Source: Xanthomonas sp. F10
GTDB lineage: Bacteria > Pseudomonadota > Gammaproteobacteria > Xanthomonadales > Xanthomonadaceae
NCBI RefSeq assembly: GCF_014206815.1
Contig: NZ_JACHNP010000001.1
Location: 1,888,456-1,952,455 of the forward strand
Length of the DNA: 64,000 nt
Reading direction: 5' to 3'
The stretch's first letter is position 1. Every line of letters begins with the position of its first letter. The notes below the pieces were generated by a model. The model did no database searches and was not told the origin of the DNA. It was given only the letters and a program-made list of their open reading frames with translations. Below are positions 1 through 64,000 of the stretch, piece after piece. The position numbers were made by a program, and so were the translations under genes.

Positions 1-109
1 CCTGCGCCTGCGCCGTCGCTGCGCTGCCCAGCGACAAGGCGGTGGCGACCGCCAGCGCCAGCGGCGTCGCGGCATGACGGAAGGAAGGGCGTGGCGGCGA
101 AAACGACAT
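1..109 (-). CDS. N-terminus of an exported protein (partial, cut by left edge)
   Basis: Only the first 36 codons are in the window. Reading from the ATG at 109, the protein begins MSFSPPRPSFRHAATPLALA and continues into a hydrophobic stretch ending at ATAQAQ, a classical Sec signal peptide with an Ala-x-Ala cleavage site. A good ribosome binding site (CAGGAG) lies about 7 bases before the ATG. The style of the signal peptide and the neighbours suggest a TonB-dependent receptor or a secreted glycosidase, but the mature protein is not visible, so no function is assigned. Upstream it carries the same two-part promoter motif as three other genes of the arabinosidase block (436-478), so it probably belongs to that regulon. 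Confidence 0.6.
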   Translation of the reverse strand, partial: MSFSPPRPSFRHAATPLALAVATALSLGSAATAQAQ

Positions 110-610
110 TGGCGAGCTCCTGGAGGATGGCGAGACGGGACAGTGGACAAACGCAGGCCGAACGACGCCGTGCCGGCGCCATGCCGACGGACGGACCTGC
201 TGGATGGCGGCGCCTGCGCGGCGCCTGCGGTGGCATGCCTGCGCCCGGCCATGGCAGCCTGGCGCACCGCGGGGAGGCCGATGTCCTGCGCGCACGGCCG
301 TGCGCGGCTCCCCCGCTACTGCGATGACGTCCGACGACGCCGGCGGCGCTCCGGTAGCGCGCCGGCGCCACGGCCGGTACGACGATGCGATCAGATTTTC
401 ATCACGCGGTCACACTGTGACGTGGATACACGGCCGCGTCTTGTCGCGATTCGCGGTTTCCCGTGCGGAATCATGCATGGTCGTGCGTGGCGCCGCGCTG
501 CACGCGGCGAGCGTGCCGCGGCATGGCGCCGTGTCGCATAGTGACGATCACGACAGGCACGCGCTGCCATCGGCCGTGCGGGGCGATGCGGACGGTACCG
601 CCACGCGGCG
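110..610. other. Intergenic region with shared promoter motif and palindrome
   Basis: No credible gene is seen in these 501 bases, which separate the first partial gene from the end of the GH127/146 gene. The region holds the 13-base near-palindrome GTCACACTGTGAC at 409-421 and the shared motif at 436-478. Open frames on the plus strand here are Arg/Ala-rich and lack ribosome binding sites. Confidence 0.6.
436..478 (-). promoter_or_regulatory. Shared two-part motif, copy 1 (upstream of the partial gene)
   Basis: GCGTCTTG begins at 436 and TGCGG begins at 464, an offset of 28 bases, exactly as in the copies at 3166, 14649 and 17152. In the direction of transcription it reads TTCCGCA, a 19-base gap after CCGCA, then ACAAGACGC. 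The TGCGG half is followed by AATCATGCA, so the palindrome seen in copies 3 and 4 is imperfect here. It lies about 330 bases before the ATG of the partial gene. It could be an operator or part of a promoter recognised by a special sigma factor; the sequence does not decide. Confidence 0.55.
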
Positions 611-3025
611 TCACGCCGGGATCAGCCAGCCGCCGAACAGCGGGCCGGCAGTGTCGCCGTGCTGCGGCTCGATGCGCACGGTCAGCGGCTGCGCATCGCG
701 GGTCAGCGCCGGCGGCAACGGGTAGTCGCGGTCGACGAAATCGATCACCTGGCCGCGCTCCACCGCCACCTCCACGGCCAGCTTGCCATTGACCAGGATG
801 TTGAAGCGACCCTTGTCGCTGCCCCAGAAGCGCAGGCGCAGCGCCAGCGGTTGCGCACTGCCGCGCATGCGGAACTCGACGAAGCCCTTGCCGCGCACGT
901 CGCGGCACTGCTGGCGACGGTAGGCGCCACCGAAGGAGGTGTCGCTGCGCAGCTGGTGCGCCTGCTCGGAGGCCTCGTCGCCGAACTGGATCATGTCCAC
1001 CGCGATCGCGCGCAGCTTGTCCTGCTCGGCCTGGCGGCGCGCCCGCCGCTGCGCCTCCTCCGCCCACTGGGCGGGGTCCATGCGCTTGAAATACAGCGCA
1101 CTGCGGCGCTCGTACTGCGCGTAGAACGGCACGAAGGTCAGGCCCGGCGGCTGCGTGCTGCTGGCCTGGAAATGGCCGGGCTGCGGCAGCTCGGCAAAGC
1201 CGCGCAGCGGATCGGCCGCGGCCACCAACGCCGGGTCCGGCGCATCGTAGGGGGTGCTCACCGGCCCCAGGTCGGCCGCCAGCGCCAGCGGCCCGCGCAT
1301 CACCACCACCGTGTCCGTATCGCCGGCGGCATGTTCCAGCCGCAGCGGCGTGGCCAGGTCCAGGTCGATCACGTCGCCGGCGCGCCAGTCACGCTCCAGC
1401 GTCAGATAGCCGTCGGCCAGCGCCGCGCGTGCGGGCTTGCCATTCACGCGCAAGGTGTAGCGGCCCTGGCACCAGGCCGGCACCCGCAACAGCAGGCGCC
1501 GCGGTGTGCGTGCACCAGCGCGCAGCACCTGCAGGCGCACCTTGCCGTTGTCGGGCACGCCGCTGTCCAGTTCCAGCGCCAGGTCGCGCTCGCTCCAGTC
1601 CAGCCACGAGGGGATGTAGAGATTCACGTACAGCGAGGTGTCGTCCTGCCAGTAGATGGCATCGCCGAACTGCGCATGCGCTTCCATGCCGCTGCCGACG
1701 CAGCACCAGAACGAGTCGAACTTGTCGGAGAAACCGCGCTCGCCGCCGCTGATCATCGGCGTCATGTAAGTGAACATGCCGGTGCCCGGATGCTGCGCGG
1801 CCATGGTGTGGTTGTGCAGCGTGCGCTCGTAGTAGTCGAAGTAACGCGCCTGCGGCGTCCACTGGTACAGATGCCGGGTCAGCTTGAGCATGTTGTAGCT
1901 GTTGCAATGCTCGCAGGTCTGCTCGGTCAGGAACGCGGCGATGGTATCGGGCTCCTGGAAGTACTCGCGGTCGGCATTGCCGCCGATCACGTAGCTGTAG
2001 TGCGTGGTGACCGTCTCCCAGAAGAAGCGGGCCGCCGCGGCCGCGTCGGCGTCGCCGGCGACCTCGAACTGGCGCGCCTCGCCGATGAACTTGGGCACCT
2101 GGGTATTGGCATGGATGTGCGGCAGTTCGTCGCGCCCGGCCGCGGCCGGGTCGATCACCTTTTCGTGGCGCAGGCGCTTGCCGATCGCGATCCAGCGCGC
2201 ATCGCCGGTGCGTGCGCCCAACTCGATATAGGATTCGTTGAGGCCGCCGAACTCGGTGTCCAGCAGGGTCTGCATCTGTGCGTGGTCGAGCGCATCGAAG
2301 ACGCCGGCGGTGTAGGCGGCCAGCGGCAGGAGCACCTCCAGCGCCTGCTTGCTGCCGCCCAGCGCATGCGCGTCGAGCAGGCCGGCGAACAGCTTGTGCT
2401 GGGTGTACAACGGCGACCAGCTGCCGTTGAGATTGAACTTGCTGCCCTTGATGATGCCGCGGCGCACGTCCTCGAACACCATCTTGCCGCTGTCGATGAC
2501 GCCTTGGTCGTTCTTGCGGGTGAGCCCGCCGACGTAACCGTCCGCGTCCTTGGCCTGCGCGCGCGCCAGCTCGGCGACGATGTAGTCGATGCGCTCGCGC
2601 AGCACCGGGTCGCGGGTCTGCGCGTGCATCTTGGCCAGTGCGCTGAGATAGTGGCCCAGGGTGTGGCCGGCGATGGTGTCGCCCTCCCAGCCACCGTACA
2701 CCGCGCCCTTCGGCGGCAGGCCGGCGTAGTGCAGGAAGTTGTGCAGCAGGCGGTCCGGCTCCAGTTCCAGCAGGTAGCGGCGGTTGGTCTGCAGCGACTC
2801 CAGGAACAGCGACGGTTTCAGCGTGACCTGCTGCAAGGGCAGCGCCTGCACGCGCCCGGGCGTGGACGCGGCGGCGTCCAGCGGAAAGCGCAGCATCCCG
2901 GCCGCCACCGCCAGTGCGCTCCATTGCAGGAAGCGGCGGCGCGATGGGTCCAGCGCGGCGCCGGCCGCATCGGCGGATGCGTGCACGCAGGCGGCGGCGT
3001 GCCGATGCGTCCCCTGCCCGCTCAT
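611..3025 (-). CDS. Exported GH127/GH146-type beta-L-arabinofuranosidase
   Basis: An 804-residue glycosidase of the DUF1680 superfamily. HypBA1-type enzymes release L-arabinose from beta-1,2-arabinobiose and related arabinofuranosides of plant hydroxyproline-rich glycoproteins. The zinc-thiolate catalytic site is visible: CEHC near position 1,910 and WCC near 1,697 supply the Glu-x-Cys and Cys-Cys ligands of HypBA1. A twin-arginine signal (SRRRFLQ, residues 28-34, followed by a hydrophobic stretch) indicates Tat export. The C-terminal 150 residues look like an added beta-sandwich. The frame stays open to 3,145, but the ATG at 3,025 has GGGAG 7 bases upstream; an ATG at 3,070 is an alternative. 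It is transcribed alone, behind a shared motif and a 16-base palindrome. GH127 versus GH146 cannot be settled by eye. Confidence 0.85.
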   Translation of the reverse strand: MSGQGTHRHAAACVHASADAAGAALDPSRRRFLQWSALAVAAGMLRFPLDAAASTPGRVQALPLQQVTLKPSLFLESLQTNRRYLLELEPDRLLHNFLHYAGLPPKGAVYGGWEGDTIAGHTLGHYLSALAKMHAQTRDPVLRERIDYIVAELARAQAKDADGYVGGLTRKNDQGVIDSGKMVFEDVRRGIIKGSKFNLNGSWSPLYTQHKLFAGLLDAHALGGSKQALEVLLPLAAYTAGVFDALDHAQMQTLLDTEFGGLNESYIELGARTGDARWIAIGKRLRHEKVIDPAAAGRDELPHIHANTQVPKFIGEARQFEVAGDADAAAAARFFWETVTTHYSYVIGGNADREYFQEPDTIAAFLTEQTCEHCNSYNMLKLTRHLYQWTPQARYFDYYERTLHNHTMAAQHPGTGMFTYMTPMISGGERGFSDKFDSFWCCVGSGMEAHAQFGDAIYWQDDTSLYVNLYIPSWLDWSERDLALELDSGVPDNGKVRLQVLRAGARTPRRLLLRVPAWCQGRYTLRVNGKPARAALADGYLTLERDWRAGDVIDLDLATPLRLEHAAGDTDTVVVMRGPLALAADLGPVSTPYDAPDPALVAAADPLRGFAELPQPGHFQASSTQPPGLTFVPFYAQYERRSALYFKRMDPAQWAEEAQRRARRQAEQDKLRAIAVDMIQFGDEASEQAHQLRSDTSFGGAYRRQQCRDVRGKGFVEFRMRGSAQPLALRLRFWGSDKGRFNILVNGKLAVEVAVERGQVIDFVDRDYPLPPALTRDAQPLTVRIEPQHGDTAGPLFGGWLIPA

Positions 3026-3147
3026 CGCCGGACTCCCGCGCGCGAGGTGGCATGCGGAAAAGAAACGCATCGAGGCATGGACTTCTCCTGTGTGGGGTGT
3101 CGGGGCGCCGACTCCGCGGGCAATGACCGGCGGATCCGGTGTCACTG

Positions 3148-3163
3148 TGTCACCCGGGTGACA
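3148..3163. promoter_or_regulatory. Perfect 16-base palindrome TGTCACCCGGGTGACA
   Basis: The two halves TGTCACCC and GGGTGACA are exact reverse complements. The site lies 123-138 bases before the chosen ATG of the GH127/146 gene and abuts the shared two-part motif. A related near-palindrome, GTCACACTGTGAC, stands at 409-421 upstream of the partial gene. It is a plausible dimeric repressor or activator site; the regulator is unknown. Confidence 0.5.
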
Positions 3164-3165
3164 GC

Positions 3166-3208
3166 GCGTCTTGTCCCCACTGATGCCTGCAGATGCGGAT
3201 TTCTGCCG
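3166..3208 (-). promoter_or_regulatory. Shared two-part motif, copy 2 (upstream of GH127/146)
   Basis: GCGTCTTG begins at 3166 and TGCGG at 3194, again 28 bases apart. The second half continues as ATTTCTGCCG, so its palindrome is degenerate. The site is about 140-180 bases before the ATG of the glycosidase. Confidence 0.55.
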
Positions 3209-3409
3209 AAACGCCGCATCGACCTACCGCAGGCGACCAAGCCCTGTCCGCTCACCGCAGACGAACGCGGCCGATACAACATTGGCCCGTCGGCTCATGC
3301 GCCGCCTGCACGACATGTCGCATCTGCATGCATCGGGAAAACTGCGGCAGTGTCGCAGCGCATGCACCGGCACCCGCCACGACACCGCCGGTCGGTCATT
3401 GCCGGTCGA

Positions 3410-5254
3410 TCAGTGTGGCTTCGCCGTGACCTCTGGCACCGCCTCGGTGAGGTCGGCGCCATAGTCGGGACTGGTTACCGTGTCCGCATCCACGTATCCG
3501 TAGAACACGCCCTTGCTGGCGGACGCACCCCGCTGCTCGACGTCGCCACGCAACTGCGCGGTGCCGGACAGCGTGAATCCACCGAATGCCCCTGCCGGCT
3601 TGAACACCGTATGCACCTGGGCGCGATCCTTGACCGTCACCCCATCCTGCAACAGGCTCAATCCGCCGACCACGGCGCTGTCCTGCACCTGCCCGCCCAG
3701 GATCGTCGCGTGATCCTCGATCCGCGCATCGCCGAGCACCTTGCCCCCGAGCACCCGCGCCTGCGGGCCGATATAGGCCGTTGGCGCGACATACGCGTTC
3801 TGCGCGACCCAGCCACCGCCGTTGGGGTGGCGACTGCCGACGCGCGTCGGCGTCGGCGCACCGGGCTGCTGACCCGACGGATAGACCTTCTCCAACGTGA
3901 CGCTCCACGGATAGCGGTAGACCGAGTAGTAGGACTGATCCCACTTGATCTTCTGCATCGTGCTCGGCGTGCCCATGACCACCAGATACAGGTCGCTGTC
4001 ACCGCTGCGGAGCTGGAACGACAGCGCGGCATCGGCGCCATGCTGCAACGCGCTGTAGCGCGGCTTGCCGTTGGCATCGATGGCGACCAGGCCCCAGCGC
4101 CAATCCGAGTCGGGTGAGCCGATCGTCTCGGGATCGTTCGCCAGACCCGGCAAGGTGTCGACCGCCGACCGCTGCTGTACGTTGCCATGGAACTTCACCA
4201 CCACCGCAGTCGCATTCTGGGCGGGAATCAGCCGGACCAGGTTGTAGCCCCAGCGCTGCGGCGCCCAGTCGAACGGCACTTGGTAGACGCCCGCCTGGCC
4301 CTGCACCGGATCCAGCTGGGTCAGGCGCAGGGCGCGATCCCGATTGGTCTCATCGGACGGGTTTTCCGGATCGAACGCGGTATTGCTGCCATATTCCCGG
4401 CGCATCACCGCGCCATGATCGCGAGCGTCCGGGTCGATGTAGTCCCAGTGCACGTTGTGCATGGCCCAGTCGCCGAACACGTCGTTGAGTTGCGACTGGC
4501 TCCAGCCCATGTTGTCGCGAATGATCGAGAACGGGTCGGCATCGGCCTGGCGGGAATCGCCGGGCTTGGGCGCCTTGGCCCACAGATCGTTGATGATCGC
4601 GTAGCCGAAGCGATCCTTGAGGTACTCCATGAACTGCCAGTTGCAGTAGCGGTCGCGGGTCGAGCCAAGATAGAGATGCGGGTAGTTCACCAACATCTCC
4701 GAGCACTGCACATCGTCGTGGAAATACTGATGGGCCATCCAGTTGGCATGCGATTCCCAGATCCAGCCGACATACGGCGAATCGCGCAAGCCGCCGGTAC
4801 TGCCCTGCAACCCATGGGTCAACTCATGCGCCAGGCCCCAGTGATATCCCAACTGGTCCGGATTGATCCACATTCCCATACCGCCACTGGCGGAGGTACC
4901 GCCGTTCAGGCCGAAGCTGTCGTCCAGGTAGACGCTGACCTTGTACTTCTTCGCCGTATTGCAGTAAGGCTCGGGAAAACCGACGCGCGCCATGTAGTCG
5001 TCCCAGATCAGCTCCAGCTCCTTGGCTGCCGAGGCGACGTCGTCCTGGGAAACGGCTTGCCCGTCCTGCCAGCGGAACGCGAAGTGTTCGGTTTCGTAGC
5101 GGACGGCCGGCATGTCGGTGTCGTCGGGATTGGCGATCCATTGACCGGCGGTGCAGACGGACGCGGCATGCGCATGCTGCGCAGCCAGGGCCAAAACGGC
5201 CGACAGGCACACTGCGGACACCCTACGCACGAATCGAGAAGCAGCGATTTTCAC
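3410..5254 (-). CDS. Svx/AvrXca-like secreted zinc metalloprotease homologue (DUF6055)
   Basis: A 614-residue exported protein resembling the Svx virulence protein of Pectobacterium and the AvrXca avirulence protein of Xanthomonas, which are type II-secreted. A Sec signal peptide ends near residue 30 (QHAHA). HELTH at 143-147 with a Glu at 167 (WESHA) is the zinc-ligand layout of gluzincin proteases. Residues about 480-590 contain repeated hexapeptide-like steps (AYVAPTAYIGPQARVLGG, then similar units) typical of a left-handed beta-helix. The start is GTG at 5,254 behind a strong AGGAGG. The gene stands alone between two arabinosidase units and lacks the shared two-part motif, so it may be controlled separately. 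A role in cutting plant cell-wall glycoprotein is inference from position; the substrate is unknown. Confidence 0.75.
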   Translation of the reverse strand: MKIAASRFVRRVSAVCLSAVLALAAQHAHAASVCTAGQWIANPDDTDMPAVRYETEHFAFRWQDGQAVSQDDVASAAKELELIWDDYMARVGFPEPYCNTAKKYKVSVYLDDSFGLNGGTSASGGMGMWINPDQLGYHWGLAHELTHGLQGSTGGLRDSPYVGWIWESHANWMAHQYFHDDVQCSEMLVNYPHLYLGSTRDRYCNWQFMEYLKDRFGYAIINDLWAKAPKPGDSRQADADPFSIIRDNMGWSQSQLNDVFGDWAMHNVHWDYIDPDARDHGAVMRREYGSNTAFDPENPSDETNRDRALRLTQLDPVQGQAGVYQVPFDWAPQRWGYNLVRLIPAQNATAVVVKFHGNVQQRSAVDTLPGLANDPETIGSPDSDWRWGLVAIDANGKPRYSALQHGADAALSFQLRSGDSDLYLVVMGTPSTMQKIKWDQSYYSVYRYPWSVTLEKVYPSGQQPGAPTPTRVGSRHPNGGGWVAQNAYVAPTAYIGPQARVLGGKVLGDARIEDHATILGGQVQDSAVVGGLSLLQDGVTVKDRAQVHTVFKPAGAFGGFTLSGTAQLRGDVEQRGASASKGVFYGYVDADTVTSPDYGADLTEAVPEVTAKPH

Positions 5255-5636
5255 GGCTCTACCCTCCTCTTGCCCGATGAGATTGGATGGATTGGACGAT
5301 CGACGCGATCCGCCGCAACAGCAGGCAGTGCTGGATGAATCCGCCGCCCCCGACGGCGTGCCGTTAAAAACGCGGCCGGCGCAACGCCGACAACAGACGG
5401 CGCTTCAGCCATTCGCACTTCGGCAACCCGTCGCCAGCCTAATGCAGTCAGGCGCAATGCACCTTACGGTTATCCCCAAGGAATCGAGCTAATTCCGCAC
5501 ACATTTCGAAAATCGAACTGGCGTCACGACAGGATCATGATGCGCCCGGCAGCGGCGGCCGACGCCGGCGGCAGGTCTCGCCACTGGAAGGCGCGAAGCT
5601 CGGCGACGTTTGCTCAGTCGGCATGCGCGCCTGGCC
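5255..5636. other. Intergenic region, nothing recognised
   Basis: A 382-base gap that should hold the promoter of the Svx-like gene and the end of the receptor-GH121-GH43 operon. It is somewhat richer in A+T near 5,460-5,530. No shared motif, tRNA, terminator hairpin with a T-run, or gene was found. Confidence 0.5.
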
Positions 5637-7232
5637 TCAAGGCGCGTCGCAGCGTTGCGCATCCGCGGTGGTGGCCTGCGGCAGGCGCTGCGCCTGCGGC
5701 GCCAGCATCTCCCACTCCTGCACCGCCAGCGCCGCGTAACGCTCGCCGCCGCCTGCGGCATCCAGCACCGCGCGCACGCAGCGCGTGGTCACCGGATCGA
5801 AGCGCAGCGTCTGCCAGCGACCGGCGACCGGCGCGCGCGTGCTCTGCGCCAGTGGCCACCAGCGGCCATCGCGGCGGTACTCCAGCCGCCAGCGCGCCGG
5901 CGGCGCCACGCCGCTGTCCGCGCCCGGCGGATGGTCGGCCCAGAACAGGATGCGGCTGCGCTGCAGCGTCACCGGTTGCGCCCAGCTGTACTGCAGCCAT
6001 TGCTGCGGCGGGTTGTGCGGTGTCCAGCTGCCCCATAGCTGCGGCGGCAAGGGATTGCGCTTGACCCACCCGTCGTTGAGCGCGGCGATCCAGTACTGGT
6101 GCGGGATGTCCGGGCCGTTGGACGCGCTGGCCTGCGCATAACGGGCGAGGTTACGCTGCGGTGGCAAAGGCGGCTGCGGTCGGCGCGTGGCCACCACCGG
6201 CAGGATCCGCGCCGGCCGCTGGGTCTCGTCCCACTGCAATCGGTCGATGGCCACGCTGCGGCGGAAATGCCCGCCGCCCTTGGCGTCGGCGGTGTGATAG
6301 ACCAGGTACCACTGGCCGTTGAATTCGACGATGCCGCAGTGCGAGGTGGTCGAAGAGACCGGCGGCAGGAGTACCCCGCGGTAGGTCCACGGCCCCAGCG
6401 GCGACGGCGCGCTGCCGTAGGCGATGCAGGCGTGGTACAGCGTCGGCGTGCAGTCCGACGCCGGCCCGGCACGATTGCCGGCATAGGCCAGGTAGTAGGT
6501 GCCGTTGCGCTTGAACAGCCACGGCGCCTCGAAGTAGCCGTCCAGCGTGGTCACCGCCACCGCCTGCCCTTTCGGCGTGACCATGTCGCGTTCCAGCTCG
6601 ATGCCGAACAGCTTGCCGAAGGTGCCCCAATACAGGTACACACGGCCGTCGTCGTCGACCAGCACGGTCGGGTCGATGTTCTGGATCGCGTTGGGCGCCG
6701 GCAGCGATTGCGACAGGATCGGCCCCTGCGGATGCGCGTCGCGCCACGGCCCCAATGGGCTGTCGGCCACCGCCACCCCGATCGCGAACGGATCGGCATT
6801 GCGCGAGTGCGCTTCCTGCACCGGCGCATACAGGTAGTAGCGCCGGTCCGGGCCCTGCACGATCTGCGCGCCGTAGGCATGACCGGGGGCGGCCCAGGCG
6901 AAGACCTGGTGCGGTCGCAGCAGTGCCGGATAGTAGGTCCAGCGGCCACTGCCGACGTCGTCGGTAACCAGCAGTTGCCAGCGGTCCATGACGAAGTCGT
7001 TGACCTCCGGCGGTGCTTCGTCGCGGCCGGCGATGATGTAGAGCTTGCCATCGGCGACCAGTGGTGCCGGGTCGGCTGCATAGTCGCGGCCGTCGGCCAG
7101 GATCGGGTTGCCCGGCGCCTGCACCGGCCGCGACCGCGGCGTTGTCGGCGCGGCGGCCGTGGCAACGCCGATGCAGGCGCCCCATGCCAAGAGCAGCGAC
7201 GCGAACACCCTGCGCATGGGAGGGCGATTCAT
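5637..7232 (-). CDS. Exported GH43 family glycosidase, probable alpha-L-arabinofuranosidase
   Basis: A 531-residue secreted enzyme with a five-bladed propeller signature. The three GH43 acidic residues are visible: Asp54 in YAADP (base), Asp187 in NIDPT (pKa modulator) and Glu235 in YFEAP (acid). The C-terminal 150 residues (from about 375) look like a discoidin/F5-8-type carbohydrate-binding domain. A Sec signal peptide ends near residue 27. The ATG at 7,232 overlaps the stop of the GH121-like gene (ATGA), so the two are translationally coupled. In extensin degradation the GH43 partner removes the terminal alpha-1,3-arabinose that blocks the beta-linked chain. That role here is inferred from the neighbours; GH43 also includes xylosidases. 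Confidence 0.82.
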   Translation of the reverse strand: MNRPPMRRVFASLLLAWGACIGVATAAAPTTPRSRPVQAPGNPILADGRDYAADPAPLVADGKLYIIAGRDEAPPEVNDFVMDRWQLLVTDDVGSGRWTYYPALLRPHQVFAWAAPGHAYGAQIVQGPDRRYYLYAPVQEAHSRNADPFAIGVAVADSPLGPWRDAHPQGPILSQSLPAPNAIQNIDPTVLVDDDGRVYLYWGTFGKLFGIELERDMVTPKGQAVAVTTLDGYFEAPWLFKRNGTYYLAYAGNRAGPASDCTPTLYHACIAYGSAPSPLGPWTYRGVLLPPVSSTTSHCGIVEFNGQWYLVYHTADAKGGGHFRRSVAIDRLQWDETQRPARILPVVATRRPQPPLPPQRNLARYAQASASNGPDIPHQYWIAALNDGWVKRNPLPPQLWGSWTPHNPPQQWLQYSWAQPVTLQRSRILFWADHPPGADSGVAPPARWRLEYRRDGRWWPLAQSTRAPVAGRWQTLRFDPVTTRCVRAVLDAAGGGERYAALAVQEWEMLAPQAQRLPQATTADAQRCDAP

Positions 7233-10200
7233 GGCGCCGCCTCCGCCTCGATCACCAGTTCCAGCCGCACCGGCAACTCGCCGCTGCCCTCGCGCCCCTG
7301 CGCCTGCCCGACCACGCTCAGGCGCCCTGGCTTCGCATAGGCGGCCGACGCCAGCGGCGACCAACGCACCGGCACGCGCTCGCGCGAACCGTCGTTGTAC
7401 TGCACGGAGACCAGCTCCGGCAGCGCCGGCACCTGCCCTGCAGGCACGTGCAACGGCGGCGGCGCTTGCACGGTGGTGAGCTGGCCCGGTGCGGTCGCGC
7501 GGACCCAGACGCTGGCAGTCACCGGCACGCCGCCGTCGGCCAGGCCCTGCACCTGCACGCGGCCCTCGCCGGCCAGCGCCGCCACATCGACTTGCGACCA
7601 GCGCACGCCCAGCCGGCCCCAGCTGCCGTCGGCGAAGTAGCCGGCGATGCGTGCCGGCAACGTCGGCGCCTGCCCAGGCGCGATACGCACGTCCACCGCT
7701 TCGGTCGCCACCGCACGCTCGGCGAACACCTGCCATTCGTCCATGCCGACCGCGTAATGGCCTTCGCCCTGCACCGCAGTCTGCAGCACCGCGCGCAAGG
7801 CCGTGGTGACCACCGGCGCGAATGCCACGCGACTCGGCGCGCCATTACCCTGCACCGGATAACCGCCGCGCACGGCGATGTCGCGCCACTGCGTACCATC
7901 GAGGTATTGCAGCGTCCACCCGCGCGGCAACGCCACCCCGCCCTGCGGCTGGTCGTCCCAGAAGTACAGCGCCGCCGCGCTCAGCCGCTGCGCTTGCGGC
8001 CACTGATACTGCACCCACACCGAGGCGGGCTGCGCGCGCCCCCAACTGCCCCAGCGGCGGTCGGCGGCGGGCTCCTGGTCCGGCGCCGGCAGCAGTCCAT
8101 CGTTGAGCGCCTGCAGGCGGTGATGGCCGGCGGTGAATTGCGCGCTCGGCGTGGCCTGGCCTTGCACCTGCAGGGCCTGCCCGGCCGGGGTCGCTGCCGC
8201 GATCACCGCCACCTCGGCGTGCCCCTGCAACGCGCCATCGTCGGCCTGCAACTGCAGGGTGTAGGCGCCGGGCGCAGTGAAGCGCACCTCGGTCGTGGCC
8301 GCCTGCGGCTGCTCGAACAGCGCCGCACCACCGGGGGGTGCCTGCAGCATGCGCCAGTGCAGGGAAAGCGTGCCGTTCGGCAGTGCGTCGTCGCCGACCC
8401 GCCCGGCCAGGCGCACCACGCCGCCGGCACTGCTGCCGTCTTCCTGCCAGGCCTCGACCTTCGGCGCCTGGTTGCCCTGCGCCGCCGGCGCCGCGGCACC
8501 GCTGGCATAGGCCTGGATCTCCTTGATCCCGGTGCGCAGCGCGCCTGCATGGGTCACTTGCACGCGCCAGCGCTGCGCGCGTAGCGGCGGGAAACGGACG
8601 CGGTTGCGGTTGCCCTGTGCGATCGGCGTATCGCGCACCTGGCCCGGCACGGTCTTCCACACGTCCTCATCAAGATACTGCAGCACGTACAGCCACGGCG
8701 GCGCATAGCCGGCACGCGTACCCGACGGAAAACCGTGCTGCTCGCCTGCGGGCGAGGAGCTGCGATAGAAGTACACGCGCAGGTCATCCAGGGTCTGCGG
8801 CCGGCCCAGATCCAGTTCCAGCCAGTCGCTGCTGCTGCTCGAACCGGCGGTGCCCCAGAACGGTTCGTTGGCGGTGCTGCCGTCGACCGCCGCAGTGGCC
8901 GGAAATCCGTCGGTCGCGTAGCTGGCGCTGACCGCCGCGCCCTGCGCCAGGTTGCGCGCGCCCGGCGGCAGCGCGGTATCGAGCCCGGCATCGGCCAACA
9001 CCGCACCGATCCGCGCCGCGCCGGGAAACCGCACCTGCTGCGGCGCCTGCAGCGCCAGCCGGTGCGCGGCCAGCACCTGCATCTGCGCGGCACCGGCATT
9101 GACTGCATCCGGCAAGGCCTGCACGCGGCCGCTGGCAGGGTCGTACAGCAGGTGTGCCAGGCGGTCGACGGTGAAGGCCAGACGCCCGTCCAGGTACAGC
9201 GAATAGCCTTTCGGCGCGGCGCCGCCATAGCGGCGACCGTCGCGGTCCCAGACGATGCTCAGGTCGCGGTCGCGGTAGCGCAGCCGGTCGGCGGCGAAAT
9301 GGTCCCAGCCGATGTCGATCGGATACAGCTCGATCAGGGCATCGCTGCGCGGACGCAGGCCCATCGCATCCTCGATCACGGTGAAGTTGGTGGCGCCGAG
9401 CTGGGTGTGGTGGATCCACGAACGGTAGCCGATGCGGCCGCCATCGGCGGCGCTGCCCTGCGCCCAGAACTCGTTCTGGTCCGGATAGCGGTTGTCGCCG
9501 TCGATGTAGTGCGCCCACGCGTTCCAGTACAGCAGTGTGCGGTAGCTGGACGCGTCCAGGTACGGGCTGGGGTAATCGCGCAACACGCTGCCGAGCAGGC
9601 GGAACGCCACGGTGGAATTGATCACCGAGAAATTGTTGCTGCCGCCGGCGCCGCGCGCCTGTGCATCGGCCTGGTTGGCGGTGTAGAACGGGAACAGCGG
9701 GAACTGCCGGGCGTCGGCGAACAGGCGCAGCGCGCGCACGTACTTGGGGTCGTCGTCGGCATCGCCGTGCTTGGGCATCAGGCCGACACTGAAGGGGTAG
9801 TAGTTGTTGGTCTCCTTCCAATCCACCGGCAGCTGCGGCCCGTCGGCCTGGCGCTGCTTGAGCAGGTCGCCGTGCAGGCCCATGCCGTCGGCCTTTGCGC
9901 TGTGGTCCTGCCACAGCACATCGAGCACGGCGCGGCGGATCTTCGCCGCCAGCGTCTGCATGCGCGTGGCGGTGGCGGTATCGCCGGCCACCTGCGCGGC
10001 CTGCGCGGCGGCCAGCGCATTGGCGTACACATACGCGCTCTCGCTGCGGTCCATGCGCGGGGCGCCATGGCGCTTGGCCCAGTCGAAGGACACCGCGTCG
10101 GCGTCGTTGCCGGTCATCGCCGCCCAGTCGTATTCGATCAGGCCATTGCCGTTGCGGTCGTAGGCGCGCAGCAGCGCTTCCACGTCGGCGCTGGCGTAGC

Positions 10201-11536
10201 GCGCCAGTTGTCCTGCGATCGCCGGTGGCCCGCCGTGCACCTGGTAGGCGCGCCAGGCGGCGGCACTGAGATATTGCGCGTAGGAGTTGGACCAGTTCTC
10301 CGGCGCACCGGGGTTGTCCACGTACTTGCCGCCGCCGGCGGTCTCGCCGGCGCCGAGCCAGGAGCCGTACGCGTACAGCGGATCGCGCAGGTACTTGAGG
10401 TCGTCGATGAACATACCGGTAGTGAGCACGATGGCGTTGTCGTAGCCGAGCACGCCTTCGATCGCCACCGGAAACTGGTAGTCGTTGCCGGGCACCGCCG
10501 CATCCAGGAAATTGAAGCGCAGCAGCCACCAGCGGTAGAACAGGGTCTTGTCGAGATTGTCCTCGGGCGTGTCCAGGTACGGCAGGTTGTCGGCCCACCA
10601 GCGGTTGTAGGCGACGACGTGGTCCCGGTAGGCCTGCTGCGGCGACTGCGCGACGAGGTGCCGGTATTCCTGGAGCGACGCCGGCAACTCGTGGGCGATC
10701 AGCCCCAGCTGTACTTTCAAGGTCGACGCCGGCCCGTGCGCCGGCACGGCCAATGGCCGCGCGATGCTCGCACCATCGACCGCGAAGCCATCGCCGGACA
10801 GGCGCGGGAACAGCGTGGTGATGGCGTTATGGGTGACGAAGGCGCCGGTCAATTCGGCACCGTCGGGATGCGTGGCCATCGGTGAGGCCGCGCGCAGGGT
10901 CAACGTGTGAGCGACGCCGTCGGCACTGGACACCGTGACCTCGGCCACCGCCACGTTCTGCTCGGTGATGAACTTGACCAATTGCAGGCGCACGCCGGCA
11001 CCGGCGTAGACGCTGCTGAAATAGCTCGGCGTCTGTCGCCGCTGCGCACTGTCCTCGACCAGCGCGATCGGCACGCCATCGCGCTCCAGTTGCAGGCGGA
11101 ACAGCGCGTCGTGGCCGGTCTTGTGCACATAGGCCACGTCGCCGACGAAGCCAGGCTCCTCCGGCTTGTGCGTGTACAGGTAGGCGGCGCGGCCACGGCT
11201 GAACAGCCAGTTGTTGCTGTCGCCGAAGCCGCCGCCGGTGCCCTGCCGCGCGAGGAGGCGATCGATCCAGAAATCGCGGCCGGGCGCGCTGCCTGCCCCC
11301 GCCGCCAGGTCGGCGGCGAACACCCGCTGCAACTGGCCCTGCCCCCGCCCCGGCGCGAACGCCACGCCGTTGTCCGGCAGCGGATGCGCATCGCCGGTAA
11401 AACGCGGCATCCCGATCGCGGCATTGCTGGGCTGCAGACCTTCGCCATCGCGGTCGAGCAGATCGCCGCTGGTGGCCGACGCTGAAACCGCCACCGCAAA
11501 CAGCAGGCAACCTAGAAGGGCGGCGCCGCACCGCAT
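7229..11536 (-). CDS. Large exported GH121-like enzyme (candidate beta-L-arabinobiosidase) with accessory domains
   Basis: A 1,435-residue secreted protein. After a signal peptide (residues 1-21) comes a beta-sandwich, then an (alpha/alpha)6 barrel of roughly residues 250-800 with sugar-hydrolase features such as GYDNAIVLTTG, WKETNNYYPFSVG and SWIHHTQLGATNF. A discoidin-like domain and several Ig/Big_4-like repeats follow. HypBA2 (GH121) of Bifidobacterium, which releases arabinobiose from hydroxyproline, has the same barrel-plus-Ig build, and plant-pathogenic Xanthomonas are known to carry HypBA1/HypBA2/GH43 sets. The GH121 call is therefore good inference rather than proof. A TTG at 11,575 overlapping the receptor stop (TTGA) with AGGA 7 bases before it may be the true start; the ATG at 11,536 is used here. 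Confidence 0.65.
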   Translation of the reverse strand: MRCGAALLGCLLFAVAVSASATSGDLLDRDGEGLQPSNAAIGMPRFTGDAHPLPDNGVAFAPGRGQGQLQRVFAADLAAGAGSAPGRDFWIDRLLARQGTGGGFGDSNNWLFSRGRAAYLYTHKPEEPGFVGDVAYVHKTGHDALFRLQLERDGVPIALVEDSAQRRQTPSYFSSVYAGAGVRLQLVKFITEQNVAVAEVTVSSADGVAHTLTLRAASPMATHPDGAELTGAFVTHNAITTLFPRLSGDGFAVDGASIARPLAVPAHGPASTLKVQLGLIAHELPASLQEYRHLVAQSPQQAYRDHVVAYNRWWADNLPYLDTPEDNLDKTLFYRWWLLRFNFLDAAVPGNDYQFPVAIEGVLGYDNAIVLTTGMFIDDLKYLRDPLYAYGSWLGAGETAGGGKYVDNPGAPENWSNSYAQYLSAAAWRAYQVHGGPPAIAGQLARYASADVEALLRAYDRNGNGLIEYDWAAMTGNDADAVSFDWAKRHGAPRMDRSESAYVYANALAAAQAAQVAGDTATATRMQTLAAKIRRAVLDVLWQDHSAKADGMGLHGDLLKQRQADGPQLPVDWKETNNYYPFSVGLMPKHGDADDDPKYVRALRLFADARQFPLFPFYTANQADAQARGAGGSNNFSVINSTVAFRLLGSVLRDYPSPYLDASSYRTLLYWNAWAHYIDGDNRYPDQNEFWAQGSAADGGRIGYRSWIHHTQLGATNFTVIEDAMGLRPRSDALIELYPIDIGWDHFAADRLRYRDRDLSIVWDRDGRRYGGAAPKGYSLYLDGRLAFTVDRLAHLLYDPASGRVQALPDAVNAGAAQMQVLAAHRLALQAPQQVRFPGAARIGAVLADAGLDTALPPGARNLAQGAAVSASYATDGFPATAAVDGSTANEPFWGTAGSSSSSDWLELDLGRPQTLDDLRVYFYRSSSPAGEQHGFPSGTRAGYAPPWLYVLQYLDEDVWKTVPGQVRDTPIAQGNRNRVRFPPLRAQRWRVQVTHAGALRTGIKEIQAYASGAAAPAAQGNQAPKVEAWQEDGSSAGGVVRLAGRVGDDALPNGTLSLHWRMLQAPPGGAALFEQPQAATTEVRFTAPGAYTLQLQADDGALQGHAEVAVIAAATPAGQALQVQGQATPSAQFTAGHHRLQALNDGLLPAPDQEPAADRRWGSWGRAQPASVWVQYQWPQAQRLSAAALYFWDDQPQGGVALPRGWTLQYLDGTQWRDIAVRGGYPVQGNGAPSRVAFAPVVTTALRAVLQTAVQGEGHYAVGMDEWQVFAERAVATEAVDVRIAPGQAPTLPARIAGYFADGSWGRLGVRWSQVDVAALAGEGRVQVQGLADGGVPVTASVWVRATAPGQLTTVQAPPPLHVPAGQVPALPELVSVQYNDGSRERVPVRWSPLASAAYAKPGRLSVVGQAQGREGSGELPVRLELVIEAEAAP

Positions 11537-11571
11537 GCGCGACGCGACGCCACCGAGTGCAGACAGGCGAC

Positions 11572-14400
11572 TCAAAACTCGGTCCTGATCCGCGCCCAGA
11601 AATAACGCCCGAGCGTGTCGTAGGTGAACGCGTCGGTGTTGGCCGCACTGGCGTAGCCGTAGTAGCGCGGCGGCGTGCGGTCGCCTAGGTTGTTCACGCC
11701 CAGCGCCAGGGTGCTGTGCAGGCGCTCGAACTTCCGGCTCACGCTGGCATCGTGGTAGGTCACCGTGCCGACCGGAAAGTACACGCAACTGCCGTCGGCG
11801 GCGGTGTTGACGCAGAAGTCCTCGTAGGCGCTACCGACCGTGGTACGGCCGATCAGACGGGTGTTCCAGCTCGCGTGCCAGGGACCGTTGTCCCAGTCGA
11901 GCGTGAAGTTCGCGCGCCAGCGTGGCAGATTGCCGTAGCTGGATTGTTCGCCCACGTAGTTGTGCGGATCGCCGCTGAACTTGTAGCTGGACAGGTAGGT
12001 GGCATCGACGCCGACGCGGAAGCGGCCCCAGGCGGTCTCGGGCAAGGCGTACTTGATGCCGACGTCGTCGCCGCGGATGTCGACCTTGCCGCTGTTGATC
12101 GCGAACGGCACGGTCACGCTGACCAGTTGCCCGGTGGGGCCGCGCTCGATCAACGGGCAGTAGGCACTCTGACCGTCGTAGCAGTACTGCAGCACCTGAT
12201 TCAGACCGACGCCGTTGATCATGTCGTCGAGAGTGACGCGCCAGCTATCCAGGTTCAGCGACAGCCCCTCGGCCCAGCCCGGGTCGTACACCGCGCCGAT
12301 GTTGTAGGAACGGCCCTGCTCGGGCTTGATCGCGAAACCGGCGTTGGCCGAGCCGGTGGTGAGCACGGTGAAGGTGGAGGTGTTGACGAAACGGCCATTG
12401 GTCGGCACGTTGGCGCAGGCCGCGGGATTGCCGCCGCCGGTGTAGCCGTTGCACGGATCCGTGTAGTCGGCGACGTCGTCGACCACGCCGTTGTACGGCG
12501 AGCCGTACAGGTCGCCCAGCGCCGGCGCGCGGAACACCTGCGAGCCGGTGGCGCGGATCAGCAGGTTGTCGATCGGCCGCCATTCCAGCGCGACTTTGCT
12601 GTTGGTGGTGCTGCCCCAGTAGTCGTAGCGCGAGTAGCGCGTGCCCAGGTTGAGGTTCAGCGCCTGCGCGCCGGTCACGCCCTTGAGCAGCGGCACCAGC
12701 ACTTCGGCGTAGGCCTCCTTGATGGTCTCGTCGTGGCCCTGGTTCATGATGCAGCCGTCGTTGTAGTCGCAGTTGCCTTCCGCATCGGCGGCCGCCACCG
12801 GGTTGCTGGTGCCCTGCGAGAAGCCGTTCTTGCGGAACGACAGGCCGAACGCGGCCTGCACCGGCCCGGCCGGCATCGCGAACAGGTCGCCGTTGACGCT
12901 GGCCTCGGCGAACTTCATGGTGCTCTCGTCGATCAGGTCGACCGCGCTCTGGGTGGCCTTGATGCCGGCGATGGTGGCCGGATCGTCCGGGTTGAACACG
13001 TTGATCGGGGTACAGCCGGCGATGACGTTGCCGGGCGTGCCGCACTTGATGGTGCCGTCGCTGTCGCGGAACGAGGCGCCCACCGCGTTGTTCAGCGCCG
13101 AGGTGATGGAGAAGCCGTTGCGCACCAGGGTGTCCTTGTAGTGCGCGTAGCCGGCCGCCGCGTCCCACTGCCAGCTGCTGTCGCCGAACTTGCCGCGCAG
13201 GCCGGCGACGATGTTGGTCTGGTACATCGTCGAGGTGTAGACGCGGGTGTTGGCCGGTACCGAGCGCAGCAGGTAGCGGCTGAGCTGGGCGCCGAAGGGG
13301 TTGTAGTAGTTCTGCGCGGCGTTGGGCAGTTCCAGGCCGTAGGCGGTGAGCTGCGAGGTGGTCTCGCTGCGGGTCCAGAACATGTCCAGGTAGCCCTGCA
13401 CGTTCGGGGTGAAGTCGAAACTGGCGTGCGCCGAGGCGTTGGTGCGCTGCACCGGGGTGATCAGGTACTGGCCGGTGTACGCGTCGTAGCCTTCGACTGC
13501 CTGGCTGTAGGTGTGGAAATCGCCCGCGGTCACCTGGCCGGGTGCCAGGTTCGCGTTGGGGGTCAGCACGCTGCCATTGCCGAGGAAGGCGCGGGTGCCG
13601 TTGCCGCGGCGCTCCACCACGTCGCCGTTGAGATAGCTCTGCGCGGTGCGCGCATAGTCGCGGTCGCTGTCGTACAGCGCGTTCATGGAACTGCGGCTCA
13701 CACCCAGGATCAGCCCGCCGCGGTCCCAGGTCTTGCCCCACTCCAGGCCGAGCGAACGGCGGTTGCCATCGCCGTGGGTGCTCAGGCCGTAGTCGGCGGT
13801 GGCGGCGAAGCCGTCGTACCTGTCCTTGAGGATGATGTTGACCACGCCGGCGATGGCGTCGGAGCCGTACACCGACGAGGCGCCGTCGGTGAGCACCTCG
13901 ATGCGCTCGACCATCGCCGCCGGAATCGCGTTGACGTCCACGCCGGGCGCGGCGGCGACGCTGCTGGCAGGTCCGGCCATGCGGTGGCCGTTGACCAGCA
14001 CCAGGGTGCGCTCGGGGCCGAGATTGCGCAGCGAGACCAGCGCACGGCCGTGGCTGAAGCCGGAATTGAGCGCCACGTTGGGCATGTTGCCGGCCATCGC
14101 CGGCAGCTGCTGCAGCAACTGGCCGAGCGTGTTCTGGCCGCTGTCCTCGATGCGCTGGCGGTCGATGGTGATGACCGGGCTGGCGGTCTCGGCATCGACC
14201 CGGCGCAGATGGCTGCCGGTGACGCTGACCCGTTCCAGCGTGGTCGCCTGGGTGTCCTGCGTCTGCGCATCCTGCGCCTGCACCGCTGGCGCGAGCAGGG
14301 CCAGCGCGGTGCAGATGGCCGCAGCCAGTGGACCGGGTTGCGGCGCGGCACGCCAGGAACACGGGAGCAGCGGCACAACGCGTTCGAGCAAAGACGGCAT
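11572..14400 (-). CDS. TonB-dependent outer-membrane receptor
   Basis: A 942-residue receptor. The signal peptide ends near residue 42 (PAVQA). A plug domain follows (SPVITIDRQRIEDSGQNTL; TDGASSVYGSDAIAGVVNI), then a 22-strand barrel ending in the terminal Phe of RTEF. The ATG at 14,400 has AGGAG 7 bases upstream; the frame is open further but unsupported. It is first in an operon with the GH121-like and GH43 genes, whose starts overlap preceding stops, so the receptor probably imports arabino-oligosaccharides or glycopeptides released by them. The long upstream gap carries shared motif copy 3. Confidence 0.92.
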   Translation of the reverse strand: MPSLLERVVPLLPCSWRAAPQPGPLAAAICTALALLAPAVQAQDAQTQDTQATTLERVSVTGSHLRRVDAETASPVITIDRQRIEDSGQNTLGQLLQQLPAMAGNMPNVALNSGFSHGRALVSLRNLGPERTLVLVNGHRMAGPASSVAAAPGVDVNAIPAAMVERIEVLTDGASSVYGSDAIAGVVNIILKDRYDGFAATADYGLSTHGDGNRRSLGLEWGKTWDRGGLILGVSRSSMNALYDSDRDYARTAQSYLNGDVVERRGNGTRAFLGNGSVLTPNANLAPGQVTAGDFHTYSQAVEGYDAYTGQYLITPVQRTNASAHASFDFTPNVQGYLDMFWTRSETTSQLTAYGLELPNAAQNYYNPFGAQLSRYLLRSVPANTRVYTSTMYQTNIVAGLRGKFGDSSWQWDAAAGYAHYKDTLVRNGFSITSALNNAVGASFRDSDGTIKCGTPGNVIAGCTPINVFNPDDPATIAGIKATQSAVDLIDESTMKFAEASVNGDLFAMPAGPVQAAFGLSFRKNGFSQGTSNPVAAADAEGNCDYNDGCIMNQGHDETIKEAYAEVLVPLLKGVTGAQALNLNLGTRYSRYDYWGSTTNSKVALEWRPIDNLLIRATGSQVFRAPALGDLYGSPYNGVVDDVADYTDPCNGYTGGGNPAACANVPTNGRFVNTSTFTVLTTGSANAGFAIKPEQGRSYNIGAVYDPGWAEGLSLNLDSWRVTLDDMINGVGLNQVLQYCYDGQSAYCPLIERGPTGQLVSVTVPFAINSGKVDIRGDDVGIKYALPETAWGRFRVGVDATYLSSYKFSGDPHNYVGEQSSYGNLPRWRANFTLDWDNGPWHASWNTRLIGRTTVGSAYEDFCVNTAADGSCVYFPVGTVTYHDASVSRKFERLHSTLALGVNNLGDRTPPRYYGYASAANTDAFTYDTLGRYFWARIRTEF

Positions 14401-14732
14401 CGGAAATCTCCTGAGCGGCGGCCTGGCGATCGCTGGAGCGCCGCCCTTCCCCAGGCGACCGCCCCGTCGCCAGCGCGTGTGGCGGATACGAAAACGGACG
14501 TGTCCACGCAGGCGCCACCGGATGGGACGATCCCGACGCCGTCTGCACGGCGACGCGCACGACCCATGCGCTGCGTCCCCGGTCATGCGCAGGACTCTCC
14601 CCCTGGACAGTCACTGCACGGCCACAATGTGCGCGTAGGATGCGCGCGGCGTCTTGTCGTATTTATCGGGAAAACGTGCGGAATACCGCACTGCCCCGCC
14701 GCCTGGCGGGACGTTTCCGACTTTTTCGCCAC
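14401..14732. other. Intergenic region upstream of the receptor operon
   Basis: A 332-base gap between the Tat-exported protein gene and the receptor. It contains shared motif copy 3 at 14649-14691 and no supported gene. An AT-rich stretch (TATTTATCGGGAAAA, 14660-14674) lies between the two halves of the motif and could be a promoter element. Confidence 0.5.
14649..14691 (-). promoter_or_regulatory. Shared two-part motif, copy 3 (upstream of the TonB receptor operon)
   Basis: GCGTCTTG begins at 14649 and TGCGG at 14677. The second half is a perfect palindrome, GTGCGG-AATA-CCGCAC (14676-14691). The site lies about 250-290 bases before the receptor ATG. Confidence 0.6.
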
Positions 14733-17099
14733 TCAGCCGTAGACGGCCGAAATCGCCACCGTCGCCGCGCTGCCGGCCGGGACCAGCACACGCTCGTTGC
14801 GCGGCCCCGACAGCGCCGCCGGCTGCCCGTCCAGCCGCACCTCCTGCAGGCGGGTGCCGGCCGGCACGCGCAGGGTCAGCCAGGTCCGCACCGGCCGCTG
14901 CGCCGGCAGCGTCACGCTGCCGGCGATGCGCTTGCGCGCCGGATCCCCCTGCAGCGTCAGCGACACCCTGCCCCAGCGCGTCGGCGCCGCCTCGATCGCG
15001 ATCGTCTCGCCGCTGCCCAGCCAGCCGCGCGGCAGCGCCCGCGCCAGGAACAGTTCCTCGCCGGCGCTGTCCTCGAACACCAGCATCCAGCGCAGCAGCA
15101 GCGGGATGGTCATCTGCGCGGGAATGCAGAACAGCGGCATGCCGCCGGTGATGCCGCTGACCTCGCCCGCCGTCCAACTGCCGCGGGTATGCACGTGGTA
15201 GCGGTGCGCGTACAGGAACAGCAGGTATTCCTCGATGCGGTCCAGGCGCAACAACTGCTGCGCGTAGCCGTAGGAGATGAAGCCGAGCAGGTCGCGCCCC
15301 TCCGGCGTCGGCGCGGTGATGTTGCCGACCACGCCGAGGCTGGTGCCGCCGTGGCCGCGCACGCAGTCGATGACCAGGTGCGCCAGGTCGTCGGGCAGCA
15401 CGTCGGCCTGCAGCAGTTCGGCATAGGCGCGGTGGGGCCAGCCCTGCTCGCTGGGGTGTTCCTGCTGCAGCGACTGGCGAAAGGTGAGCTTCACTCCGGG
15501 CAGCGGGCCGATGTAGGGCGGCTTCAGATCGCGGCGGACGTTGCCGCGCAGGGTCCGCAGCAGTTGTGCGGACAGCTGCTGCGCGCGGCGCTGCCACTGC
15601 GCCGCGGCGGCCTGCCCGCCCGGCCCGGCGATGCCGCTCCACACCGCGGCCAGGTCCTGCCAGCCGCGCACCGCCAGCGCGCTGTTGGCGTAGTACGGCT
15701 TCCACCACACCTGCGGGTCGGGGAACAGGCAGGCGTCGGATTCGTTCCAGCCGTGGAGCAGGCCGTGCCCCGGCGCCGAGGCCGGCAGGCGCAGGCTGGC
15801 GTCGTGCAGTTCGGCCAGCACCTGCGCGGTGGCGGCGATCTTGTCGCGGTGCTTGCGCAGCAGTGCGGCATCGCCGGTGTAGCGCAGGTAGCGCGCCAGT
15901 AGCGACAGGGTCAGGCCGAACTGGCCGGTCTCCGGGCCGCGCATGTTGACCATGCCGTCGGCCTGCACGAAGTCGTTGAAGTAGCCGTCCAGCACCGCCG
16001 CCGCCTGGCCGAAACGGCCCCATTCCAGGTTGGCGTACAGCGAACTGGTGAAGGTGTCCTGGAAGCCGTCGTACTCGTTGCCGTAGTAGTCGCGATCCAC
16101 CGCGCCGTACTTGGGATAGGTGCCGCCCGGGCGCACCACCAGTTCGCGGGCGAAGGCGAAGCGCGCCATGTCGCGCCAGCTCGGGTCCGGGGTCTGCGCC
16201 TGCACGGCATCGGCGAGTTGCGCCTGCCAGTAACCGGCGAAGGCGAGCAGGCCGCGGTAGAAGTCCTCGGCACTGCGCGGGCCGCGCCGCGGCGGGTAGT
16301 CGGGATAGCTGTAGCCGTACACCACCTTGCTGACCTTGCCGTGCTCGACCAGCGCGCTGCGGTGCCAGGTCTGCACCACGAAGCGATCTTCGGCCAGCAC
16401 GTCGGCGAACAGCAGGATGTCGTAGTAGCGGCCCTCGCCGGCCGGCACCACCTTGCGCACCGCCGGCATCCAGCCGCCGAGCAGGCCTTCGCTGCGGCGC
16501 CGCACCAGCTCGTCCTTGCCCAGCTCGGGGAACGCCTGGATCGCGCGATAGCAGCGGGTGCGCCCGTCGGGGTACACCGGCATGGTGTCGGCGCATTCGC
16601 GGGTGCCGACGAATGTGGTCCACGGCAGGCGCCCGTTGTAGTCCTTGGGATCCAGTTGCGAGGCCGGCGGCGGCGCCACGTCGCGCACCTCGTCGGCGCG
16701 CGGGTCGCCATCGCGCAGCAGGCGATCGGCAAGCAGGTCGGCATCGGCCATTGCCACTTCGGCCAGGGCCATGCCGAAATACGGCGCCTGCGCCGCCGGA
16801 TATACCGCTTCGGTGCGCTTGCCCAGTACCAGCGCCCCGCCCGGCCCGCGCAAGGTCAGATCGCCATCGGGCTGGCGCAGGTCTTCGTAGACCTCCCAGG
16901 TCGCACCGGCCTCGACGAAACGGCATTGCAGCGTATGCCCGGCAAGCGCGTCGGCCGCAAGCGGCCGCAGTTGCGGCGGTGCCGGCGCCCGCGCGGCACT
17001 GGCCGCTGTCGTTGCCGCAGCGGCACGCCCGGCCAGCGCTTCCACGCCGGCAACCGCGCCGGCCGCCAGGCCCTGCCGCAGGAAATCTCTCCGATCCAT
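14733..17099 (-). CDS. Tat-exported protein, probable six-hairpin glycosidase-like enzyme of unknown specificity
   Basis: A 788-residue protein beginning MDRRDFLRQGLAAG, a twin-arginine signal followed by an Ala-rich hydrophobic region to about residue 31. The middle (about 280-680) has the helical, Trp/Tyr-rich pattern of (alpha/alpha)6 glycosidases (YDGFQDTFTSSLYANLEW; LHGWNESDACLF; GWPHRAYAELL), and the last 100 residues are beta-rich. No recognised family can be named with confidence. It is transcribed alone behind shared motif copy 4, so it should be co-induced with the receptor and the GH127/146 gene. A role in releasing another sugar of plant glycoproteins or arabinans is inference only. 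Confidence 0.6.
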   Translation of the reverse strand: MDRRDFLRQGLAAGAVAGVEALAGRAAAATTAASAARAPAPPQLRPLAADALAGHTLQCRFVEAGATWEVYEDLRQPDGDLTLRGPGGALVLGKRTEAVYPAAQAPYFGMALAEVAMADADLLADRLLRDGDPRADEVRDVAPPPASQLDPKDYNGRLPWTTFVGTRECADTMPVYPDGRTRCYRAIQAFPELGKDELVRRRSEGLLGGWMPAVRKVVPAGEGRYYDILLFADVLAEDRFVVQTWHRSALVEHGKVSKVVYGYSYPDYPPRRGPRSAEDFYRGLLAFAGYWQAQLADAVQAQTPDPSWRDMARFAFARELVVRPGGTYPKYGAVDRDYYGNEYDGFQDTFTSSLYANLEWGRFGQAAAVLDGYFNDFVQADGMVNMRGPETGQFGLTLSLLARYLRYTGDAALLRKHRDKIAATAQVLAELHDASLRLPASAPGHGLLHGWNESDACLFPDPQVWWKPYYANSALAVRGWQDLAAVWSGIAGPGGQAAAAQWQRRAQQLSAQLLRTLRGNVRRDLKPPYIGPLPGVKLTFRQSLQQEHPSEQGWPHRAYAELLQADVLPDDLAHLVIDCVRGHGGTSLGVVGNITAPTPEGRDLLGFISYGYAQQLLRLDRIEEYLLFLYAHRYHVHTRGSWTAGEVSGITGGMPLFCIPAQMTIPLLLRWMLVFEDSAGEELFLARALPRGWLGSGETIAIEAAPTRWGRVSLTLQGDPARKRIAGSVTLPAQRPVRTWLTLRVPAGTRLQEVRLDGQPAALSGPRNERVLVPAGSAATVAISAVYG

Positions 17100-17151
17100 C
17101 TACCGTCCCCGATGCAATGCGATCGTCGCATCGTGCGCTGCGCGCGCCGCA

Positions 17152-17194
17152 GCGTCTTGTGCGCTGTGCCGAGGATGGATGCGGAAAACCGCAT
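17152..17194 (-). promoter_or_regulatory. Shared two-part motif, copy 4 (upstream of the Tat-exported protein)
   Basis: GCGTCTTG begins at 17152 and TGCGG at 17180. The second half is a perfect palindrome, ATGCGG-AAAA-CCGCAT (17179-17194). This is the closest copy to its gene, ending about 53 bases before the ATG at 17,099, a distance suitable for promoter elements. Confidence 0.6.
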
Positions 17195-17249
17195 AGCCGC
17201 GTGGTCGCGGCGGTGCTGCGTCGCGGGAGCGCAGCGCGTCGGTGACGGC

Positions 17250-17558
17250 TTAGGCGAGCACGTCGAGCAGGCTGCCGATGCTGTCGTCGGCCGCGCGCAG
17301 CACGCGCGCATTGGCCTGGAACGCGGTGCGCTCGGTCAGGGTGCCGACCATGTCGTCGACCAGATCGCTGCCCTGCCCGTCGGCCTGCTGCACCTGGCCG
17401 ACCACGCCGCCGCCGGCGGTGGCCTGATTCACCGGTACCGAACGCTGGAAACCCTCGGTGGCGAGATTGGCGATGTTGTTGGCGCGCACCTGCAACCCGG
17501 ACGTCGCGGCGCGCATGCCGGACAGCGCGATCGAGGAACTGGGAGCGATGGCGGTCAT
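17250..17558 (-). CDS. Small orphan flagellar basal-body rod-like protein
   Basis: A 102-residue protein. Its first 40 residues carry the flagellar rod N-terminal signature (ALSGMRAATSGLQVRANNIA, then NLATEGFQR). Its end (RTAFQANARVLRAADDSIGS) resembles the C-terminal helix shared by FlgB/FlgC/FlgF/FlgG-type proteins. It is shorter than FlgC (about 135 residues) and stands alone, far from any flagellar operon in this window. It may be a degenerate rod protein or an accessory axial protein. Confidence 0.7.
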   Translation of the reverse strand: MTAIAPSSSIALSGMRAATSGLQVRANNIANLATEGFQRSVPVNQATAGGGVVGQVQQADGQGSDLVDDMVGTLTERTAFQANARVLRAADDSIGSLLDVLA

Positions 17559-17620
17559 GGCGGGTCGGGCGCAGGAAGACTTGCCGGGTTATCGGCGGAG
17601 TTGGCGGTGGCTTGAGGGTG

Positions 17621-17652
17621 GGATTGGGGAGTCGGGATTGGGGATTGGCAAG
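17621..17652. repeat. GGGATT-type heptamer repeat
   Basis: Near-tandem copies of a GGGATTG/GGGAGTC heptamer. The same element appears at about 18519, 35029, 38718 and 59774, always between genes. Confidence 0.6.
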
Positions 17653-17680
17653 AGCGGGCGCGTCGGCGCGATGATCTGAA

Positions 17681-18480
17681 GCCCCTCTCCCCACGGGAGA
17701 GGGGTTGGGGTGAGGGTTCGGAGCCCCCGCGATACTCCAGAACCTGGTGCATCCCCCGCACCCTCATCCGCCCCTGCGGGGCACCTTCTCCCGAGGGGAG
17801 AAGGGAAAAACCAAAGCCCCTCTCCCCTCGGGAGAGGGGTTGGGGTGAGGGACGGAAGCCGCGCGATACCCCAGAACCTGGTGTATCTCCCGCATCCTCA
17901 TCCGCCCCTGCGGGGCACCTTCTCCCGAGGGGAAAAGGGAAAAGCCAAAGCCCCTCTCCCCTCGGGAGAGGGGTTGGGGTGAGGGGACGGAGCCGCGCGA
18001 TGCCCCAGAACCTGGTGCATCTCCCGCACCCTCATCCGCCCCTGCGGGGCACCTTCTCCCGAGGGGAGAAGGGAAAAGCCAAAGCCCCTCTCCCCTCGGG
18101 AGAGGGGTTGGGATGAGGGTTCGGAAGCCGCGCGATGCCCCAGAACCTGATGCATCTCCCGCACCCTCATCCGCCCCTGCGGGGCACCTTCTCCCGAGGG
18201 AAGAAGGGAAAAACCAAAGCCCCTCTCCCCTCGGGAGAGGGGTTGGGGTGAGGGGACGGAAGTCGCGCGATACCCCAGAACCTGGTGCATCCCCAGCACC
18301 CTCATCCGCCCCTGCGGGGCACCTTCTCCCGAGGGGAGAAGGGAAAAGCCAAAGCCCCTCTCCCCTCGGGAGAGGGGTTGGGGTGAGGGTACGGGCGCCG
18401 CGATGCGCCCGAAACGCCAGTGCCTACCCGTACCCTCATCCGCCCCTACGGGGCACCTTCTCCCGGAGGGAGAAGGAAAA
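17681..18480. repeat. Tandem array of six dispersed-repeat units, about 134-135 bases each
   Basis: Units begin at GCCCCTCTCC at 17681, 17816, 17950, 18084, 18219 and 18354. Each unit holds a hairpin-forming arm (CCTCTCCCCTCGGGAGAGG, then TTGGGGTGAGGG), a conserved spacer (GATGCCCCAGAACCTGGTG-like) and a second arm (ACCCTCATCCGCCCCTGCGG, then a CCTTCTCCC/GGGAGAAGG hairpin). Single or paired copies of the same two-arm element lie at about 22638-22892 and 36846-36989. The last unit has a diverged spacer. This is a locally amplified intergenic repeat, not a CRISPR array. It fills most of the 995-base gap between 17,559 and 18,553. Confidence 0.85.
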
Positions 18481-18518
18481 ACGCGAGCCCGAGGAACAGG
18501 AACCACCGCGCCTTTACG

Positions 18519-18547
18519 AATCCCCAATCCCCAATCTCAAATCCCGG
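18519..18547. repeat. GGGATT-type heptamer repeat (reverse orientation)
   Basis: Tandem copies of the CCCAATC/CCCAAAT heptamer just downstream of the S9 peptidase gene. Confidence 0.55.
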
Positions 18548-18553
18548 CCCCAC

Positions 18554-20866
18554 CTACAGCCTGTTCCATGCCGGCGTCGGCTCCCCCAACAGATGCCGCA
18601 CGAAGAAGTCGTACTGGCGACGCTGCACGTAGTCGATGGGACCGGTGGAGCGGCCGACGGTGTGTTCGCCGCCGGGGACGGCGAGCAGGTCGAAGTCCTT
18701 GCCGGCCTTGATCAGCGCGTCCACCACTTGCGCGGTCGAGGCCGGGTCGACGTTGCTGTCCTGCTCGCCGACGATCAGCAGCAGGTCGCCACGCAGCTTG
18801 GCCGCATTGTCCACGCCGGAGGCGCGCGCATAACTGGCGTCCACCGGCCAGCCCATCCATTGCTCGTTCCAGCTGATCTTGTCCATGCGATTGTCGTAAC
18901 AGCCCGCGTAGGCCACGCCCACCTTGTAGAAATCCGGATGCCGCTCCAGCGCGCCCAGCGTGCTCTGCCCGCCGGCCGACGCGCCGTAGATGCCGACACG
19001 GCCGATGTCGTAGGACGGATCCTGCGCAGCCAGTGCCTTGTGCCAGGCGATGCGGTCTGGGAAACCGGAATCGCCGAGGTTCTTCCAGGCCACGTCGTGG
19101 AAGGCCTTGGAACGGTTGGCGGTGCCCATGCCGTCGATCATCACCACGATGAAGCCCAGGTCGGCCTGCGCCTGCATGCCAATCTGCTTGTCGCCGCCGG
19201 AGTGGTAGCCGAACGGCCAGAAGGTCTTGGGCACGAAGGAATCGTGCGGGCCGGCGTAGATGTTCTCGATTACCGGGTACTTCTTGTGCGGGTCGTAGTC
19301 GCGCGGCCGCACCACCATGCCCCAGATGTCGGTCTTGCCGTCGCGGCCCTTGGCGACGAAGGTCTGCGGCGCGCGCCAGCCTGCGGCCTGCAGCTTGCGG
19401 ATGTCGCCGCGCTCCACCACCTGCAGCAGGCGCCCGTCGATGGCATGCAGTTCCATCACCGGCGCCATGTCCGGACGCGAGTACACGTCCACGTAGTGAC
19501 GGCCGTCGTCGGCGATGGCCACGTCGTGGTCGGCATCGGCCTGGGTCAGCCGGGTCAGGTGGCCGCCGTCGAAATCCACCGCGAACAGTTGCCGGTAGTA
19601 GGGATCCTTGCCCGCATCCATGCCGCTGGCGGTGAACCAGATGCGCCGCTGGGTGTCGTCCACGCGCAGCACGTCGCGCACGATCCACTCCCCCTTGGTG
19701 ATCTGCGTCTTGATCCGGCCGCTGGCACCGTCGAACAGGTACAGGTGGCGCCAGCCGTCGCGCTCGGAGATCCACAGAATCTCCTGGCCCAGGCCATCGA
19801 CATCGTGGTGGTAACTGCGGTCGGCATAGACGAAGGTCTTGGCGTCCTCGCCCACCGCCACATGCGCCTGGCCCGTGGCCGCGTCCACCGCGATCGCGCG
19901 CATGCGCTGGAAACCGCGCTGCACGTAATCGAACACGAAGCTGGCGCTGTCGCGGCGCCACTGGATCGGCGAGAGCTGGTATGGGTTGGCGAACAAGGCG
20001 TCGTCGATGGGCAGGCGCTTGGGCGACCCGCCGCGCGCCAACGCGCCGAGGTCGAACAGCACCGGGCGTTCGATGTCCACCGCATCGCCGGGCTTGGGAT
20101 ACAACTGGGTGCGCACCACCGGCTGGCCGCCGGCGGGCGGCGCCGCCTCCACCCGGGTGACGCGGCGCGGAAAGCCGGGCTTCACCCGGTACAGCGCCAG
20201 CCGCTGCGAATCCGGCGACCAGGCGATGGTTTCCGGATCGTAGAAATCATCGCTGCGGCCATCGTCGGCCAGGCGCAGCGTGCGCCCATCGGCCACCGCA
20301 CGGAGCAGCACCGCGTTGCCCTCGACATAGGCGTCCCAGCGACCGTCCGGCGAGCGCCGCGGGGTGGCGTCGGCCGGCACGCTGAGATCGCGCACCACGC
20401 CGAAGCCGCGCGGACGCGGCTGCGGGCCGCTGTCGGCGCGCGCGCAGACGTAGGTGGTGAGCGTGCAACGCCACGGCGTCTCATCGAGCGCGAAGGCAAT
20501 CGCCGCCTGCGGCTGACCGCCCTCGGCGACGTAGGCGAAACGCGTGAACGGCAGGCGCAGCGCCGGATAGGCGCTGCCGGTCGCTGCGCTCAGCCCGCGC
20601 GCCAGCCGCTGCTGGTCGAACGCCGGCTGCTTGCGCTGGCTGCCCACGTCCTCGACCACGAAGGCGAAGCCGCCCGGCACGGTCTTGCGATAGTAGAACG
20701 CGCCGTCGTCGCGCCACTGCGCCGGCCAGGTCACGTTCTCGGTCAGGCCGATCCAGGCCTCGCGCAGGCCCAGCGAGCGCTGGTAGTCGGCGACGCTGGG
20801 CGCGGCCTGTGCTGCGCTCGCGCAGCATGAAAGGGCGACGAGGAGAGAGGCGACGAACTTGTTCAT
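18554..20866 (-). CDS. Exported S9 family peptidase (DPP IV-like prolyl peptidase)
   Basis: A 770-residue secreted serine peptidase. A signal peptide ends near residue 21 (ASAAQA). Residues about 50-500 form a beta-propeller (DPPIV_N type), followed by an alpha/beta-hydrolase domain. The catalytic triad is visible: Ser in GASAGG, Asp in GEQDSNVDP, and His in GGEHTVG. DPP IV relatives release Xaa-Pro dipeptides from peptide N-termini, which suits digestion of Pro/Hyp-rich peptides. It is the last gene of a minus-strand group with a permease, DUF885 peptidases and hydroxyproline genes. Whether it accepts hydroxyproline at the P1 position is not known. Confidence 0.88.
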   Translation of the reverse strand: MNKFVASLLVALSCCASAAQAAPSVADYQRSLGLREAWIGLTENVTWPAQWRDDGAFYYRKTVPGGFAFVVEDVGSQRKQPAFDQQRLARGLSAATGSAYPALRLPFTRFAYVAEGGQPQAAIAFALDETPWRCTLTTYVCARADSGPQPRPRGFGVVRDLSVPADATPRRSPDGRWDAYVEGNAVLLRAVADGRTLRLADDGRSDDFYDPETIAWSPDSQRLALYRVKPGFPRRVTRVEAAPPAGGQPVVRTQLYPKPGDAVDIERPVLFDLGALARGGSPKRLPIDDALFANPYQLSPIQWRRDSASFVFDYVQRGFQRMRAIAVDAATGQAHVAVGEDAKTFVYADRSYHHDVDGLGQEILWISERDGWRHLYLFDGASGRIKTQITKGEWIVRDVLRVDDTQRRIWFTASGMDAGKDPYYRQLFAVDFDGGHLTRLTQADADHDVAIADDGRHYVDVYSRPDMAPVMELHAIDGRLLQVVERGDIRKLQAAGWRAPQTFVAKGRDGKTDIWGMVVRPRDYDPHKKYPVIENIYAGPHDSFVPKTFWPFGYHSGGDKQIGMQAQADLGFIVVMIDGMGTANRSKAFHDVAWKNLGDSGFPDRIAWHKALAAQDPSYDIGRVGIYGASAGGQSTLGALERHPDFYKVGVAYAGCYDNRMDKISWNEQWMGWPVDASYARASGVDNAAKLRGDLLLIVGEQDSNVDPASTAQVVDALIKAGKDFDLLAVPGGEHTVGRSTGPIDYVQRRQYDFFVRHLLGEPTPAWNRL

Positions 20867-20892
20867 GCGGTATCCGAGAGTTTCGATGGCAC

Positions 20893-20972
20893 GTTTATTC
20901 CTCGTAGGAGCGGCTTCAGCCGCGACCAGGCTCTACCAGGAAAGCCCATCGCGCCTGCTCCCACAAACGGGG
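20893..20972. repeat. Fragment of a GTAGGAGCGGCTTCAGCCGC-type element
   Basis: One clear arm, GTAGGAGCGGCTTCAGCCGC, begins at about 20896, with a degenerate second arm around 20956-20972. It belongs to the same family as the complete copy at 38516-38582. Confidence 0.55.
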
Positions 20973-21011
20973 ACAAGCGCCGCTCCGACGCACACATCCA
21001 CAGGCAACGGG

Positions 21012-22583
21012 CTACTCCCCATCATCCTCTTCCAGCGCCAGTTCCTCCGGGCGCAGGCCGCTGCGCGCGCCCCAGTGATAGCAGCCCAGCGCGATCGCCG
21101 CCACGCACAGCGTGTCCCAGGGATGCGCGATCCAGCCGCTGCCACCGAAGGTGCCCAGCCGCGACACCACCAGCACCAGCGCGAAGAACACGATCAGCCA
21201 CAGCACGCCGCGCACCTGCCGCGCCAACCGCGCGCGACCGGCGGCGTTGGGCAGGCGATACAGCACGTACAGCGCGAACATCGCGATCTGCAGGCCGAGC
21301 AGCCACGACAGCGTCTTCCAGGTCGACCAATACACGATCAGGCCGGCGACGATGAACGACAGCGGGCCGAGCAGCGCCATGCCGCGCAGCCGGAACGGCC
21401 GTGGCAAGTCCGGCGCGCTGCGCCGCAAGGCGGCCACGCTCACCGGCGCCACCGCATAGCTCAGCACCAGCGCCGCGGACACCACGTTGATCAGCGCCTC
21501 CCACGAGGGAAACGGCAAGGTCCAGAACACCGACAGGCCCAGGCTCAGCCACAGCGCCGGGCGCGGGATGCCGGAGGCGGCGTCCACCTTGGTCAGCACC
21601 GGCAGGAAGCCGCCGCTGCGCGCCCAGCCGTACACCACCCGCGGCGTCGCGTTCATGTAGATGTTGCCGGTGCCGCTGGGCGAGATCATCGCGTCGCAGA
21701 TCACCAGCGCGGCCAGCCAGCCCATGCCCAGCGCCAGGGCGATGTCGTGGTACGGCAGCGAGAACGCCTTGTCGATGCCGCCCCAGCTATTGGCCAAATG
21801 CTGCGCAGGCACCCCGCCGAGGAAGGCGAGCTGCAGCAGCACGTAGATCACCGTCGACAGCGCCACCGACAGGATCAACGCGATCGGAATGTTACGCTGC
21901 GGATCGCGTACTTCGCTGGCCACCGACACGATCGGGGTCAACCCAAGGTAGGCGAAGATGATGCCGCCGGCGGAAATCGCCGCCTCCACTCCGGCCGCAC
22001 CGAACGGCGCAAAGCCCTGTACATGCAGGTTGCGCGCATCGAAGTGCGCCATCAGCAACACGATCACCAGCACCGGCACCAGAAACTTGAACACGCTGAC
22101 GATGTTGTTGGCGGTGGCGAAGGTCTTGACGCTGTAGTAGTTGAGCAGGAAGAACGCGACCAGCAAGGCAAGCTGCAGCAGCCAGCCGACGACGCTGGGA
22201 TGGGTGCTGCCGGCCCGGTTGAGCCACGGGAACCACGCCGCCGCGTACTGCCGCGCCGCCTCCACCTCGATCGCGATCAGGCTGGAGAAGGCGATCAGAG
22301 TAATGAAGCCCATCAGCCAGCCCAGCAGCACGCCGTGCGAGTACTCCGGGTAGCGCACCACGCCGCCGGCGCGCGGCAGTGCCGCACCCAGTTCGCAGTA
22401 CACCAGGCCCAACAGCAGCACCGCCACGCCGCCGGCGATCCACGAGACGATGCCGGCCGGCCCGGCGATCGCCGAGACGTGGCTGGCCGAGAACAACCAA
22501 CCAGAGCCGAAGATCGAGCCCAACCCGATGAAGGTCAGATCGGTCAGGCTCAAGCGTTTGTGGAACTTGCCTTGTGCGGCCAT
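21012..22583 (-). CDS. APC superfamily amino acid permease
   Basis: A 523-residue inner-membrane protein with about 12-14 hydrophobic helices. The first helix carries GLGSIFGSGWLF, the unwound substrate-binding loop typical of APC transporters. The ATG at 22,583 has GGGAG 7 bases upstream. It is placed between the exported prolyl peptidase and the DUF885 peptidases, in the same direction as the hydroxyproline operon, so import of (hydroxy)proline or a small peptide-derived amino acid is a reasonable inference. Sequence alone does not fix the substrate. Confidence 0.85.
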   Translation of the reverse strand: MAAQGKFHKRLSLTDLTFIGLGSIFGSGWLFSASHVSAIAGPAGIVSWIAGGVAVLLLGLVYCELGAALPRAGGVVRYPEYSHGVLLGWLMGFITLIAFSSLIAIEVEAARQYAAAWFPWLNRAGSTHPSVVGWLLQLALLVAFFLLNYYSVKTFATANNIVSVFKFLVPVLVIVLLMAHFDARNLHVQGFAPFGAAGVEAAISAGGIIFAYLGLTPIVSVASEVRDPQRNIPIALILSVALSTVIYVLLQLAFLGGVPAQHLANSWGGIDKAFSLPYHDIALALGMGWLAALVICDAMISPSGTGNIYMNATPRVVYGWARSGGFLPVLTKVDAASGIPRPALWLSLGLSVFWTLPFPSWEALINVVSAALVLSYAVAPVSVAALRRSAPDLPRPFRLRGMALLGPLSFIVAGLIVYWSTWKTLSWLLGLQIAMFALYVLYRLPNAAGRARLARQVRGVLWLIVFFALVLVVSRLGTFGGSGWIAHPWDTLCVAAIALGCYHWGARSGLRPEELALEEDDGE

Positions 22584-22637
22584 GGCGTCTCCCGCTGGGT
22601 TGGTGTCACTGGCGATTCAACGATCTGCGGCGCTTCC

Positions 22638-22892
22638 TACCCTCACCCCAACCCCTCTCCCGGTGGGAGAGGGGCTAAAGCAACCGGCCGAAGCCAGCTC
22701 TTCCCTTCTCCCACCGGGAGAAGGTGCCCCGAAGGGGCGGATGAGGGTACAGGCACAGCCTCGTGCAGCTGAAACACCACATGCGCTTCGCGCCGACCCT
22801 CACCCCAACCCCTCTCCCGGGGGGAGAGGGGCTTGTACGTCCCTTCTCCCTCCGGGAGAAGGTGCCCCGAAGGGGCGGATGAGGGTACGGGC
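22638..22892. repeat. Two tandem dispersed-repeat units
   Basis: Two copies of the two-arm element seen at 17681-18480, here in the opposite orientation (CCCTCACCCCAACCCCTCTC ... GGGAGAAGG, then TGCCCCGAAGGGGCGGATGA). They occupy most of the 449-base gap between the permease and the DUF885 gene. The spacers differ from those of the first array. Confidence 0.8.
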
Positions 22893-23032
22893 GAAGCCTC
22901 ATGCCAGTTCCACCGCTCAAGACTGCACCACGTCCCATCACTCGCATCCCCTCGCTCGCATCTCCACCCTGCCGCATGGCCTCGAACGGCGGCGAGGACC
23001 GTTCGCCATCCCGGCGCGTCGCGACGCGTTCG

Positions 23033-24874
23033 TCATGGCGCCATCGGTGCGTCCGTCGCGGCGCCCCACGGCGACTTCCCACCCTCGGCAATGAACCGAT
23101 CGATACGCTGCTCCAGCACCGGCAGCGGCACCGAGCCGGTCTCCAGCACCGCATCGTGGAAGGCGCGGATGTCGAACTTCTCGCCCAGCGCCTGCTCGGC
23201 CTTGCGCCGCAGCTCCAGGATCTTCAGCTCGCCCAGGTAGTACGACAGCGCCTGTCCGGGCCAGGCGATGTAGCGATCGACCTCAGTGGTCACCTCGTGC
23301 TCGCTGAGCGCGGTGTTGTCGCGCAGGAACGCCTGCGCCTGCTCGCGCGTCCAGCCGTCGTGGTGGATGCCGGTGTCGATCACCAGCCGGCACGCGCGCC
23401 ACATCTGGTAGGTCAGGTAGCCGAAGCGGTCGTACGGGGTGTCGTACATCCCCATCTCCTGCCCCAGGTATTCCGAATACACCGCCCAACCCTCGCCATA
23501 CGCGGAAATGAAGGTGTAGCGGCGGAAATCCGGCAGGTTGCCCTGCTCGGCCGCCAACGGCATCTGCAGCGCGTGCCCGGGCGAGGACTCGTGCAGGGTC
23601 AGCGCGGTGAGGTTGTACAGCGGCCGCGACGGCAGGTCGTAGGTGTTGACCAGATAGATGCCGGGGCCACCGCGGCCGCCGGTGTAGAACGGCGCCAGGT
23701 CCGCCGGCACCGGCTCGATCGCGAAGCGCTGCCGCGGCAGCCGGCCGATGTAGTCGCCGATCTTGCCGTCCACGCGCTTGGCGATCCACGCCGCGTCCTT
23801 GAGCAGTTCCTCCGGGGTCTTGGCGTAGAACTTTGGATCGGTGCGCAGGTAGTGCAGGAACGCCGGGAACGTCTGCTGCCCGGGCGGGGTCTTGAAGCCG
23901 CTGTCGGCGATCGCCTGGTCCATCTCCTTGCGCAGCCGCGCCACTTCCTTCAGCCCCACCTCGTGGATCTGCTGTGGGCTGAGGTCGAGCGTGGTGTATT
24001 CGCGGATCTGCGCGCGGTAGTACGCCACGCCGTCGGGCAGCGATTCGGCGGCCAGCGCCGGGCGCGCCTTGGGCAGGTATTCCTCGCGCATGAAACGCAG
24101 CAGCTTGGCGTAGGCCGGCACCACCTGCTGGGCGATCGCCGTGCGCGCCTGCGCGCGCAACTGCGCCTGCAGCGGCGCCGGGATCGTCGCCGGCATCTGC
24201 TGGAACGGGGTGTAGAACAGATTGGTCTCGCCGGTCGCCTGCGCGACCTCCGCGATCGACTGATCGCGGCCCTGCAGCGTCACCGCCGGCTGGGCGAAGC
24301 CGCGCGCCAGGCCGGCACGCATGTTGGCGATCTGCTCGTCGAAGTAGCGCGGGATGTCGGCGAGCTGCCCGAGGTAGCGCTGATAGTCCTCGCGGCTGCG
24401 CAGGGTGGCGCGCGCGGTGAAGCCCAGGTCGCTCCAGAACGCGGTGTCGCTGTTGAACGGCATTTCCCAGGCGCGGAAGTGCTGCTGGTCGAGCAGCACC
24501 TGCAGCTGCTGGCGATAGACCTGGTAGTTCACCTGGTCCTGTGCCGACAGTTGCGTCGGGTCGATCGCGTCCAGGTCGTGCAGCACCTGCTGCCAATACG
24601 CGGTGCGCTGCGCCTGGGTGGCCGGATCCACCTTGGGCAGGTGATCGGCGGCCTGGCCCTGCGCGTCTTCGTCGTCGGCGCCGGCAAACTGCTCCTGGCG
24701 CCATTTCCACTCGCGCTGGTACAGCGCCTTGAAGCGCGCACTCGCATCGCCGGCGGGAGCCGCGGCGGCCGGCGCGGAGGCCTTTGCCGGCGCAGCGCCG
24801 GCGGCGCCCTGCCAGGCCAGGGTGCAGGCAATGGCCAGGGCCAGCGCGGTGCGCAGTCGGGAACGGGAGGTCAT
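23033..24874 (-). CDS. Exported DUF885 family putative zinc metallopeptidase (copy 1)
   Basis: A 613-residue exported protein with a Sec signal peptide of about 27 residues. DUF885 proteins belong to a metallopeptidase superfamily with an HExxPGHxxQ motif; here it reads LHESSPGHALQ (near position 23,585). A second conserved region, ALGEKFDIRAFHDAVL, is near the end. Its ATG overlaps the stop of the preceding DUF885 gene by 4 bases (ATGA), so the two are made together. The family's natural substrates are poorly known; in this context a peptide- or dipeptide-cleaving role on Hyp-rich peptides is inferred. Confidence 0.82.
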   Translation of the reverse strand: MTSRSRLRTALALAIACTLAWQGAAGAAPAKASAPAAAAPAGDASARFKALYQREWKWRQEQFAGADDEDAQGQAADHLPKVDPATQAQRTAYWQQVLHDLDAIDPTQLSAQDQVNYQVYRQQLQVLLDQQHFRAWEMPFNSDTAFWSDLGFTARATLRSREDYQRYLGQLADIPRYFDEQIANMRAGLARGFAQPAVTLQGRDQSIAEVAQATGETNLFYTPFQQMPATIPAPLQAQLRAQARTAIAQQVVPAYAKLLRFMREEYLPKARPALAAESLPDGVAYYRAQIREYTTLDLSPQQIHEVGLKEVARLRKEMDQAIADSGFKTPPGQQTFPAFLHYLRTDPKFYAKTPEELLKDAAWIAKRVDGKIGDYIGRLPRQRFAIEPVPADLAPFYTGGRGGPGIYLVNTYDLPSRPLYNLTALTLHESSPGHALQMPLAAEQGNLPDFRRYTFISAYGEGWAVYSEYLGQEMGMYDTPYDRFGYLTYQMWRACRLVIDTGIHHDGWTREQAQAFLRDNTALSEHEVTTEVDRYIAWPGQALSYYLGELKILELRRKAEQALGEKFDIRAFHDAVLETGSVPLPVLEQRIDRFIAEGGKSPWGAATDAPMAP

Positions 24875-26703
24875 CGTGGGGTCTCCGGAGTGGCGGGGGC
24901 GCCGGCCTGGACCTGGGCGATCCAGGCGTCGATGCGCGCGTCCAGCAGGTCCAGCGGCATCGCGCCGCCGCCGAGGACGGCATCGTGGAAGGCGCGGATG
25001 TCGAAGCGCTCGCCCAGCGCACGCCTGGCCTTCTCGCGCAGCGCCAGGATGTCCAGTTCGCCGAGCTTGTAGCCCAGCGCCTGGCCCGGCCAGACGATGT
25101 AACGGTCGGTCTCGGACTGGATGCTGGGTTCGTCGTCGGACGGATGCGCGTGGAAGAAGTCGATCATCTGCTGCCGGGTCCAGCGCTTGTGGTGCACGCC
25201 GGTATCCAGCACCAGCCGGTTGGCGCGCAGCAGTTCGCCGGCCAGGCGGCCGTAGTCGCTGTATGGATCGCGGTAGAAGCCGACTTCCTTGCCCAGCCGC
25301 TCGGCGTACAGCGCCCAGCCTTCCACGTAGGCGTTGTAACTGGACTGCTGGCGGAACGGCGGCAACGGCAGGGTCTGCGCAAGCGAGATCTGCAGATGAT
25401 GGCCGGGCACGCCCTCGTGATACGCGGTGGCTTCGATGTTGACCAGGGTGCGATGCGCGTAGTCGCCGGTATTGACCATCACCAGCCCCGGCTTGCTGCC
25501 CTGCGCATCGCTCTGCCAGTACTCGGCACCGGGCGCGGTGGCGCGGAACGCGGGCATCGCGCGCACCTCCAGCGGCGTCTTCGGCAGCGTACCGAACAAC
25601 GTCGGCAGCTTGGGCTGCATCTGCGCGATGTCGTCGCGGTAGCGCTGCAGGATCTGCTCGGGCGAGGTGGCGAAGAACTTGCGGTCATGGGCCACCGCCT
25701 TGCGTAGCGCCGCCAGGTCGGCATAGCCGAGTTGCTTGGCGATGGCGCCCATCTCGCCCTCGATGCGCGCGACCTCGGCCAGGCCGGTCTGGTGGATCTG
25801 CTCGGGCGACTGATCTGTGGTGGTCTGGGTGTGGATCGCAAAGCGGTAGCGGCGCTCTCCATCGGGCAGCGACCACAGGCCTTCGTGGGCGCGGCCCTGC
25901 GGCGCGTATTCGTTGGCGACGAAATCGGCCAGCTTTCGATAGGCCGGCCGCACCTGCTGGTCGATCGCCGCGATCATCGCCGCGCGCAGGCGCGGCCGCT
26001 CGGCCTCCGGCACTGCCGCCGGGAACTGCTGCAGCGGCGCCGCGAACGGGCTGTCGGCGCCGGCCGGCGCGGCGATCTCGCGCACCTGTGCGGGAATGCG
26101 CTCGAGCAGATACTTCGGCTGCACCAACCCGTCCCTGGCGCCGGCGCGCGACAGCGCCACCACCTGGTCGAGCAGCGCCGGGATCGCCTGCAGGCGCGTG
26201 ATGTAGTCCTCGTAGTCCTTGACGCTGGCGAACGGAAACGCCTGCGCATAACCCGGCAACGCCACCTGGATGCCGCCGACCGGCTCCAGCGGCATCTCGT
26301 CGTTCTTCAGCGCGATCGCCTCCAGCCGGTCGCGCAACTGCCGCTGCATCATCTGCAGGCTCGACCGCTCCTGCGCCGACAGCGCCTTGGCATCGACCGC
26401 ATCGAAGCGCGCCAGGAACCCGGCGGTGGCCTGGCGTTCGGCCTCCAGCGCGGCCGGCGAATAGTCGGTCCAGCGGTCGTTGTAGCGGCTGTCGCCGATG
26501 ATGCTGGCGAACTCGGGATGGTGAGCGAGTTGGTATTGCCACTGCGCATCGAGCAGCGCGGCGAAGGCCTGCCCCGGCGGCACTGCGGCCTTCGCTGCTG
26601 CCGGCGCGACCGGTGCGGAGGAGGTCGGCGCTGCGGACGGCTGGCAGGCCGCCAGCAGACCCAGGGCCAGTGCGCCAACGGCAGACAACCGCATGCAGTT
26701 CAT
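24871..26703 (-). CDS. DUF885 family putative zinc metallopeptidase, lipoprotein (copy 2)
   Basis: A 610-residue paralogue of the next gene, anchored as a lipoprotein: MNCMRLSAVGALALGLLAAC has the lipobox LAAC. The metal-site motif is the canonical YHEGVPGHHLQ (near 25,410), closer to the family consensus than copy 1. The start at 26,703 has GGAG 7 bases upstream; the longer frame to 26,739 lacks this. The mature region starts with an Ala/Pro linker. The 82-base gap to the M24 peptidase gene suggests it may still be transcribed with the hydroxyproline operon. Confidence 0.82.
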   Translation of the reverse strand: MNCMRLSAVGALALGLLAACQPSAAPTSSAPVAPAAAKAAVPPGQAFAALLDAQWQYQLAHHPEFASIIGDSRYNDRWTDYSPAALEAERQATAGFLARFDAVDAKALSAQERSSLQMMQRQLRDRLEAIALKNDEMPLEPVGGIQVALPGYAQAFPFASVKDYEDYITRLQAIPALLDQVVALSRAGARDGLVQPKYLLERIPAQVREIAAPAGADSPFAAPLQQFPAAVPEAERPRLRAAMIAAIDQQVRPAYRKLADFVANEYAPQGRAHEGLWSLPDGERRYRFAIHTQTTTDQSPEQIHQTGLAEVARIEGEMGAIAKQLGYADLAALRKAVAHDRKFFATSPEQILQRYRDDIAQMQPKLPTLFGTLPKTPLEVRAMPAFRATAPGAEYWQSDAQGSKPGLVMVNTGDYAHRTLVNIEATAYHEGVPGHHLQISLAQTLPLPPFRQQSSYNAYVEGWALYAERLGKEVGFYRDPYSDYGRLAGELLRANRLVLDTGVHHKRWTRQQMIDFFHAHPSDDEPSIQSETDRYIVWPGQALGYKLGELDILALREKARRALGERFDIRAFHDAVLGGGAMPLDLLDARIDAWIAQVQAGAPATPETPR

Positions 26704-26785
26704 CGCGAGACTCCTTGGGATGCGCCGCAGCCGCTGCACGGCGCGGGCGCAGCCGTGCAGCGTGCCGCGGCGGCCGTCGCCCGCA

Positions 26786-27994
26786 TCAGGCGAACGGCCG
26801 GTCGATCGCCGGCGACGGGGGCGTGAACCACTGCGCGCCGTCGACGGTGACGTAGAAATGATCCTCCAGGCGCACGCCGAACTCGCCCGGCACCACGATC
26901 ATCGGCTCGTTGCTGCAGCACATGCCCGGGGCCAGCGCCAGCGCGTTGCCGCGCACCAGGTACGGCGCTTCGTGGATGCTCATGCCGCAACCGTGGCCGG
27001 TGCGGTGCGGCAGCCCCGGCAGCTGGTAGTCCGGGCCGAGCCCGGCACGCTGCAGCACCTTGCGTGCGGCCTCGTCCACCACCGCGCAGGCCACGCCCGG
27101 CCGCACCGCGGCGAACGCCGCCGCCTGCGCCTCGTGCTCCAGTTGCCAGATGCGCCGCTGCTTCTCGCTGGGCTCGCCGAAGATGTAGGTGCGGGTGATG
27201 TCGGAGTGGTAGCCCTGCACGGTGCAGCCGGTATCGATCAGCACCAGTTCGCCCGGCCGCAGCGCCTGCACGCCGGGGATGCCGTGCGGATACGCGGTGG
27301 CGTGGCCGAACTGCACGATGCAGAAGGTCGAGCCGTTGTCGGCGCCGAGCGCGCGGTGCGCCTGGTCGATGAAGCGGGTCAGTTCCGCGGTGGTGATGCC
27401 TTCGCGCATCAGTCCGGCAGCCAGCCGCTGCACGTGCAGGGTCATGTCGCAGGCCTGCTGCATCAGCGCCAGTTCCGCCGGGGACTTGCGCATGCGGCAG
27501 CCGTCGACGATGGCCGCCGCATCGCGGATCGCGATCCGCCCCAGCACCGCGGCCAGGCCGGTGTGCACCGCGAAGGCCACGCCCGGGTCCAGCGCCAGGC
27601 TCTGCGCGTCCAGTTCCAGCAAGGCCTCGGCGACCAGCGCGTGCGGATCCTCGTGTTCCTGCCACAGGCGCTTGCGCACCGGCAGGCACAGCACCGCGTC
27701 CAGCGAGCCTTCCTCGAACGCCGGGCAGATCAGCAGCGGATCGCCTTCGGCGGTGAGCAGCATCGCCACCAGGCGCTCGCTGGCGCCCCACGGCACGCCG
27801 GTGAAGTAGCGCAGCGACGCGCCGGCGCCGATCAGCAACGCGTCGGCGCCGTGCGCGCGCATCAGCGCGCGCGCATTGGCCAGGCGTTGCCGGTACTCCT
27901 GCTCCTGGATCGCGGGCGCCCGCTGCGGCCACGGCGCCAACTGTGCCTGCGCCTGCTCCAGGGTCAACCCGCCGATCTGGGCCTGCTCGCTCAT
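26786..27994 (-). CDS. M24 family Xaa-Pro dipeptidase (prolidase-type)
   Basis: A 402-residue cytoplasmic pita-bread metallopeptidase. All five metal ligands are visible: Asp254 and Asp265 (LIDTG ... YHSDITRT), His334 (RTGHG), Glu363 (SNEPM) and Glu377 (RLEDHF). Prolidases split Xaa-Pro or Xaa-Hyp dipeptides. Its ATG overlaps the stop of the aldehyde dehydrogenase gene (ATGA), so it is the seventh gene of the coupled hydroxyproline operon, directly linking peptide cleavage to hydroxyproline catabolism. Confidence 0.9.
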   Translation of the reverse strand: MSEQAQIGGLTLEQAQAQLAPWPQRAPAIQEQEYRQRLANARALMRAHGADALLIGAGASLRYFTGVPWGASERLVAMLLTAEGDPLLICPAFEEGSLDAVLCLPVRKRLWQEHEDPHALVAEALLELDAQSLALDPGVAFAVHTGLAAVLGRIAIRDAAAIVDGCRMRKSPAELALMQQACDMTLHVQRLAAGLMREGITTAELTRFIDQAHRALGADNGSTFCIVQFGHATAYPHGIPGVQALRPGELVLIDTGCTVQGYHSDITRTYIFGEPSEKQRRIWQLEHEAQAAAFAAVRPGVACAVVDEAARKVLQRAGLGPDYQLPGLPHRTGHGCGMSIHEAPYLVRGNALALAPGMCCSNEPMIVVPGEFGVRLEDHFYVTVDGAQWFTPPSPAIDRPFA

Positions 27995-29583
27995 GCGCTG
28001 CGCTCCACGTCGGCGGTGCTCCAGCAGCCGTCGATCAGCCGCTGCACGCCGCCGGGATTGCGATCGCGCAGCAACGGCGGCAGCAGCGCGTCGGGCATGC
28101 CGTCGTAGCTGTGCAGCGCGGCGAAGCGGCGGATCGCCGCGGGCATGCCGACGGCGGTGAAGCCCGGATGGCCGGTGCTCGGATACGGGCCGCCATGGTT
28201 CATGGCAGGGCTCACCGCCACGCCGGTCGGCATCTTGTTGCAGATCAGGCGGCCGACCCGCGGGCGCAACGCCGCGGCCAGCGCGGCGAAGTCCATGTCG
28301 TCGCTGCCGTCGGCGGCGCGATAGAGCGTGCCGGTGAGATTGCCCTCGAAGCTGCGCGCCAGGGCGGTCAACTGCCCCATGCCACCGCCGCGCACGATCA
28401 GGCTGACCGGGCCGAACGCTTCGGTCTGCAGCGCCTCGGGCTGCTGCAGGAACGCCTCGGCCGACACCTCCAGCAGGGTCGGCGCATGCCGATAGCCGGG
28501 GCCGGCATCGGCCTCGCCGCCGGCCAGCACCGTGGCACCGGCGTCGCGCAGCGTGCCCAGGCTGCGCTGCAGATGCTCCAGCACGCCGCGCGAGAACAGC
28601 AGCGCCGGCGCCGCCGCAGCAAAATGCGCGGCGGCCGCGGCGACGAAGGCATCGCCGGCCGCGCCCTCCGGCACCACCGCGATGCCCGGATTGGTGCAGA
28701 ACTGGCCGCTGCCCATGGTGCAGGAGGCGAAGAACTCCTGCGCCAGCGCCGCGCCGCGCTCGGCCAGCGCGCCCGGCAGCAGGAACACCGGATTGACGCT
28801 GGACAGCTCGACATAGGCCGGCACCCCGGCACGGTCGGCGGCGGCCTTCAGCGCCAGCCCGCCGGCACGGCTGCCGGTGAAGCCGATCGCGCCCAGCCGC
28901 GGATCGCCGGCCAGTTCCAGGCCCAGCGTGCTGTCGAAGTGGTACAGCAACTGCACCGTCGCCGCCGGCAGGTCATGGGCCAGCAGCGCCTGGTGCGCGA
29001 GTTGCGCCAGACGCTGGCTGGTGGCCGGATGCGAGGGATGCGCCTTGGCGATGACCGGATTGCGCGCGACGATGGCCGAGGCGAAATCGCTGCCGGCCAC
29101 CGCGTTGAACGCGAACGGGAAATTGTTCGGCCCGAACACCAGCACCGGCTTGTGCAACGGCCCCAGTTGCGCGCGCAGGCCGGCCGCGGTGTCGATCACC
29201 GGCTGCGTCCAGCTGTGGCTGCGTGCCGCCTGCGCGGCCTGGCGCAACTGCCCGCTGGCGCGCGGCAGTTCCACCTTGGCCAGGCGCGGCTCCACCGGCA
29301 GGCCGGTCTCGGCATGCGCCAGCGCCACCAGCTGCTCGACGTCGGCGTCGATCGCATCCGCGTACGCGTCCAGGAACGCAGCGATGCGTTCCGGCGCGGC
29401 CGCGGCCAGCGCATCGGCGCTCAGCGCCGCCGCGCTCAGCGCCGCTTCCAGGTCGGCGGCGCCGCTGACCGGGAACGACGGACCGAACTCGCTCCCGTCG
29501 CGCGGGTCCTCGGCGCGGAAGCTGCCGCGCTCCTCCAGCGAGGCCTGCCAGTGGCCGGCCAGCAACAGCGGTTGCATGCTCAT
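27991..29583 (-). CDS. 2,5-dioxovalerate (2-oxoglutarate semialdehyde) dehydrogenase
   Basis: A 530-residue NAD(P)-dependent aldehyde dehydrogenase. Catalytic Cys296 (GQFCTNPG) and Glu259 (AYVELSSVNP) are present, with the FGPNNFPFAFN motif typical of the semialdehyde dehydrogenases that convert 2-oxoglutarate semialdehyde to 2-oxoglutarate. This is the last step of trans-4-hydroxyproline breakdown. Its ATG follows the deaminase stop by one base, and its own stop overlaps the M24 gene. A second ATG lies two codons downstream. Confidence 0.9.
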   Translation of the reverse strand: MSMQPLLLAGHWQASLEERGSFRAEDPRDGSEFGPSFPVSGAADLEAALSAAALSADALAAAAPERIAAFLDAYADAIDADVEQLVALAHAETGLPVEPRLAKVELPRASGQLRQAAQAARSHSWTQPVIDTAAGLRAQLGPLHKPVLVFGPNNFPFAFNAVAGSDFASAIVARNPVIAKAHPSHPATSQRLAQLAHQALLAHDLPAATVQLLYHFDSTLGLELAGDPRLGAIGFTGSRAGGLALKAAADRAGVPAYVELSSVNPVFLLPGALAERGAALAQEFFASCTMGSGQFCTNPGIAVVPEGAAGDAFVAAAAAHFAAAAPALLFSRGVLEHLQRSLGTLRDAGATVLAGGEADAGPGYRHAPTLLEVSAEAFLQQPEALQTEAFGPVSLIVRGGGMGQLTALARSFEGNLTGTLYRAADGSDDMDFAALAAALRPRVGRLICNKMPTGVAVSPAMNHGGPYPSTGHPGFTAVGMPAAIRRFAALHSYDGMPDALLPPLLRDRNPGGVQRLIDGCWSTADVERSA

Positions 29584-29584
29584 C

Positions 29585-30490
29585 TCAGTGCCCGGGATGG
29601 GTGGCGATGGCGTGGTCGATGACCTTCAATGCAGCTTCGCGCTCGGCGCCTTCCAGCAACAGCCGCGGCGCGCGCACGCGCTCGCTGCCCAGGCCGACCT
29701 TCGCCTGCACCAGCTTGATCAACTGCACGAACTTGGGCACGGTGTCCAGGCGCAGCAGCGGCAGGAACCAGTCGTACAGCGCCTTGGCCGCCGGGTAGCC
29801 GCCGTCGCGGGCCAACTCGAACAGCTTCACCGACTCCTTCGGGTAGGCGTTGACCAGGCCGGCGATCCAGCCCTTGGCGCCCATGCTCAGGCCTTCGACG
29901 ATCGCATCGTCCATGCCCACCAGCAGCACCAGGCGGTCGCCGAGCAGTTCGCCCAGCGCAGCGAAGCGGCGCACGTCGCCAGAGGACTCCTTCACCGCCT
30001 GCAGGTTCGGGAACTCGGCCGCCAGCTCGGCGATCTGCGCCGCGCTGAAATCGGTCTTGTAGGCGATCGGGTTGTTGTACAGGATCACCGGCAGGTCGGT
30101 GGCGCCGATCACCGCGCGCACGTGCGCGCCCATCTCGCGCCAGTCGGTGGAGTACACGTACGGCGGCAGCACCATCGCGCCGCCGCAGCCGACCTGCTTG
30201 GCCGCCTGCACCAGCCGCACCGCTTCGTCGGTGGACAGCGCGGCGATGCCCGGCACCACCGGGATGCGGCCGTCGACCGCCTGCACCAGGGTCTTGAGGA
30301 TCGCCAGCTTGTCGTCGAAGCTCAGCGTGGCCGCCTCGCCCAGCGAACCCAGCGGCACGATCGCGGTGCAGCCGGCGTCGACCATGAGCTGCGCATGCTT
30401 GGCCAGGAACGCGTGGTCGATGCTGCCGTCGGCGTTGAACGGAGTGGTGATGGCCGGCAGCACGCCGTACCAGAAGGAAGCCTTGCTCAT
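29585..30490 (-). CDS. DapA-family 1-pyrroline-4-hydroxy-2-carboxylate deaminase
   Basis: A 301-residue member of the dihydrodipicolinate synthase family. Schiff-base Lys167 (QAVKESSGD) and Tyr138 (LYNNP) are in place. In hydroxyproline operons this family deaminates and dehydrates pyrroline-4-hydroxy-2-carboxylate to 2-oxoglutarate semialdehyde, which the next enzyme oxidises. The ATG at 30,490 overlaps the stop of the dehydrogenase alpha-like subunit (ATGA). The assignment over true DapA rests on the operon; a lysine-pathway role is unlikely here. Confidence 0.88.
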   Translation of the reverse strand: MSKASFWYGVLPAITTPFNADGSIDHAFLAKHAQLMVDAGCTAIVPLGSLGEAATLSFDDKLAILKTLVQAVDGRIPVVPGIAALSTDEAVRLVQAAKQVGCGGAMVLPPYVYSTDWREMGAHVRAVIGATDLPVILYNNPIAYKTDFSAAQIAELAAEFPNLQAVKESSGDVRRFAALGELLGDRLVLLVGMDDAIVEGLSMGAKGWIAGLVNAYPKESVKLFELARDGGYPAAKALYDWFLPLLRLDTVPKFVQLIKLVQAKVGLGSERVRAPRLLLEGAEREAALKVIDHAIATHPGH

Positions 30491-31857
30491 GGAAGTACAC
30501 CTTGTGGAGAGTTGCGAAGGGATGCCGCGCGCGAAGGCGCGGCGCAAGCGGCGTCCGGACCCGGGTCCGGACAGGGATGGGCCAGCGCGTCCAGACGCGC
30601 CGGGAACAGCGGCGGCCGGCGGCCGTCGTCGGAGAAATCGGCGGGACGCGCGGCCAGGCCCAGTTCGGTGAGCGCGCTGCCGCAGATGCGGCCCTGGCAC
30701 GCCCCCATGCCGCAGCGCGAGGCCAGCTTGGCGTCGCGCAGGTCGGCATGGCCTTGCAGCGCCGCCAGCGGCACGTCCTCGCAGCGGCACACCAGCGTGT
30801 CCGGCGCGGCCAGCGCGTGGATGCGGGGGTCCAGCGCGAACTGCCGCTGCAACAGCGCGGCGAAGGCGCGCGCGCGGCGTCGCTGCGGCTGCAGCGCCTG
30901 CGCATCTGCGTCCTGTCCGGCAGCCAGATGGCCGGCGATGGCGCCTTCCACCCGCGCGCAATCGCGCCCGCCGATGCCCAGCGCCTCGCCGGCGGCATAC
31001 ACACCGTCGACGCTGGTGCGCAGCTGCGCGTCCACCGCCACGCACGGATGCGCGCCGCTGCGGCCCAGGCGGCAGCCCAGCAATTGCGCCAGTTCCACGT
31101 TCGGCACCAGGCCGTAGCCCACGGACAATTGATCGCAGGCGAGACGGCGGCGGCCGCGCGGGCCGTCGAGTTCCACCTCCTGCACGCGGCCCTCGCCGTA
31201 CGCGGCCAGCACCACGCTGCCGGCGTGGTAGCCGACCCCGGCCAGTTGCGTGCGCAGCGCCAGCGCCTGCAGCGCCTTGTCCGGCCAGCGCAGCGGCAAC
31301 TGCGCGGCGAACGCGGCCAGCGCGCGCCACGGCGCCTGTTCGACGATGCCCAGCACCTGCGCGCCATGGCGCTGCAGCGTCGCCGCCGAGGCCAGCAGCA
31401 GCGGTCCGCTGCCGGCGACCAGCACGCGCCGCCCGGCCAGCGGCCAGCCCTGTTTGGCCAGCGCCTGCGCGCCGCCGGCGCCGGTCACCCCGGGCAGGGT
31501 CCAGCCCGGGAACGGCAACAGCAATTCGCGCGCGCCGGTGGCCAGCACCAGCGCGTCATAGCCCAGCCAGCGCGGGCCATCGGGACCGTCGGTGAGCAAC
31601 CGCCGGTCCTGCGCCAGCAGCACCTGGGTCTGCGGCAGGAAGGTCACCGCACTGGCCGCCAGTTGCGCCAGCGCGCGCGCGGCCAGGCGCGGCGGCGGCT
31701 GCGCCACGTCATGGCGCCAGATCTGCCCGCCAGCACGCGCCTGCAGATCGACCAGGCCGACGCGGCGGCCATGCCCGGCCGCCGCCAGCGCCGCCGCCAG
31801 CCCGGCCGGGCCGGCGCCGATCACCAGGACCTCGTAGTGGGCGGACGGCTCAGCCAT
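30487..31857 (-). CDS. D-hydroxyproline dehydrogenase, FAD/NAD(P)-type subunit with C-terminal Fe-S motif
   Basis: A 456-residue flavoprotein. The FAD-binding GAGPAG (residues 14-19) and a second nucleotide fold (VAGSGP) are present. The C-terminal part carries CRCEDV ... CGMGACQGRICG, a BFD-type [2Fe-2S] site. This matches the LhpE subunit of the three-part D-Hyp dehydrogenases (also similar to opine oxidase/HcnB subunits). The ATG at 31,857 overlaps the stop of the ferredoxin subunit by 8 bases; earlier in-frame codons to 31,878 are unsupported. Confidence 0.87.
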   Translation of the reverse strand: MAEPSAHYEVLVIGAGPAGLAAALAAAGHGRRVGLVDLQARAGGQIWRHDVAQPPPRLAARALAQLAASAVTFLPQTQVLLAQDRRLLTDGPDGPRWLGYDALVLATGARELLLPFPGWTLPGVTGAGGAQALAKQGWPLAGRRVLVAGSGPLLLASAATLQRHGAQVLGIVEQAPWRALAAFAAQLPLRWPDKALQALALRTQLAGVGYHAGSVVLAAYGEGRVQEVELDGPRGRRRLACDQLSVGYGLVPNVELAQLLGCRLGRSGAHPCVAVDAQLRTSVDGVYAAGEALGIGGRDCARVEGAIAGHLAAGQDADAQALQPQRRRARAFAALLQRQFALDPRIHALAAPDTLVCRCEDVPLAALQGHADLRDAKLASRCGMGACQGRICGSALTELGLAARPADFSDDGRRPPLFPARLDALAHPCPDPGPDAACAAPSRAASLRNSPQGVLP

Positions 31858-32098
31858 CGGTCCACACCTGCATGCCATCGCGCGCCGGGGTGATGCAGGC
31901 GCGCAACTGGCCGACGCGGTCGATGCGCACCCGGCACTCGGCGCACACGCCCATGCCGCACAGCGGCGCGCGCGGCTGGCCGCTGCGCGAGCGGCGGAAA
32001 TGCGGGGCCACCTGCGCCACTGCCGCGGCCACGCTGCTGCCGTCGAGCACTTCGACGTCGCGGCCGTCGACCTGCAGGCGCAGCATCCGCGCGCTCAT
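31850..32098 (-). CDS. D-hydroxyproline dehydrogenase, [2Fe-2S] subunit
   Basis: An 82-residue ferredoxin-like protein with the four cysteines of a plant-type [2Fe-2S] cluster: Cys47, Cys52, Cys55 (CGMGVCAEC) and Cys68 (RACIT). It corresponds to the small gamma subunit (LhpF type) that passes electrons between the two flavin subunits. The ATG at 32,098 overlaps the upstream stop (ATGA). The gene is easily missed because a longer out-of-context frame covers it. Confidence 0.88.
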   Translation of the reverse strand: MSARMLRLQVDGRDVEVLDGSSVAAAVAQVAPHFRRSRSGQPRAPLCGMGVCAECRVRIDRVGQLRACITPARDGMQVWTDG

Positions 32099-33195
32099 GC
32101 CAGCGCCCGCGCCGGCGCGTACGGCGCCGGGTCGATGGCCGCGGGCCGCTGCAGCAGTTGGTCCAGCAGCAGGCGCGCACTCCCCAGCGCGGTGGTCACG
32201 CCCAGGCCCTCGTGGCCGGCCGCGACCCACACGTCGCGCCGCTCCGGCACCGCGCCCAGATATGGGCGCCCGTCCGGCGTGGCCGGACGCAAGCCGGTCC
32301 ACACCCGGATCGCCTGCAGTTGCCGCAGGCCCGGCAGGAACGCGAAGGCGCGCTCCAGCATCCGCTGCAGCATCGGCATCGACACCGTGCGGTCGGTGGC
32401 ATCGAATTCGCGCGAGGAGCCGATCAGGATCTGCCCGGTCGGCCGCGGCTGCACGTTGAACGCCACGCTGCTGCCGTCGCTGCCGTGCGCGCTGTCGGCA
32501 TAGCCCAGTTCCAGCAATTGATGGGCGACGAAGCCCGGATAACGGTCGGTGATCACCAACTGGCCCTTGCGCGCGCGCATCGGCAGTTCCGGCAGCAATT
32601 CCGGCAGGGCGCAGCCGGTGGCGACCAGCACCGGGCCATGCAGCGCGCTGCCGTCGTCCAGGCGCACGCCGGCATCGGCCAGCGCGGTGGCGCGGCGGCC
32701 GGCGTACAGCTGCGCGCCGGCGGCGCAGGCGCGCTCGGCCAGGTAGCGCGCCATCCGCGGCGGATACACCACCGCCTCGGCAGCCACGCGCATGCCGCCG
32801 GCCAGGCCGGGGACCAGCGCCGGCTCCAGTTGATACAGCCGCTGCGCATCGAGCGCTTCGGCGTGCACGCCGGCCGCGGCCAGGCGCTGGATCTTGGCCG
32901 GAATCCCGTCCAGTTCGCGCGCCTCGCGCGCCACCCACAGCGTGCCGCAGCGGCTGAACTCGGCCTCCGGCAGCGGCGCGAATTCTTCCCACAGGCGCAG
33001 CGAATAAGCCGACAGCGCCAGTTCCGCCGGATCGTCGTCCATCGCCACCAGGTGCCCCATCGCCGCGGCCGTGCTGCCGCCGCCGATACTGCCCGACTCG
33101 ACGATCGCCACGCGCAGGCCGGCGGCCGCCGCCGCATCGGCGCAGGCCGCACCGACGATTCCGGCGCCGACGACGATCAGGTCGAAACCGCTCAT
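32095..33195 (-). CDS. D-hydroxyproline dehydrogenase, DAO-type FAD subunit
   Basis: A 366-residue protein of the D-amino acid oxidase superfamily with GAGIVG at residues 10-15 and the C-terminal FAD motif (GRPYLGAVP ... HEGLGVTTA). It corresponds to the catalytic beta subunit (LhpB type) that oxidises cis-4-hydroxy-D-proline to pyrroline-4-hydroxy-2-carboxylate. The ATG at 33,195 overlaps the epimerase stop, and its own stop overlaps the ferredoxin gene. Confidence 0.88.
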
Positions 33196-34133
33196 GCGGC
33201 GCCGATGCCCCAGGCGAACGGATCCTGCGGATCGATCAGCAGATGCGCGCGCGCGGTGATGAAGGCCTGCCCGGTGATGCGCGGCATCACGCCGCGGGTG
33301 CCGGCCGCATAGCGGCCTTCGAACATGCTGCCGAGGATGCCCTGCTGGCGCCACACCTGGCCCGGCGCCAGCTTGCCGTCGGCGGCCAGGCACGCCAGCT
33401 TGGCGCTGGTGCCGGTGCCGCAGGGCGAACGGTCGTAGGCCAGGCCCGGGCACAGCACGAAGTTGCGTGCATCGGCGCTGGCGTCCGGCGCCGGCCCGTT
33501 GATCTCGATGTGGTCGATCTCGCCGCCGTCGGCGCCGCGGATGCCCGCCGCCTCCAGCGCCAGCCGCACCGCCTCGGTGTAGGCGGTCAGCGCGCGCTGG
33601 TGGCGCAGCTCTAGCGCGCACGGCGTCTGTTCGGTGATGAAGAACCAGTTGCCGCCCCAGGCCACGTCGCCGCGCACGCGCCCGTACTCGGGCACCTGCA
33701 CTTCGACGCCGGTGGCATGGCGGTAGCTCTCGACGTTGTCGACCGAGACGCGGCCGTCGGCATGCAGCTCCACGCCGACCGTGCCCACCGGCGTCTCGAT
33801 GCGGTGCGTGCCCGCGCTCAGCCGGCCCAGTTCGGCCAGCGTGCGCACCAGGCCGATGGTGCCGTGGCCGCACATGCCCAGGTAGCCGACGTTGTTGAAG
33901 AAGATCACTGCCGCACAGGCATCGGCGGCCACCGGCGGCAGCAGCAGCGCGCCGACCATGGTGTCCGAGCCGCGCGGCTCGCAGGCGATGGCGCTGCGCC
34001 AGCGGTCGAAGCGCGTGCGGAACAGTTCGCGGCGCTCGGCCAGGGAACCGGTTCCCAGATCGGGGAAGCCGGAGACGACGACACGGGTCGGTTCGCCGGC
34101 GCTGTGCGAGTCGATGACATCGAGTGTATGCAT
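33192..34133 (-). CDS. 4-hydroxyproline 2-epimerase
   Basis: A 313-residue member of the proline racemase family that converts trans-4-hydroxy-L-proline to cis-4-hydroxy-D-proline. Both catalytic cysteines are present, Cys88 (MCGHGTIG) and Cys238 ([10 protein letters not shown]), which separates it from the dehydratase branch, where one position is Thr or Ser. Proline racemase itself is the main alternative, but the downstream dehydrogenase, deaminase and semialdehyde dehydrogenase make the hydroxyproline role very likely. It is the first gene of the operon, divergent from the AraC-type regulator. Confidence 0.93.
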
Positions 34134-34315
34134 GGCGCCATGCTCACATTCGACACCGCCGCCGGCTAGCAGCGTTTGCCTGTCGCAAATGCGGAAATTC
34201 GCACAACCCGGCGACGCCCGGCGGCGCCCGGCGGCGCCGACTTAGGCTAGCATCGGCATTCAGGGGACGCGCGGCGGCGCGCCCGCACCGCCGCCCACTC
34301 CCGCAGGTGAACGCC
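34134..34315. promoter_or_regulatory. Divergent control region of the hydroxyproline operon
   Basis: A 182-base gap between the epimerase and the AraC-type regulator, which start in opposite directions. It holds the inverted repeat TGCG-GAAATT-CGCA (34190-34203), close to the palindrome in the arabinosidase promoters, although the partner half GCGTCTTG is not at the 28-base offset. This is a plausible binding site for the divergent regulator. Confidence 0.5.
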
Positions 34316-35023
34316 ATGGACACTCTCATTTCGGCACTGGAACTGCAGACGCTGTTCGACGCCTTGCCGGACGTGGTGTTCTTCGTGAAGGACCGCGACG
34401 GCCGCTACACCCACGTCAACCTGACCCTGGTGCGGCGACTGGGCAAGAAGTACCGCGCCGACCTGATCGGCAAGTCCGCCGCGGACGTGTTCCCGCTGCC
34501 GCTGGGCGGCAGCTACCTGATGCAGGACCGCCGCGTGCTGTGCGGCGAGGTGATCGAGAACCAGCTGGAAGTGCACCTGTTCCCGAACCGCACCCCGGGC
34601 TGGTGCCTGACCTTCAAGCGCCCGCTGTGCGAGGGCGAGGACGTGATCGGCGTGGTCGGCATCTCCCGCGACCTGGGCCAGCCGGACAGCCGCCACTCCG
34701 CCTACGAGCGCATCAGCCGCGCCATGGAGCACATGCAGGCGCATTACGGCGACAACCTGCGCGTGCAGACCCTGGCCGACCTGGCCGAGTTGTCGGTGGC
34801 GCAACTGGAACGGCACTTCCGCCGCGTGTTCCAGCTGACCCCGCAGCAGTTGCTGACCAAGATGCGCATCGAAGCGGCAATGCGCCTGCTGCACGGCGAC
34901 GACAGCATCGCCAGCATCGGCCAACTGTGCGGCTTCGCCGACCAGAGCGCCTTCGCCCGCCAGTTCAAGGCCACCGTCGGCATGACCCCGCGCGACTACC
35001 GGTCGATGAAGGGCAAGCTGTGA
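34316..35023 (+). CDS. PAS-AraC transcriptional regulator, likely controls hydroxyproline operon
   Basis: A 235-residue regulator with an N-terminal PAS domain (about residues 10-115; VVFFVKDRDGRYTHVN) and a C-terminal AraC-type double helix-turn-helix (about 130-232; ending FARQFKATVGMTPRDYRSMK). The ATG at 34,316 has AGGTGA just upstream; the frame runs further back but lacks a start signal. Divergent AraC regulators of this kind (LhpR) activate hydroxyproline genes in Pseudomonas. It probably senses hydroxyproline or an intermediate through the PAS domain; the ligand is inferred. Confidence 0.85.
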   Translation: MDTLISALELQTLFDALPDVVFFVKDRDGRYTHVNLTLVRRLGKKYRADLIGKSAADVFPLPLGGSYLMQDRRVLCGEVIENQLEVHLFPNRTPGWCLTFKRPLCEGEDVIGVVGISRDLGQPDSRHSAYERISRAMEHMQAHYGDNLRVQTLADLAELSVAQLERHFRRVFQLTPQQLLTKMRIEAAMRLLHGDDSIASIGQLCGFADQSAFARQFKATVGMTPRDYRSMKGKL

Positions 35024-35469
35024 AAGGCCGGGATTGGGGATTCGGGATTGGGGATTCGTTTTTGGCTGAATGCGGGCGTTGAGATCGCGGCGCTACGGAC
35101 ACAAGAGCCCCTCTCCCTCCGGGGCGAAAGGGCACGGCTTTCGCGCCACGGGCGCGCGTGCCCTTGAGCGCCCGCGCCGCAAGCGCGGGCCGGGGCGCGG
35201 AGCGGGGGTTGGGGTGAGGGTGCGGCGGAGCCATCACGTCGAAAAACCATGGCAATTCCGCACCTGCATCCTGCGACTGTGCTTCAGCGGGAATCCTCCT
35301 GTCGCGGCTGATCCCGCAAAGGGCCAGGAACCGGGCCTAGCGCGATACACGCATACGCAGTCGCGACGCCCGAAGTCCAACCCGCCAACCATCCCAGCTC
35401 GCCCCCCGCTGCACCGGCCGCTCAGGTCGCAAGTGGTAGCATTCTTCGTTTCCGGTCCACGCGTCATCC
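35024..35469. repeat. Intergenic repeats: heptamers and a variant dispersed-repeat unit
   Basis: GGGATTC/GGGATTG heptamers stand at 35029-35060. At about 35104-35224 a diverged copy of the two-arm element has its central part replaced by a GC-rich insertion (GCGCCCGCGCCGCAAGCGCG region). The rest should contain the ftsY promoter; no gene was found. Confidence 0.6.
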
Positions 35470-36840
35470 ATGGTCAGCCTATTCCGCCGCAACAAGCCCC
35501 AGGACAACGCCGGCGAGAGCCGCACGCAGCGCTACAGCATCGAGGAACTGGCCGCCGCCTTCCCGAAGCCGGCAAGTGCCGAGCCCGCTGCGCCTGCGCC
35601 TTCAGCGCCGCCTGCCGCTGAGGCTGCGCCTGCCGCCGCTCCAGCACCCGCCGCCCCCGCGGAGCCGACGCCCGCGCCGGTCGCCGAACACCCCGTGCAG
35701 GCGCCGGCCCCGGTCGCTGTGCCGCAGCCACAAGCGACGCCGCTGCCGCCCGCAGCGCCCACACCGCCACCGCAGGCCTATGTGCCGGCCCCGGCCGCCG
35801 CGCCGGCACCGAGCGTGCCGACGCCAACGCCCGCCCCGGCCGCCCCGGCGCCGTCCACCGCGTCCGTGCCCGCAACCGACGCCGACCTGGTGCGCAGCGA
35901 CGCGCTGCCTGCCGCCCCGGCGGGCAAGCCCGGCTGGCGCGAGCGCCTGCGCAACAGCAGCTTCGCGCGCAGCGTCGGCAGCCTGTTCTCGCGCAATCCC
36001 AAGCTCGACGACGACCTGCTCGACGAGATCGAGACCGCGCTGATCACCGCCGACGTCGGCATTCCCGCCACCACCGCGCTGATCGAGAGCCTGCGCAAGC
36101 GCATGAAGGCGCGCGAGTTCGCCGACGCCAGGGCGCTGCAACAGGCGCTGCGCGCCGACCTGCTGGCGATCCTACAACCGGTGGCCAAGCCGCTGCAGAT
36201 CGACCGCAACGCCAAGCCCTTCGTGGTGCTGACCGTCGGCGTCAACGGCGTCGGCAAGACCACCACCATCGGCAAGCTGGCCAAGCGCTTCAAGGACGAG
36301 GGCCACAGCCTGATGCTGGCCGCCGGCGACACCTTCCGCGCCGCGGCGGTGGCGCAGTTGCAGGCCTGGGGCGAACGCAACGGGGTGAGCGTGATCGCGC
36401 AGGGCCAGAACGCCGACGCCGCCTCGGTGGCGTTCGATGCGCTGCAGGCCGGCAAGGCGCGCGGCACCGAGGTGCTGATCGCCGACACTGCCGGCCGCCT
36501 GCACACCCAGACCGGGCTGATGAACGAACTGGGCAAGATCCGCCGCGTGCTCGGCAAGCTCGACCCCAGCGCCCCGCACGAAGTGCTGATGGTCATCGAC
36601 GGCACCACCGGCCAGAACGCGCTGTCTCAGTTGCGCCAGTTCCACGCCGCGGTCGGCGTCACCGGCCTGGTGGTGACCAAGCTCGACGGCACCGCCAAGG
36701 GCGGCGTGGTGTTCGCCCTGGCCCGCGAGTTCGGCATCCCGATCCGCTTCGCCGGCATCGGCGAACGCCCCGAAGACCTGCGCGTGTTCGACGCCGAGGC
36801 CTTCGTCGACGCGTTGCTGCCCGACGCCCTGGGCGCGTAA
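35470..36840 (+). CDS. ftsY: Signal recognition particle receptor FtsY
   Basis: A 456-residue SRP-receptor GTPase that docks ribosome-SRP complexes at the inner membrane. Residues about 20-150 are a low-complexity Pro/Ala-rich linker, longer than in many relatives. The NG domain follows, with GVNGVGKTTT (P-loop), DTAGRLHTQ (G3) and TKLDGTAKGG (G4). It ends directly before a dispersed-repeat unit. Confidence 0.96.
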   Translation: MVSLFRRNKPQDNAGESRTQRYSIEELAAAFPKPASAEPAAPAPSAPPAAEAAPAAAPAPAAPAEPTPAPVAEHPVQAPAPVAVPQPQATPLPPAAPTPPPQAYVPAPAAAPAPSVPTPTPAPAAPAPSTASVPATDADLVRSDALPAAPAGKPGWRERLRNSSFARSVGSLFSRNPKLDDDLLDEIETALITADVGIPATTALIESLRKRMKAREFADARALQQALRADLLAILQPVAKPLQIDRNAKPFVVLTVGVNGVGKTTTIGKLAKRFKDEGHSLMLAAGDTFRAAAVAQLQAWGERNGVSVIAQGQNADAASVAFDALQAGKARGTEVLIADTAGRLHTQTGLMNELGKIRRVLGKLDPSAPHEVLMVIDGTTGQNALSQLRQFHAAVGVTGLVVTKLDGTAKGGVVFALAREFGIPIRFAGIGERPEDLRVFDAEAFVDALLPDALGA

Positions 36841-36845
36841 CGCCT

Positions 36846-36989
36846 AAGCCCCTCTCCTCCGGGAGAGGGGTTGGGGTGAGGGTGCGGCGGAGCTCGCCAG
36901 GCCGGCACTGGCGGTACTCCAACCGCACCAGGGTTCGCCCGCACCCTCATCCGCCCCTGCGGGGCACCTTCTCCCGGCGGGAGAAGGAA
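36846..36989. repeat. Single dispersed-repeat unit
   Basis: One copy of the two-arm element (CCCTCTCCTCCGGGAGAGGG ... CACCCTCATCCGCCCCTGCG, then CCTTCTCCCGGCGGGAGAAGG) between ftsY and mutY. Confidence 0.75.
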
Positions 36990-37053
36990 CAGCAGAGCCG
37001 CTCATCCGCTCCCCTCCCGCTCCTTCTCAGGCGAGAAGGACACTGAAGCCAGC

Positions 37054-38115
37054 ATGCGCCAACCCTCCGACACCTTCCCCGCCCGCCTGCTCGGCTGGTT
37101 CGATCGCCACGGGCGCCACGACCTGCCCTGGCAGCATCCGCGCAGTCCGTACCGGGTGTGGCTGTCGGAAATCATGCTGCAGCAGACCCAGGTGGCGGTG
37201 GTCATCCCCTACTTCCAGCGCTTCCTGCAGCACTTCCCGACCCTGCCCGACCTGGCCGCCGCCGACAACGACGCGGTCATGGCGCAATGGGCCGGGCTGG
37301 GCTACTACGCCCGCGCGCGCAACCTGCATGCCGCCGCCAAGCGCTGCGTGGAATTGCACGGCGGCGAGTTGCCACGCGATTTCCAGGCCCTGCATGCACT
37401 GCCCGGCATCGGCCGCAGCACCGCCGGCGCGATCCTCAGCCAGGCCTGGAACGACCGCTTCCCGATCCTCGACGGCAACGTCAAACGCGTGCTGACCCGC
37501 TACCACGGCATCGCCGGCTACCCCGGCCTGCCGGCAGTGGAAAAGCCGCTGTGGGCACTTGCGCATTCGCACGTGGACGTGGTGCCCGACGGACGCATGG
37601 CCGACTACACCCAGGCGCAGATGGATTTCGGCGCCACCCTGTGCACCCGCGCCAACCCGGCCTGCGTGCTGTGCCCGTTGCAGGACGACTGCATGGCGCG
37701 CCGCGACGGCCTGGTCGAGGCGCTGCCCACGCCCAAGCCGGGCAAGACCCTGCCCGAGCGCGAAGCACTGGCGCTGTTGCTGGAGAACGCCGCAGGCGAG
37801 TTGCTGCTGCAGCGACGTCCGCCGACCGGCATCTGGGCCTCGCTGTGGACCTTGCCGCAGGCCGACACCGACAGCGAGCTGCGCGCCTGGTACGCGCGCT
37901 GGATGCGCGGGCGCGACTACGAAGATGCCGAAGCGTTGCCGCCGATCGTGCACACCTTCAGCCATTACCGCCTGCATCTGCAGCCGCTGCGCCTGCGCAA
38001 GGTCGCCATGGGCGATGCGCTGGGCGACAATGACGACCTGCGCTGGGTGGCGCGCGCCGACCTGTCGACGCTGGGCCTGCCCGCACCGATCCGCAAACTG
38101 CTCGACGGCCTCTAG
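37054..38115 (+). CDS. mutY: A/G-specific adenine glycosylase MutY
   Basis: A 353-residue DNA repair enzyme that removes adenine opposite 8-oxoguanine. The helix-hairpin-helix ([12 protein letters not shown]) and catalytic Asp ([10 protein letters not shown]) are present, with the [4Fe-4S] cysteines [17 protein letters not shown] and Glu in [15 protein letters not shown]-like C-terminal domain recognises 8-oxoG. The gene is followed 41 bases later by yggX, the same pair as in enterics. Confidence 0.96.
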
Positions 38116-38156
38116 CGCGCACGCGCGCGGCGTCGCGCGCATCGCCAGGAATTGCC

Positions 38157-38435
38157 ATGTCCCGCACCGTCTTCTGCCAATACCAGCAACGCGACGCCGA
38201 AGGGCTCGATTACGTGCCGTATCCCGGCGAGCTCGGCAAGCGCGTGTTCGCGCACATCGGCAAGGCCGGCTGGCAGGCGTGGCTGGCGCACCAGACCATG
38301 CTGATCAACGAGAACCGGTTGTCGCCGCGCGACCCCAAGCACCGCGCGTTCCTGGAAACCGAACTGGAGAAGTTCCTGTTCCAGGGCGGCGCCGACAAGC
38401 CCGAAGGCTACGTGGCGCCCGACCAGGCGCCCTGA
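38157..38435 (+). CDS. yggX: Fe(2+)-trafficking/oxidative damage protection protein YggX
   Basis: A 92-residue protein of the YggX family, with the conserved Cys7 (TVFCQYQ) and the core motif [17 protein letters not shown]. It protects Fe-S clusters from oxidative damage; MutY next door is an Fe-S protein. The start has AGGAATTGCC before the ATG. Confidence 0.95.
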
Positions 38436-38515
38436 GCGGCGCCGCGGCGTCACGCGCACGCACCGACGCTCAGACACCGCCAAGCGCCTGCTTTCGTCGC
38501 GCCTCACCCGATCTC

Positions 38516-38582
38516 GTAGGAGCGGCTTCAGCCGCGACAGGGCCTTACCGGGAACGCCCGTCGCGGCGGAAGCCGCTCCTAC
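38516..38582. repeat. Complete GTAGGAGCGGCTTCAGCCGC-type inverted repeat element
   Basis: A 67-base element with near-perfect inverted arms: GTAGGAGCGGCTTCAGCCGC at the left and the complementary GCGGCGGAAGCCGCTCCTAC at the right. Related fragments are at 20896, 55826 and about 55975. It lies in the 315-base gap 38436-38750, which holds no gene. Confidence 0.8.
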
Positions 38583-38717
38583 GCGTGCACCCTGCGGCTA
38601 TCAGGCCTTGCCGCACTCCGCATTGCTGCTGCAGCCAACGCAACAGGTTCCACTCCCGCAGCCCGGGGAGCGACGGCGTGACATCACACTAGCCGCACCA
38701 CCGCCCAGCCGCCGCCT

Positions 38718-38743
38718 CCCGAATCCCGAATCCCAAATCCCGG
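38718..38743. repeat. GGGATT-type heptamer repeat
   Basis: Copies of CCCGAAT/CCCAAAT in tandem, just past the stop of the DUF6491 gene. Confidence 0.55.
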
Positions 38744-38750
38744 CACTGCA

Positions 38751-39209
38751 TCAGCCCCCAGGCACCTGCTGCGCCCGCTCCTGCACCTTGGCCTCGCGCA
38801 GTTCCTTCTCCGAGCTGCGCAGCGCCTTGACGTCGAGCGGCCGGATGCTGTCGATGCGGCACGGCAGGCGAATCGCGCCGGGGCCGCCGCCGAGCACCAG
38901 CACGTCGTCGAACTTCGCCGAGACCTGGCTGCCGAAATGGGTGATGGCGATGCTGGGGGCGAAATCCAGGTCCTGGCAGGGGCCGGCGAATTCCAGCAGG
39001 TAGGCCTGGTTCGGACGCGTCCACACCGCCAGCGCGCTGTCGCCGAGCGCGGTCCAGCCGCTGAGCTCGTTGAAGTACTGGAAGTCGCGCACCGGTGCGC
39101 CGGCGTGGGTCCGGTACAGGGTCAGGCGCTCGTCGTCGCTGAGCCGGTTGGTGGCGCAGCCGCCCAGCACGGCCGTGGCGACGAGAGAGGACAGCAGCAG
39201 GCGTTTCAT
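38751..39209 (-). CDS. DUF6491 family lipoprotein
   Basis: A 152-residue exported protein with a lipobox (VLGGC at residues 14-18) after a short hydrophobic signal. The body matches the DUF6491 pattern (GWTALGDSALAVWTRPNQAY; PSIAITHFG). A clear ribosome binding site CAGGAG precedes the ATG. The function is unknown; the family is common in Xanthomonadaceae. Confidence 0.78.
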   Translation of the reverse strand: MKRLLLSSLVATAVLGGCATNRLSDDERLTLYRTHAGAPVRDFQYFNELSGWTALGDSALAVWTRPNQAYLLEFAGPCQDLDFAPSIAITHFGSQVSAKFDDVLVLGGGPGAIRLPCRIDSIRPLDVKALRSSEKELREAKVQERAQQVPGG

Positions 39210-39323
39210 GGCAATGCTCCTGATGGTGTGGAGCGCATCATGCGCCCGCCGCCGTGCACGCGCGCGTGGAGCCGCGCGCGGCGTTCAGCGACAAGGCAGT
39301 CACGCGCCGGCAGGCGCGCACCG

Positions 39324-40235
39324 TCACTGCGCGGTGCCGCGCGCCGATTCGCAGAAGCGTTGCCGGTACTCCAGCGCCTTCGGCATCAGCGCCTGCAGGT
39401 TCTGGATGCGGGTGCCCGGATTGGGATGGGTGGAGGCGAACTCCGGCGGCGCCTGGCCGGCACTGCTGGCGCTCATCCGCTGCCACAGCGGCACCGCTTC
39501 GCGCGGGTCGAAACAGGCCGCGGCGGCCAGCATCAGGCCCACCTCGTCGGCCTGGGTCTCGTGGCTGCGCGCGTACGGCAGCAGATAGCCGTAGCCCATC
39601 GCCGCCATCGCCATCTGCTGCTGTTGCGGATCCAGGCCGCCGGCGGCGCCGGCCATCTGCCCGATCTGGGTCAGCTTCTGCTGGGCCATGCGCTGCGCGC
39701 CATGCCGCAGCAGCGCATGCGCGATCTCGTGGCCCATCACCACCGCCATCGCGTCGGCATTGCCGGCGACCGGGAACAGGCCGGTGTAGACCGCCATCTT
39801 GCCGCCAGGCAGGCAGAACGCGTTGGCCTGCTCGGATGGAATCACGTTGACGTCCCAGTCGAAGCTGCGCGCGTCGTGCCTTGCCTGCATGCCGTGTTCG
39901 GCAGCCAGTGCGTCCTCGACCACGTCGACCTTGGCGATCAGCCGCTGCGCGATCGCGCGCACCTGCTGCGCCTGCGGCGCCTGCGGGTCCAGCGGCCGTT
40001 CCTGCGCCAGGATCTCGCGGTAGGCCTGCAGGCCCAGCGCCTTTTCGTCCTCCACGTTCAACGAGCGGTCGATCAGCACCTGCTCGCCGGTATACGGATC
40101 CTCGCTGCGGTTGGAGAACCAGTAGTACCCGGCATAGACCGCGAAGCCGAGCAGCACCAGCCAGCGCACCCCGCCCAGCGGCCCACGGCGGCCGCCGCCC
40201 GGTTCGCCGCCCTGGCGGCCGAAGACCTCGTTCAT
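39324..40235 (-). CDS. M48 family metallopeptidase, membrane-anchored
   Basis: A 303-residue zinc peptidase. The active site is HEIAH (169-173) with the third ligand in HETQADEVG. One N-terminal membrane helix (about 24-40) follows a Gly-rich start. The catalytic domain resembles the periplasmic loner M48 proteases (LoiP/BepA type). The ATG at 40,235 is preceded by GAGGGGAG. It sits 56 bases after the SUMF1-domain gene in the same direction, so the two are probably one operon. Confidence 0.88.
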   Translation of the reverse strand: MNEVFGRQGGEPGGGRRGPLGGVRWLVLLGFAVYAGYYWFSNRSEDPYTGEQVLIDRSLNVEDEKALGLQAYREILAQERPLDPQAPQAQQVRAIAQRLIAKVDVVEDALAAEHGMQARHDARSFDWDVNVIPSEQANAFCLPGGKMAVYTGLFPVAGNADAMAVVMGHEIAHALLRHGAQRMAQQKLTQIGQMAGAAGGLDPQQQQMAMAAMGYGYLLPYARSHETQADEVGLMLAAAACFDPREAVPLWQRMSASSAGQAPPEFASTHPNPGTRIQNLQALMPKALEYRQRFCESARGTAQ

Positions 40236-40291
40236 CCCGCTCCCCTCGCTGATTGGTGACGCAATGTAGAACCGGCGCCGACCAGGCCGCG

Positions 40292-42193
40292 TCAAATGCC
40301 GCGCACCAGGCGGAACCCGATGCGGGCGCTGGTGCTGTCCGAATCCTGCATCAGCCGCCAGGCCGCGCGGGTCTGCTCGGGCGCATTGGCCCAGTTGCCG
40401 CCGCGCACCACCCGCGAGCGGCAGCCCGGGTTGTACCAGGCCGCGCCATCGGCCGGCGCGCGGCGGTAGCTGGCATGCCAGCAGTCGGCGACCCACTCGC
40501 TGAGGTTGCCGGCCATGTCGTGCAGGCCCCAGGCGTTGGCGGAAAAACTGGCGACCGGGGCCGGGCCCCAGAATCCGTCGGTGTAGCCGACGAAGGCGTT
40601 GCGCCAGTGCCGGCCGCTGGGCGAGACGTCGCCGCCGCCGGTGAAGTTGCCGCTGCCGCGCGGCGGCGTGCCGGCGTTGCCCCAGGGGTAGCGGCCGCGG
40701 CTGCCGGCGCGCAGGGCGTATTCGAACTCGGCCTCGCTGGGCAACCGGTAGTGCCGCCCGGTCTGCTGCGACAGCCACGCCGCATAGGCTTCGGCGTCGC
40801 GCACGCTGACGTGCATCACCGGGCTGTTCGGCGCCGCGCGCGCGCCCTGGTAATCGGACTGCCAGTCCACGCCGTTGCGGCGCACGAAGTTGCCGCTGCG
40901 CTCGTCGTAGACGGTGGAGTGGCCGCGCCGGGTGGCGCGCGGACGCGCATTGGTGGCCTCCACGAAGCGGCGGAACTCGGCCACGGTGACCTCGGTGATC
41001 GACATCGCGAAGCCGCGGTCGAAGCGCACGTAGTGCTGCGGCATCTCCGCCGGCGAGGCGCCGGGTTCGCTCTCGGCCGCGCCCATGCGGAAGCCGCCAT
41101 GCGGCACCACGATCATCTGCGGGCCGCGCCCGCCGTCGCGCATGCCGTCGGTGAACACCTGGCCGGGGCGGAAACTGCCGTAGTGCGTTGCCAGGTCGAT
41201 GCGTTCGCGCAGCATCGCCGCCACCGGATCGCCGGGATCGGCGATGCGCAGCACGTCGCCCAGGCGTTCGCGCGCCGACTTCAATCCGGCCGGCGTGGCC
41301 AGATCGCGCAGGCCGGCATCGCGCAAGGCGGCGATGCGCGCCACCCGCACCTGCTCCACGCGCACGCGCGCGTCGCGCACCGTGGCCGCGTCCTCGCGCA
41401 CCCGCGCCGCGCGCGCCAGCCAGCTGCCGGCGGCGGCGAAATCCGAGGCCGCCGCAGCCGCCTCGGCGCGGCGGATCAGCGCGCTCTCCACCGCCGCCAC
41501 GCCCTGCCGCGCGCGCGCATCGTCGGCATCCAGCAGCAGCGCCTCGCGGAAATTGGCCAGGGCGCCGTTGCCGTCCTCGCCCAGGCGGCCACCACGCAGG
41601 TCGTCCTCGCCGGCGCGGTTGTAGGCCAGCACCCGCGAGGCGGTCTCCACCCGCTGCTGCAGGCGCCGCACCCCCGGGTCCTCGGCATCCAGCCACAACG
41701 CCACCATCGCGATGCGCGCAGCCTGTTCGAGCGTGCGCTCGGAAAGATCCGGGTCGCGCAGCGCCTGCGCGCCGAGCTGCAGCAGACGCCGCCGCGCCTT
41801 GCGCAGGCCGTCCTGGGCGATGCGATCGTTGGGTGCCAGGCTGCGGATCGCCAGGTACAGCGGAATCGCCGACTGCGCGTCCTCGAACAGGCGATCCTCG
41901 GCCAGCGCGCGCGCCGCCTCGCGTCGCGCCTGCGGCAGGCCGCTGCGGGTCAAGGTCGGCAACGGCGGCTGCCAGCGCGCCACGGTCTCGGCCGCGTCCT
42001 CGCCGCCGATGGTCACGCTGGGCGCCTGCACCGGCCGGGCCGGCGGCGACCGCGCCGGCGCGGCCGCCGCGGCGCGCGCAGGCGCGGGATCGGCGGCCGG
42101 CGCCGGCGGCTGCCGCGCACAGCCGACCAGCGCCGCCGCAAGCATGCTCCAGACCATCACAACGCCGCTGCTGCGCACCTTTCCTCCGAACAT
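40292..42193 (-). CDS. SUMF1/FGE-domain lipoprotein with helical N-terminal region
   Basis: A 633-residue exported protein. The N-terminus has a lipobox (AALVGC), then an Ala-rich and helical repeat-like region (about 60-330), then a formylglycine-generating-enzyme fold (about 340-633; VVPHGGFRMGA; LPSEAEFEYALRAG; WGLHDMAGNLSEW; RVVRGGNW). The cysteine pair used by true FGEs after the RGG motif is absent, so sulfatase activation is unlikely; such domains are often binding modules. Start choice is uncertain: the ATG at 42,193 has no clear binding site, while GGAGG precedes an in-frame GTG at 42,178. Confidence 0.8.
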   Translation of the reverse strand: MFGGKVRSSGVVMVWSMLAAALVGCARQPPAPAADPAPARAAAAAPARSPPARPVQAPSVTIGGEDAAETVARWQPPLPTLTRSGLPQARREAARALAEDRLFEDAQSAIPLYLAIRSLAPNDRIAQDGLRKARRRLLQLGAQALRDPDLSERTLEQAARIAMVALWLDAEDPGVRRLQQRVETASRVLAYNRAGEDDLRGGRLGEDGNGALANFREALLLDADDARARQGVAAVESALIRRAEAAAAASDFAAAGSWLARAARVREDAATVRDARVRVEQVRVARIAALRDAGLRDLATPAGLKSARERLGDVLRIADPGDPVAAMLRERIDLATHYGSFRPGQVFTDGMRDGGRGPQMIVVPHGGFRMGAAESEPGASPAEMPQHYVRFDRGFAMSITEVTVAEFRRFVEATNARPRATRRGHSTVYDERSGNFVRRNGVDWQSDYQGARAAPNSPVMHVSVRDAEAYAAWLSQQTGRHYRLPSEAEFEYALRAGSRGRYPWGNAGTPPRGSGNFTGGGDVSPSGRHWRNAFVGYTDGFWGPAPVASFSANAWGLHDMAGNLSEWVADCWHASYRRAPADGAAWYNPGCRSRVVRGGNWANAPEQTRAAWRLMQDSDSTSARIGFRLVRGI

Positions 42194-42297
42194 GGCCCTA
42201 GGGCGACGCCGTCCCGCCCGGCGCGCCGTGCGGCCGGCGGAGCGACGTTAGGCTATTCTCGCCTGCCTGAGCAAACCCTGCAGTCAACGGAAATCAC

Positions 42298-43383
42298 GTG
42301 CCTTATTGGATCAAGCAACCCGCCGAGCTGAGCGAACGGCTGGCGCAGCGGCCGGCCCGCATCGGCCTGGATACCGAATTCGTCCGCGAGCGGACTTACT
42401 GGCCGCAACTGGCGCTGGTGCAGATGGCGGTAGGCGACGAAATCCTGCTGATCGACCCGCTGATCCCGGGCATGCCGCAGGCGCTGGCGCCGTGGCTGAG
42501 CGACCCGGGCATCCTCAAGATCATGCACAGCGCCAGCGAAGACCTGGTCGCCTTCAAGTGCGCCTGCGGCACCCTGCCGCGGCCACTGTTCGACACCCAG
42601 ATCGCCGCCGGCCTGGCCGGTCTGGGCGCCGGCATGGGCTACCAGAAGCTGGTGCTGGAAATCACTGGCGTGCACCTGGCCAAGGGCGAAACCCGCTCGG
42701 ACTGGCTGCGCCGCCCGCTGTCGCCGGCGCAGCTGGAATACGCCGCCGACGACGTGCGTCATCTGTTCGCGTTGCACGACGCGCTGCAAGCGCGCTTGCA
42801 GACCCTGGAGCGCAGCGACTGGCTGCACGAGGACGGCGAACGCCTGCTCGGCACCGTCGAGCACGACGACGGCGAACGCTGGCCGCACCTGGGCATGCGC
42901 GCGGCGCAATTCATGGACCGCCCCGCGCAACTGCGCCTGCTGCGCCTGTTGCGCTGGCGCGACGCGCAGGCCCGGCACAGCGACAAGCCGCGCAGTTGGA
43001 TCCTGGACAACGAACTGGCCGCCACCCTGGCGCGGTTCCCGCCGCAGGACCCGCCGGCCATGCTGGCCCTGTTCGACAAGCACCCCAAGGCGCCGCGCAA
43101 GCTCAGCGATGCGCTGTGGCAGGCGCTGACCACGCCGCTGGCCGACGAGGCCGACGCGCCGCAGGCGCTGGCCGCCAGCGACGACAACAAGGCGGCGCTG
43201 AAGCGGCTGCAGGACGCGGTGGCCGCACGCAGCGCCGAACTCGGCCTGCCCGACGGCCTGCTGGCCTCGCGCAAGCACCTGGAAGCGCTGCTGGAAAGCG
43301 CGCAATGGCCACAGCCATTGGCGGGCTGGCGCCGGCGCGAACTGGAACCGCGGCTGCAGCCGCTGCTGGCCGGCACGCGTTGA
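42298..43383 (+). CDS. rnd: Ribonuclease D
   Basis: A 361-residue 3'-5' exoribonuclease of the DEDD-y class involved in tRNA 3' end maturation. The exonuclease motifs are visible: Asp25/Glu27 (GLDTEF), SASEDLVAF, and YAADDVRHLFALHD. HRDC-like domains follow. The start codon is GTG at 42,298. It ends before a strong bidirectional terminator. Confidence 0.95.
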   Translation: MPYWIKQPAELSERLAQRPARIGLDTEFVRERTYWPQLALVQMAVGDEILLIDPLIPGMPQALAPWLSDPGILKIMHSASEDLVAFKCACGTLPRPLFDTQIAAGLAGLGAGMGYQKLVLEITGVHLAKGETRSDWLRRPLSPAQLEYAADDVRHLFALHDALQARLQTLERSDWLHEDGERLLGTVEHDDGERWPHLGMRAAQFMDRPAQLRLLRLLRWRDAQARHSDKPRSWILDNELAATLARFPPQDPPAMLALFDKHPKAPRKLSDALWQALTTPLADEADAPQALAASDDNKAALKRLQDAVAARSAELGLPDGLLASRKHLEALLESAQWPQPLAGWRRRELEPRLQPLLAGTR

Positions 43384-43448
43384 GCGGTGCGGCCGAGCCC
43401 GGCCGCGATCGCGCCATCACGTGCCACGTCGCCCGGCGCATCGGGCAT

Positions 43449-43478
43449 AAAAAAGGCCAGGAGATCCTGGCCTTTTTT
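43449..43478. terminator. Bidirectional intrinsic terminator between rnd and the H-NS-like gene
   Basis: A perfect 8-base stem, GGCCAGGA / TCCTGGCC, with a two-base loop, flanked by A6 on the left and T6 on the right. It serves the converging rnd (+) and H-NS-like (-) genes. Confidence 0.92.
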
Positions 43479-43485
43479 CGTCAGC

Positions 43486-43893
43486 TCAATACTTGAAGAG
43501 CGGGAACTTCAGATCCGGATGGCGCGCCTTCCATTCGTTGTAGGCGGCGGTGCCTTCCCAGGCGGCGAACGCCTTCGGCGTGCGGCCGCGGCCGGACCAG
43601 GTTTCGCCGGTATGCGGCAACTGGTACTTCGGCTTGACCTCGCTGCGGCCGCCGGCGGCGGACTTGCTGCTGGCCGGCTTGGACGCCGCGCTGGTCACGT
43701 AGGCGGCGATCTCGTTGCGCTGCTTGGCGCTGAAGAACTCGGCGAACTGTTCCAGCAGCGACAGCACGTTGGCATGCGCCGCATTGGTTTCGCCCTCGCG
43801 CGCCTGCCGCTCCTGCTCTTCCAGCTTGCGCATTTCTTCCTGCAGCTTGGCCTTGGCTTCGGCGATCTGTTGCAAGTTGCGAACTTCCGTCAT
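43486..43893 (-). CDS. H-NS family nucleoid-associated protein (Xanthomonas type)
   Basis: A 135-residue protein. The N-terminal 50 residues form a charged coiled coil for oligomerisation (EAKAKLQEEMRKLEEQER). The C-terminus has the DNA-binding core TGETWSGRGRTPKAF. Proteins of this build silence AT-rich and virulence genes in Xanthomonas. The ATG at 43,893 is used; the frame runs on upstream but has no start signal. Confidence 0.9.
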   Translation of the reverse strand: MTEVRNLQQIAEAKAKLQEEMRKLEEQERQAREGETNAAHANVLSLLEQFAEFFSAKQRNEIAAYVTSAASKPASSKSAAGGRSEVKPKYQLPHTGETWSGRGRTPKAFAAWEGTAAYNEWKARHPDLKFPLFKY

Positions 43894-44084
43894 GTGTAAA
43901 AGACCCGTCTTTAGTAAAAGGTGTGGAGCGGACGGCATTATTTCGTCCGGAACGAAATCACCGCGGGAGATTTCGGCCGCCGAGTATATCCACTCCATGC
44001 GCGCGCTGTAGACAGCATGCTGAGTGCGTTTGCGCGGGTCCCGAGCGGCCCCCGCCCCGGCGCCGCGGATGTTGCATTGCCCCC

Positions 44085-44114
44085 TTGGCATGCGGCCCCA
44101 TGCCCAGTTACACT
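44085..44114 (+). promoter_or_regulatory. Sigma-70-type promoter of tRNA-Ala
   Basis: TTGGCA at 44085-44090 and TACACT at 44109-44114, separated by 18 bases, end 13 bases before the tRNA. Position and similarity to consensus support the call. Confidence 0.6.
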
Positions 44115-44127
44115 ACGCGTCTGATGT

Positions 44128-44203
<76 letters not shown>

Positions 44204-44227
44204 TCTTTCCGTCTTCGACGGTGCAAC

Positions 44228-44262
44228 AAGGCCAGACAGCCACCAGGCTCTCTGGCCTTTTT
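44228..44262 (+). terminator. Intrinsic terminator after tRNA-Ala
   Basis: Stem AAGGCCAGA (44228-44236) pairs with TCTGGCCTT (44251-44259), followed by a run of T residues. It lies 25 bases past the tRNA. Confidence 0.9.
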
Positions 44263-44427
44263 GTTGGCCGGTATTGGCTGTCTGCCGATCCTGGCGCTGA
44301 CCGCGCTCGCTCACGCCGATCCTTCATGCGAGGCGCGACCGGCGATGGCGCGCCCCGGGCCCTCGGCCTTCTCACTAAAGCAAAGCGGCGGGATGCCGAC
44401 GCGCTGCGCCCCCCGCCGCTTGCTCGA

Positions 44428-44610
44428 TCAGCCGTTGTCGTCCTGCGCGGCCTGGTCCTGGCCGGAGCGCGGGCCGCGCTCGTGCGCCTCGCGCAGCTTC
44501 TGGTCTTCCAGGCCGGGCCGCTGCTTGGCGGTGTCGTCCTGGGCACGGTCCTGCTGGCCCTCGTGGATGCCCTGCTGCTTGCCGGACTGGGTGGTCTCGT
44601 CTTTTGCCAT
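44428..44610 (-). CDS. Small hydrophilic hypothetical protein
   Basis: A 60-residue protein starting MAKDETTQSGKQQGIHEGQQ, rich in Gln, Asp, Lys and Gly with no hydrophobic core. The ATG at 44,610 has GAGGTG about 8 bases before it. The composition resembles intrinsically disordered stress-related proteins. No family is recognised; translation is likely but not certain. Confidence 0.5.
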   Translation of the reverse strand: MAKDETTQSGKQQGIHEGQQDRAQDDTAKQRPGLEDQKLREAHERGPRSGQDQAAQDDNG

Positions 44611-44694
44611 GGTCTGCACCTCGCTGGGGCGGATGCCCCTCCGCTGCCACCCTAGCGAGACCGCCGTGATGCACCGATCACGGCGTGCCGGGCG

Positions 44695-45216
44695 TCACGC
44701 CGCCAGCGCCGGCGCGCCGGCCTCGGCGATGTCGTCGCTGCGCAGCAGCCGCGCGCGGTCCAGCAGGATCACCAGCCGATCCTCCAGCTTGCCCATGCCT
44801 TGCAGCAGGTCGCGGCGGATATCGCTGCCGAAGGCCGGCGGCGCCTCGATCTGCTGCGGCGGCAGTTCCAGCACCTCGTTGACCGCGTCCACCAGCAGGC
44901 CGAAGGACTGCGCGCCGCCGCCCTCGTCGGTGGCGGCGGTGGCGATGACGATGCAGCTGCGCCGGGTGACCTGGCTGGGCGCGCGGCCGAGCCGCGACTG
45001 CAGGTCCACCACCGGCACCACCGCACCGCGCAGGTTGATCACCCCGCGCACGCAGGCCGGCATGGTCGGCACCGGGGTGGGCGCGCGGTACTCGATGATC
45101 TCGTGGATGCCGGCGATGTTGAGCCCGAACAGTTCGCGATCCAGCTGGAAGGTCAGGAACTGCCAGCTGCTATGCGGTGTGTCTCCGGCCGCGGTCTCGT
45201 AGCGATCGTTGTGCAT
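44695..45216 (-). CDS. cheW: Chemotaxis coupling protein CheW
   Basis: A 173-residue CheW-domain protein (FLTFQLDRELFGLNIAGIHE; RGVINLRGAVVPVVDL; LVDAVNEVLEL). It couples chemoreceptors to the CheA kinase. It starts 11 bases after the stop of chemoreceptor 1, with GGGGAAG before the ATG, so it is co-transcribed with it. Confidence 0.95.
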   Translation of the reverse strand: MHNDRYETAAGDTPHSSWQFLTFQLDRELFGLNIAGIHEIIEYRAPTPVPTMPACVRGVINLRGAVVPVVDLQSRLGRAPSQVTRRSCIVIATAATDEGGGAQSFGLLVDAVNEVLELPPQQIEAPPAFGSDIRRDLLQGMGKLEDRLVILLDRARLLRSDDIAEAGAPALAA

Positions 45217-45227
45217 GATCTTCCCCT

Positions 45228-46910
45228 TCAGAAGTTGACGAACTGGCCTTCGTCCGGCGCATCCGCCAGCGCGTAGGCCGGAACCTGGCGTGCCCGCGGG
45301 CGCAGGCCCTTGCCGGCGCTGCGCACGGGCCGCGTGGCCGCCGGCCTCGGCGCCACCGGTGCGGCGCGGCGTGGCGCGCCCAGTTCCTGTTCGCGGTTGA
45401 GGCGGAAGAAGCCCATCGCCTGTTGCAGCGATTCGGCCTGGGTGCTCATCTGCTCGGCGGTGGCCGCCAGTTGCTCGGAGGCCGCCGCGTTCTGCTGCGT
45501 GGCCTGGCTGAGCTGGGCCACCGCCAGGTTGATCTGGGTGACGCCGGAGGACTGCTCCTGCGAGGCCGATGCGATCTCCTGCACCAGATCCGAGGTCTTC
45601 TTGATGCTGGGCACGATGGTGCCGAGCAGGTTGCCGGCACGATCGGCCAGGCCGACGCTGCTGGCGGCGACCTCGCCGATCTCCTGCGCCGCCACCTGGC
45701 TGCGCTCGGCCAGCTTGCGCACTTCCGCCGCCACCACGGCGAAGCCCTTGCCGTGCTCGCCGGCACGCGCGGCCTCGATCGCCGCATTCAGCGCCAACAG
45801 GTTGGTCTGGTAGGCGATGTCGTCGATGATGCCGATCTTCTGTGCGATCTGCTTCATCGCGTGGGTCGAAGCCAGTACCGCTTCGCCGCCCTCCACCGCT
45901 TCCTTGGCCGCCTGCGCCGACATGCCTTCGGTGACCTTGGCGTTGTCGGTGTTCTGCGCGATGGACGCGGTCATCTGCTCCAGCGAGGCGCTGGTCTCCT
46001 CCACGCCGGAGGCCTGTTCGGTGGCGGCCTGGCTCAGCGACTGCGCGGTGGCGCTGACTTCCTCGGACGAACCGGCCAGCGACTGCGCGCTGGCGTTGAC
46101 CTCGCCCACCACCTCCGCCAGCCGCTCGACCATCGCCTGCAGCGCCACCATCGCGCTGGTGCTGTCGTTGGGACGGGTCGGCACCTGCACGGTGAGATCG
46201 CCACGCGCGATCCGCGAAGCGACTTCCATCACCGTGCTCGGCTCGCCGCCGAGTTCGCTCATCAGCGAACGCGCGATCAGGAACCCGATCACCGACGCGC
46301 ACAGCGCCGCGACCAGGCTGCCGACGATCAGGGTGAGGTTGGTGCGCTGCTGCAGCTGCTCGGCCTCGGCGGCGCGCACCGCCAGCAAGTCGCTCTCGGC
46401 GCGGCGCACTTCGGCCATGCGGTCGCGCATCGCATCCATGTAGGCCTTGCCCTTGGAGGCGCGTACCGAGGCGGCCAGCGCTTCCATCGTCGCCTGACCC
46501 TCGTTGACGTTCTTGCGCAGCGCGATCTGCGGATGCACCGCCTGGCTGAGCCATTGCGCCTGGGTCTGCTTCAGCGCGTTCAGGCGCTCCTGCTGCTTGG
46601 GATTGTCCGCGGTCAGTTCCTGCGCCGTGCGCAGGTGGCTGTCGAAGCTGGCGACGCCGTCGCGGTAAGGCTGCAGGAAGGCGTCCTCGCCCGTCAGCGA
46701 GAAGCCGCGCGTACCGGTCTCGATGTTGATCAGGCTGCTGAGCGCGGCATCGACTTCGGCGATCACCTTGTAGGTGTGGGTATTCCAGTAATTGGCCTGC
46801 GACAACGCGGACACGTTGAAGTAGGCCACGCCGGCCAGGGCCAGCAGGATGCACAGGACCACGGCGAAACCGCCGTAGAGTTTGGTTGCGATTTTGAGAT
46901 TCTTCAGCAC
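45228..46910 (-). CDS. Methyl-accepting chemotaxis protein 1
   Basis: A 560-residue receptor. TM helix about 10-30, periplasmic four-helix-bundle (CHASE3-like) sensor about 31-190 ([18 protein letters not shown]), second TM helix about 191-213, a HAMP domain, then the signalling domain with the hairpin tip ([20 protein letters not shown]). A Pro/Arg/Ala-rich tail ends DEGQFVNF. The start is GTG at 46,910 with GGGAGAG upstream. The signalling domain is nearly identical to that of receptor 2 next to it. Confidence 0.92.
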
Positions 46911-46993
46911 GGCACTCTCCCGACGATGGGGCAGTTGTGACAACGACGGCGACACGGAACTGGCGGCGCGACACGCGCCGCCGGGTAAATGGA

Positions 46994-48658
46994 TCAGGCG
47001 TGGCCCAGCAGCGCTTCGCTGCGGTCGCGATTGCCTGCGCCTGGGCGGCGCGCGGCCGCAGATGGCGCGCGCGCCGACCAGCGCGCGCCGGCCGCACGCA
47101 GCGGCGCCGCCTCGCTTTCGTCCAGCACGTGCGTGGCGCGGCGCGTGGCGGCGGACAGCTGGAAGAAGGCCATGCTCTCCTGCAACTGCACGGCCTGCGT
47201 GCTCATCGATTCGGCGGTGGCCGCCAGCTCTTCGGAGGCGGTGGCGTTCTGCTGGGTGATCTGGCTCAGCTGCACCACCGCCGCATTGATCTGGGTGACG
47301 CCGGAGGACTGCTCCTGCGAGGCGGCGGTGATCTCCTGCACCAGGTCCGAGGTCTTCTTGATGCTGGGCACGATGGTTTCCAGCAGTTGCCCGGCGCGCT
47401 CGGCCAGTTCCACGCTGGAACCGGCGACCTCGCCGATCTCCTGCGCGGCCACCTGGCTGCGCTCGGCCAGCTTGCGCACTTCCGCCGCCACCACCGCGAA
47501 GCCCTTGCCATGCTCGCCGGCGCGCGCGGCTTCGATCGCCGCGTTCAAGGCCAGCAGGTTGGTCTGGTAGGCGATGTCGTCGATGATGCCGATCTTGTGC
47601 GCGATCTGCTTCATCGCCGCCACCGTGGCCACCACCGCCTCGCCGCCCTCCAGGGTCTCGCGGGCCGCCTGCGCGGCCATGCCGTCGGTGATCTTGGCGT
47701 TATCGGTGTTCTGCGCGATGGACGCGGTCATCTGCTCCAGCGACGCGCTGGTCTCCTCCACGCCGGCGGCCTGCTCGGTCGAGGCCTGGCTCAACGACTG
47801 CGCGGTGGCGCTGACTTCTTCCGACGCGCCAGCCAGGCTCTGCGCACTGGCATTGACCTCGCCGACCACCTGCTGCAGCTTGCCGACCATGCGCTGCATC
47901 GCCAACAGCAACTGCGCGGTCTCGTCGCGGCCGCGTACGTCGATCGACATGCTCAGGTCGCCCTCGGACAGCGCATTGGCCACGCTGACCGCCTTGCCGA
48001 TCGGCCGGGTCACGCTGCGACTGATGAACACGCCCAGGCCCACGCCGAGCAGCACGCCGCCGATCACGATGGCGAGCATGGTGCGGGTGCTGCTGGCGTA
48101 GATCTCGTCGGTGGCGTCGTTGGCCTTGGACGCATTCGCTTCCTTGATCTCGCTCAGCTCGGACATCAGCGCATCCAGTTCGTCGGAGCTGCTGCGCACG
48201 CTCTTGGACAATGCGGCCAGCTGCGGATTGCCTTCCGGCAGCGGCTCGCGCATCACCGAGTCGACGAACTGGCCGCGTCGCTCCAGATAGGTCTTCCACA
48301 CCTGGTCGAAGCGGGCCAGCTTGGCCAGCGTGTCCGGGTCGTCGAAGGAGGCCCTGGCCTTGTCCATGTGCTCGACCACCTTGGTGGTGTACTTGTCGAG
48401 GCTCGCGACATGCTTGGCACGGTCTTCCGCCGTGCTGGCCAACTGCAGGTTGGCGCGCGAACGGCCGGCGTTGATCAGGTTGATGTTGGCCTCTTTCAGG
48501 TGCGACAGGCCGAGCAACTCGCGTTCGTACAGCACCGTGGCGTAGTCGTTGATGCGGCCCGAGTTGCGGATGCCGACCCAGCCGATGCAGGCGCCGATCG
48601 CCGCCACGATCAGGAACGCCGCCGTCAACCTGACCCCGATTTTCATATTGCCCAACAT
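46994..48658 (-). CDS. Methyl-accepting chemotaxis protein 2
   Basis: A 554-residue receptor with TM helices at about 8-28 and 192-212, a 4HB_MCP-type periplasmic sensor between them, a HAMP domain and a signalling domain. It is the first gene of a receptor 2-receptor 1-cheW group, with an 83-base gap before receptor 1. A sigma-28-type promoter stands upstream. The ATG at 48,658 has GGGG upstream; a second ATG is four codons later. Confidence 0.93.
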
Positions 48659-48791
48659 GGTGTGTACCCCGATTTGTGTGTGTCCGCATGCGCCGGGCGA
48701 TGCATCCGGCTGCGTTTCGCGGCGCCTCGCGGAGCAGTCCCGCTCGCCAGGTCGCGAGGGGAACGCTGCGCTGCAACGTCATGCGTGAGGG

Positions 48792-48818
48792 CTATCGGCG
48801 CAATTGAGGACGCCTTTA
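48792..48818 (-). promoter_or_regulatory. Sigma-28 (FliA)-type promoter of the chemoreceptor-cheW group
   Basis: On the minus strand TAAA (48818-48815) is followed after 15 bases by GCCGATAG (48799-48792), very close to the FliA consensus TAAA-N15-GCCGATAA. It lies about 134 bases before the ATG of receptor 2, linking these receptors to the flagellar regulon. Confidence 0.8.
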
Positions 48819-48832
48819 AATCGCGTGAAAAC

Positions 48833-48846
48833 TGCGGAATCCCGCA
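48833..48846. promoter_or_regulatory. TGCGG-AATC-CCGCA palindrome upstream of the chemoreceptors
   Basis: This inverted repeat has the same form as the second half of the shared motif upstream of the receptor and the Tat-exported protein. The partner GCGTCTTG is absent. It sits just upstream of the sigma-28-type promoter. Confidence 0.4.
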
Positions 48847-49092
48847 TAACGCAGGTGGTTTCGCGACATTCGTGAATGCGCAACGAACCTTGCGCCACGG
48901 CACTCGACACAGAAAAGAGAACACGAGGGCCGCTCGTCGCCGATGCCGCACTTGTTCTGCAATGGCAGATCCCCCCGGTTTTGCACCGAGGCCAAAGTGG
49001 GATACCAACCCCTTTAATTTGTAGACAGAATGTGAAAGCAGCGCCGATATACCGGCATCGCGATGCGCGGCCGCGGGCGGGGCGCAGCGGCT

Positions 49093-52000
49093 TCACACCA
49101 TCGGCAGCGCCACGACCGTTCGCCGTTCCGACGCACTGCCACCGCGCAACAGCCGCTGCGCTTGCGCATGCTCCTCGGCATCCATGTCCTGCAGCGGCTC
49201 GAAGCGCTCGCCGACCCAACTCGCCATCGGCACACCATCCCGGTACAGCACGCGCGCGCCCGCCACCCGCGGCACGCGCGCGCCGGGCAACACGCCGCCG
49301 AGCAGATTGGCCGGATCGGCGGCGGCCACGCACACCCAGCTGCCGTCGCCGGGCTGGCGGCGCACCTGCCGCAGCAGGCCGATCGCCTCCGGCAGGGCGA
49401 ACTGTTCGCCGGACAGGCCGTCGATGAAGCGCCCACCGCGGATCTCGCCACGCGCCTCCAGGCGCTGGTAGACCCGCAGCAGCTCGCGCCACGGCGGCAG
49501 CCACGCCGCCTCGCGCTCGAGCAGGCGCCAGCAGACTACGCCGTAGCGGCGCAGCAAGGTGCGCGCGACATGCTCGACCGCCTCGCTGCGCGCGGCCGGG
49601 TCGTCGGCCTCGGCACCGGCGCGCAGTACCGCCCAGCGCCCGGCATCCTGGATACCGCCGTACAGCGCCATGCGCGGCCGCCGCCGCGACAGCGCCGAGG
49701 GCCGCTTCGATGCCGGCACCAGCAAGGCGCGCAGGCCGGCATAGCTGTCGCAATGGACCCGGCCGGCGGCGACCAGTTCGGCCAGTGCCGCCTCCAGCTC
49801 GGTGGACAGCAGGCGCGTGGCCTCGGCGATCTCGTCGAAGAACGAGGCGCCGTGCGCCTCGAGATGGTCGGCCACCTTGCGCGCGCGCGACCCCAGCGCG
49901 CCGGCTTCCGGCGCTGGCGACAGCCGCGACCACTGTCCGGCGCTGCGCCGCGGCAGCAGCAGGATCGGCGTGCTGCGCAGCGTCGGCGCGGCGCCGCCGG
50001 CGCCGGGGCGCAATCGCGTCCACAGCGTACGCCCGGCGCTGCAGGCCTCGTCCAGCCATGCCGGGCGGTAGTCGCGCACCCGTGCCGGCAGCAGTTCCGC
50101 CTCCCACAGCGGCGCCGCCGCCTCCACGCCCTCCAGTTGCGCCAGCACCGCGCCCAGCGCCTCGGCGCCCTCCACCTGACCCTGCGCATCCAGATGCTGC
50201 CAACGGAACAGGAAGCGCGCGTAGTCGCGCGGCGCCACCGGCTCGATCTCGCGGCGCAGGCGGCCGAGGGTGTAGCGGTGGATGCGCGCCAGCAGGTGCC
50301 GCTCGCACCATTCCTCGGCAGTGGCGTCGGCGCTGAACCGCCCGCCCAGCACATAGCCGTCCTGCTGCAGCGCCAGCAACCCGGCCTGCACTTCGCGCAG
50401 CGGCAGGTGCAGCGGCGCCGCCAGCGCCTCGGCGGTGACCGGCCCCAGCCCGGCCAGGCGCCAGCGCAGCAGTTCGCGCAACGCGCTGTCGCGCTCCCAG
50501 TCGGCGACCGCGTAGCCATCGGGTACGGCGATGACCGGTTGCGCGCCGGCCTGCGGATACAGCGGCGCCACCGCCGCCAGCGCCTCGGCCGCCACCCACA
50601 ACGCCGCCGCGGCGCCGTCGACGCCACGCAGGCAGGTGGCCCGCGCGTCTTCCGCCAGTTCACCCAACCACTGCCGCCACTGCGGCTGTGCAGCGACCTC
50701 GTCCGCGCTCACCGCGCCGAGCGTGAGCAGTGCCTCGTGCATCTCGTCGCGGCTGCGCGGCTGCGGCCAGGCCTCCTCGCGCACCGCGGCGATCGCCTGC
50801 GGATCCAACTGGCCGAGATCGTCGGCATTGTCCGGATCATGGTAGCGACGGCTGTGCACCGCCTGGGTCCGCCGTTCCTCCAGCGGGGCGTCGTCGAGAA
50901 AGGCATAGGGCCGCGCATCCAGCGCCTCGGCCGCCAGCGGCGACGGCGCGGTCAGTTCGCGCGCCAGTACGCGCACGTCGCCGGCCTCGAGGTGGCGCAG
51001 CAGTTGCAGCCAGCCGGCGCTGTCCATCGCCTCGTCCAGGCAGTCGCGCAGGGTCTGCGCCACCAGCGGGTGCTCGGGAATCTCGCGCTCGCCGACAAGA
51101 TTCTCCGCGCACGCCACCTGGTCGGGAAACACCGTGGCCAGCAGATCCTCGGACTTCATCCGCTGCAATTGCGGCGCGACCTTGCGCCCGCCGGTGAAGC
51201 GCGGCAACGCCAGCGCGTTGGTGGCGTTCCAGCGCCAACGCACGCCGAACAGCGGCGCGTCCAGCAACGCCTGTACCAGCACGTCCAGCGCCGAGGCGGC
51301 GCGCAGGTAGCGCGCCACCTCGTCCAGGGCGAAGCTGTGCCGGGTCGACAGCGACAGCACGATCGCATCCTCGGTCGCGGCCGCCTGCAGCTCGAAATTG
51401 AAGGTGCGGCAGAAGCGCTTGCGCAGGGCCAGGCCCCAGGCACGGTTGATGCGGCTGCCGTAGACGCTGTGGATCACCAACTGGGTGCCGCCGGTGGCGT
51501 CGAAGAAACGTTCCAGCACGATGCACTGCTGGGTCGGCAAGGCGCCCAGCGCCGCATGCGCGCGGCCCAGATAGTCGACGATCTGCTGCGCGGCGGCCGC
51601 ATCCAGCGCCAGCGGCCCGCACAGCCACTGCAGCGCCTGCGCCGCCCCGCCCTGCGCCAGCGCCTGCTCGACCTCCGCCCGCAGCCGTGACACGCCCAGC
51701 GACAGCGCGTCGCTGCGCCCCGGCGCTTCGCCGATCCAGAACGGGATGTTGGGCGGCGCACCGCGCGCGTCCTCCACCCGCACCCGCCCGGCTTCCACGC
51801 GCAGGATGCGGTAGCTGGCGTTGCCGAGCTGGAACACGTCGCCGCCCAGGCTTTCCACCGCGAAATCCTCGTTGACCGTGCCGATGGTCTGCGCCTGCGG
51901 CTCCAGCACCACGCTGTAGTCGCCGGTCTCGGGGATGGTGCCGCCGGAGGTGAGCGCCGCCATCCGCGCGCCGCGGCGCTGGCGTACGCGGCGATGCACC

Positions 52001-53436
52001 GCATCGCGATGCAGGTAGCCGGCGCGCGGCCCCAGCCGCGTGCTGAAGCCTTCGCTGAGCATGCGCAGCACCGCGTCGAACTGCGCGCGCGGCAACGCCG
52101 CATACGGCCAGGCGCCACGCACCAGCGCATACAGCGCGTCTTCGTCCCACTCCTGGCAGGCCACCTCGGCGACGAGCTGCTGGGCGAGCACGTCCAGCGG
52201 CGCATCGAGCATGCGCAGCGCATCCAGTTCGCCGCGGCGCACGCAATCCAGCATGGCCGCGCACTCGACCAGGTCGTCGCGCGACTGCGGGAACAGCCGC
52301 GCCTTCGGCGTGCCGCCCACCGCATGCCCGGAGCGGCCGGCGCGCTGCAGGAATGCGGCGATCGACCGCGGCGAACCGAGCTGGCAGACCAGGTCGACGT
52401 CGCCGATGTCCAAGCCCAGTTCCAGCGACGCGGTCGCCACCAGCACCTGCAGTTCGCCGGCCTTGAGCCGGCGCTCGGCGAGCAACCGGGTCTCGCGCGC
52501 CAGACTGCCGTGATGCGCCGCCACCGCCTGCGCGCCGAGCAGTTCGCCGAGATGCCGGGCGGTGCGCTCGGCCATGCGCCGGGTGTTGACGAACACCAGG
52601 GTGGTGCGGTGCGCGCGCACCAGTTCGGCCAGGCGCGTATACACCTGCTGCCACTGATCGGCGGACATCGTCACGCTGAGCGGCGTCGGCGGCACCTCCA
52701 GCGCCAGGTCGCGGGCGCGCACATAGCCGATGTCGACGATGGCGCAGTCCGCCTCGCCGTCGTGCACCGCCGCGCTGCCCACCAGAAAGCGCGCGACCGC
52801 ATCGATCGGCTTCTGCGTCGCCGACAGGCCGATGCGCAGCGGCGGCACTTCGCACAGATGCTGCAGGCGCTGCAGCGACAGCGCCAGATGGCTGCCGCGC
52901 TTGTTCGCTGCAAGCGCATGGATCTCGTCGACGATCACCGTGCGCACATGGCGCAGCGTCTCGCGCCCGGACACCGAGCCGAGCAGCACGTACAGCGACT
53001 CCGGCGTGGTCACCAGCACGTGCGGCGGACGCCGCCGCGCCTGCGCGCGCTCGCGCTGCGGCGTATCGCCGGTGCGCACCGCGGTGCGGATCTGCACATC
53101 CGGCAGGCCCAATGCCGCCAACTCGGCGCGGATGCCCTGCAGCGGCGCCTCGAGATTGAGCTGGATATCGTTTGAAAGCGCTTTCAGTGGCGACACGTAC
53201 AGCACCTGGGTGCGGTCCTGCAGGCCGCCGTCGCGCAGGCCTTCACGCACCAGCGCATCCAGCGCGGCGAGGAACGCGGTGAGGGTCTTGCCGGAGCCGG
53301 TCGGCGCGGCAACCAACGTGTGCCGTCCGGCCTGGATCGCCGGCCACGCCGCCGCCTGCGCCGGCGTGGGCGCAGCGAAACGCTGTTCGAACCAGCGTGC
53401 AACGGCGGGATGAAAGCGCGTGTGCGCCAACGACAT
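49093..53436 (-). CDS. lhr: Large Lhr-type ATP-dependent DNA helicase
   Basis: A 1,447-residue superfamily 2 helicase. Motif I is APTGSGKT (44-51), motif II is VDEIHALAANKRGSHL, and motif VI is QRAGRSGH. Lhr-type winged-helix and C-terminal regions follow (the long form found in bacteria). It is linked to DNA repair and possibly RNA:DNA processing. The ATG at 53,436 has CAGGAG 6 bases before it. The gene is single and the largest in the window. Confidence 0.93.
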   Translation of the reverse strand: MSLAHTRFHPAVARWFEQRFAAPTPAQAAAWPAIQAGRHTLVAAPTGSGKTLTAFLAALDALVREGLRDGGLQDRTQVLYVSPLKALSNDIQLNLEAPLQGIRAELAALGLPDVQIRTAVRTGDTPQRERAQARRRPPHVLVTTPESLYVLLGSVSGRETLRHVRTVIVDEIHALAANKRGSHLALSLQRLQHLCEVPPLRIGLSATQKPIDAVARFLVGSAAVHDGEADCAIVDIGYVRARDLALEVPPTPLSVTMSADQWQQVYTRLAELVRAHRTTLVFVNTRRMAERTARHLGELLGAQAVAAHHGSLARETRLLAERRLKAGELQVLVATASLELGLDIGDVDLVCQLGSPRSIAAFLQRAGRSGHAVGGTPKARLFPQSRDDLVECAAMLDCVRRGELDALRMLDAPLDVLAQQLVAEVACQEWDEDALYALVRGAWPYAALPRAQFDAVLRMLSEGFSTRLGPRAGYLHRDAVHRRVRQRRGARMAALTSGGTIPETGDYSVVLEPQAQTIGTVNEDFAVESLGGDVFQLGNASYRILRVEAGRVRVEDARGAPPNIPFWIGEAPGRSDALSLGVSRLRAEVEQALAQGGAAQALQWLCGPLALDAAAAQQIVDYLGRAHAALGALPTQQCIVLERFFDATGGTQLVIHSVYGSRINRAWGLALRKRFCRTFNFELQAAATEDAIVLSLSTRHSFALDEVARYLRAASALDVLVQALLDAPLFGVRWRWNATNALALPRFTGGRKVAPQLQRMKSEDLLATVFPDQVACAENLVGEREIPEHPLVAQTLRDCLDEAMDSAGWLQLLRHLEAGDVRVLARELTAPSPLAAEALDARPYAFLDDAPLEERRTQAVHSRRYHDPDNADDLGQLDPQAIAAVREEAWPQPRSRDEMHEALLTLGAVSADEVAAQPQWRQWLGELAEDARATCLRGVDGAAAALWVAAEALAAVAPLYPQAGAQPVIAVPDGYAVADWERDSALRELLRWRLAGLGPVTAEALAAPLHLPLREVQAGLLALQQDGYVLGGRFSADATAEEWCERHLLARIHRYTLGRLRREIEPVAPRDYARFLFRWQHLDAQGQVEGAEALGAVLAQLEGVEAAAPLWEAELLPARVRDYRPAWLDEACSAGRTLWTRLRPGAGGAAPTLRSTPILLLPRRSAGQWSRLSPAPEAGALGSRARKVADHLEAHGASFFDEIAEATRLLSTELEAALAELVAAGRVHCDSYAGLRALLVPASKRPSALSRRRPRMALYGGIQDAGRWAVLRAGAEADDPAARSEAVEHVARTLLRRYGVVCWRLLEREAAWLPPWRELLRVYQRLEARGEIRGGRFIDGLSGEQFALPEAIGLLRQVRRQPGDGSWVCVAAADPANLLGGVLPGARVPRVAGARVLYRDGVPMASWVGERFEPLQDMDAEEHAQAQRLLRGGSASERRTVVALPMV

Positions 53437-53972
53437 GCGATCTCCTGTACCGCCGAGGTGCGGCGCGCAGCGATGCCACGTTTTGCGCATTGTCCACGCG
53501 ACTGTCTCGCGTCATCGCCTCGCCAATGAAAATGGTGACGTTATCTAGGCAATCAAGCGCATTCGCATGCGAGTGCTGTTTTTATGGGGTTTTCCATTAA
53601 GCATTCATCGAACGACATAATGTCTACCACTCGCTCCGCAGAGCGCGGTTATGTTGTCGACGGCATCACGTATCTCGGCCTAGCGTTTGCGCAGACGCGC
53701 AAGCTTCGTTTCCGGGGACGGAATGCGGCACGGCAACACAAGCGAACACTGCTATCGCCCATCACGCGCGCGGGACGCTCCACCACCCGCGCACGCGGTT
53801 GCGGCGGCACGCGTTCGCCTCGCCTTCCGCCTCCCGTCTCTCTTCGATGTCGAACTGCCGCCGCCTCGTGGCGAGCGGCAGCGATGGCGGCGGCATCCGC
53901 CATCGGGTCCTGCATTGCCGGACTGCGCATGCGTTGCACCTCTCCATCCGCCATCGCCAAGGAGCATCACCA
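53437..53972. other. Intergenic region, nothing recognised
   Basis: A 536-base divergent gap between lhr and the DUF3175 gene. It is more A+T-rich from 53,520 to 53,700 and should contain both promoters. Overlapping frames here are Arg/Pro-rich and lack binding sites, so no gene is called. Confidence 0.5.
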
Positions 53973-54299
53973 ATGGCACAGAGCAGCCCGTATCTCTCCA
54001 GCAACGACCTGAGCCAGCGCCGCAGCAGCGACGCGCCGCAGTCGCTCGGTGTCGCGCCGAACGTGTTCGAAGGCAACGACCCGGCCGCGATCGCACGCGC
54101 GCTCAAGCAATCGGCCGACCTGCACGCACGCCGCCGCACCGGTCCGTATCGTTCGGCCATGTCGATGCTGACCTTCTACATCAATCGCGCCGGCGATCAG
54201 TTGCCGGCGCAACGCCGACAGATCCTGGAGCAGGCCAAGGACGAGTTGCGCAGCCTGTACGGCAAACCGCGCAAGGGCGACGCCGGCGACAGAGCGTAA
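53973..54299 (+). CDS. DUF3175 family protein
   Basis: A 108-residue cytoplasmic protein. The conserved region RTGPYRSAMSMLTFYINRAG and the following basic helix (AQRRQILEQAKDELRSLYGK) match DUF3175. AAGGAG lies 8 bases before the ATG at 53,973. The basic, helical C-terminus suggests nucleic-acid contact, but no function is established. Confidence 0.75.
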   Translation: MAQSSPYLSSNDLSQRRSSDAPQSLGVAPNVFEGNDPAAIARALKQSADLHARRRTGPYRSAMSMLTFYINRAGDQLPAQRRQILEQAKDELRSLYGKPRKGDAGDRA

Positions 54300-54401
54300 G
54301 CGGCCACGCAGCGTGATGGAGCGATCAGTTCCGCACGCTGCCTGAGCCTGGTGCATCTCGCCCGATTGCCGTCCTCCGACGCATTGCCACATGATGCGGA
54401 C

Positions 54402-55745
54402 ATGGCCAAGGCATCCGACATCTCGGACCTCATCCAGCACGCTGCCGCCGCGACGCAAGACGACGCGGCGCTGCTGTCGCGCATCATCCTGGCGCAGGGC
54501 GAGATCGCCGCGGCCGGCGGCGATCCGCTGCAGGTGGTCGACGTGGTCACCCGCCGCGCGCAGGAGCTGACCCGCTCCAACGGCGCCGTGGTGGAGATGT
54601 GCGACGGCAAGGACATGCTGTACTGGTCGGCCAGCGGCGTCGCCGAACGCCACCTCGGCCTGCGCCTGCCCAGCAACGGCAGCCTGTCCGGCCTGTGCAT
54701 GCGCAGCGGCCAGGTGTTGCGCTGCGACGATTCGGAAATCGACCCACGCGTCGACCGCGCGGCCTGCCGGCGCATCGGCCTGCGCTCGATGCTGGTGGTG
54801 CCGCTGCGCTATGGCGACCGCAGCATCGGCGTGCTCAAGGTGCTGGCGCCGCAACCCGATGCCTACAGCGCGCAGGACGTGCGCACGCTGGAACTGCTGG
54901 CGACCCTGGTCGGGGCGACGCTGGCGCTGGCGATGGACCGCGCCGCGCTGCAGACCGACATCGCGCGCCGCCAGGACGTGGAGAAACACGCGTTTCGCGA
55001 GAAGGCGGCGATCGCCACCCGCATCCGCGAAACCATCGCCGGTGGGCGCCTGCAGATCGTGACCCAGCCGGTGCTGGCGCTGGCATCGCAGCGCATCGTC
55101 GGCGTGGAAGCGCTGTCGCGCTTCCCGGCCAATCCGGCGCTGCCGCCGCTGCGCTGGTTCGACGATGCGAGCCGGGTCGGGCTGGCGCTGGAGCTGGAAC
55201 TGGCTGCCGCGCGCAAGGCGCTGGACCTGCTGGCGCAGTTGCCGGCACCGGTCTACCTGGCGATCAACGTGTCCGCGCAGACCCTGCTGCATCCGCAACT
55301 GCAGGCGCTGCTACACGGCCACGACCTGTCGCGGATCGTGCTGGAGATCACCGAGCAACTGCAGGCACCGGACTATCCGCGCCTGTCCGAACACATCGGC
55401 CTGCTGCAGCGGCAGGGCCTGCGCATCGCCCTGGACGATGCCGGCACCGGCTTCGCCAGCCTGCGCCACCTGCTGCACCTGGCGCCGGACATCATCAAGC
55501 TGGACCTGACCCTGACCCGCGGCATCGACGCCGAACCGCGCCGGCAGCGGCTGGCGATGGCGATCCTGTCCTTCGCCGCGGAAACCAATGCGGACGTGGT
55601 GGTCGAAGGCATCGAGACCGAGAGCGAACTGGCGACGCTACAGGCGCTGGGCGCGCGCTACGGCCAGGGCTACCAGCTCGCCCATCCCGGGCCGCTGTCG
55701 GCGCACCTGGCGCGTTATCCGGCGATCGGCGACGGCATCGGCTGA
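54402..55745 (+). CDS. GAF-EAL domain protein, putative cyclic-di-GMP phosphodiesterase
   Basis: A 447-residue cytoplasmic protein. A GAF domain (about 20-175) is followed by an EAL domain (about 200-440). The EAL residues needed for catalysis are visible: VEALSRF, INVSAQ, EITEQ, DDAGTGF (the usual DDFG has Ala for Phe), IKLDL, VVEGIET and GQGYQLAHP. It probably degrades cyclic di-GMP in response to a GAF ligand. The start is uncertain: the frame also has a GTG at 54,351; neither has a strong binding site. Confidence 0.85.
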   Translation: MAKASDISDLIQHAAAATQDDAALLSRIILAQGEIAAAGGDPLQVVDVVTRRAQELTRSNGAVVEMCDGKDMLYWSASGVAERHLGLRLPSNGSLSGLCMRSGQVLRCDDSEIDPRVDRAACRRIGLRSMLVVPLRYGDRSIGVLKVLAPQPDAYSAQDVRTLELLATLVGATLALAMDRAALQTDIARRQDVEKHAFREKAAIATRIRETIAGGRLQIVTQPVLALASQRIVGVEALSRFPANPALPPLRWFDDASRVGLALELELAAARKALDLLAQLPAPVYLAINVSAQTLLHPQLQALLHGHDLSRIVLEITEQLQAPDYPRLSEHIGLLQRQGLRIALDDAGTGFASLRHLLHLAPDIIKLDLTLTRGIDAEPRRQRLAMAILSFAAETNADVVVEGIETESELATLQALGARYGQGYQLAHPGPLSAHLARYPAIGDGIG

Positions 55746-56040
55746 GGACTTCCACCGCACGCGCGGCGCTGGTCCTCGGTTCGGGGTCACCCCAGGCATT
55801 CCCAATAGATCGCCATGCCGGCCTGGTCGCGGCTGAAGCCGCTCCTACGAAAGCGTACGCTACGGGCGCGACAGCCACCCTCGCCGACCCTGGGCCGCTG
55901 TCAGCGCATCTGCAGACGCTCTCCAGCGATCGCCAACGGCCTCGGCTGAGCCGCGGGTCAGGCGCTCCATCATCCTAGGGCGGCCTCAGCCGCGACGCGG
56001 CGTCACCGTTGACGCCCCGTCGCGCTGGCGCAAACGCCAG
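55746..56040. repeat. Fragments of the GTAGGAGCGGCTTCAGCCGC-type element
   Basis: One arm in reverse (GCGGCTGAAGCCGCTCCTAC) lies at about 55830-55849 and a degenerate arm (GGGCGGCCTCAGCCGCGACG) at about 55978-55997. No gene was seen in this gap between the EAL gene and pnp. Confidence 0.55.
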
Positions 56041-56044
56041 GCAA

Positions 56045-56072
56045 GAAAAAAGCGGGCCGAAGCCCGCTTTTC
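56045..56072 (-). terminator. Intrinsic terminator of pnp
   Basis: Stem AAGCGGGC / GCCCGCTT (56050-56069) with a CGAA tetraloop. On the minus strand it is followed by a T-run (complement of AAGAAAAA). It is 28 bases past the pnp stop. Confidence 0.88.
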
Positions 56073-56099
56073 CCTGGAACGACGCTGGCAGCGCGCGGC

Positions 56100-58208
<2,109 letters not shown>

Positions 58209-58324
58209 GGGGTTTCCTTGGATGATGCTGTCTGCAAATGGACCGCTGACGGCCCATGCCGCTGGCGGGTGGCCGGGAGGATCCGGCCGGTGGCGCGGAG
58301 CGATCCCCGGGCCACGGTACTACC

Positions 58325-58358
58325 CAAAACAAAACCGCGGCGCATCGCTGCGCCGCGG
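58325..58358 (-). terminator. Intrinsic terminator between rpsO and pnp
   Basis: A perfect 10-base stem CCGCGGCGCA / TGCGCCGCGG (58335-58358) with a four-base loop, followed on the minus strand by TTTTGTTTTG. It should partly stop read-through from rpsO, so pnp has an additional promoter or is made from read-through. Confidence 0.88.
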
Positions 58359-58372
58359 TGGGGTTCGTTGCC

Positions 58373-58633
58373 TCAGCGACGCAGGCCGAGCTTCTCGATC
58401 AGCGCCTTGTAACGCTCGCCATCCTTCTTCTTCAGGTAGTCGAGCAGGCTGCGGCGGCGGTTGACCATCTGCAGCAGGCCGCGGCGGCTGTGGTGGTCCT
58501 TCTTGTGGGTCTTGAAGTGGCCGGTCAGCTGCTCGATGCGGGCGGTCAGCAGGGCGACCTGCACTTCCGGCGAACCGGTGTCGGCAGCGCCGCGCTTGTT
58601 TTCTTCGATGACTTTCTGGGTGTCGATGGACAT
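58373..58633 (-). CDS. rpsO: 30S ribosomal protein S15
   Basis: An 86-residue S15 protein of normal length ([39 protein letters not shown]). It binds 16S rRNA centrally and in enterics represses its own translation. Confidence 0.98.
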
Positions 58634-58836
58634 GAGGTTTTCTCTGAGATGCGGGGCCGGCAGGAACGTGCGAAGGACGCACCGCCTGGCTCGCCGATTG
58701 CGAAGGATTGCGCCGGAGCGCAGCGTGCCGGAAAGGCCGCGAAATTGTACCGGCCCTGGCCCGGAGGAACAAGGCGTTAAGACAGCGTCATGACTGAACG
58801 ACAGTCAGGTGGCGGCCGATGCGCCTGCCGTTGCGG

Positions 58837-59763
58837 TCACGGATTGAACATGCGCTGCGGCGCCAGCAGCCCGCTGGCATCGACCTGGCCCAGGCCCAGC
58901 AGCACCCCGTCGGCGTCGAACACCGCGGCCAGGCCGGGCGCCCAGGCCGGATCGCGCAGGCGCTGGCCCATGCGGAAACGCTGCGCCGCAGCATGCTCCA
59001 GCCGCACCGGCGGGAAATCGGCCAGGCCGGCGGCCAGCGGCAGCACCAGCGCCTCCAACGCCGCCGGATCCTGCGCGGCCAGTTGCTGAAGATACTCCAG
59101 GGTCACCATCTGCGGCGTGCGGAACGGCTCCACCCACAGCCGTCGCAGCGCGGCGATGTGCGCGCCGCAGCCCAGCGCCTCGCCCAGGTCGCGGGCCAGG
59201 CTGCGGATGTAGGTGCCGGACCCGCAGGCCACATGCAGGCGCAAGCGGTCGCCGGCGTGGGCGAGCACGTCGATCGCATGCACCTCGACCTCGCGCTCCG
59301 GCGCCTCGATCGCCTCGCCGCGGCGCGCCTTGACGTACAGCGGCTCCCCGCCCTGCTTGAGCGCGGAGTAGATCGGCGCGCGCTGGCGGATGCGCCCGCG
59401 CAGCGGCGCCAGCGCCGCCTCCAGCGTCGCCGCGTCCAGCGGCGGCACCGGCCGGGTCCGCAGCACCGCGCCCTCGGCATCGTCGCTGTCGGTGGTGACC
59501 CCTAGCACCACCTCCGCCTCATAGGCCTTGGCCGACCCGAGCAACAGCCCGGCCAGCTTGGTCGCCTCGCCGAAGCACAGCGGCAGCAGCCCGGTGGCGA
59601 GCGGATCCAGGCTGCCGGTGTGGCCGCCCTTCTCGGCACGGAACAGCCGCCGCGCCGCCTGCAGCGCCGCGTTGGAACTCATGCCGATCGGCTTGTCGAG
59701 CAGCACGATGCCGTCGAGGCGACGGAAGACGATACGGGGCAGACGCGGGCCGAAGACGGGCAT
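58837..59763 (-). CDS. truB: tRNA pseudouridine(55) synthase TruB
   Basis: A 308-residue TruB with catalytic Asp53 in [12 protein letters not shown] and a C-terminal PUA-like domain. It makes pseudouridine 55 in tRNA. The ATG at 59,763 is the best-supported start; the frame is open upstream through heptamer repeats that are unlikely to be coding. It sits between rbfA and rpsO in the conserved nusA-to-pnp order. Confidence 0.95.
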
Positions 59764-59773
59764 GGGGTGAGGG

Positions 59774-59805
59774 CGGGGATTCGGGATTGGAGATTCGGGA
59801 TTGGC
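59774..59805. repeat. GGGATT-type heptamer repeat upstream of truB
   Basis: GGGATTC/GGGATTG-like heptamers immediately before the truB start codon, between truB and rbfA. Confidence 0.55.
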
Positions 59806-59964
59806 GGATCCGACCCCCAGCATGGCGCGGGCGAACGGCACGCATGGAACAGCGTGACGCCAGACGGATGAAAGAGCGCCGCGATCGCGACTGCGAAACG
59901 GGCGCTCGCATTCGGCGCCCGCACTCAAACACTGGGAGCCGACGCCGCGGCGTCGGCAGCGGAC

Positions 59965-60378
59965 TCAGTCCTTGCGCGGCGCCGTTTCGGCGTCGTCGGC
60001 GGCATGGCCGTCGTCGTCCTGCTTCTGCTGCAGTTCCGGAATGTCGCGCAGCAGGTTGTCGATGCGCTCGCCGCGATCGACCGAATCGTCGTAGTGGAAA
60101 TGCAGTTCGGGCACATGGCGCAGCTTCATCGCCCGCGCCAGTTCGCTGCGCAGCTGCGGCGCAAGCTCGCGCAGGCCCTTGACCGCCTCGACCGAACGTT
60201 CCGGCATCAGCGCGGTGACGAACACCTTGGCATGGGCCATGTCGCGGGTGACTTCGACGTCGGACACGCTGACCGACGGCAAGCCGTGATCGCGCACGGC
60301 CGCATGCACGATCGTGCCGAGGTCGCGACGGATCTGCGCGGACACGCGATCGGTACGGTGGAAGGATTTGGTCGGCAT
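59965..60378 (-). CDS. rbfA: Ribosome-binding factor A
   Basis: A 137-residue RbfA (TDRVSAQIRRDLGTIV; VFVTALMPERSVEAVKGL; PELHFHYDDSVDRGERI), which matures the 30S subunit. The ATG follows GGACCTAAT. It is next in the nusA-infB-rbfA-truB order. Confidence 0.96.
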   Translation of the reverse strand: MPTKSFHRTDRVSAQIRRDLGTIVHAAVRDHGLPSVSVSDVEVTRDMAHAKVFVTALMPERSVEAVKGLRELAPQLRSELARAMKLRHVPELHFHYDDSVDRGERIDNLLRDIPELQQKQDDDGHAADDAETAPRKD

Positions 60379-60395
60379 ATTAGGTCCGGAATCTC

Positions 60396-60496
60396 TTTAA
60401 TTCGGGACCCGGGACCCGGGACCCGGGACCCGGAAAAGCAAAAGCCGTTGCTCTTGCCTTTCCGGGCTCCCGGGTCCCGGGCCCCGAGTCCCGGCT
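60396..60496. repeat. GGGACCC heptamer repeat with long hairpin between rbfA and infB
   Basis: Four GGGACCC heptamers (60405-60433) pair with inverted copies around 60468-60493, separated by an inner inverted repeat (AAAGCAAAAGCC / GGCTTTTGC-like). The element fills the rbfA-infB gap inside an otherwise conserved operon. Confidence 0.7.
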
Positions 60497-60497
60497 T

Positions 60498-63206
60498 TCA
60501 CAGCGTACGCTGCACTTCGATGCGCTCGAAGCACTCGATCTGGTCGCCGGCCTTGACGTCGTTGTAGGCCTTCACGCCAATACCGCACTCGGTGCCGTTG
60601 CGCACTTCGTCGACGTTCTCCTTGAAGCGACGCAGCGATTCCAGCTCGCCCTCGAACACCACGGTGTTGTCGCGCAGCACGCGGATCGGCTTGTTGCGCT
60701 TGACCACGCCCTCCACGACCATGCAGCCGGCGACGGCGCCGAACTTGGAGCTGCGGAACACGTCGCGCACCTGGGCGATACCGATGATCTCTTCGCGGAT
60801 CTCCACGCCCAGCAGGCCGGACGCCACCTGCTTCACCTGGTCGATCACGTCGTAGATGATCGAGAAGTAACGCAGGTCGATGCCGTTGGTCTCGATGATG
60901 CGCCGCGCCGAGGCGTCGGCACGCACGTTGAAGCCGATCACCGTGGCCTTGGACGCCAGCGCCGAATTCGCATCGGACTCGGTGATGCCGCCCACGCCGG
61001 AGTGGATCACGTTGATGCGGATCTGCTCGTTGGACAGCGCGGTCAGCGACTGCTTCAGCGCTTCCACCGAACCCTGCACGTCGGCCTTGATCACCAGGTT
61101 CAGCGACAGCTGGCCCTCGCCCTTGCCGAGCTGCGACATGATGTCTTCCATGCGGCTGCCCGCCGTGGACACCAGGCGCGACTCACGGCGCTTGGTCTCG
61201 CGCTGCTGCGCCACGTCCTTGGCCAGGCGCTCGTCGTCGACGACCACGAAGTCGTCGCCGGCATCCGGCACGCCGGACAGGCCGAGCACCTGCACCGGGA
61301 TGGACGGACCCGCGGAATCCGGCTGCTTGCCGGTCTCGTCGAACAGCGCACGCACGCGGCCGTACTGGATGCCGCACACCAGGTAGTCGCCCTTCTTCAG
61401 CGCGCCCTGCTGCACCAGCACCGTCGCCACCGGGCCGCGGCCCTTGTCCAGCGAGGACTCGATCACCACGCCGCTGGCGCGACCTTCGGCCACCGCGCGC
61501 AGTTCCAGCACTTCGGCCTGCAGCGAGATCGCGTCCAGCAGCGTGTCGATGCCCTGGCCGGTCTTGGCCGACAGCTCGACGAACTGGGTGTCGCCGCCGA
61601 ACTCTTCGGCGACCACGTCCTGCGCCAGCAACTCGTTCTTGACCCGCAGCGGATCGGCGCCGGACTTGTCGATCTTGTTGACCGCCACGATCAGCGGCAC
61701 GCCGGCCGCCTTGGCATGCTTGACCGCCTCGACCGTCTGCGGCATCACGCCGTCGTCGGCGGCGACCACCAGCACCACGATGTCGGTGAGCTTGGCGCCG
61801 CGGGCGCGCATCGAGGTGAACGCGGCGTGGCCCGGGGTATCCAGGAAGCTGATGACGCCGCGGTCGGTTTCGACGTGGTACGCGCCGATGTGCTGGGTGA
61901 TGCCGCCGGCTTCGCCCGAGGCGACCTTGGTGCGGCGGATGTAGTCCAGCAGCGAGGTCTTGCCGTGGTCGACGTGGCCCATGATGGTGACCACCGGCGG
62001 CCGCGGCAGCTTCTCGCCCTGCGCGTCCTCGGTGTGCGCCAGCAGCGCGTCCTCGGCGTCGGCACTGCCCGCACGCACCGGCTTGTGGCCGAGCTCTTCG
62101 GTGACCAGCGCCGCGGTGTCGTGGTCGATGGTCTGGGTGATGGTGGCCATCACGCCCATCTTGAACAGCGCCTTCACCACGTCGCCGCCCTTCAGCGCGA
62201 GCTTCTGCGCCAGGTCGGCCACGGTGATGGTGTCGCCGATCGCCACTTCGCGCACCACCGGCGCGGTGGGACGCTCGAAGCCGTGCGCGCCGCCGCCGCT
62301 GCGCGACGGCTCGGCCTGGCGACGGCCGCCGCTGTGGCTGCCGCCGCGCGGCTTGCCGCGCACGTTGGAACGGCGCGCACGGTCGGCCGCGGACAGGTGC
62401 AACTGGCCGGCGAAGCGGCTGGTGCTGTCGTCGTCCTCGACACCGGCGACCATCACGTGCGAGCCGCGGGTCTTGTGCTTGTTGTTGGCGTTGTTGCGGT
62501 CGTCGCTGCGCGGGGCCGCCGGCTTGGCCGGATGCGCCGCACCGGCCGGACGCGGCGCCACCGCCGGACGCGGTGCGCGCGGCGCAGCGGCGGCGTTGCG
62601 GTCGGCGGCAGGCGCGGCCGGCGCCGCAGCCGGCGGCGCCGACTCGGCTTCCAGCGCCGCCTGCGCGGCGCGCTGCTCGGCCTCGGCGCGCTCGCGCGCT
62701 TCCTGCTCGGCCTTGCGCTTGCGCTCGATTTCCTCGGCGCGCGCACGGTCCTGCTCGGCGAGCTTCTGCTGCTCGGCCAGGTTGCGCTGCTTGGATTCCT
62801 CCAGCTTGCGCAGGATCTCGGCCCGCTCGTCGTCCACCCGTCCGCCCGCGGACGGCGCCGCACGCTCGGCGGCCAGGTCCTCGGCCGACTTCACGTAGGT
62901 GCGCTTCTGCCGGACCTCGACGTTGACCGTGGTCTTGCTGCGCCCGGCGCTGACCGTCACTTCCTGCAGCTTGCGCCGGTTCAGGGTGATCTTCTTCGGC
63001 GCCGCCTGGGCCTCTTCCTCGACCGGCTTGTCGGTCTTGCCGTGGGTACGGCGCAGGAAGCCCAGCAGCTTCATCTTTTCGGTGCTGGTGACGACCTGGT
63101 CGGGACCGCTGAACTTCATCCCGGCGTCGGCCAGTTGAACCAGCAGTTTCTCGACCGGCGTGTTCACCAGTTCGGCCAGCTTGCGGATGGTGGTTTGCTG
63201 CGACAT
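60498..63206 (-). CDS. infB: Translation initiation factor IF-2
   Basis: A 902-residue IF-2. The GTPase motifs are [18 protein letters not shown] and NKID. The N-terminal half is a charged Ala/Arg/Glu linker with IF2_N modules at the start. It recruits initiator tRNA to the 30S subunit. Confidence 0.98.
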
Positions 63207-63301
63207 TCGGATCCTATGATCTGGTTGGCGCCCCCTCGCCGCGTGCGAAGGTAGCGCGGATTCTAAGCCCTGATCGGGTCAGGGCGGCATTCATCGCTGA
63301 C

Positions 63302-64000
63302 TCATTCGCCGCGCTCCAGGCGGGCGATCTCCTCGGCGCGGGCGGCCAGGATCAGGGCCGCGGCGCGGTCCTTGTCCAGGTCCTCGATGCCGAACTCGAG
63401 GATTTCGTCGGCAGCCAGATCCGACAGGTCCTCGCTGGTGCGTACGCCATGGCCGGCCAGCGCGTAGGCGGTGGCTTCGTCCATGCCCGGCAGCGACAGC
63501 AGGTCCGCCGCCGGCACGCCGTCGTCGTCGCTCTCCTCGGCGGCCAGCGCCTCGTTGAGCAGCGCGTCGCGGGCACGGGCGCGCAGTTCCTCGACAATGT
63601 CCTCGTCGAAGCCTTCCACCGCCAGCAGCTCGCCAACCGGCACGTAGGCGATTTCCTCGACCGAGTTGAAGCCCTCGGCGACCAGGATCGCGGCGATCTC
63701 CTCGTCCACTTCCAGCTTGTCCATGAACAGCTGGCGGGCCACGGCCTGCTCGGCCTCGGACTTGGCCGCGACCTGCTCGGCGGTCATCACGTTGAGCTGC
63801 CAGCCGGTCAGGCGGCTGGCCAGGCGCACGTTCTGGCCGCCCTTGCCGATCGCCTGGGCCAGGCGGTCTTCCGCCACCGCCAGGTCCATCGAGTGCTTTT
63901 CTTCGTCGACGATGATCGACTGCACCTCGGCCGGCGCCATCGCGTTGATGACGAAGTTGGCCGGGTTGTCGTTCCACAGCACGATGTCCACGCGCTCGCC
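63302..64000 (-). CDS. nusA: Transcription termination/antitermination protein NusA (C-terminal part, cut by right edge)
   Basis: The last 232 residues are present. They contain the end of the second KH domain ([20 protein letters not shown]) and two acidic helical repeats ([20 protein letters not shown] and [17 protein letters not shown]), ending LERGE. The N-terminal and S1 domains lie outside the window. It is transcribed into infB. Confidence 0.96.

Follow-up and report, generated by a model that had tools for sequence, protein, structure and literature searches.

The genes between positions 611 and 35,023 of the 64,000-nucleotide stretch of Xanthomonas sp. F10 DNA analysed here (the window) likely form one functional unit that uses plant hydroxyproline-rich glycoproteins as a source of carbon and nitrogen. 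A sequence-only reading of this DNA had suggested a dedicated locus of this kind, and the idea is now supported by the conserved linkage of an arabinosidase half and a hydroxyproline (Hyp) half, by their joint occurrence at other chromosomal sites, and by an operator common to both. Profile matches confirmed the families assigned earlier, i.e., GH127/146, GH121-like and GH43 enzymes with a TonB receptor at 611-17099, and prolyl and DUF885 peptidases, a permease, a prolidase and a complete Hyp pathway at 18554-34133 (Table 1). The halves are indeed separated solely by repeats (a unit of ~134 bp in six copies) and one small flagellar rod/hook-like ORF, which is retained at the same place in many Xanthomonas. 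The Svx/AvrXca protein, the six-hairpin glycosidase-like protein U788, the shared operator and the PAS + AraC regulator come in addition to that reading.

Table 1. Features of the locus, in window coordinates.
Position	Strand	Feature	Match or remark
611..3145	-	HypBA1-like beta-L-arabinofuranosidase, GH146	PF07944 416.8 bits, over cut-off
3410..5254	-	Svx/AvrXca-family metallopeptidase	NF040510 1089.6 bits, cut-off 625
5637..7232	-	HypAA-like GH43 alpha-L-arabinofuranosidase	PF04616 117.9 bits
7229..11788 (longest ORF)	-	HypBA2-like GH121 beta-L-arabinobiosidase	NF041578 1128.6 bits, residues 98-1500
11572..14586	-	TonB-dependent outer-membrane receptor (TBDR)	PF00593, PF07715
14677..14692	+	Weak operator-like site upstream of TonB receptor	3 mismatches, PWM score 13.5 (threshold)
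14733..17099	-	U788, six-hairpin glycosidase-like, predicted Tat-exported	No Pfam/NCBIfam family
17178..17193	-	Operator, U788 promoter	78 bp upstream of start codon; 1 mismatch, PWM score 19.8
17250..17558	-	102-aa flagellar rod/hook-like ORF	PF00460
17666..18536		Repeats	
18554..20866	-	DPP-IV/S9 prolyl peptidase	PF00930, PF00326
21012..22583	-	APC-family amino-acid permease	PF13520 156.5 bits
23033..24874	-	DUF885 protein, predicted exported, HESSPGH motif	PF05960 534.9 bits
24871..26739	-	DUF885 protein, lipoprotein-like N-terminus (LLAAC), HEGVPGH motif	PF05960 577.5 bits
26786..27994	-	M24 prolidase (Xaa-Pro dipeptidase-like)	PF00557, PF01321
27991..29583	-	Aldehyde dehydrogenase, predicted 2-oxoglutarate semialdehyde dehydrogenase	PF00171; function from pathway position
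29585..30490	-	DHDPS-family protein, predicted deaminase	PF00701 198.3 bits; function from pathway position
30487..31878	-	FAD/NAD subunit, predicted D-hydroxyproline dehydrogenase	PF07992
31850..32098	-	2Fe-2S subunit, predicted D-hydroxyproline dehydrogenase	PF13510
32095..33195	-	DAO subunit, predicted D-hydroxyproline dehydrogenase	PF01266 224.2 bits
33192..34133	-	4-Hydroxyproline 2-epimerase	NF010577 445.6 bits, cut-off 442
34124..35023	+	PAS + AraC-type regulator	PF08448, PF12833
34188..34203	-	Operator TGCGAATTTCCGCATT, between epimerase and divergent regulator	54 bp upstream of epimerase

All genes of the first half (glycosidases, Svx, receptor and U788) lie on the minus strand. The HypBA1-like protein, which has a Tat-like motif (SRRRFLQ) at its N-terminus and a GH127-type catalytic Pfam domain, is assigned to GH146 via its nearest solved relative, as it scored 434.7 bits against 5OPJ and 60.2 bits against 3WKW, which we take to be BT0349 of GH146 and a GH127 enzyme, respectively. 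Its homologue in X. euvesicatoria is reported as a GH146 member (PMC10850190). The HypBA2-like gene probably starts below 11600; its product did not reach the curated cut-off of 3200 bits of the NCBIfam equivalog NF041578 and is therefore called a homologue, not an equivalog, of the Bifidobacterium enzyme, and its nearest solved chain is the catalytic part of a characterised beta-L-arabinobiosidase (6M5A, E 2.1e-214, residues 121-933). Between the HypBA1 and HypAA genes lies svx, whose product carries an HExxH motif (HELTH, residue 143), exceeds the Svx/AvrXca family cut-off by a wide margin, and is predicted, by analogy with the Pectobacterium Svx reported to degrade carrot extensin (PMC13164431), to be an extensin endopeptidase. 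The gene was found in 8 of 20 Xanthomonas genomes, always no further than 12 kb from HypBA2, whereas the accounts of Pectobacterium Svx peptidases consulted here describe no arabinosidase neighbours (PMC9266454, PMC10815107, PMC13164431). In several relatives, the gap that Svx occupies in the window is filled by a second S9 peptidase.

In the second half, the genes for the epimerase, DAO-type dehydrogenase, DHDPS-type deaminase and aldehyde dehydrogenase are contiguous. The epimerase scored under the cut-off of NF052296 (415.1 versus 450 bits), its nearest solved chain is 4JUU of X. campestris (553.7 bits), and it has two motifs, MCGHG and CGTGT, with the presumably catalytic cysteines. Judged by family and context, from which the substrates of the last three enzymes are deduced, the pathway from trans-4-hydroxyproline to 2-oxoglutarate is complete. 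It has the family make-up described for bacterial trans-4-hydroxyproline operons (4HypE, DAAO, DHDPS and KGSADH), and the X. campestris 4HypE has been crystallised (4JUU) (PMC4113996). The HypR regulon is described with a GntR-type HypR (PMC5343134), whereas the regulator beside the hyp genes in the window is of the PAS + AraC type and the operon is linked with glycosidase, peptidase and TonB receptor genes. A GntR/FCD gene adjoins the Sphingomonas locus L125. The DPP-IV/S9 peptidase has a Sec-like signal, as judged by eye, and a GASAGG motif.

The sequence-only reading had called for a comparison of gene order across Xanthomonas, and had named as evidence against itself that the two halves usually lie far apart in relatives. 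Instead, HypBA2 (or a remnant) and the 4-Hyp epimerase were located on one contig, within a span of 24-38 kb, in 27 of 30 HypBA2-bearing genomes, comprising all 20 Xanthomonas genomes (own genome included) and 7 of 10 other genomes of the family; in the remaining 3, the two genes were separated by contig ends. Among 198 family genomes, HypBA2 was present in 19, U788 in 23 and the epimerase (at least 61% identity) in 40, and the distribution was nested, all HypBA2 genomes having U788 and all U788 genomes having the epimerase (Fisher p 9e-16 and 1.3e-19, kinship not removed). At the genus level, the nesting comprised 7 of 13 epimerase-bearing genera versus 0 of 41 without epimerase (p 1e-5, kinship again not removed). 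Since much of the linkage was inherited from a common ancestor, the genomes are not independent. The halves could be two separate loci that came by chance to lie beside ftsY in an ancestor and were kept there without joint function. In line with this, the block, or the Hyp half, adjoins ftsY(-mutY) in several genera, the Hyp half frequently occurs without arabinosidases (of the 40 epimerase-bearing family genomes, 17 lack U788 and 21 lack HypBA2), and one Lysobacter (G030/L087) carries U788 deep within a 2-Mb contig and the epimerase on another contig. Nevertheless, we consider chance neighbourhood highly improbable, as the block, its halves still joined, occupies a different chromosomal location in two Pseudoxanthomonas and lies ~130 kb away from ftsY in Xanthomonas sp. 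GPE 39; GH127-type and U788 genes meet those for Hyp catabolism or prolyl peptidases in other arrangements in Rhodanobacteraceae, Sphingomonas and Acidobacteriota; and genes of both halves are preceded by the same operator. At least three Hyp-pathway genes flank U788 in 11 of 12 Rhodanobacteraceae loci, and 10 of the 12 contain a GH127-like gene, Sphingomonas L125 combines a U788-type locus with diverged Hyp genes, and Acidobacteriota L129 joins the same gene themes in another order. Weighing against a joint function, no racemase gene was found within the flanks examined of the Acidobacteriota loci, and a racemase scored over cut-off in 33 of 101 genomes sampled from the class concerned.

The operator is the palindrome TGCgnATTTCCGCATT, located upstream of the epimerase and U788 and sometimes upstream of the receptor and HypBA1. 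The PAS + AraC gene, which probably starts near 34307, is divergent from the epimerase in the window and in relatives, and we propose that its product binds the operator. A position weight matrix (PWM) trained on epimerase promoters alone gave scores of at least 15.8 for 7 of 7 held-out epimerase promoters and detected the operator in 29 of 39 upstream sequences of U788, 13 of 28 of the TBDR (two at threshold) and 4 of 27 of HypBA1; in the window, the sites of the latter two are weak (13.5 and 11.0). Among Xanthomonadaceae, 34 of 38 U788 promoters contained the operator, compared to 2 of 760 shuffles, in most loci 75-85 bp from the gene. Further away, it was found in 3 of 12 Rhodanobacteraceae U788 promoters and in 0 of 10 more distant ones. 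The scan detected no site in 307 upstream regions of 14 other locus or neighbour genes, none upstream of S9 (0/30), HypAA (0/22), HypBA2 (0/8) or Svx (0/2), and hardly any upstream of the permease (2/32) and DUF885 genes (0/34 and 1/24), thus these genes would be read from adjoining promoters or be controlled otherwise. Exact operator sites in the 20 locus-bearing genomes fell inside the locus in 36 of 52 cases, and the exact operator was absent from the locus in three of these genomes (G020, G030 and G186). Outside the window, five sites with at most one mismatch lie in or near genes without evident link. The fact that genes of both halves share an operator suggests that these bacteria seek the hydroxyproline of the protein rather than its sugar.

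The closest described system is that of X. euvesicatoria, in which XeHypBA1, XeHypBA2 and XeHypAA (XCV2724, XCV2729 and XCV2728) are active on Hyp-linked arabinosides, and which shares with the window the clustering of these three families and the overlap of the HypBA2 stop with the HypAA start; a prolyl oligopeptidase pseudogene lies beside its HypAA gene (PMC6085000). The available account does not mention a Hyp catabolic half, an Svx neighbour, U788 or a common operator (PMC6085000). Because its HypBA2-HypAA operon has a PIP box, is HrpX-induced and is upregulated in planta (PMC6085000), the arabinosidase half might instead serve arabinose use or HrpX-linked loosening of the host wall, with the Hyp half merely clearing host-released hydroxyproline. 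In Pseudoxanthomonas helianthi and [Pseudomonas] boreopolis, the block also has genes for an MFS transporter and for another GH127 enzyme, as for arabinobiose uptake. Yet X. euvesicatoria reportedly cannot use L-arabinose and its triple mutant is still pathogenic (PMC6085000), and the window, unlike the X. euvesicatoria cluster, gave no hit to the one form of the PIP box searched for, TTCGB-N15-TTCGB (0 observed versus a chance expectation of 1.09), nor does it have the MFS/GH127 pair between its U788 and S9 genes. We therefore consider this explanation improbable. In Bifidobacterium longum, a HypBA1/HypBA2/HypAA cluster with an ABC transporter likewise removes Hyp-linked arabino-oligosaccharides stepwise (PMC7263609), but there the products enter as sugar, whereas in the window the cluster is accompanied by peptidases, Hyp catabolism, a PAS-AraC regulator and a TonB receptor.

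U788 is predicted to be the hub of the locus, and in Rhodanobacteraceae, Sphingomonas and Acidobacteriota its relatives recur beside genes for Hyp catabolism or prolyl peptidases. The search for its family, which covered Pfam, NCBIfam and PDB, yielded nothing from Pfam or NCBIfam at E 0.001 (below threshold, there were a TAT_signal match and otherwise weak, chance-level rows) and no credible PDB sequence match (a single row at E 0.3), while fold matches were tied among many (alpha/alpha)6 families. It is a tentative proposal, to which we give a little less than an even chance, that we have here the type case of a Hyp-glycoprotein regulon, in which sugar removal is the means and backbone Hyp the food, and that U788 is the first member of a new family of six-hairpin glycoside hydrolases, which cleave an inner sugar (Hyp-linked arabinose or galactose, or Ser-linked galactose) and mark users of plant wall proteins in at least two phyla. 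Less probably, the true target is arabinogalactan protein or another arabinosylated glycoprotein instead of extensin, since one GH146 member is active on arabinogalactan protein and arabinan (PMC10850190), and HypBA2 is missing from several genomes that have U788 and GH127-type genes. For lineages with HypBA2 or Svx, this is rather doubtful, as X. euvesicatoria HypBA2 is reported to be strict for Ara3-Hyp (PMC6085000) and Pectobacterium Svx to be directed at extensin (PMC13164431).

Polysaccharide utilisation loci bring together a TonB receptor, secreted hydrolases, an inner transporter and a regulator; the gain there is glycan, whereas here it is proposed to be a backbone amino acid, from extensins, solanaceous lectins and similar glycoproteins. 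In the order of steps and with the protein locations that we infer, secreted Svx would cut arabinosylated extensin, and HypAA (GH43), HypBA2 (GH121) and HypBA1 (GH146), with a presumed further step by U788, would remove the sugars and thus free the peptide. The TonB receptor would import glycopeptides or peptides, which the exported DPP-IV and, putatively, DUF885 proteins would trim, after which the APC permease may move Hyp or Hyp-dipeptides inward and the prolidase split the latter. Epimerase, D-Hyp dehydrogenase, deaminase and semialdehyde dehydrogenase would then convert trans-4-hydroxyproline, probably the main gain of the locus, into 2-oxoglutarate. The proposed control is by the PAS-AraC regulator, which would bind its operator before the epimerase and U788 and, depending on the species, also at the receptor and HypBA1 genes. 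Demonstrated in relatives are the three arabinosidase activities (PMC6085000), extensin cleavage by Svx (PMC13164431) and the 4-Hyp epimerase family (PMC4113996).

Nakamura et al. asked why X. euvesicatoria keeps three enzymes that strip arabinose from Hyp (PMC6085000). Should the locus be a single regulon, the reason would be nutritional, the prize being hydroxyproline. It would also give Svx/AvrXca a metabolic setting, and it offers a predicted operator and regulator, as well as, in U788, a glycosidase-like family without Pfam or NCBIfam entry that is a candidate for assays on extensin and arabinogalactan protein.

The sequence-only reading had joined an arabinosidase half and a hydroxyproline (Hyp) catabolism half into one locus, and its gene list was borne out by reading frames, codon composition, Pfam and NCBIfam. 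The features are listed below, running leftwards from the divergent regulator. Two points were absent from that reading. The gene between HypBA1 and HypAA encodes Svx/AvrXca, with an NCBIfam score of 1089.6 bits against a cut-off of 625, and U788, a predicted Tat-exported six-hairpin glycosidase-like protein of 788 aa, belongs to no Pfam or NCBIfam family. Residues E342, D344, D348, E453, D455 and E646 of U788 are invariant in all 34 aligned sequences and are putative active-site candidates. Because HypBA1 carries the motif SRRRFLQ close to its N-terminus, this enzyme may take the Tat route as well. The two halves are separated by six direct repeats composed of G+C-rich palindromes, and similar repeats lie upstream of the permease gene. 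The small rod-like ORF adjoins U788 in many Xanthomonas (39-96% identity) and has no evident link to the locus.

Features of the locus in the window, from the regulator leftwards
Feature	Position	Strand
PAS-AraC regulator	34124-35023	+
4-Hyp epimerase		-
DAO		-
2Fe-2S subunit		-
FAD/NAD subunit		-
DHDPS-type deaminase		-
Aldehyde dehydrogenase		-
M24 prolidase		-
Two DUF885 proteins		-
Repeats resembling the ~134-bp repeats	22636-22904	
APC permease		-
DPP-IV/S9 peptidase		-
~134-bp direct repeats	17666-18536	
102-aa flagellar rod/hook-like ORF	17250-17558	-
Operator before U788	17178-17193	
U788	14733-17099	-
TonB receptor		-
HypBA2 (GH121)		-
HypAA (GH43)		-
Svx	3410-5254	-
HypBA1 (GH146/127)	611-3145	-

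Gene order was compared in a genus sample of 20 genomes, including the window's own, and in a family sample of 198 genomes. Matching of coordinates placed X. albilineans in the window's genus group, together with Xanthomonas sp. GPE 39, and the main Xanthomonas species in group g17. The two halves stayed together in the genus: HypBA2 and the epimerase were found on the same contig and strand in 20/20 genomes (in G019 HypBA2 consists of broken pieces only). Among 10 HypBA2 genomes outside the genus, the pair shared a contig in 7 and was split by contig ends in 3 (G048, G187 and G203). In the 27 resolved genomes the HypBA2-epimerase span was 24.2-38.1 kb, with a median of 27.1 kb. Within the family sample, full-length HypBA2 occurred in 19 genomes (9 of the genus and 10 others), U788 in 23 and the epimerase, at ≥61% identity, in 40, and the distribution was nested: HypBA2 genomes fell within U788 genomes, and these within epimerase genomes. 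Fisher tests, which ignore kinship, gave p = 9e-16 for HypBA2, 1.3e-19 for U788 and 1e-5 by genus. Weak HypBA2 matches covering just a terminal piece, epimerase-family matches below 61% identity (8 of 48 genomes) and a weak U788 match in G202 were left out. U788 and the epimerase shared a contig, at most ~40 kb apart, in 20 of the 23 genomes; G048 and G203 were not resolvable, and in the Lysobacter genome G030 (locus L087) the two genes are truly apart.

The block adjoins ftsY in the window, in genomes of genus groups g2, g17 and g43, and in one of g28. In Xanthomonas sp. GPE 39 (G012), ftsY and the block are ~130 kb apart. In Pseudoxanthomonas helianthi (G186) and P. wuyuanensis (G171) they are on different contigs, and the locus is far from the ends of the one that carries it. 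The sugar and Hyp sides are still joined in these three genomes; G171 has U788, the TonB receptor and HypBA1, and lacks HypBA2 and HypAA.

Gene content also varies inside the locus. HypBA2 is broken or interrupted in G019, X. albilineans G001 and X. phaseoli L100, which keep much of the remaining locus, and is intact in most relatives. When the window was compared with G012, G005, G015, G133 and G019, the HypBA1-HypAA gap was seen to hold either Svx, as in the window, or a second S9 peptidase (~46% to the first), which looks like one endopeptidase replacing another; a distant Svx-like piece accompanies the second S9 peptidase in G133 and G081. Between U788 and the S9 peptidase, P. helianthi L036 (197-4655) and [Pseudomonas] boreopolis L042 (5353-8737) carry a second GH127 gene and an MFS sugar transporter, a set that resembles an arabinobiose uptake branch and in L036 includes an aldose epimerase.

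Two peptide patterns of U788, searched for in a collection of 84,980 species, yielded 61 loci, in Xanthomonas, Pseudoxanthomonas, Lysobacter, [Pseudomonas] boreopolis, Dyella, Luteibacter, Rhodanobacter, Shewanella, Sphingomonas and Acidobacteriota. Of the 61 loci, 49 have one or more genes of the Hyp-pathway, permease or prolyl-peptidase type in the fetched flanks. None was found in the flanks of L087, L092, L103, L105, L107, L109, L111, L115, L124, L126, L133 and L134, several of which are short or cut contigs. Pro_racemase exceeded its cut-off in 13/13 U788 genomes checked, mostly ones without Hyp genes in view, against a background of 33/101 genomes of one acidobacterial class, two U788 genomes being among the 101. 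In Dyella, Luteibacter and Rhodanobacter, members of the Rhodanobacteraceae, at least three Hyp-pathway genes lie beside U788 in 11/12 loci (the twelfth is a 5-kb contig), and 10/12 have a GH127-like gene. Acidobacteriota locus L129 combines DPP-IV, the FAD/NAD subunit, DUF885, U788 and GH127. Sphingomonas L125 has, in a different gene order, Pro_racemase with both Cys motifs, DHDPS, aldehyde dehydrogenase, permease, M24 and Ldh_2, together with a HypBA1 match (57%). Its segment 14420-20709 is a Hyp locus of independent arrangement, in which a GntR/FCD regulator occurs along with Ldh_2, a superfamily that is also used in trans-3-hydroxyproline routes (PMC4113996).

Alignment of 17 epimerase-regulator intergenic regions revealed a near-palindromic block, TGCgnATTTCCGCATT, ~54 bp upstream of the epimerase (the G046 site is poor). 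Using a weight matrix built from epimerase-promoter sites alone, we found the same block 75-85 bp upstream of U788 in most Xanthomonadaceae. After removal of a duplicate genome (G133 = L102) and wrongly cut locus ends (9 rows dropped), sites scoring ≥13.5 preceded U788 in 29/39 cases, HypBA1 in 4/27, the permease in 2/32 and the second DUF885 gene in 1/24. For the TonB receptor the count was 13/28, including two rows just at 13.5 after rounding, one of them the window, or 11/29 unrounded in the count before that removal. None of 307 regions upstream of DAO, 2Fe-2S, FAD/NAD, DHDPS, aldehyde dehydrogenase, M24, the first DUF885, S9, the rod-like ORF, HypBA2, HypAA, Svx, ftsY or mutY reached this score. 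Random windows reached it in 3.2% of cases, an upper bound as they came from the same loci. By clade (60/61 loci; L111 was left out because its contig begins at the gene), U788 promoters had a site in 34/38 Xanthomonadaceae, 3/12 Rhodanobacteraceae and 0/10 others, compared to 2/760, 2/240 and 2/200 after shuffling. In the window, 0/500 shuffles reached the score of the U788 promoter, and the sites before the TonB receptor and HypBA1 are weak. All 7 held-out epimerase promoters scored ≥15.8, and in 23 U788 promoters the mean majority share was 0.84 in the block versus 0.60 in its surroundings. With a slightly widened exact pattern, 20 locus-bearing genomes had 52 sites, of which 36 fell inside the locus, and 16 genomes lacking the epimerase had 11 sites, a count that is partly circular because the pattern was widened after the U788 sites were seen; the independent tests are the held-out epimerase promoters with block conservation, the clade shuffles and the per-gene promoter counts. 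Since the operator sits between regulator and epimerase, the PAS-AraC protein is predicted to bind it.

Most likely, the glycoprotein would be opened by Svx, the three arabinosidases and U788, peptides would enter through the TonB receptor and permease, the prolyl peptidases and prolidase would free Hyp, and the epimerase pathway would burn it. The arabinosidase steps are established in X. euvesicatoria (PMC6085000), the Hyp pathway in general is described (PMC4113996), and Pectobacterium Svx cleaves extensin, which it recognises by arabinan side chains (PMC13164431). The latter suggests that Svx may act ahead of arabinan removal.

The individual parts of the locus are already known. Among titles and openings of abstracts in the open-licence PMC literature, we found no paper joining the sugar half and the Hyp half. 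The nearest precedent is the work of Nakamura and co-workers, who noted a prolyl oligopeptidase pseudogene adjoining XeHypAA and guessed at HRGP degradation (PMC6085000). Next comes an in silico prediction of extensin use by Latescibacteria, based on GH127 and arabinose uptake (PMC4454575); its accessible passages do not mention Hyp catabolism. We file the window locus as a TonB-type locus for utilising a glycoprotein and catabolising its backbone amino acid. Nakamura and co-workers also asked why X. euvesicatoria has these enzymes (PMC6085000), and the present locus offers a possible, testable answer to why this organism has arabinosidases.
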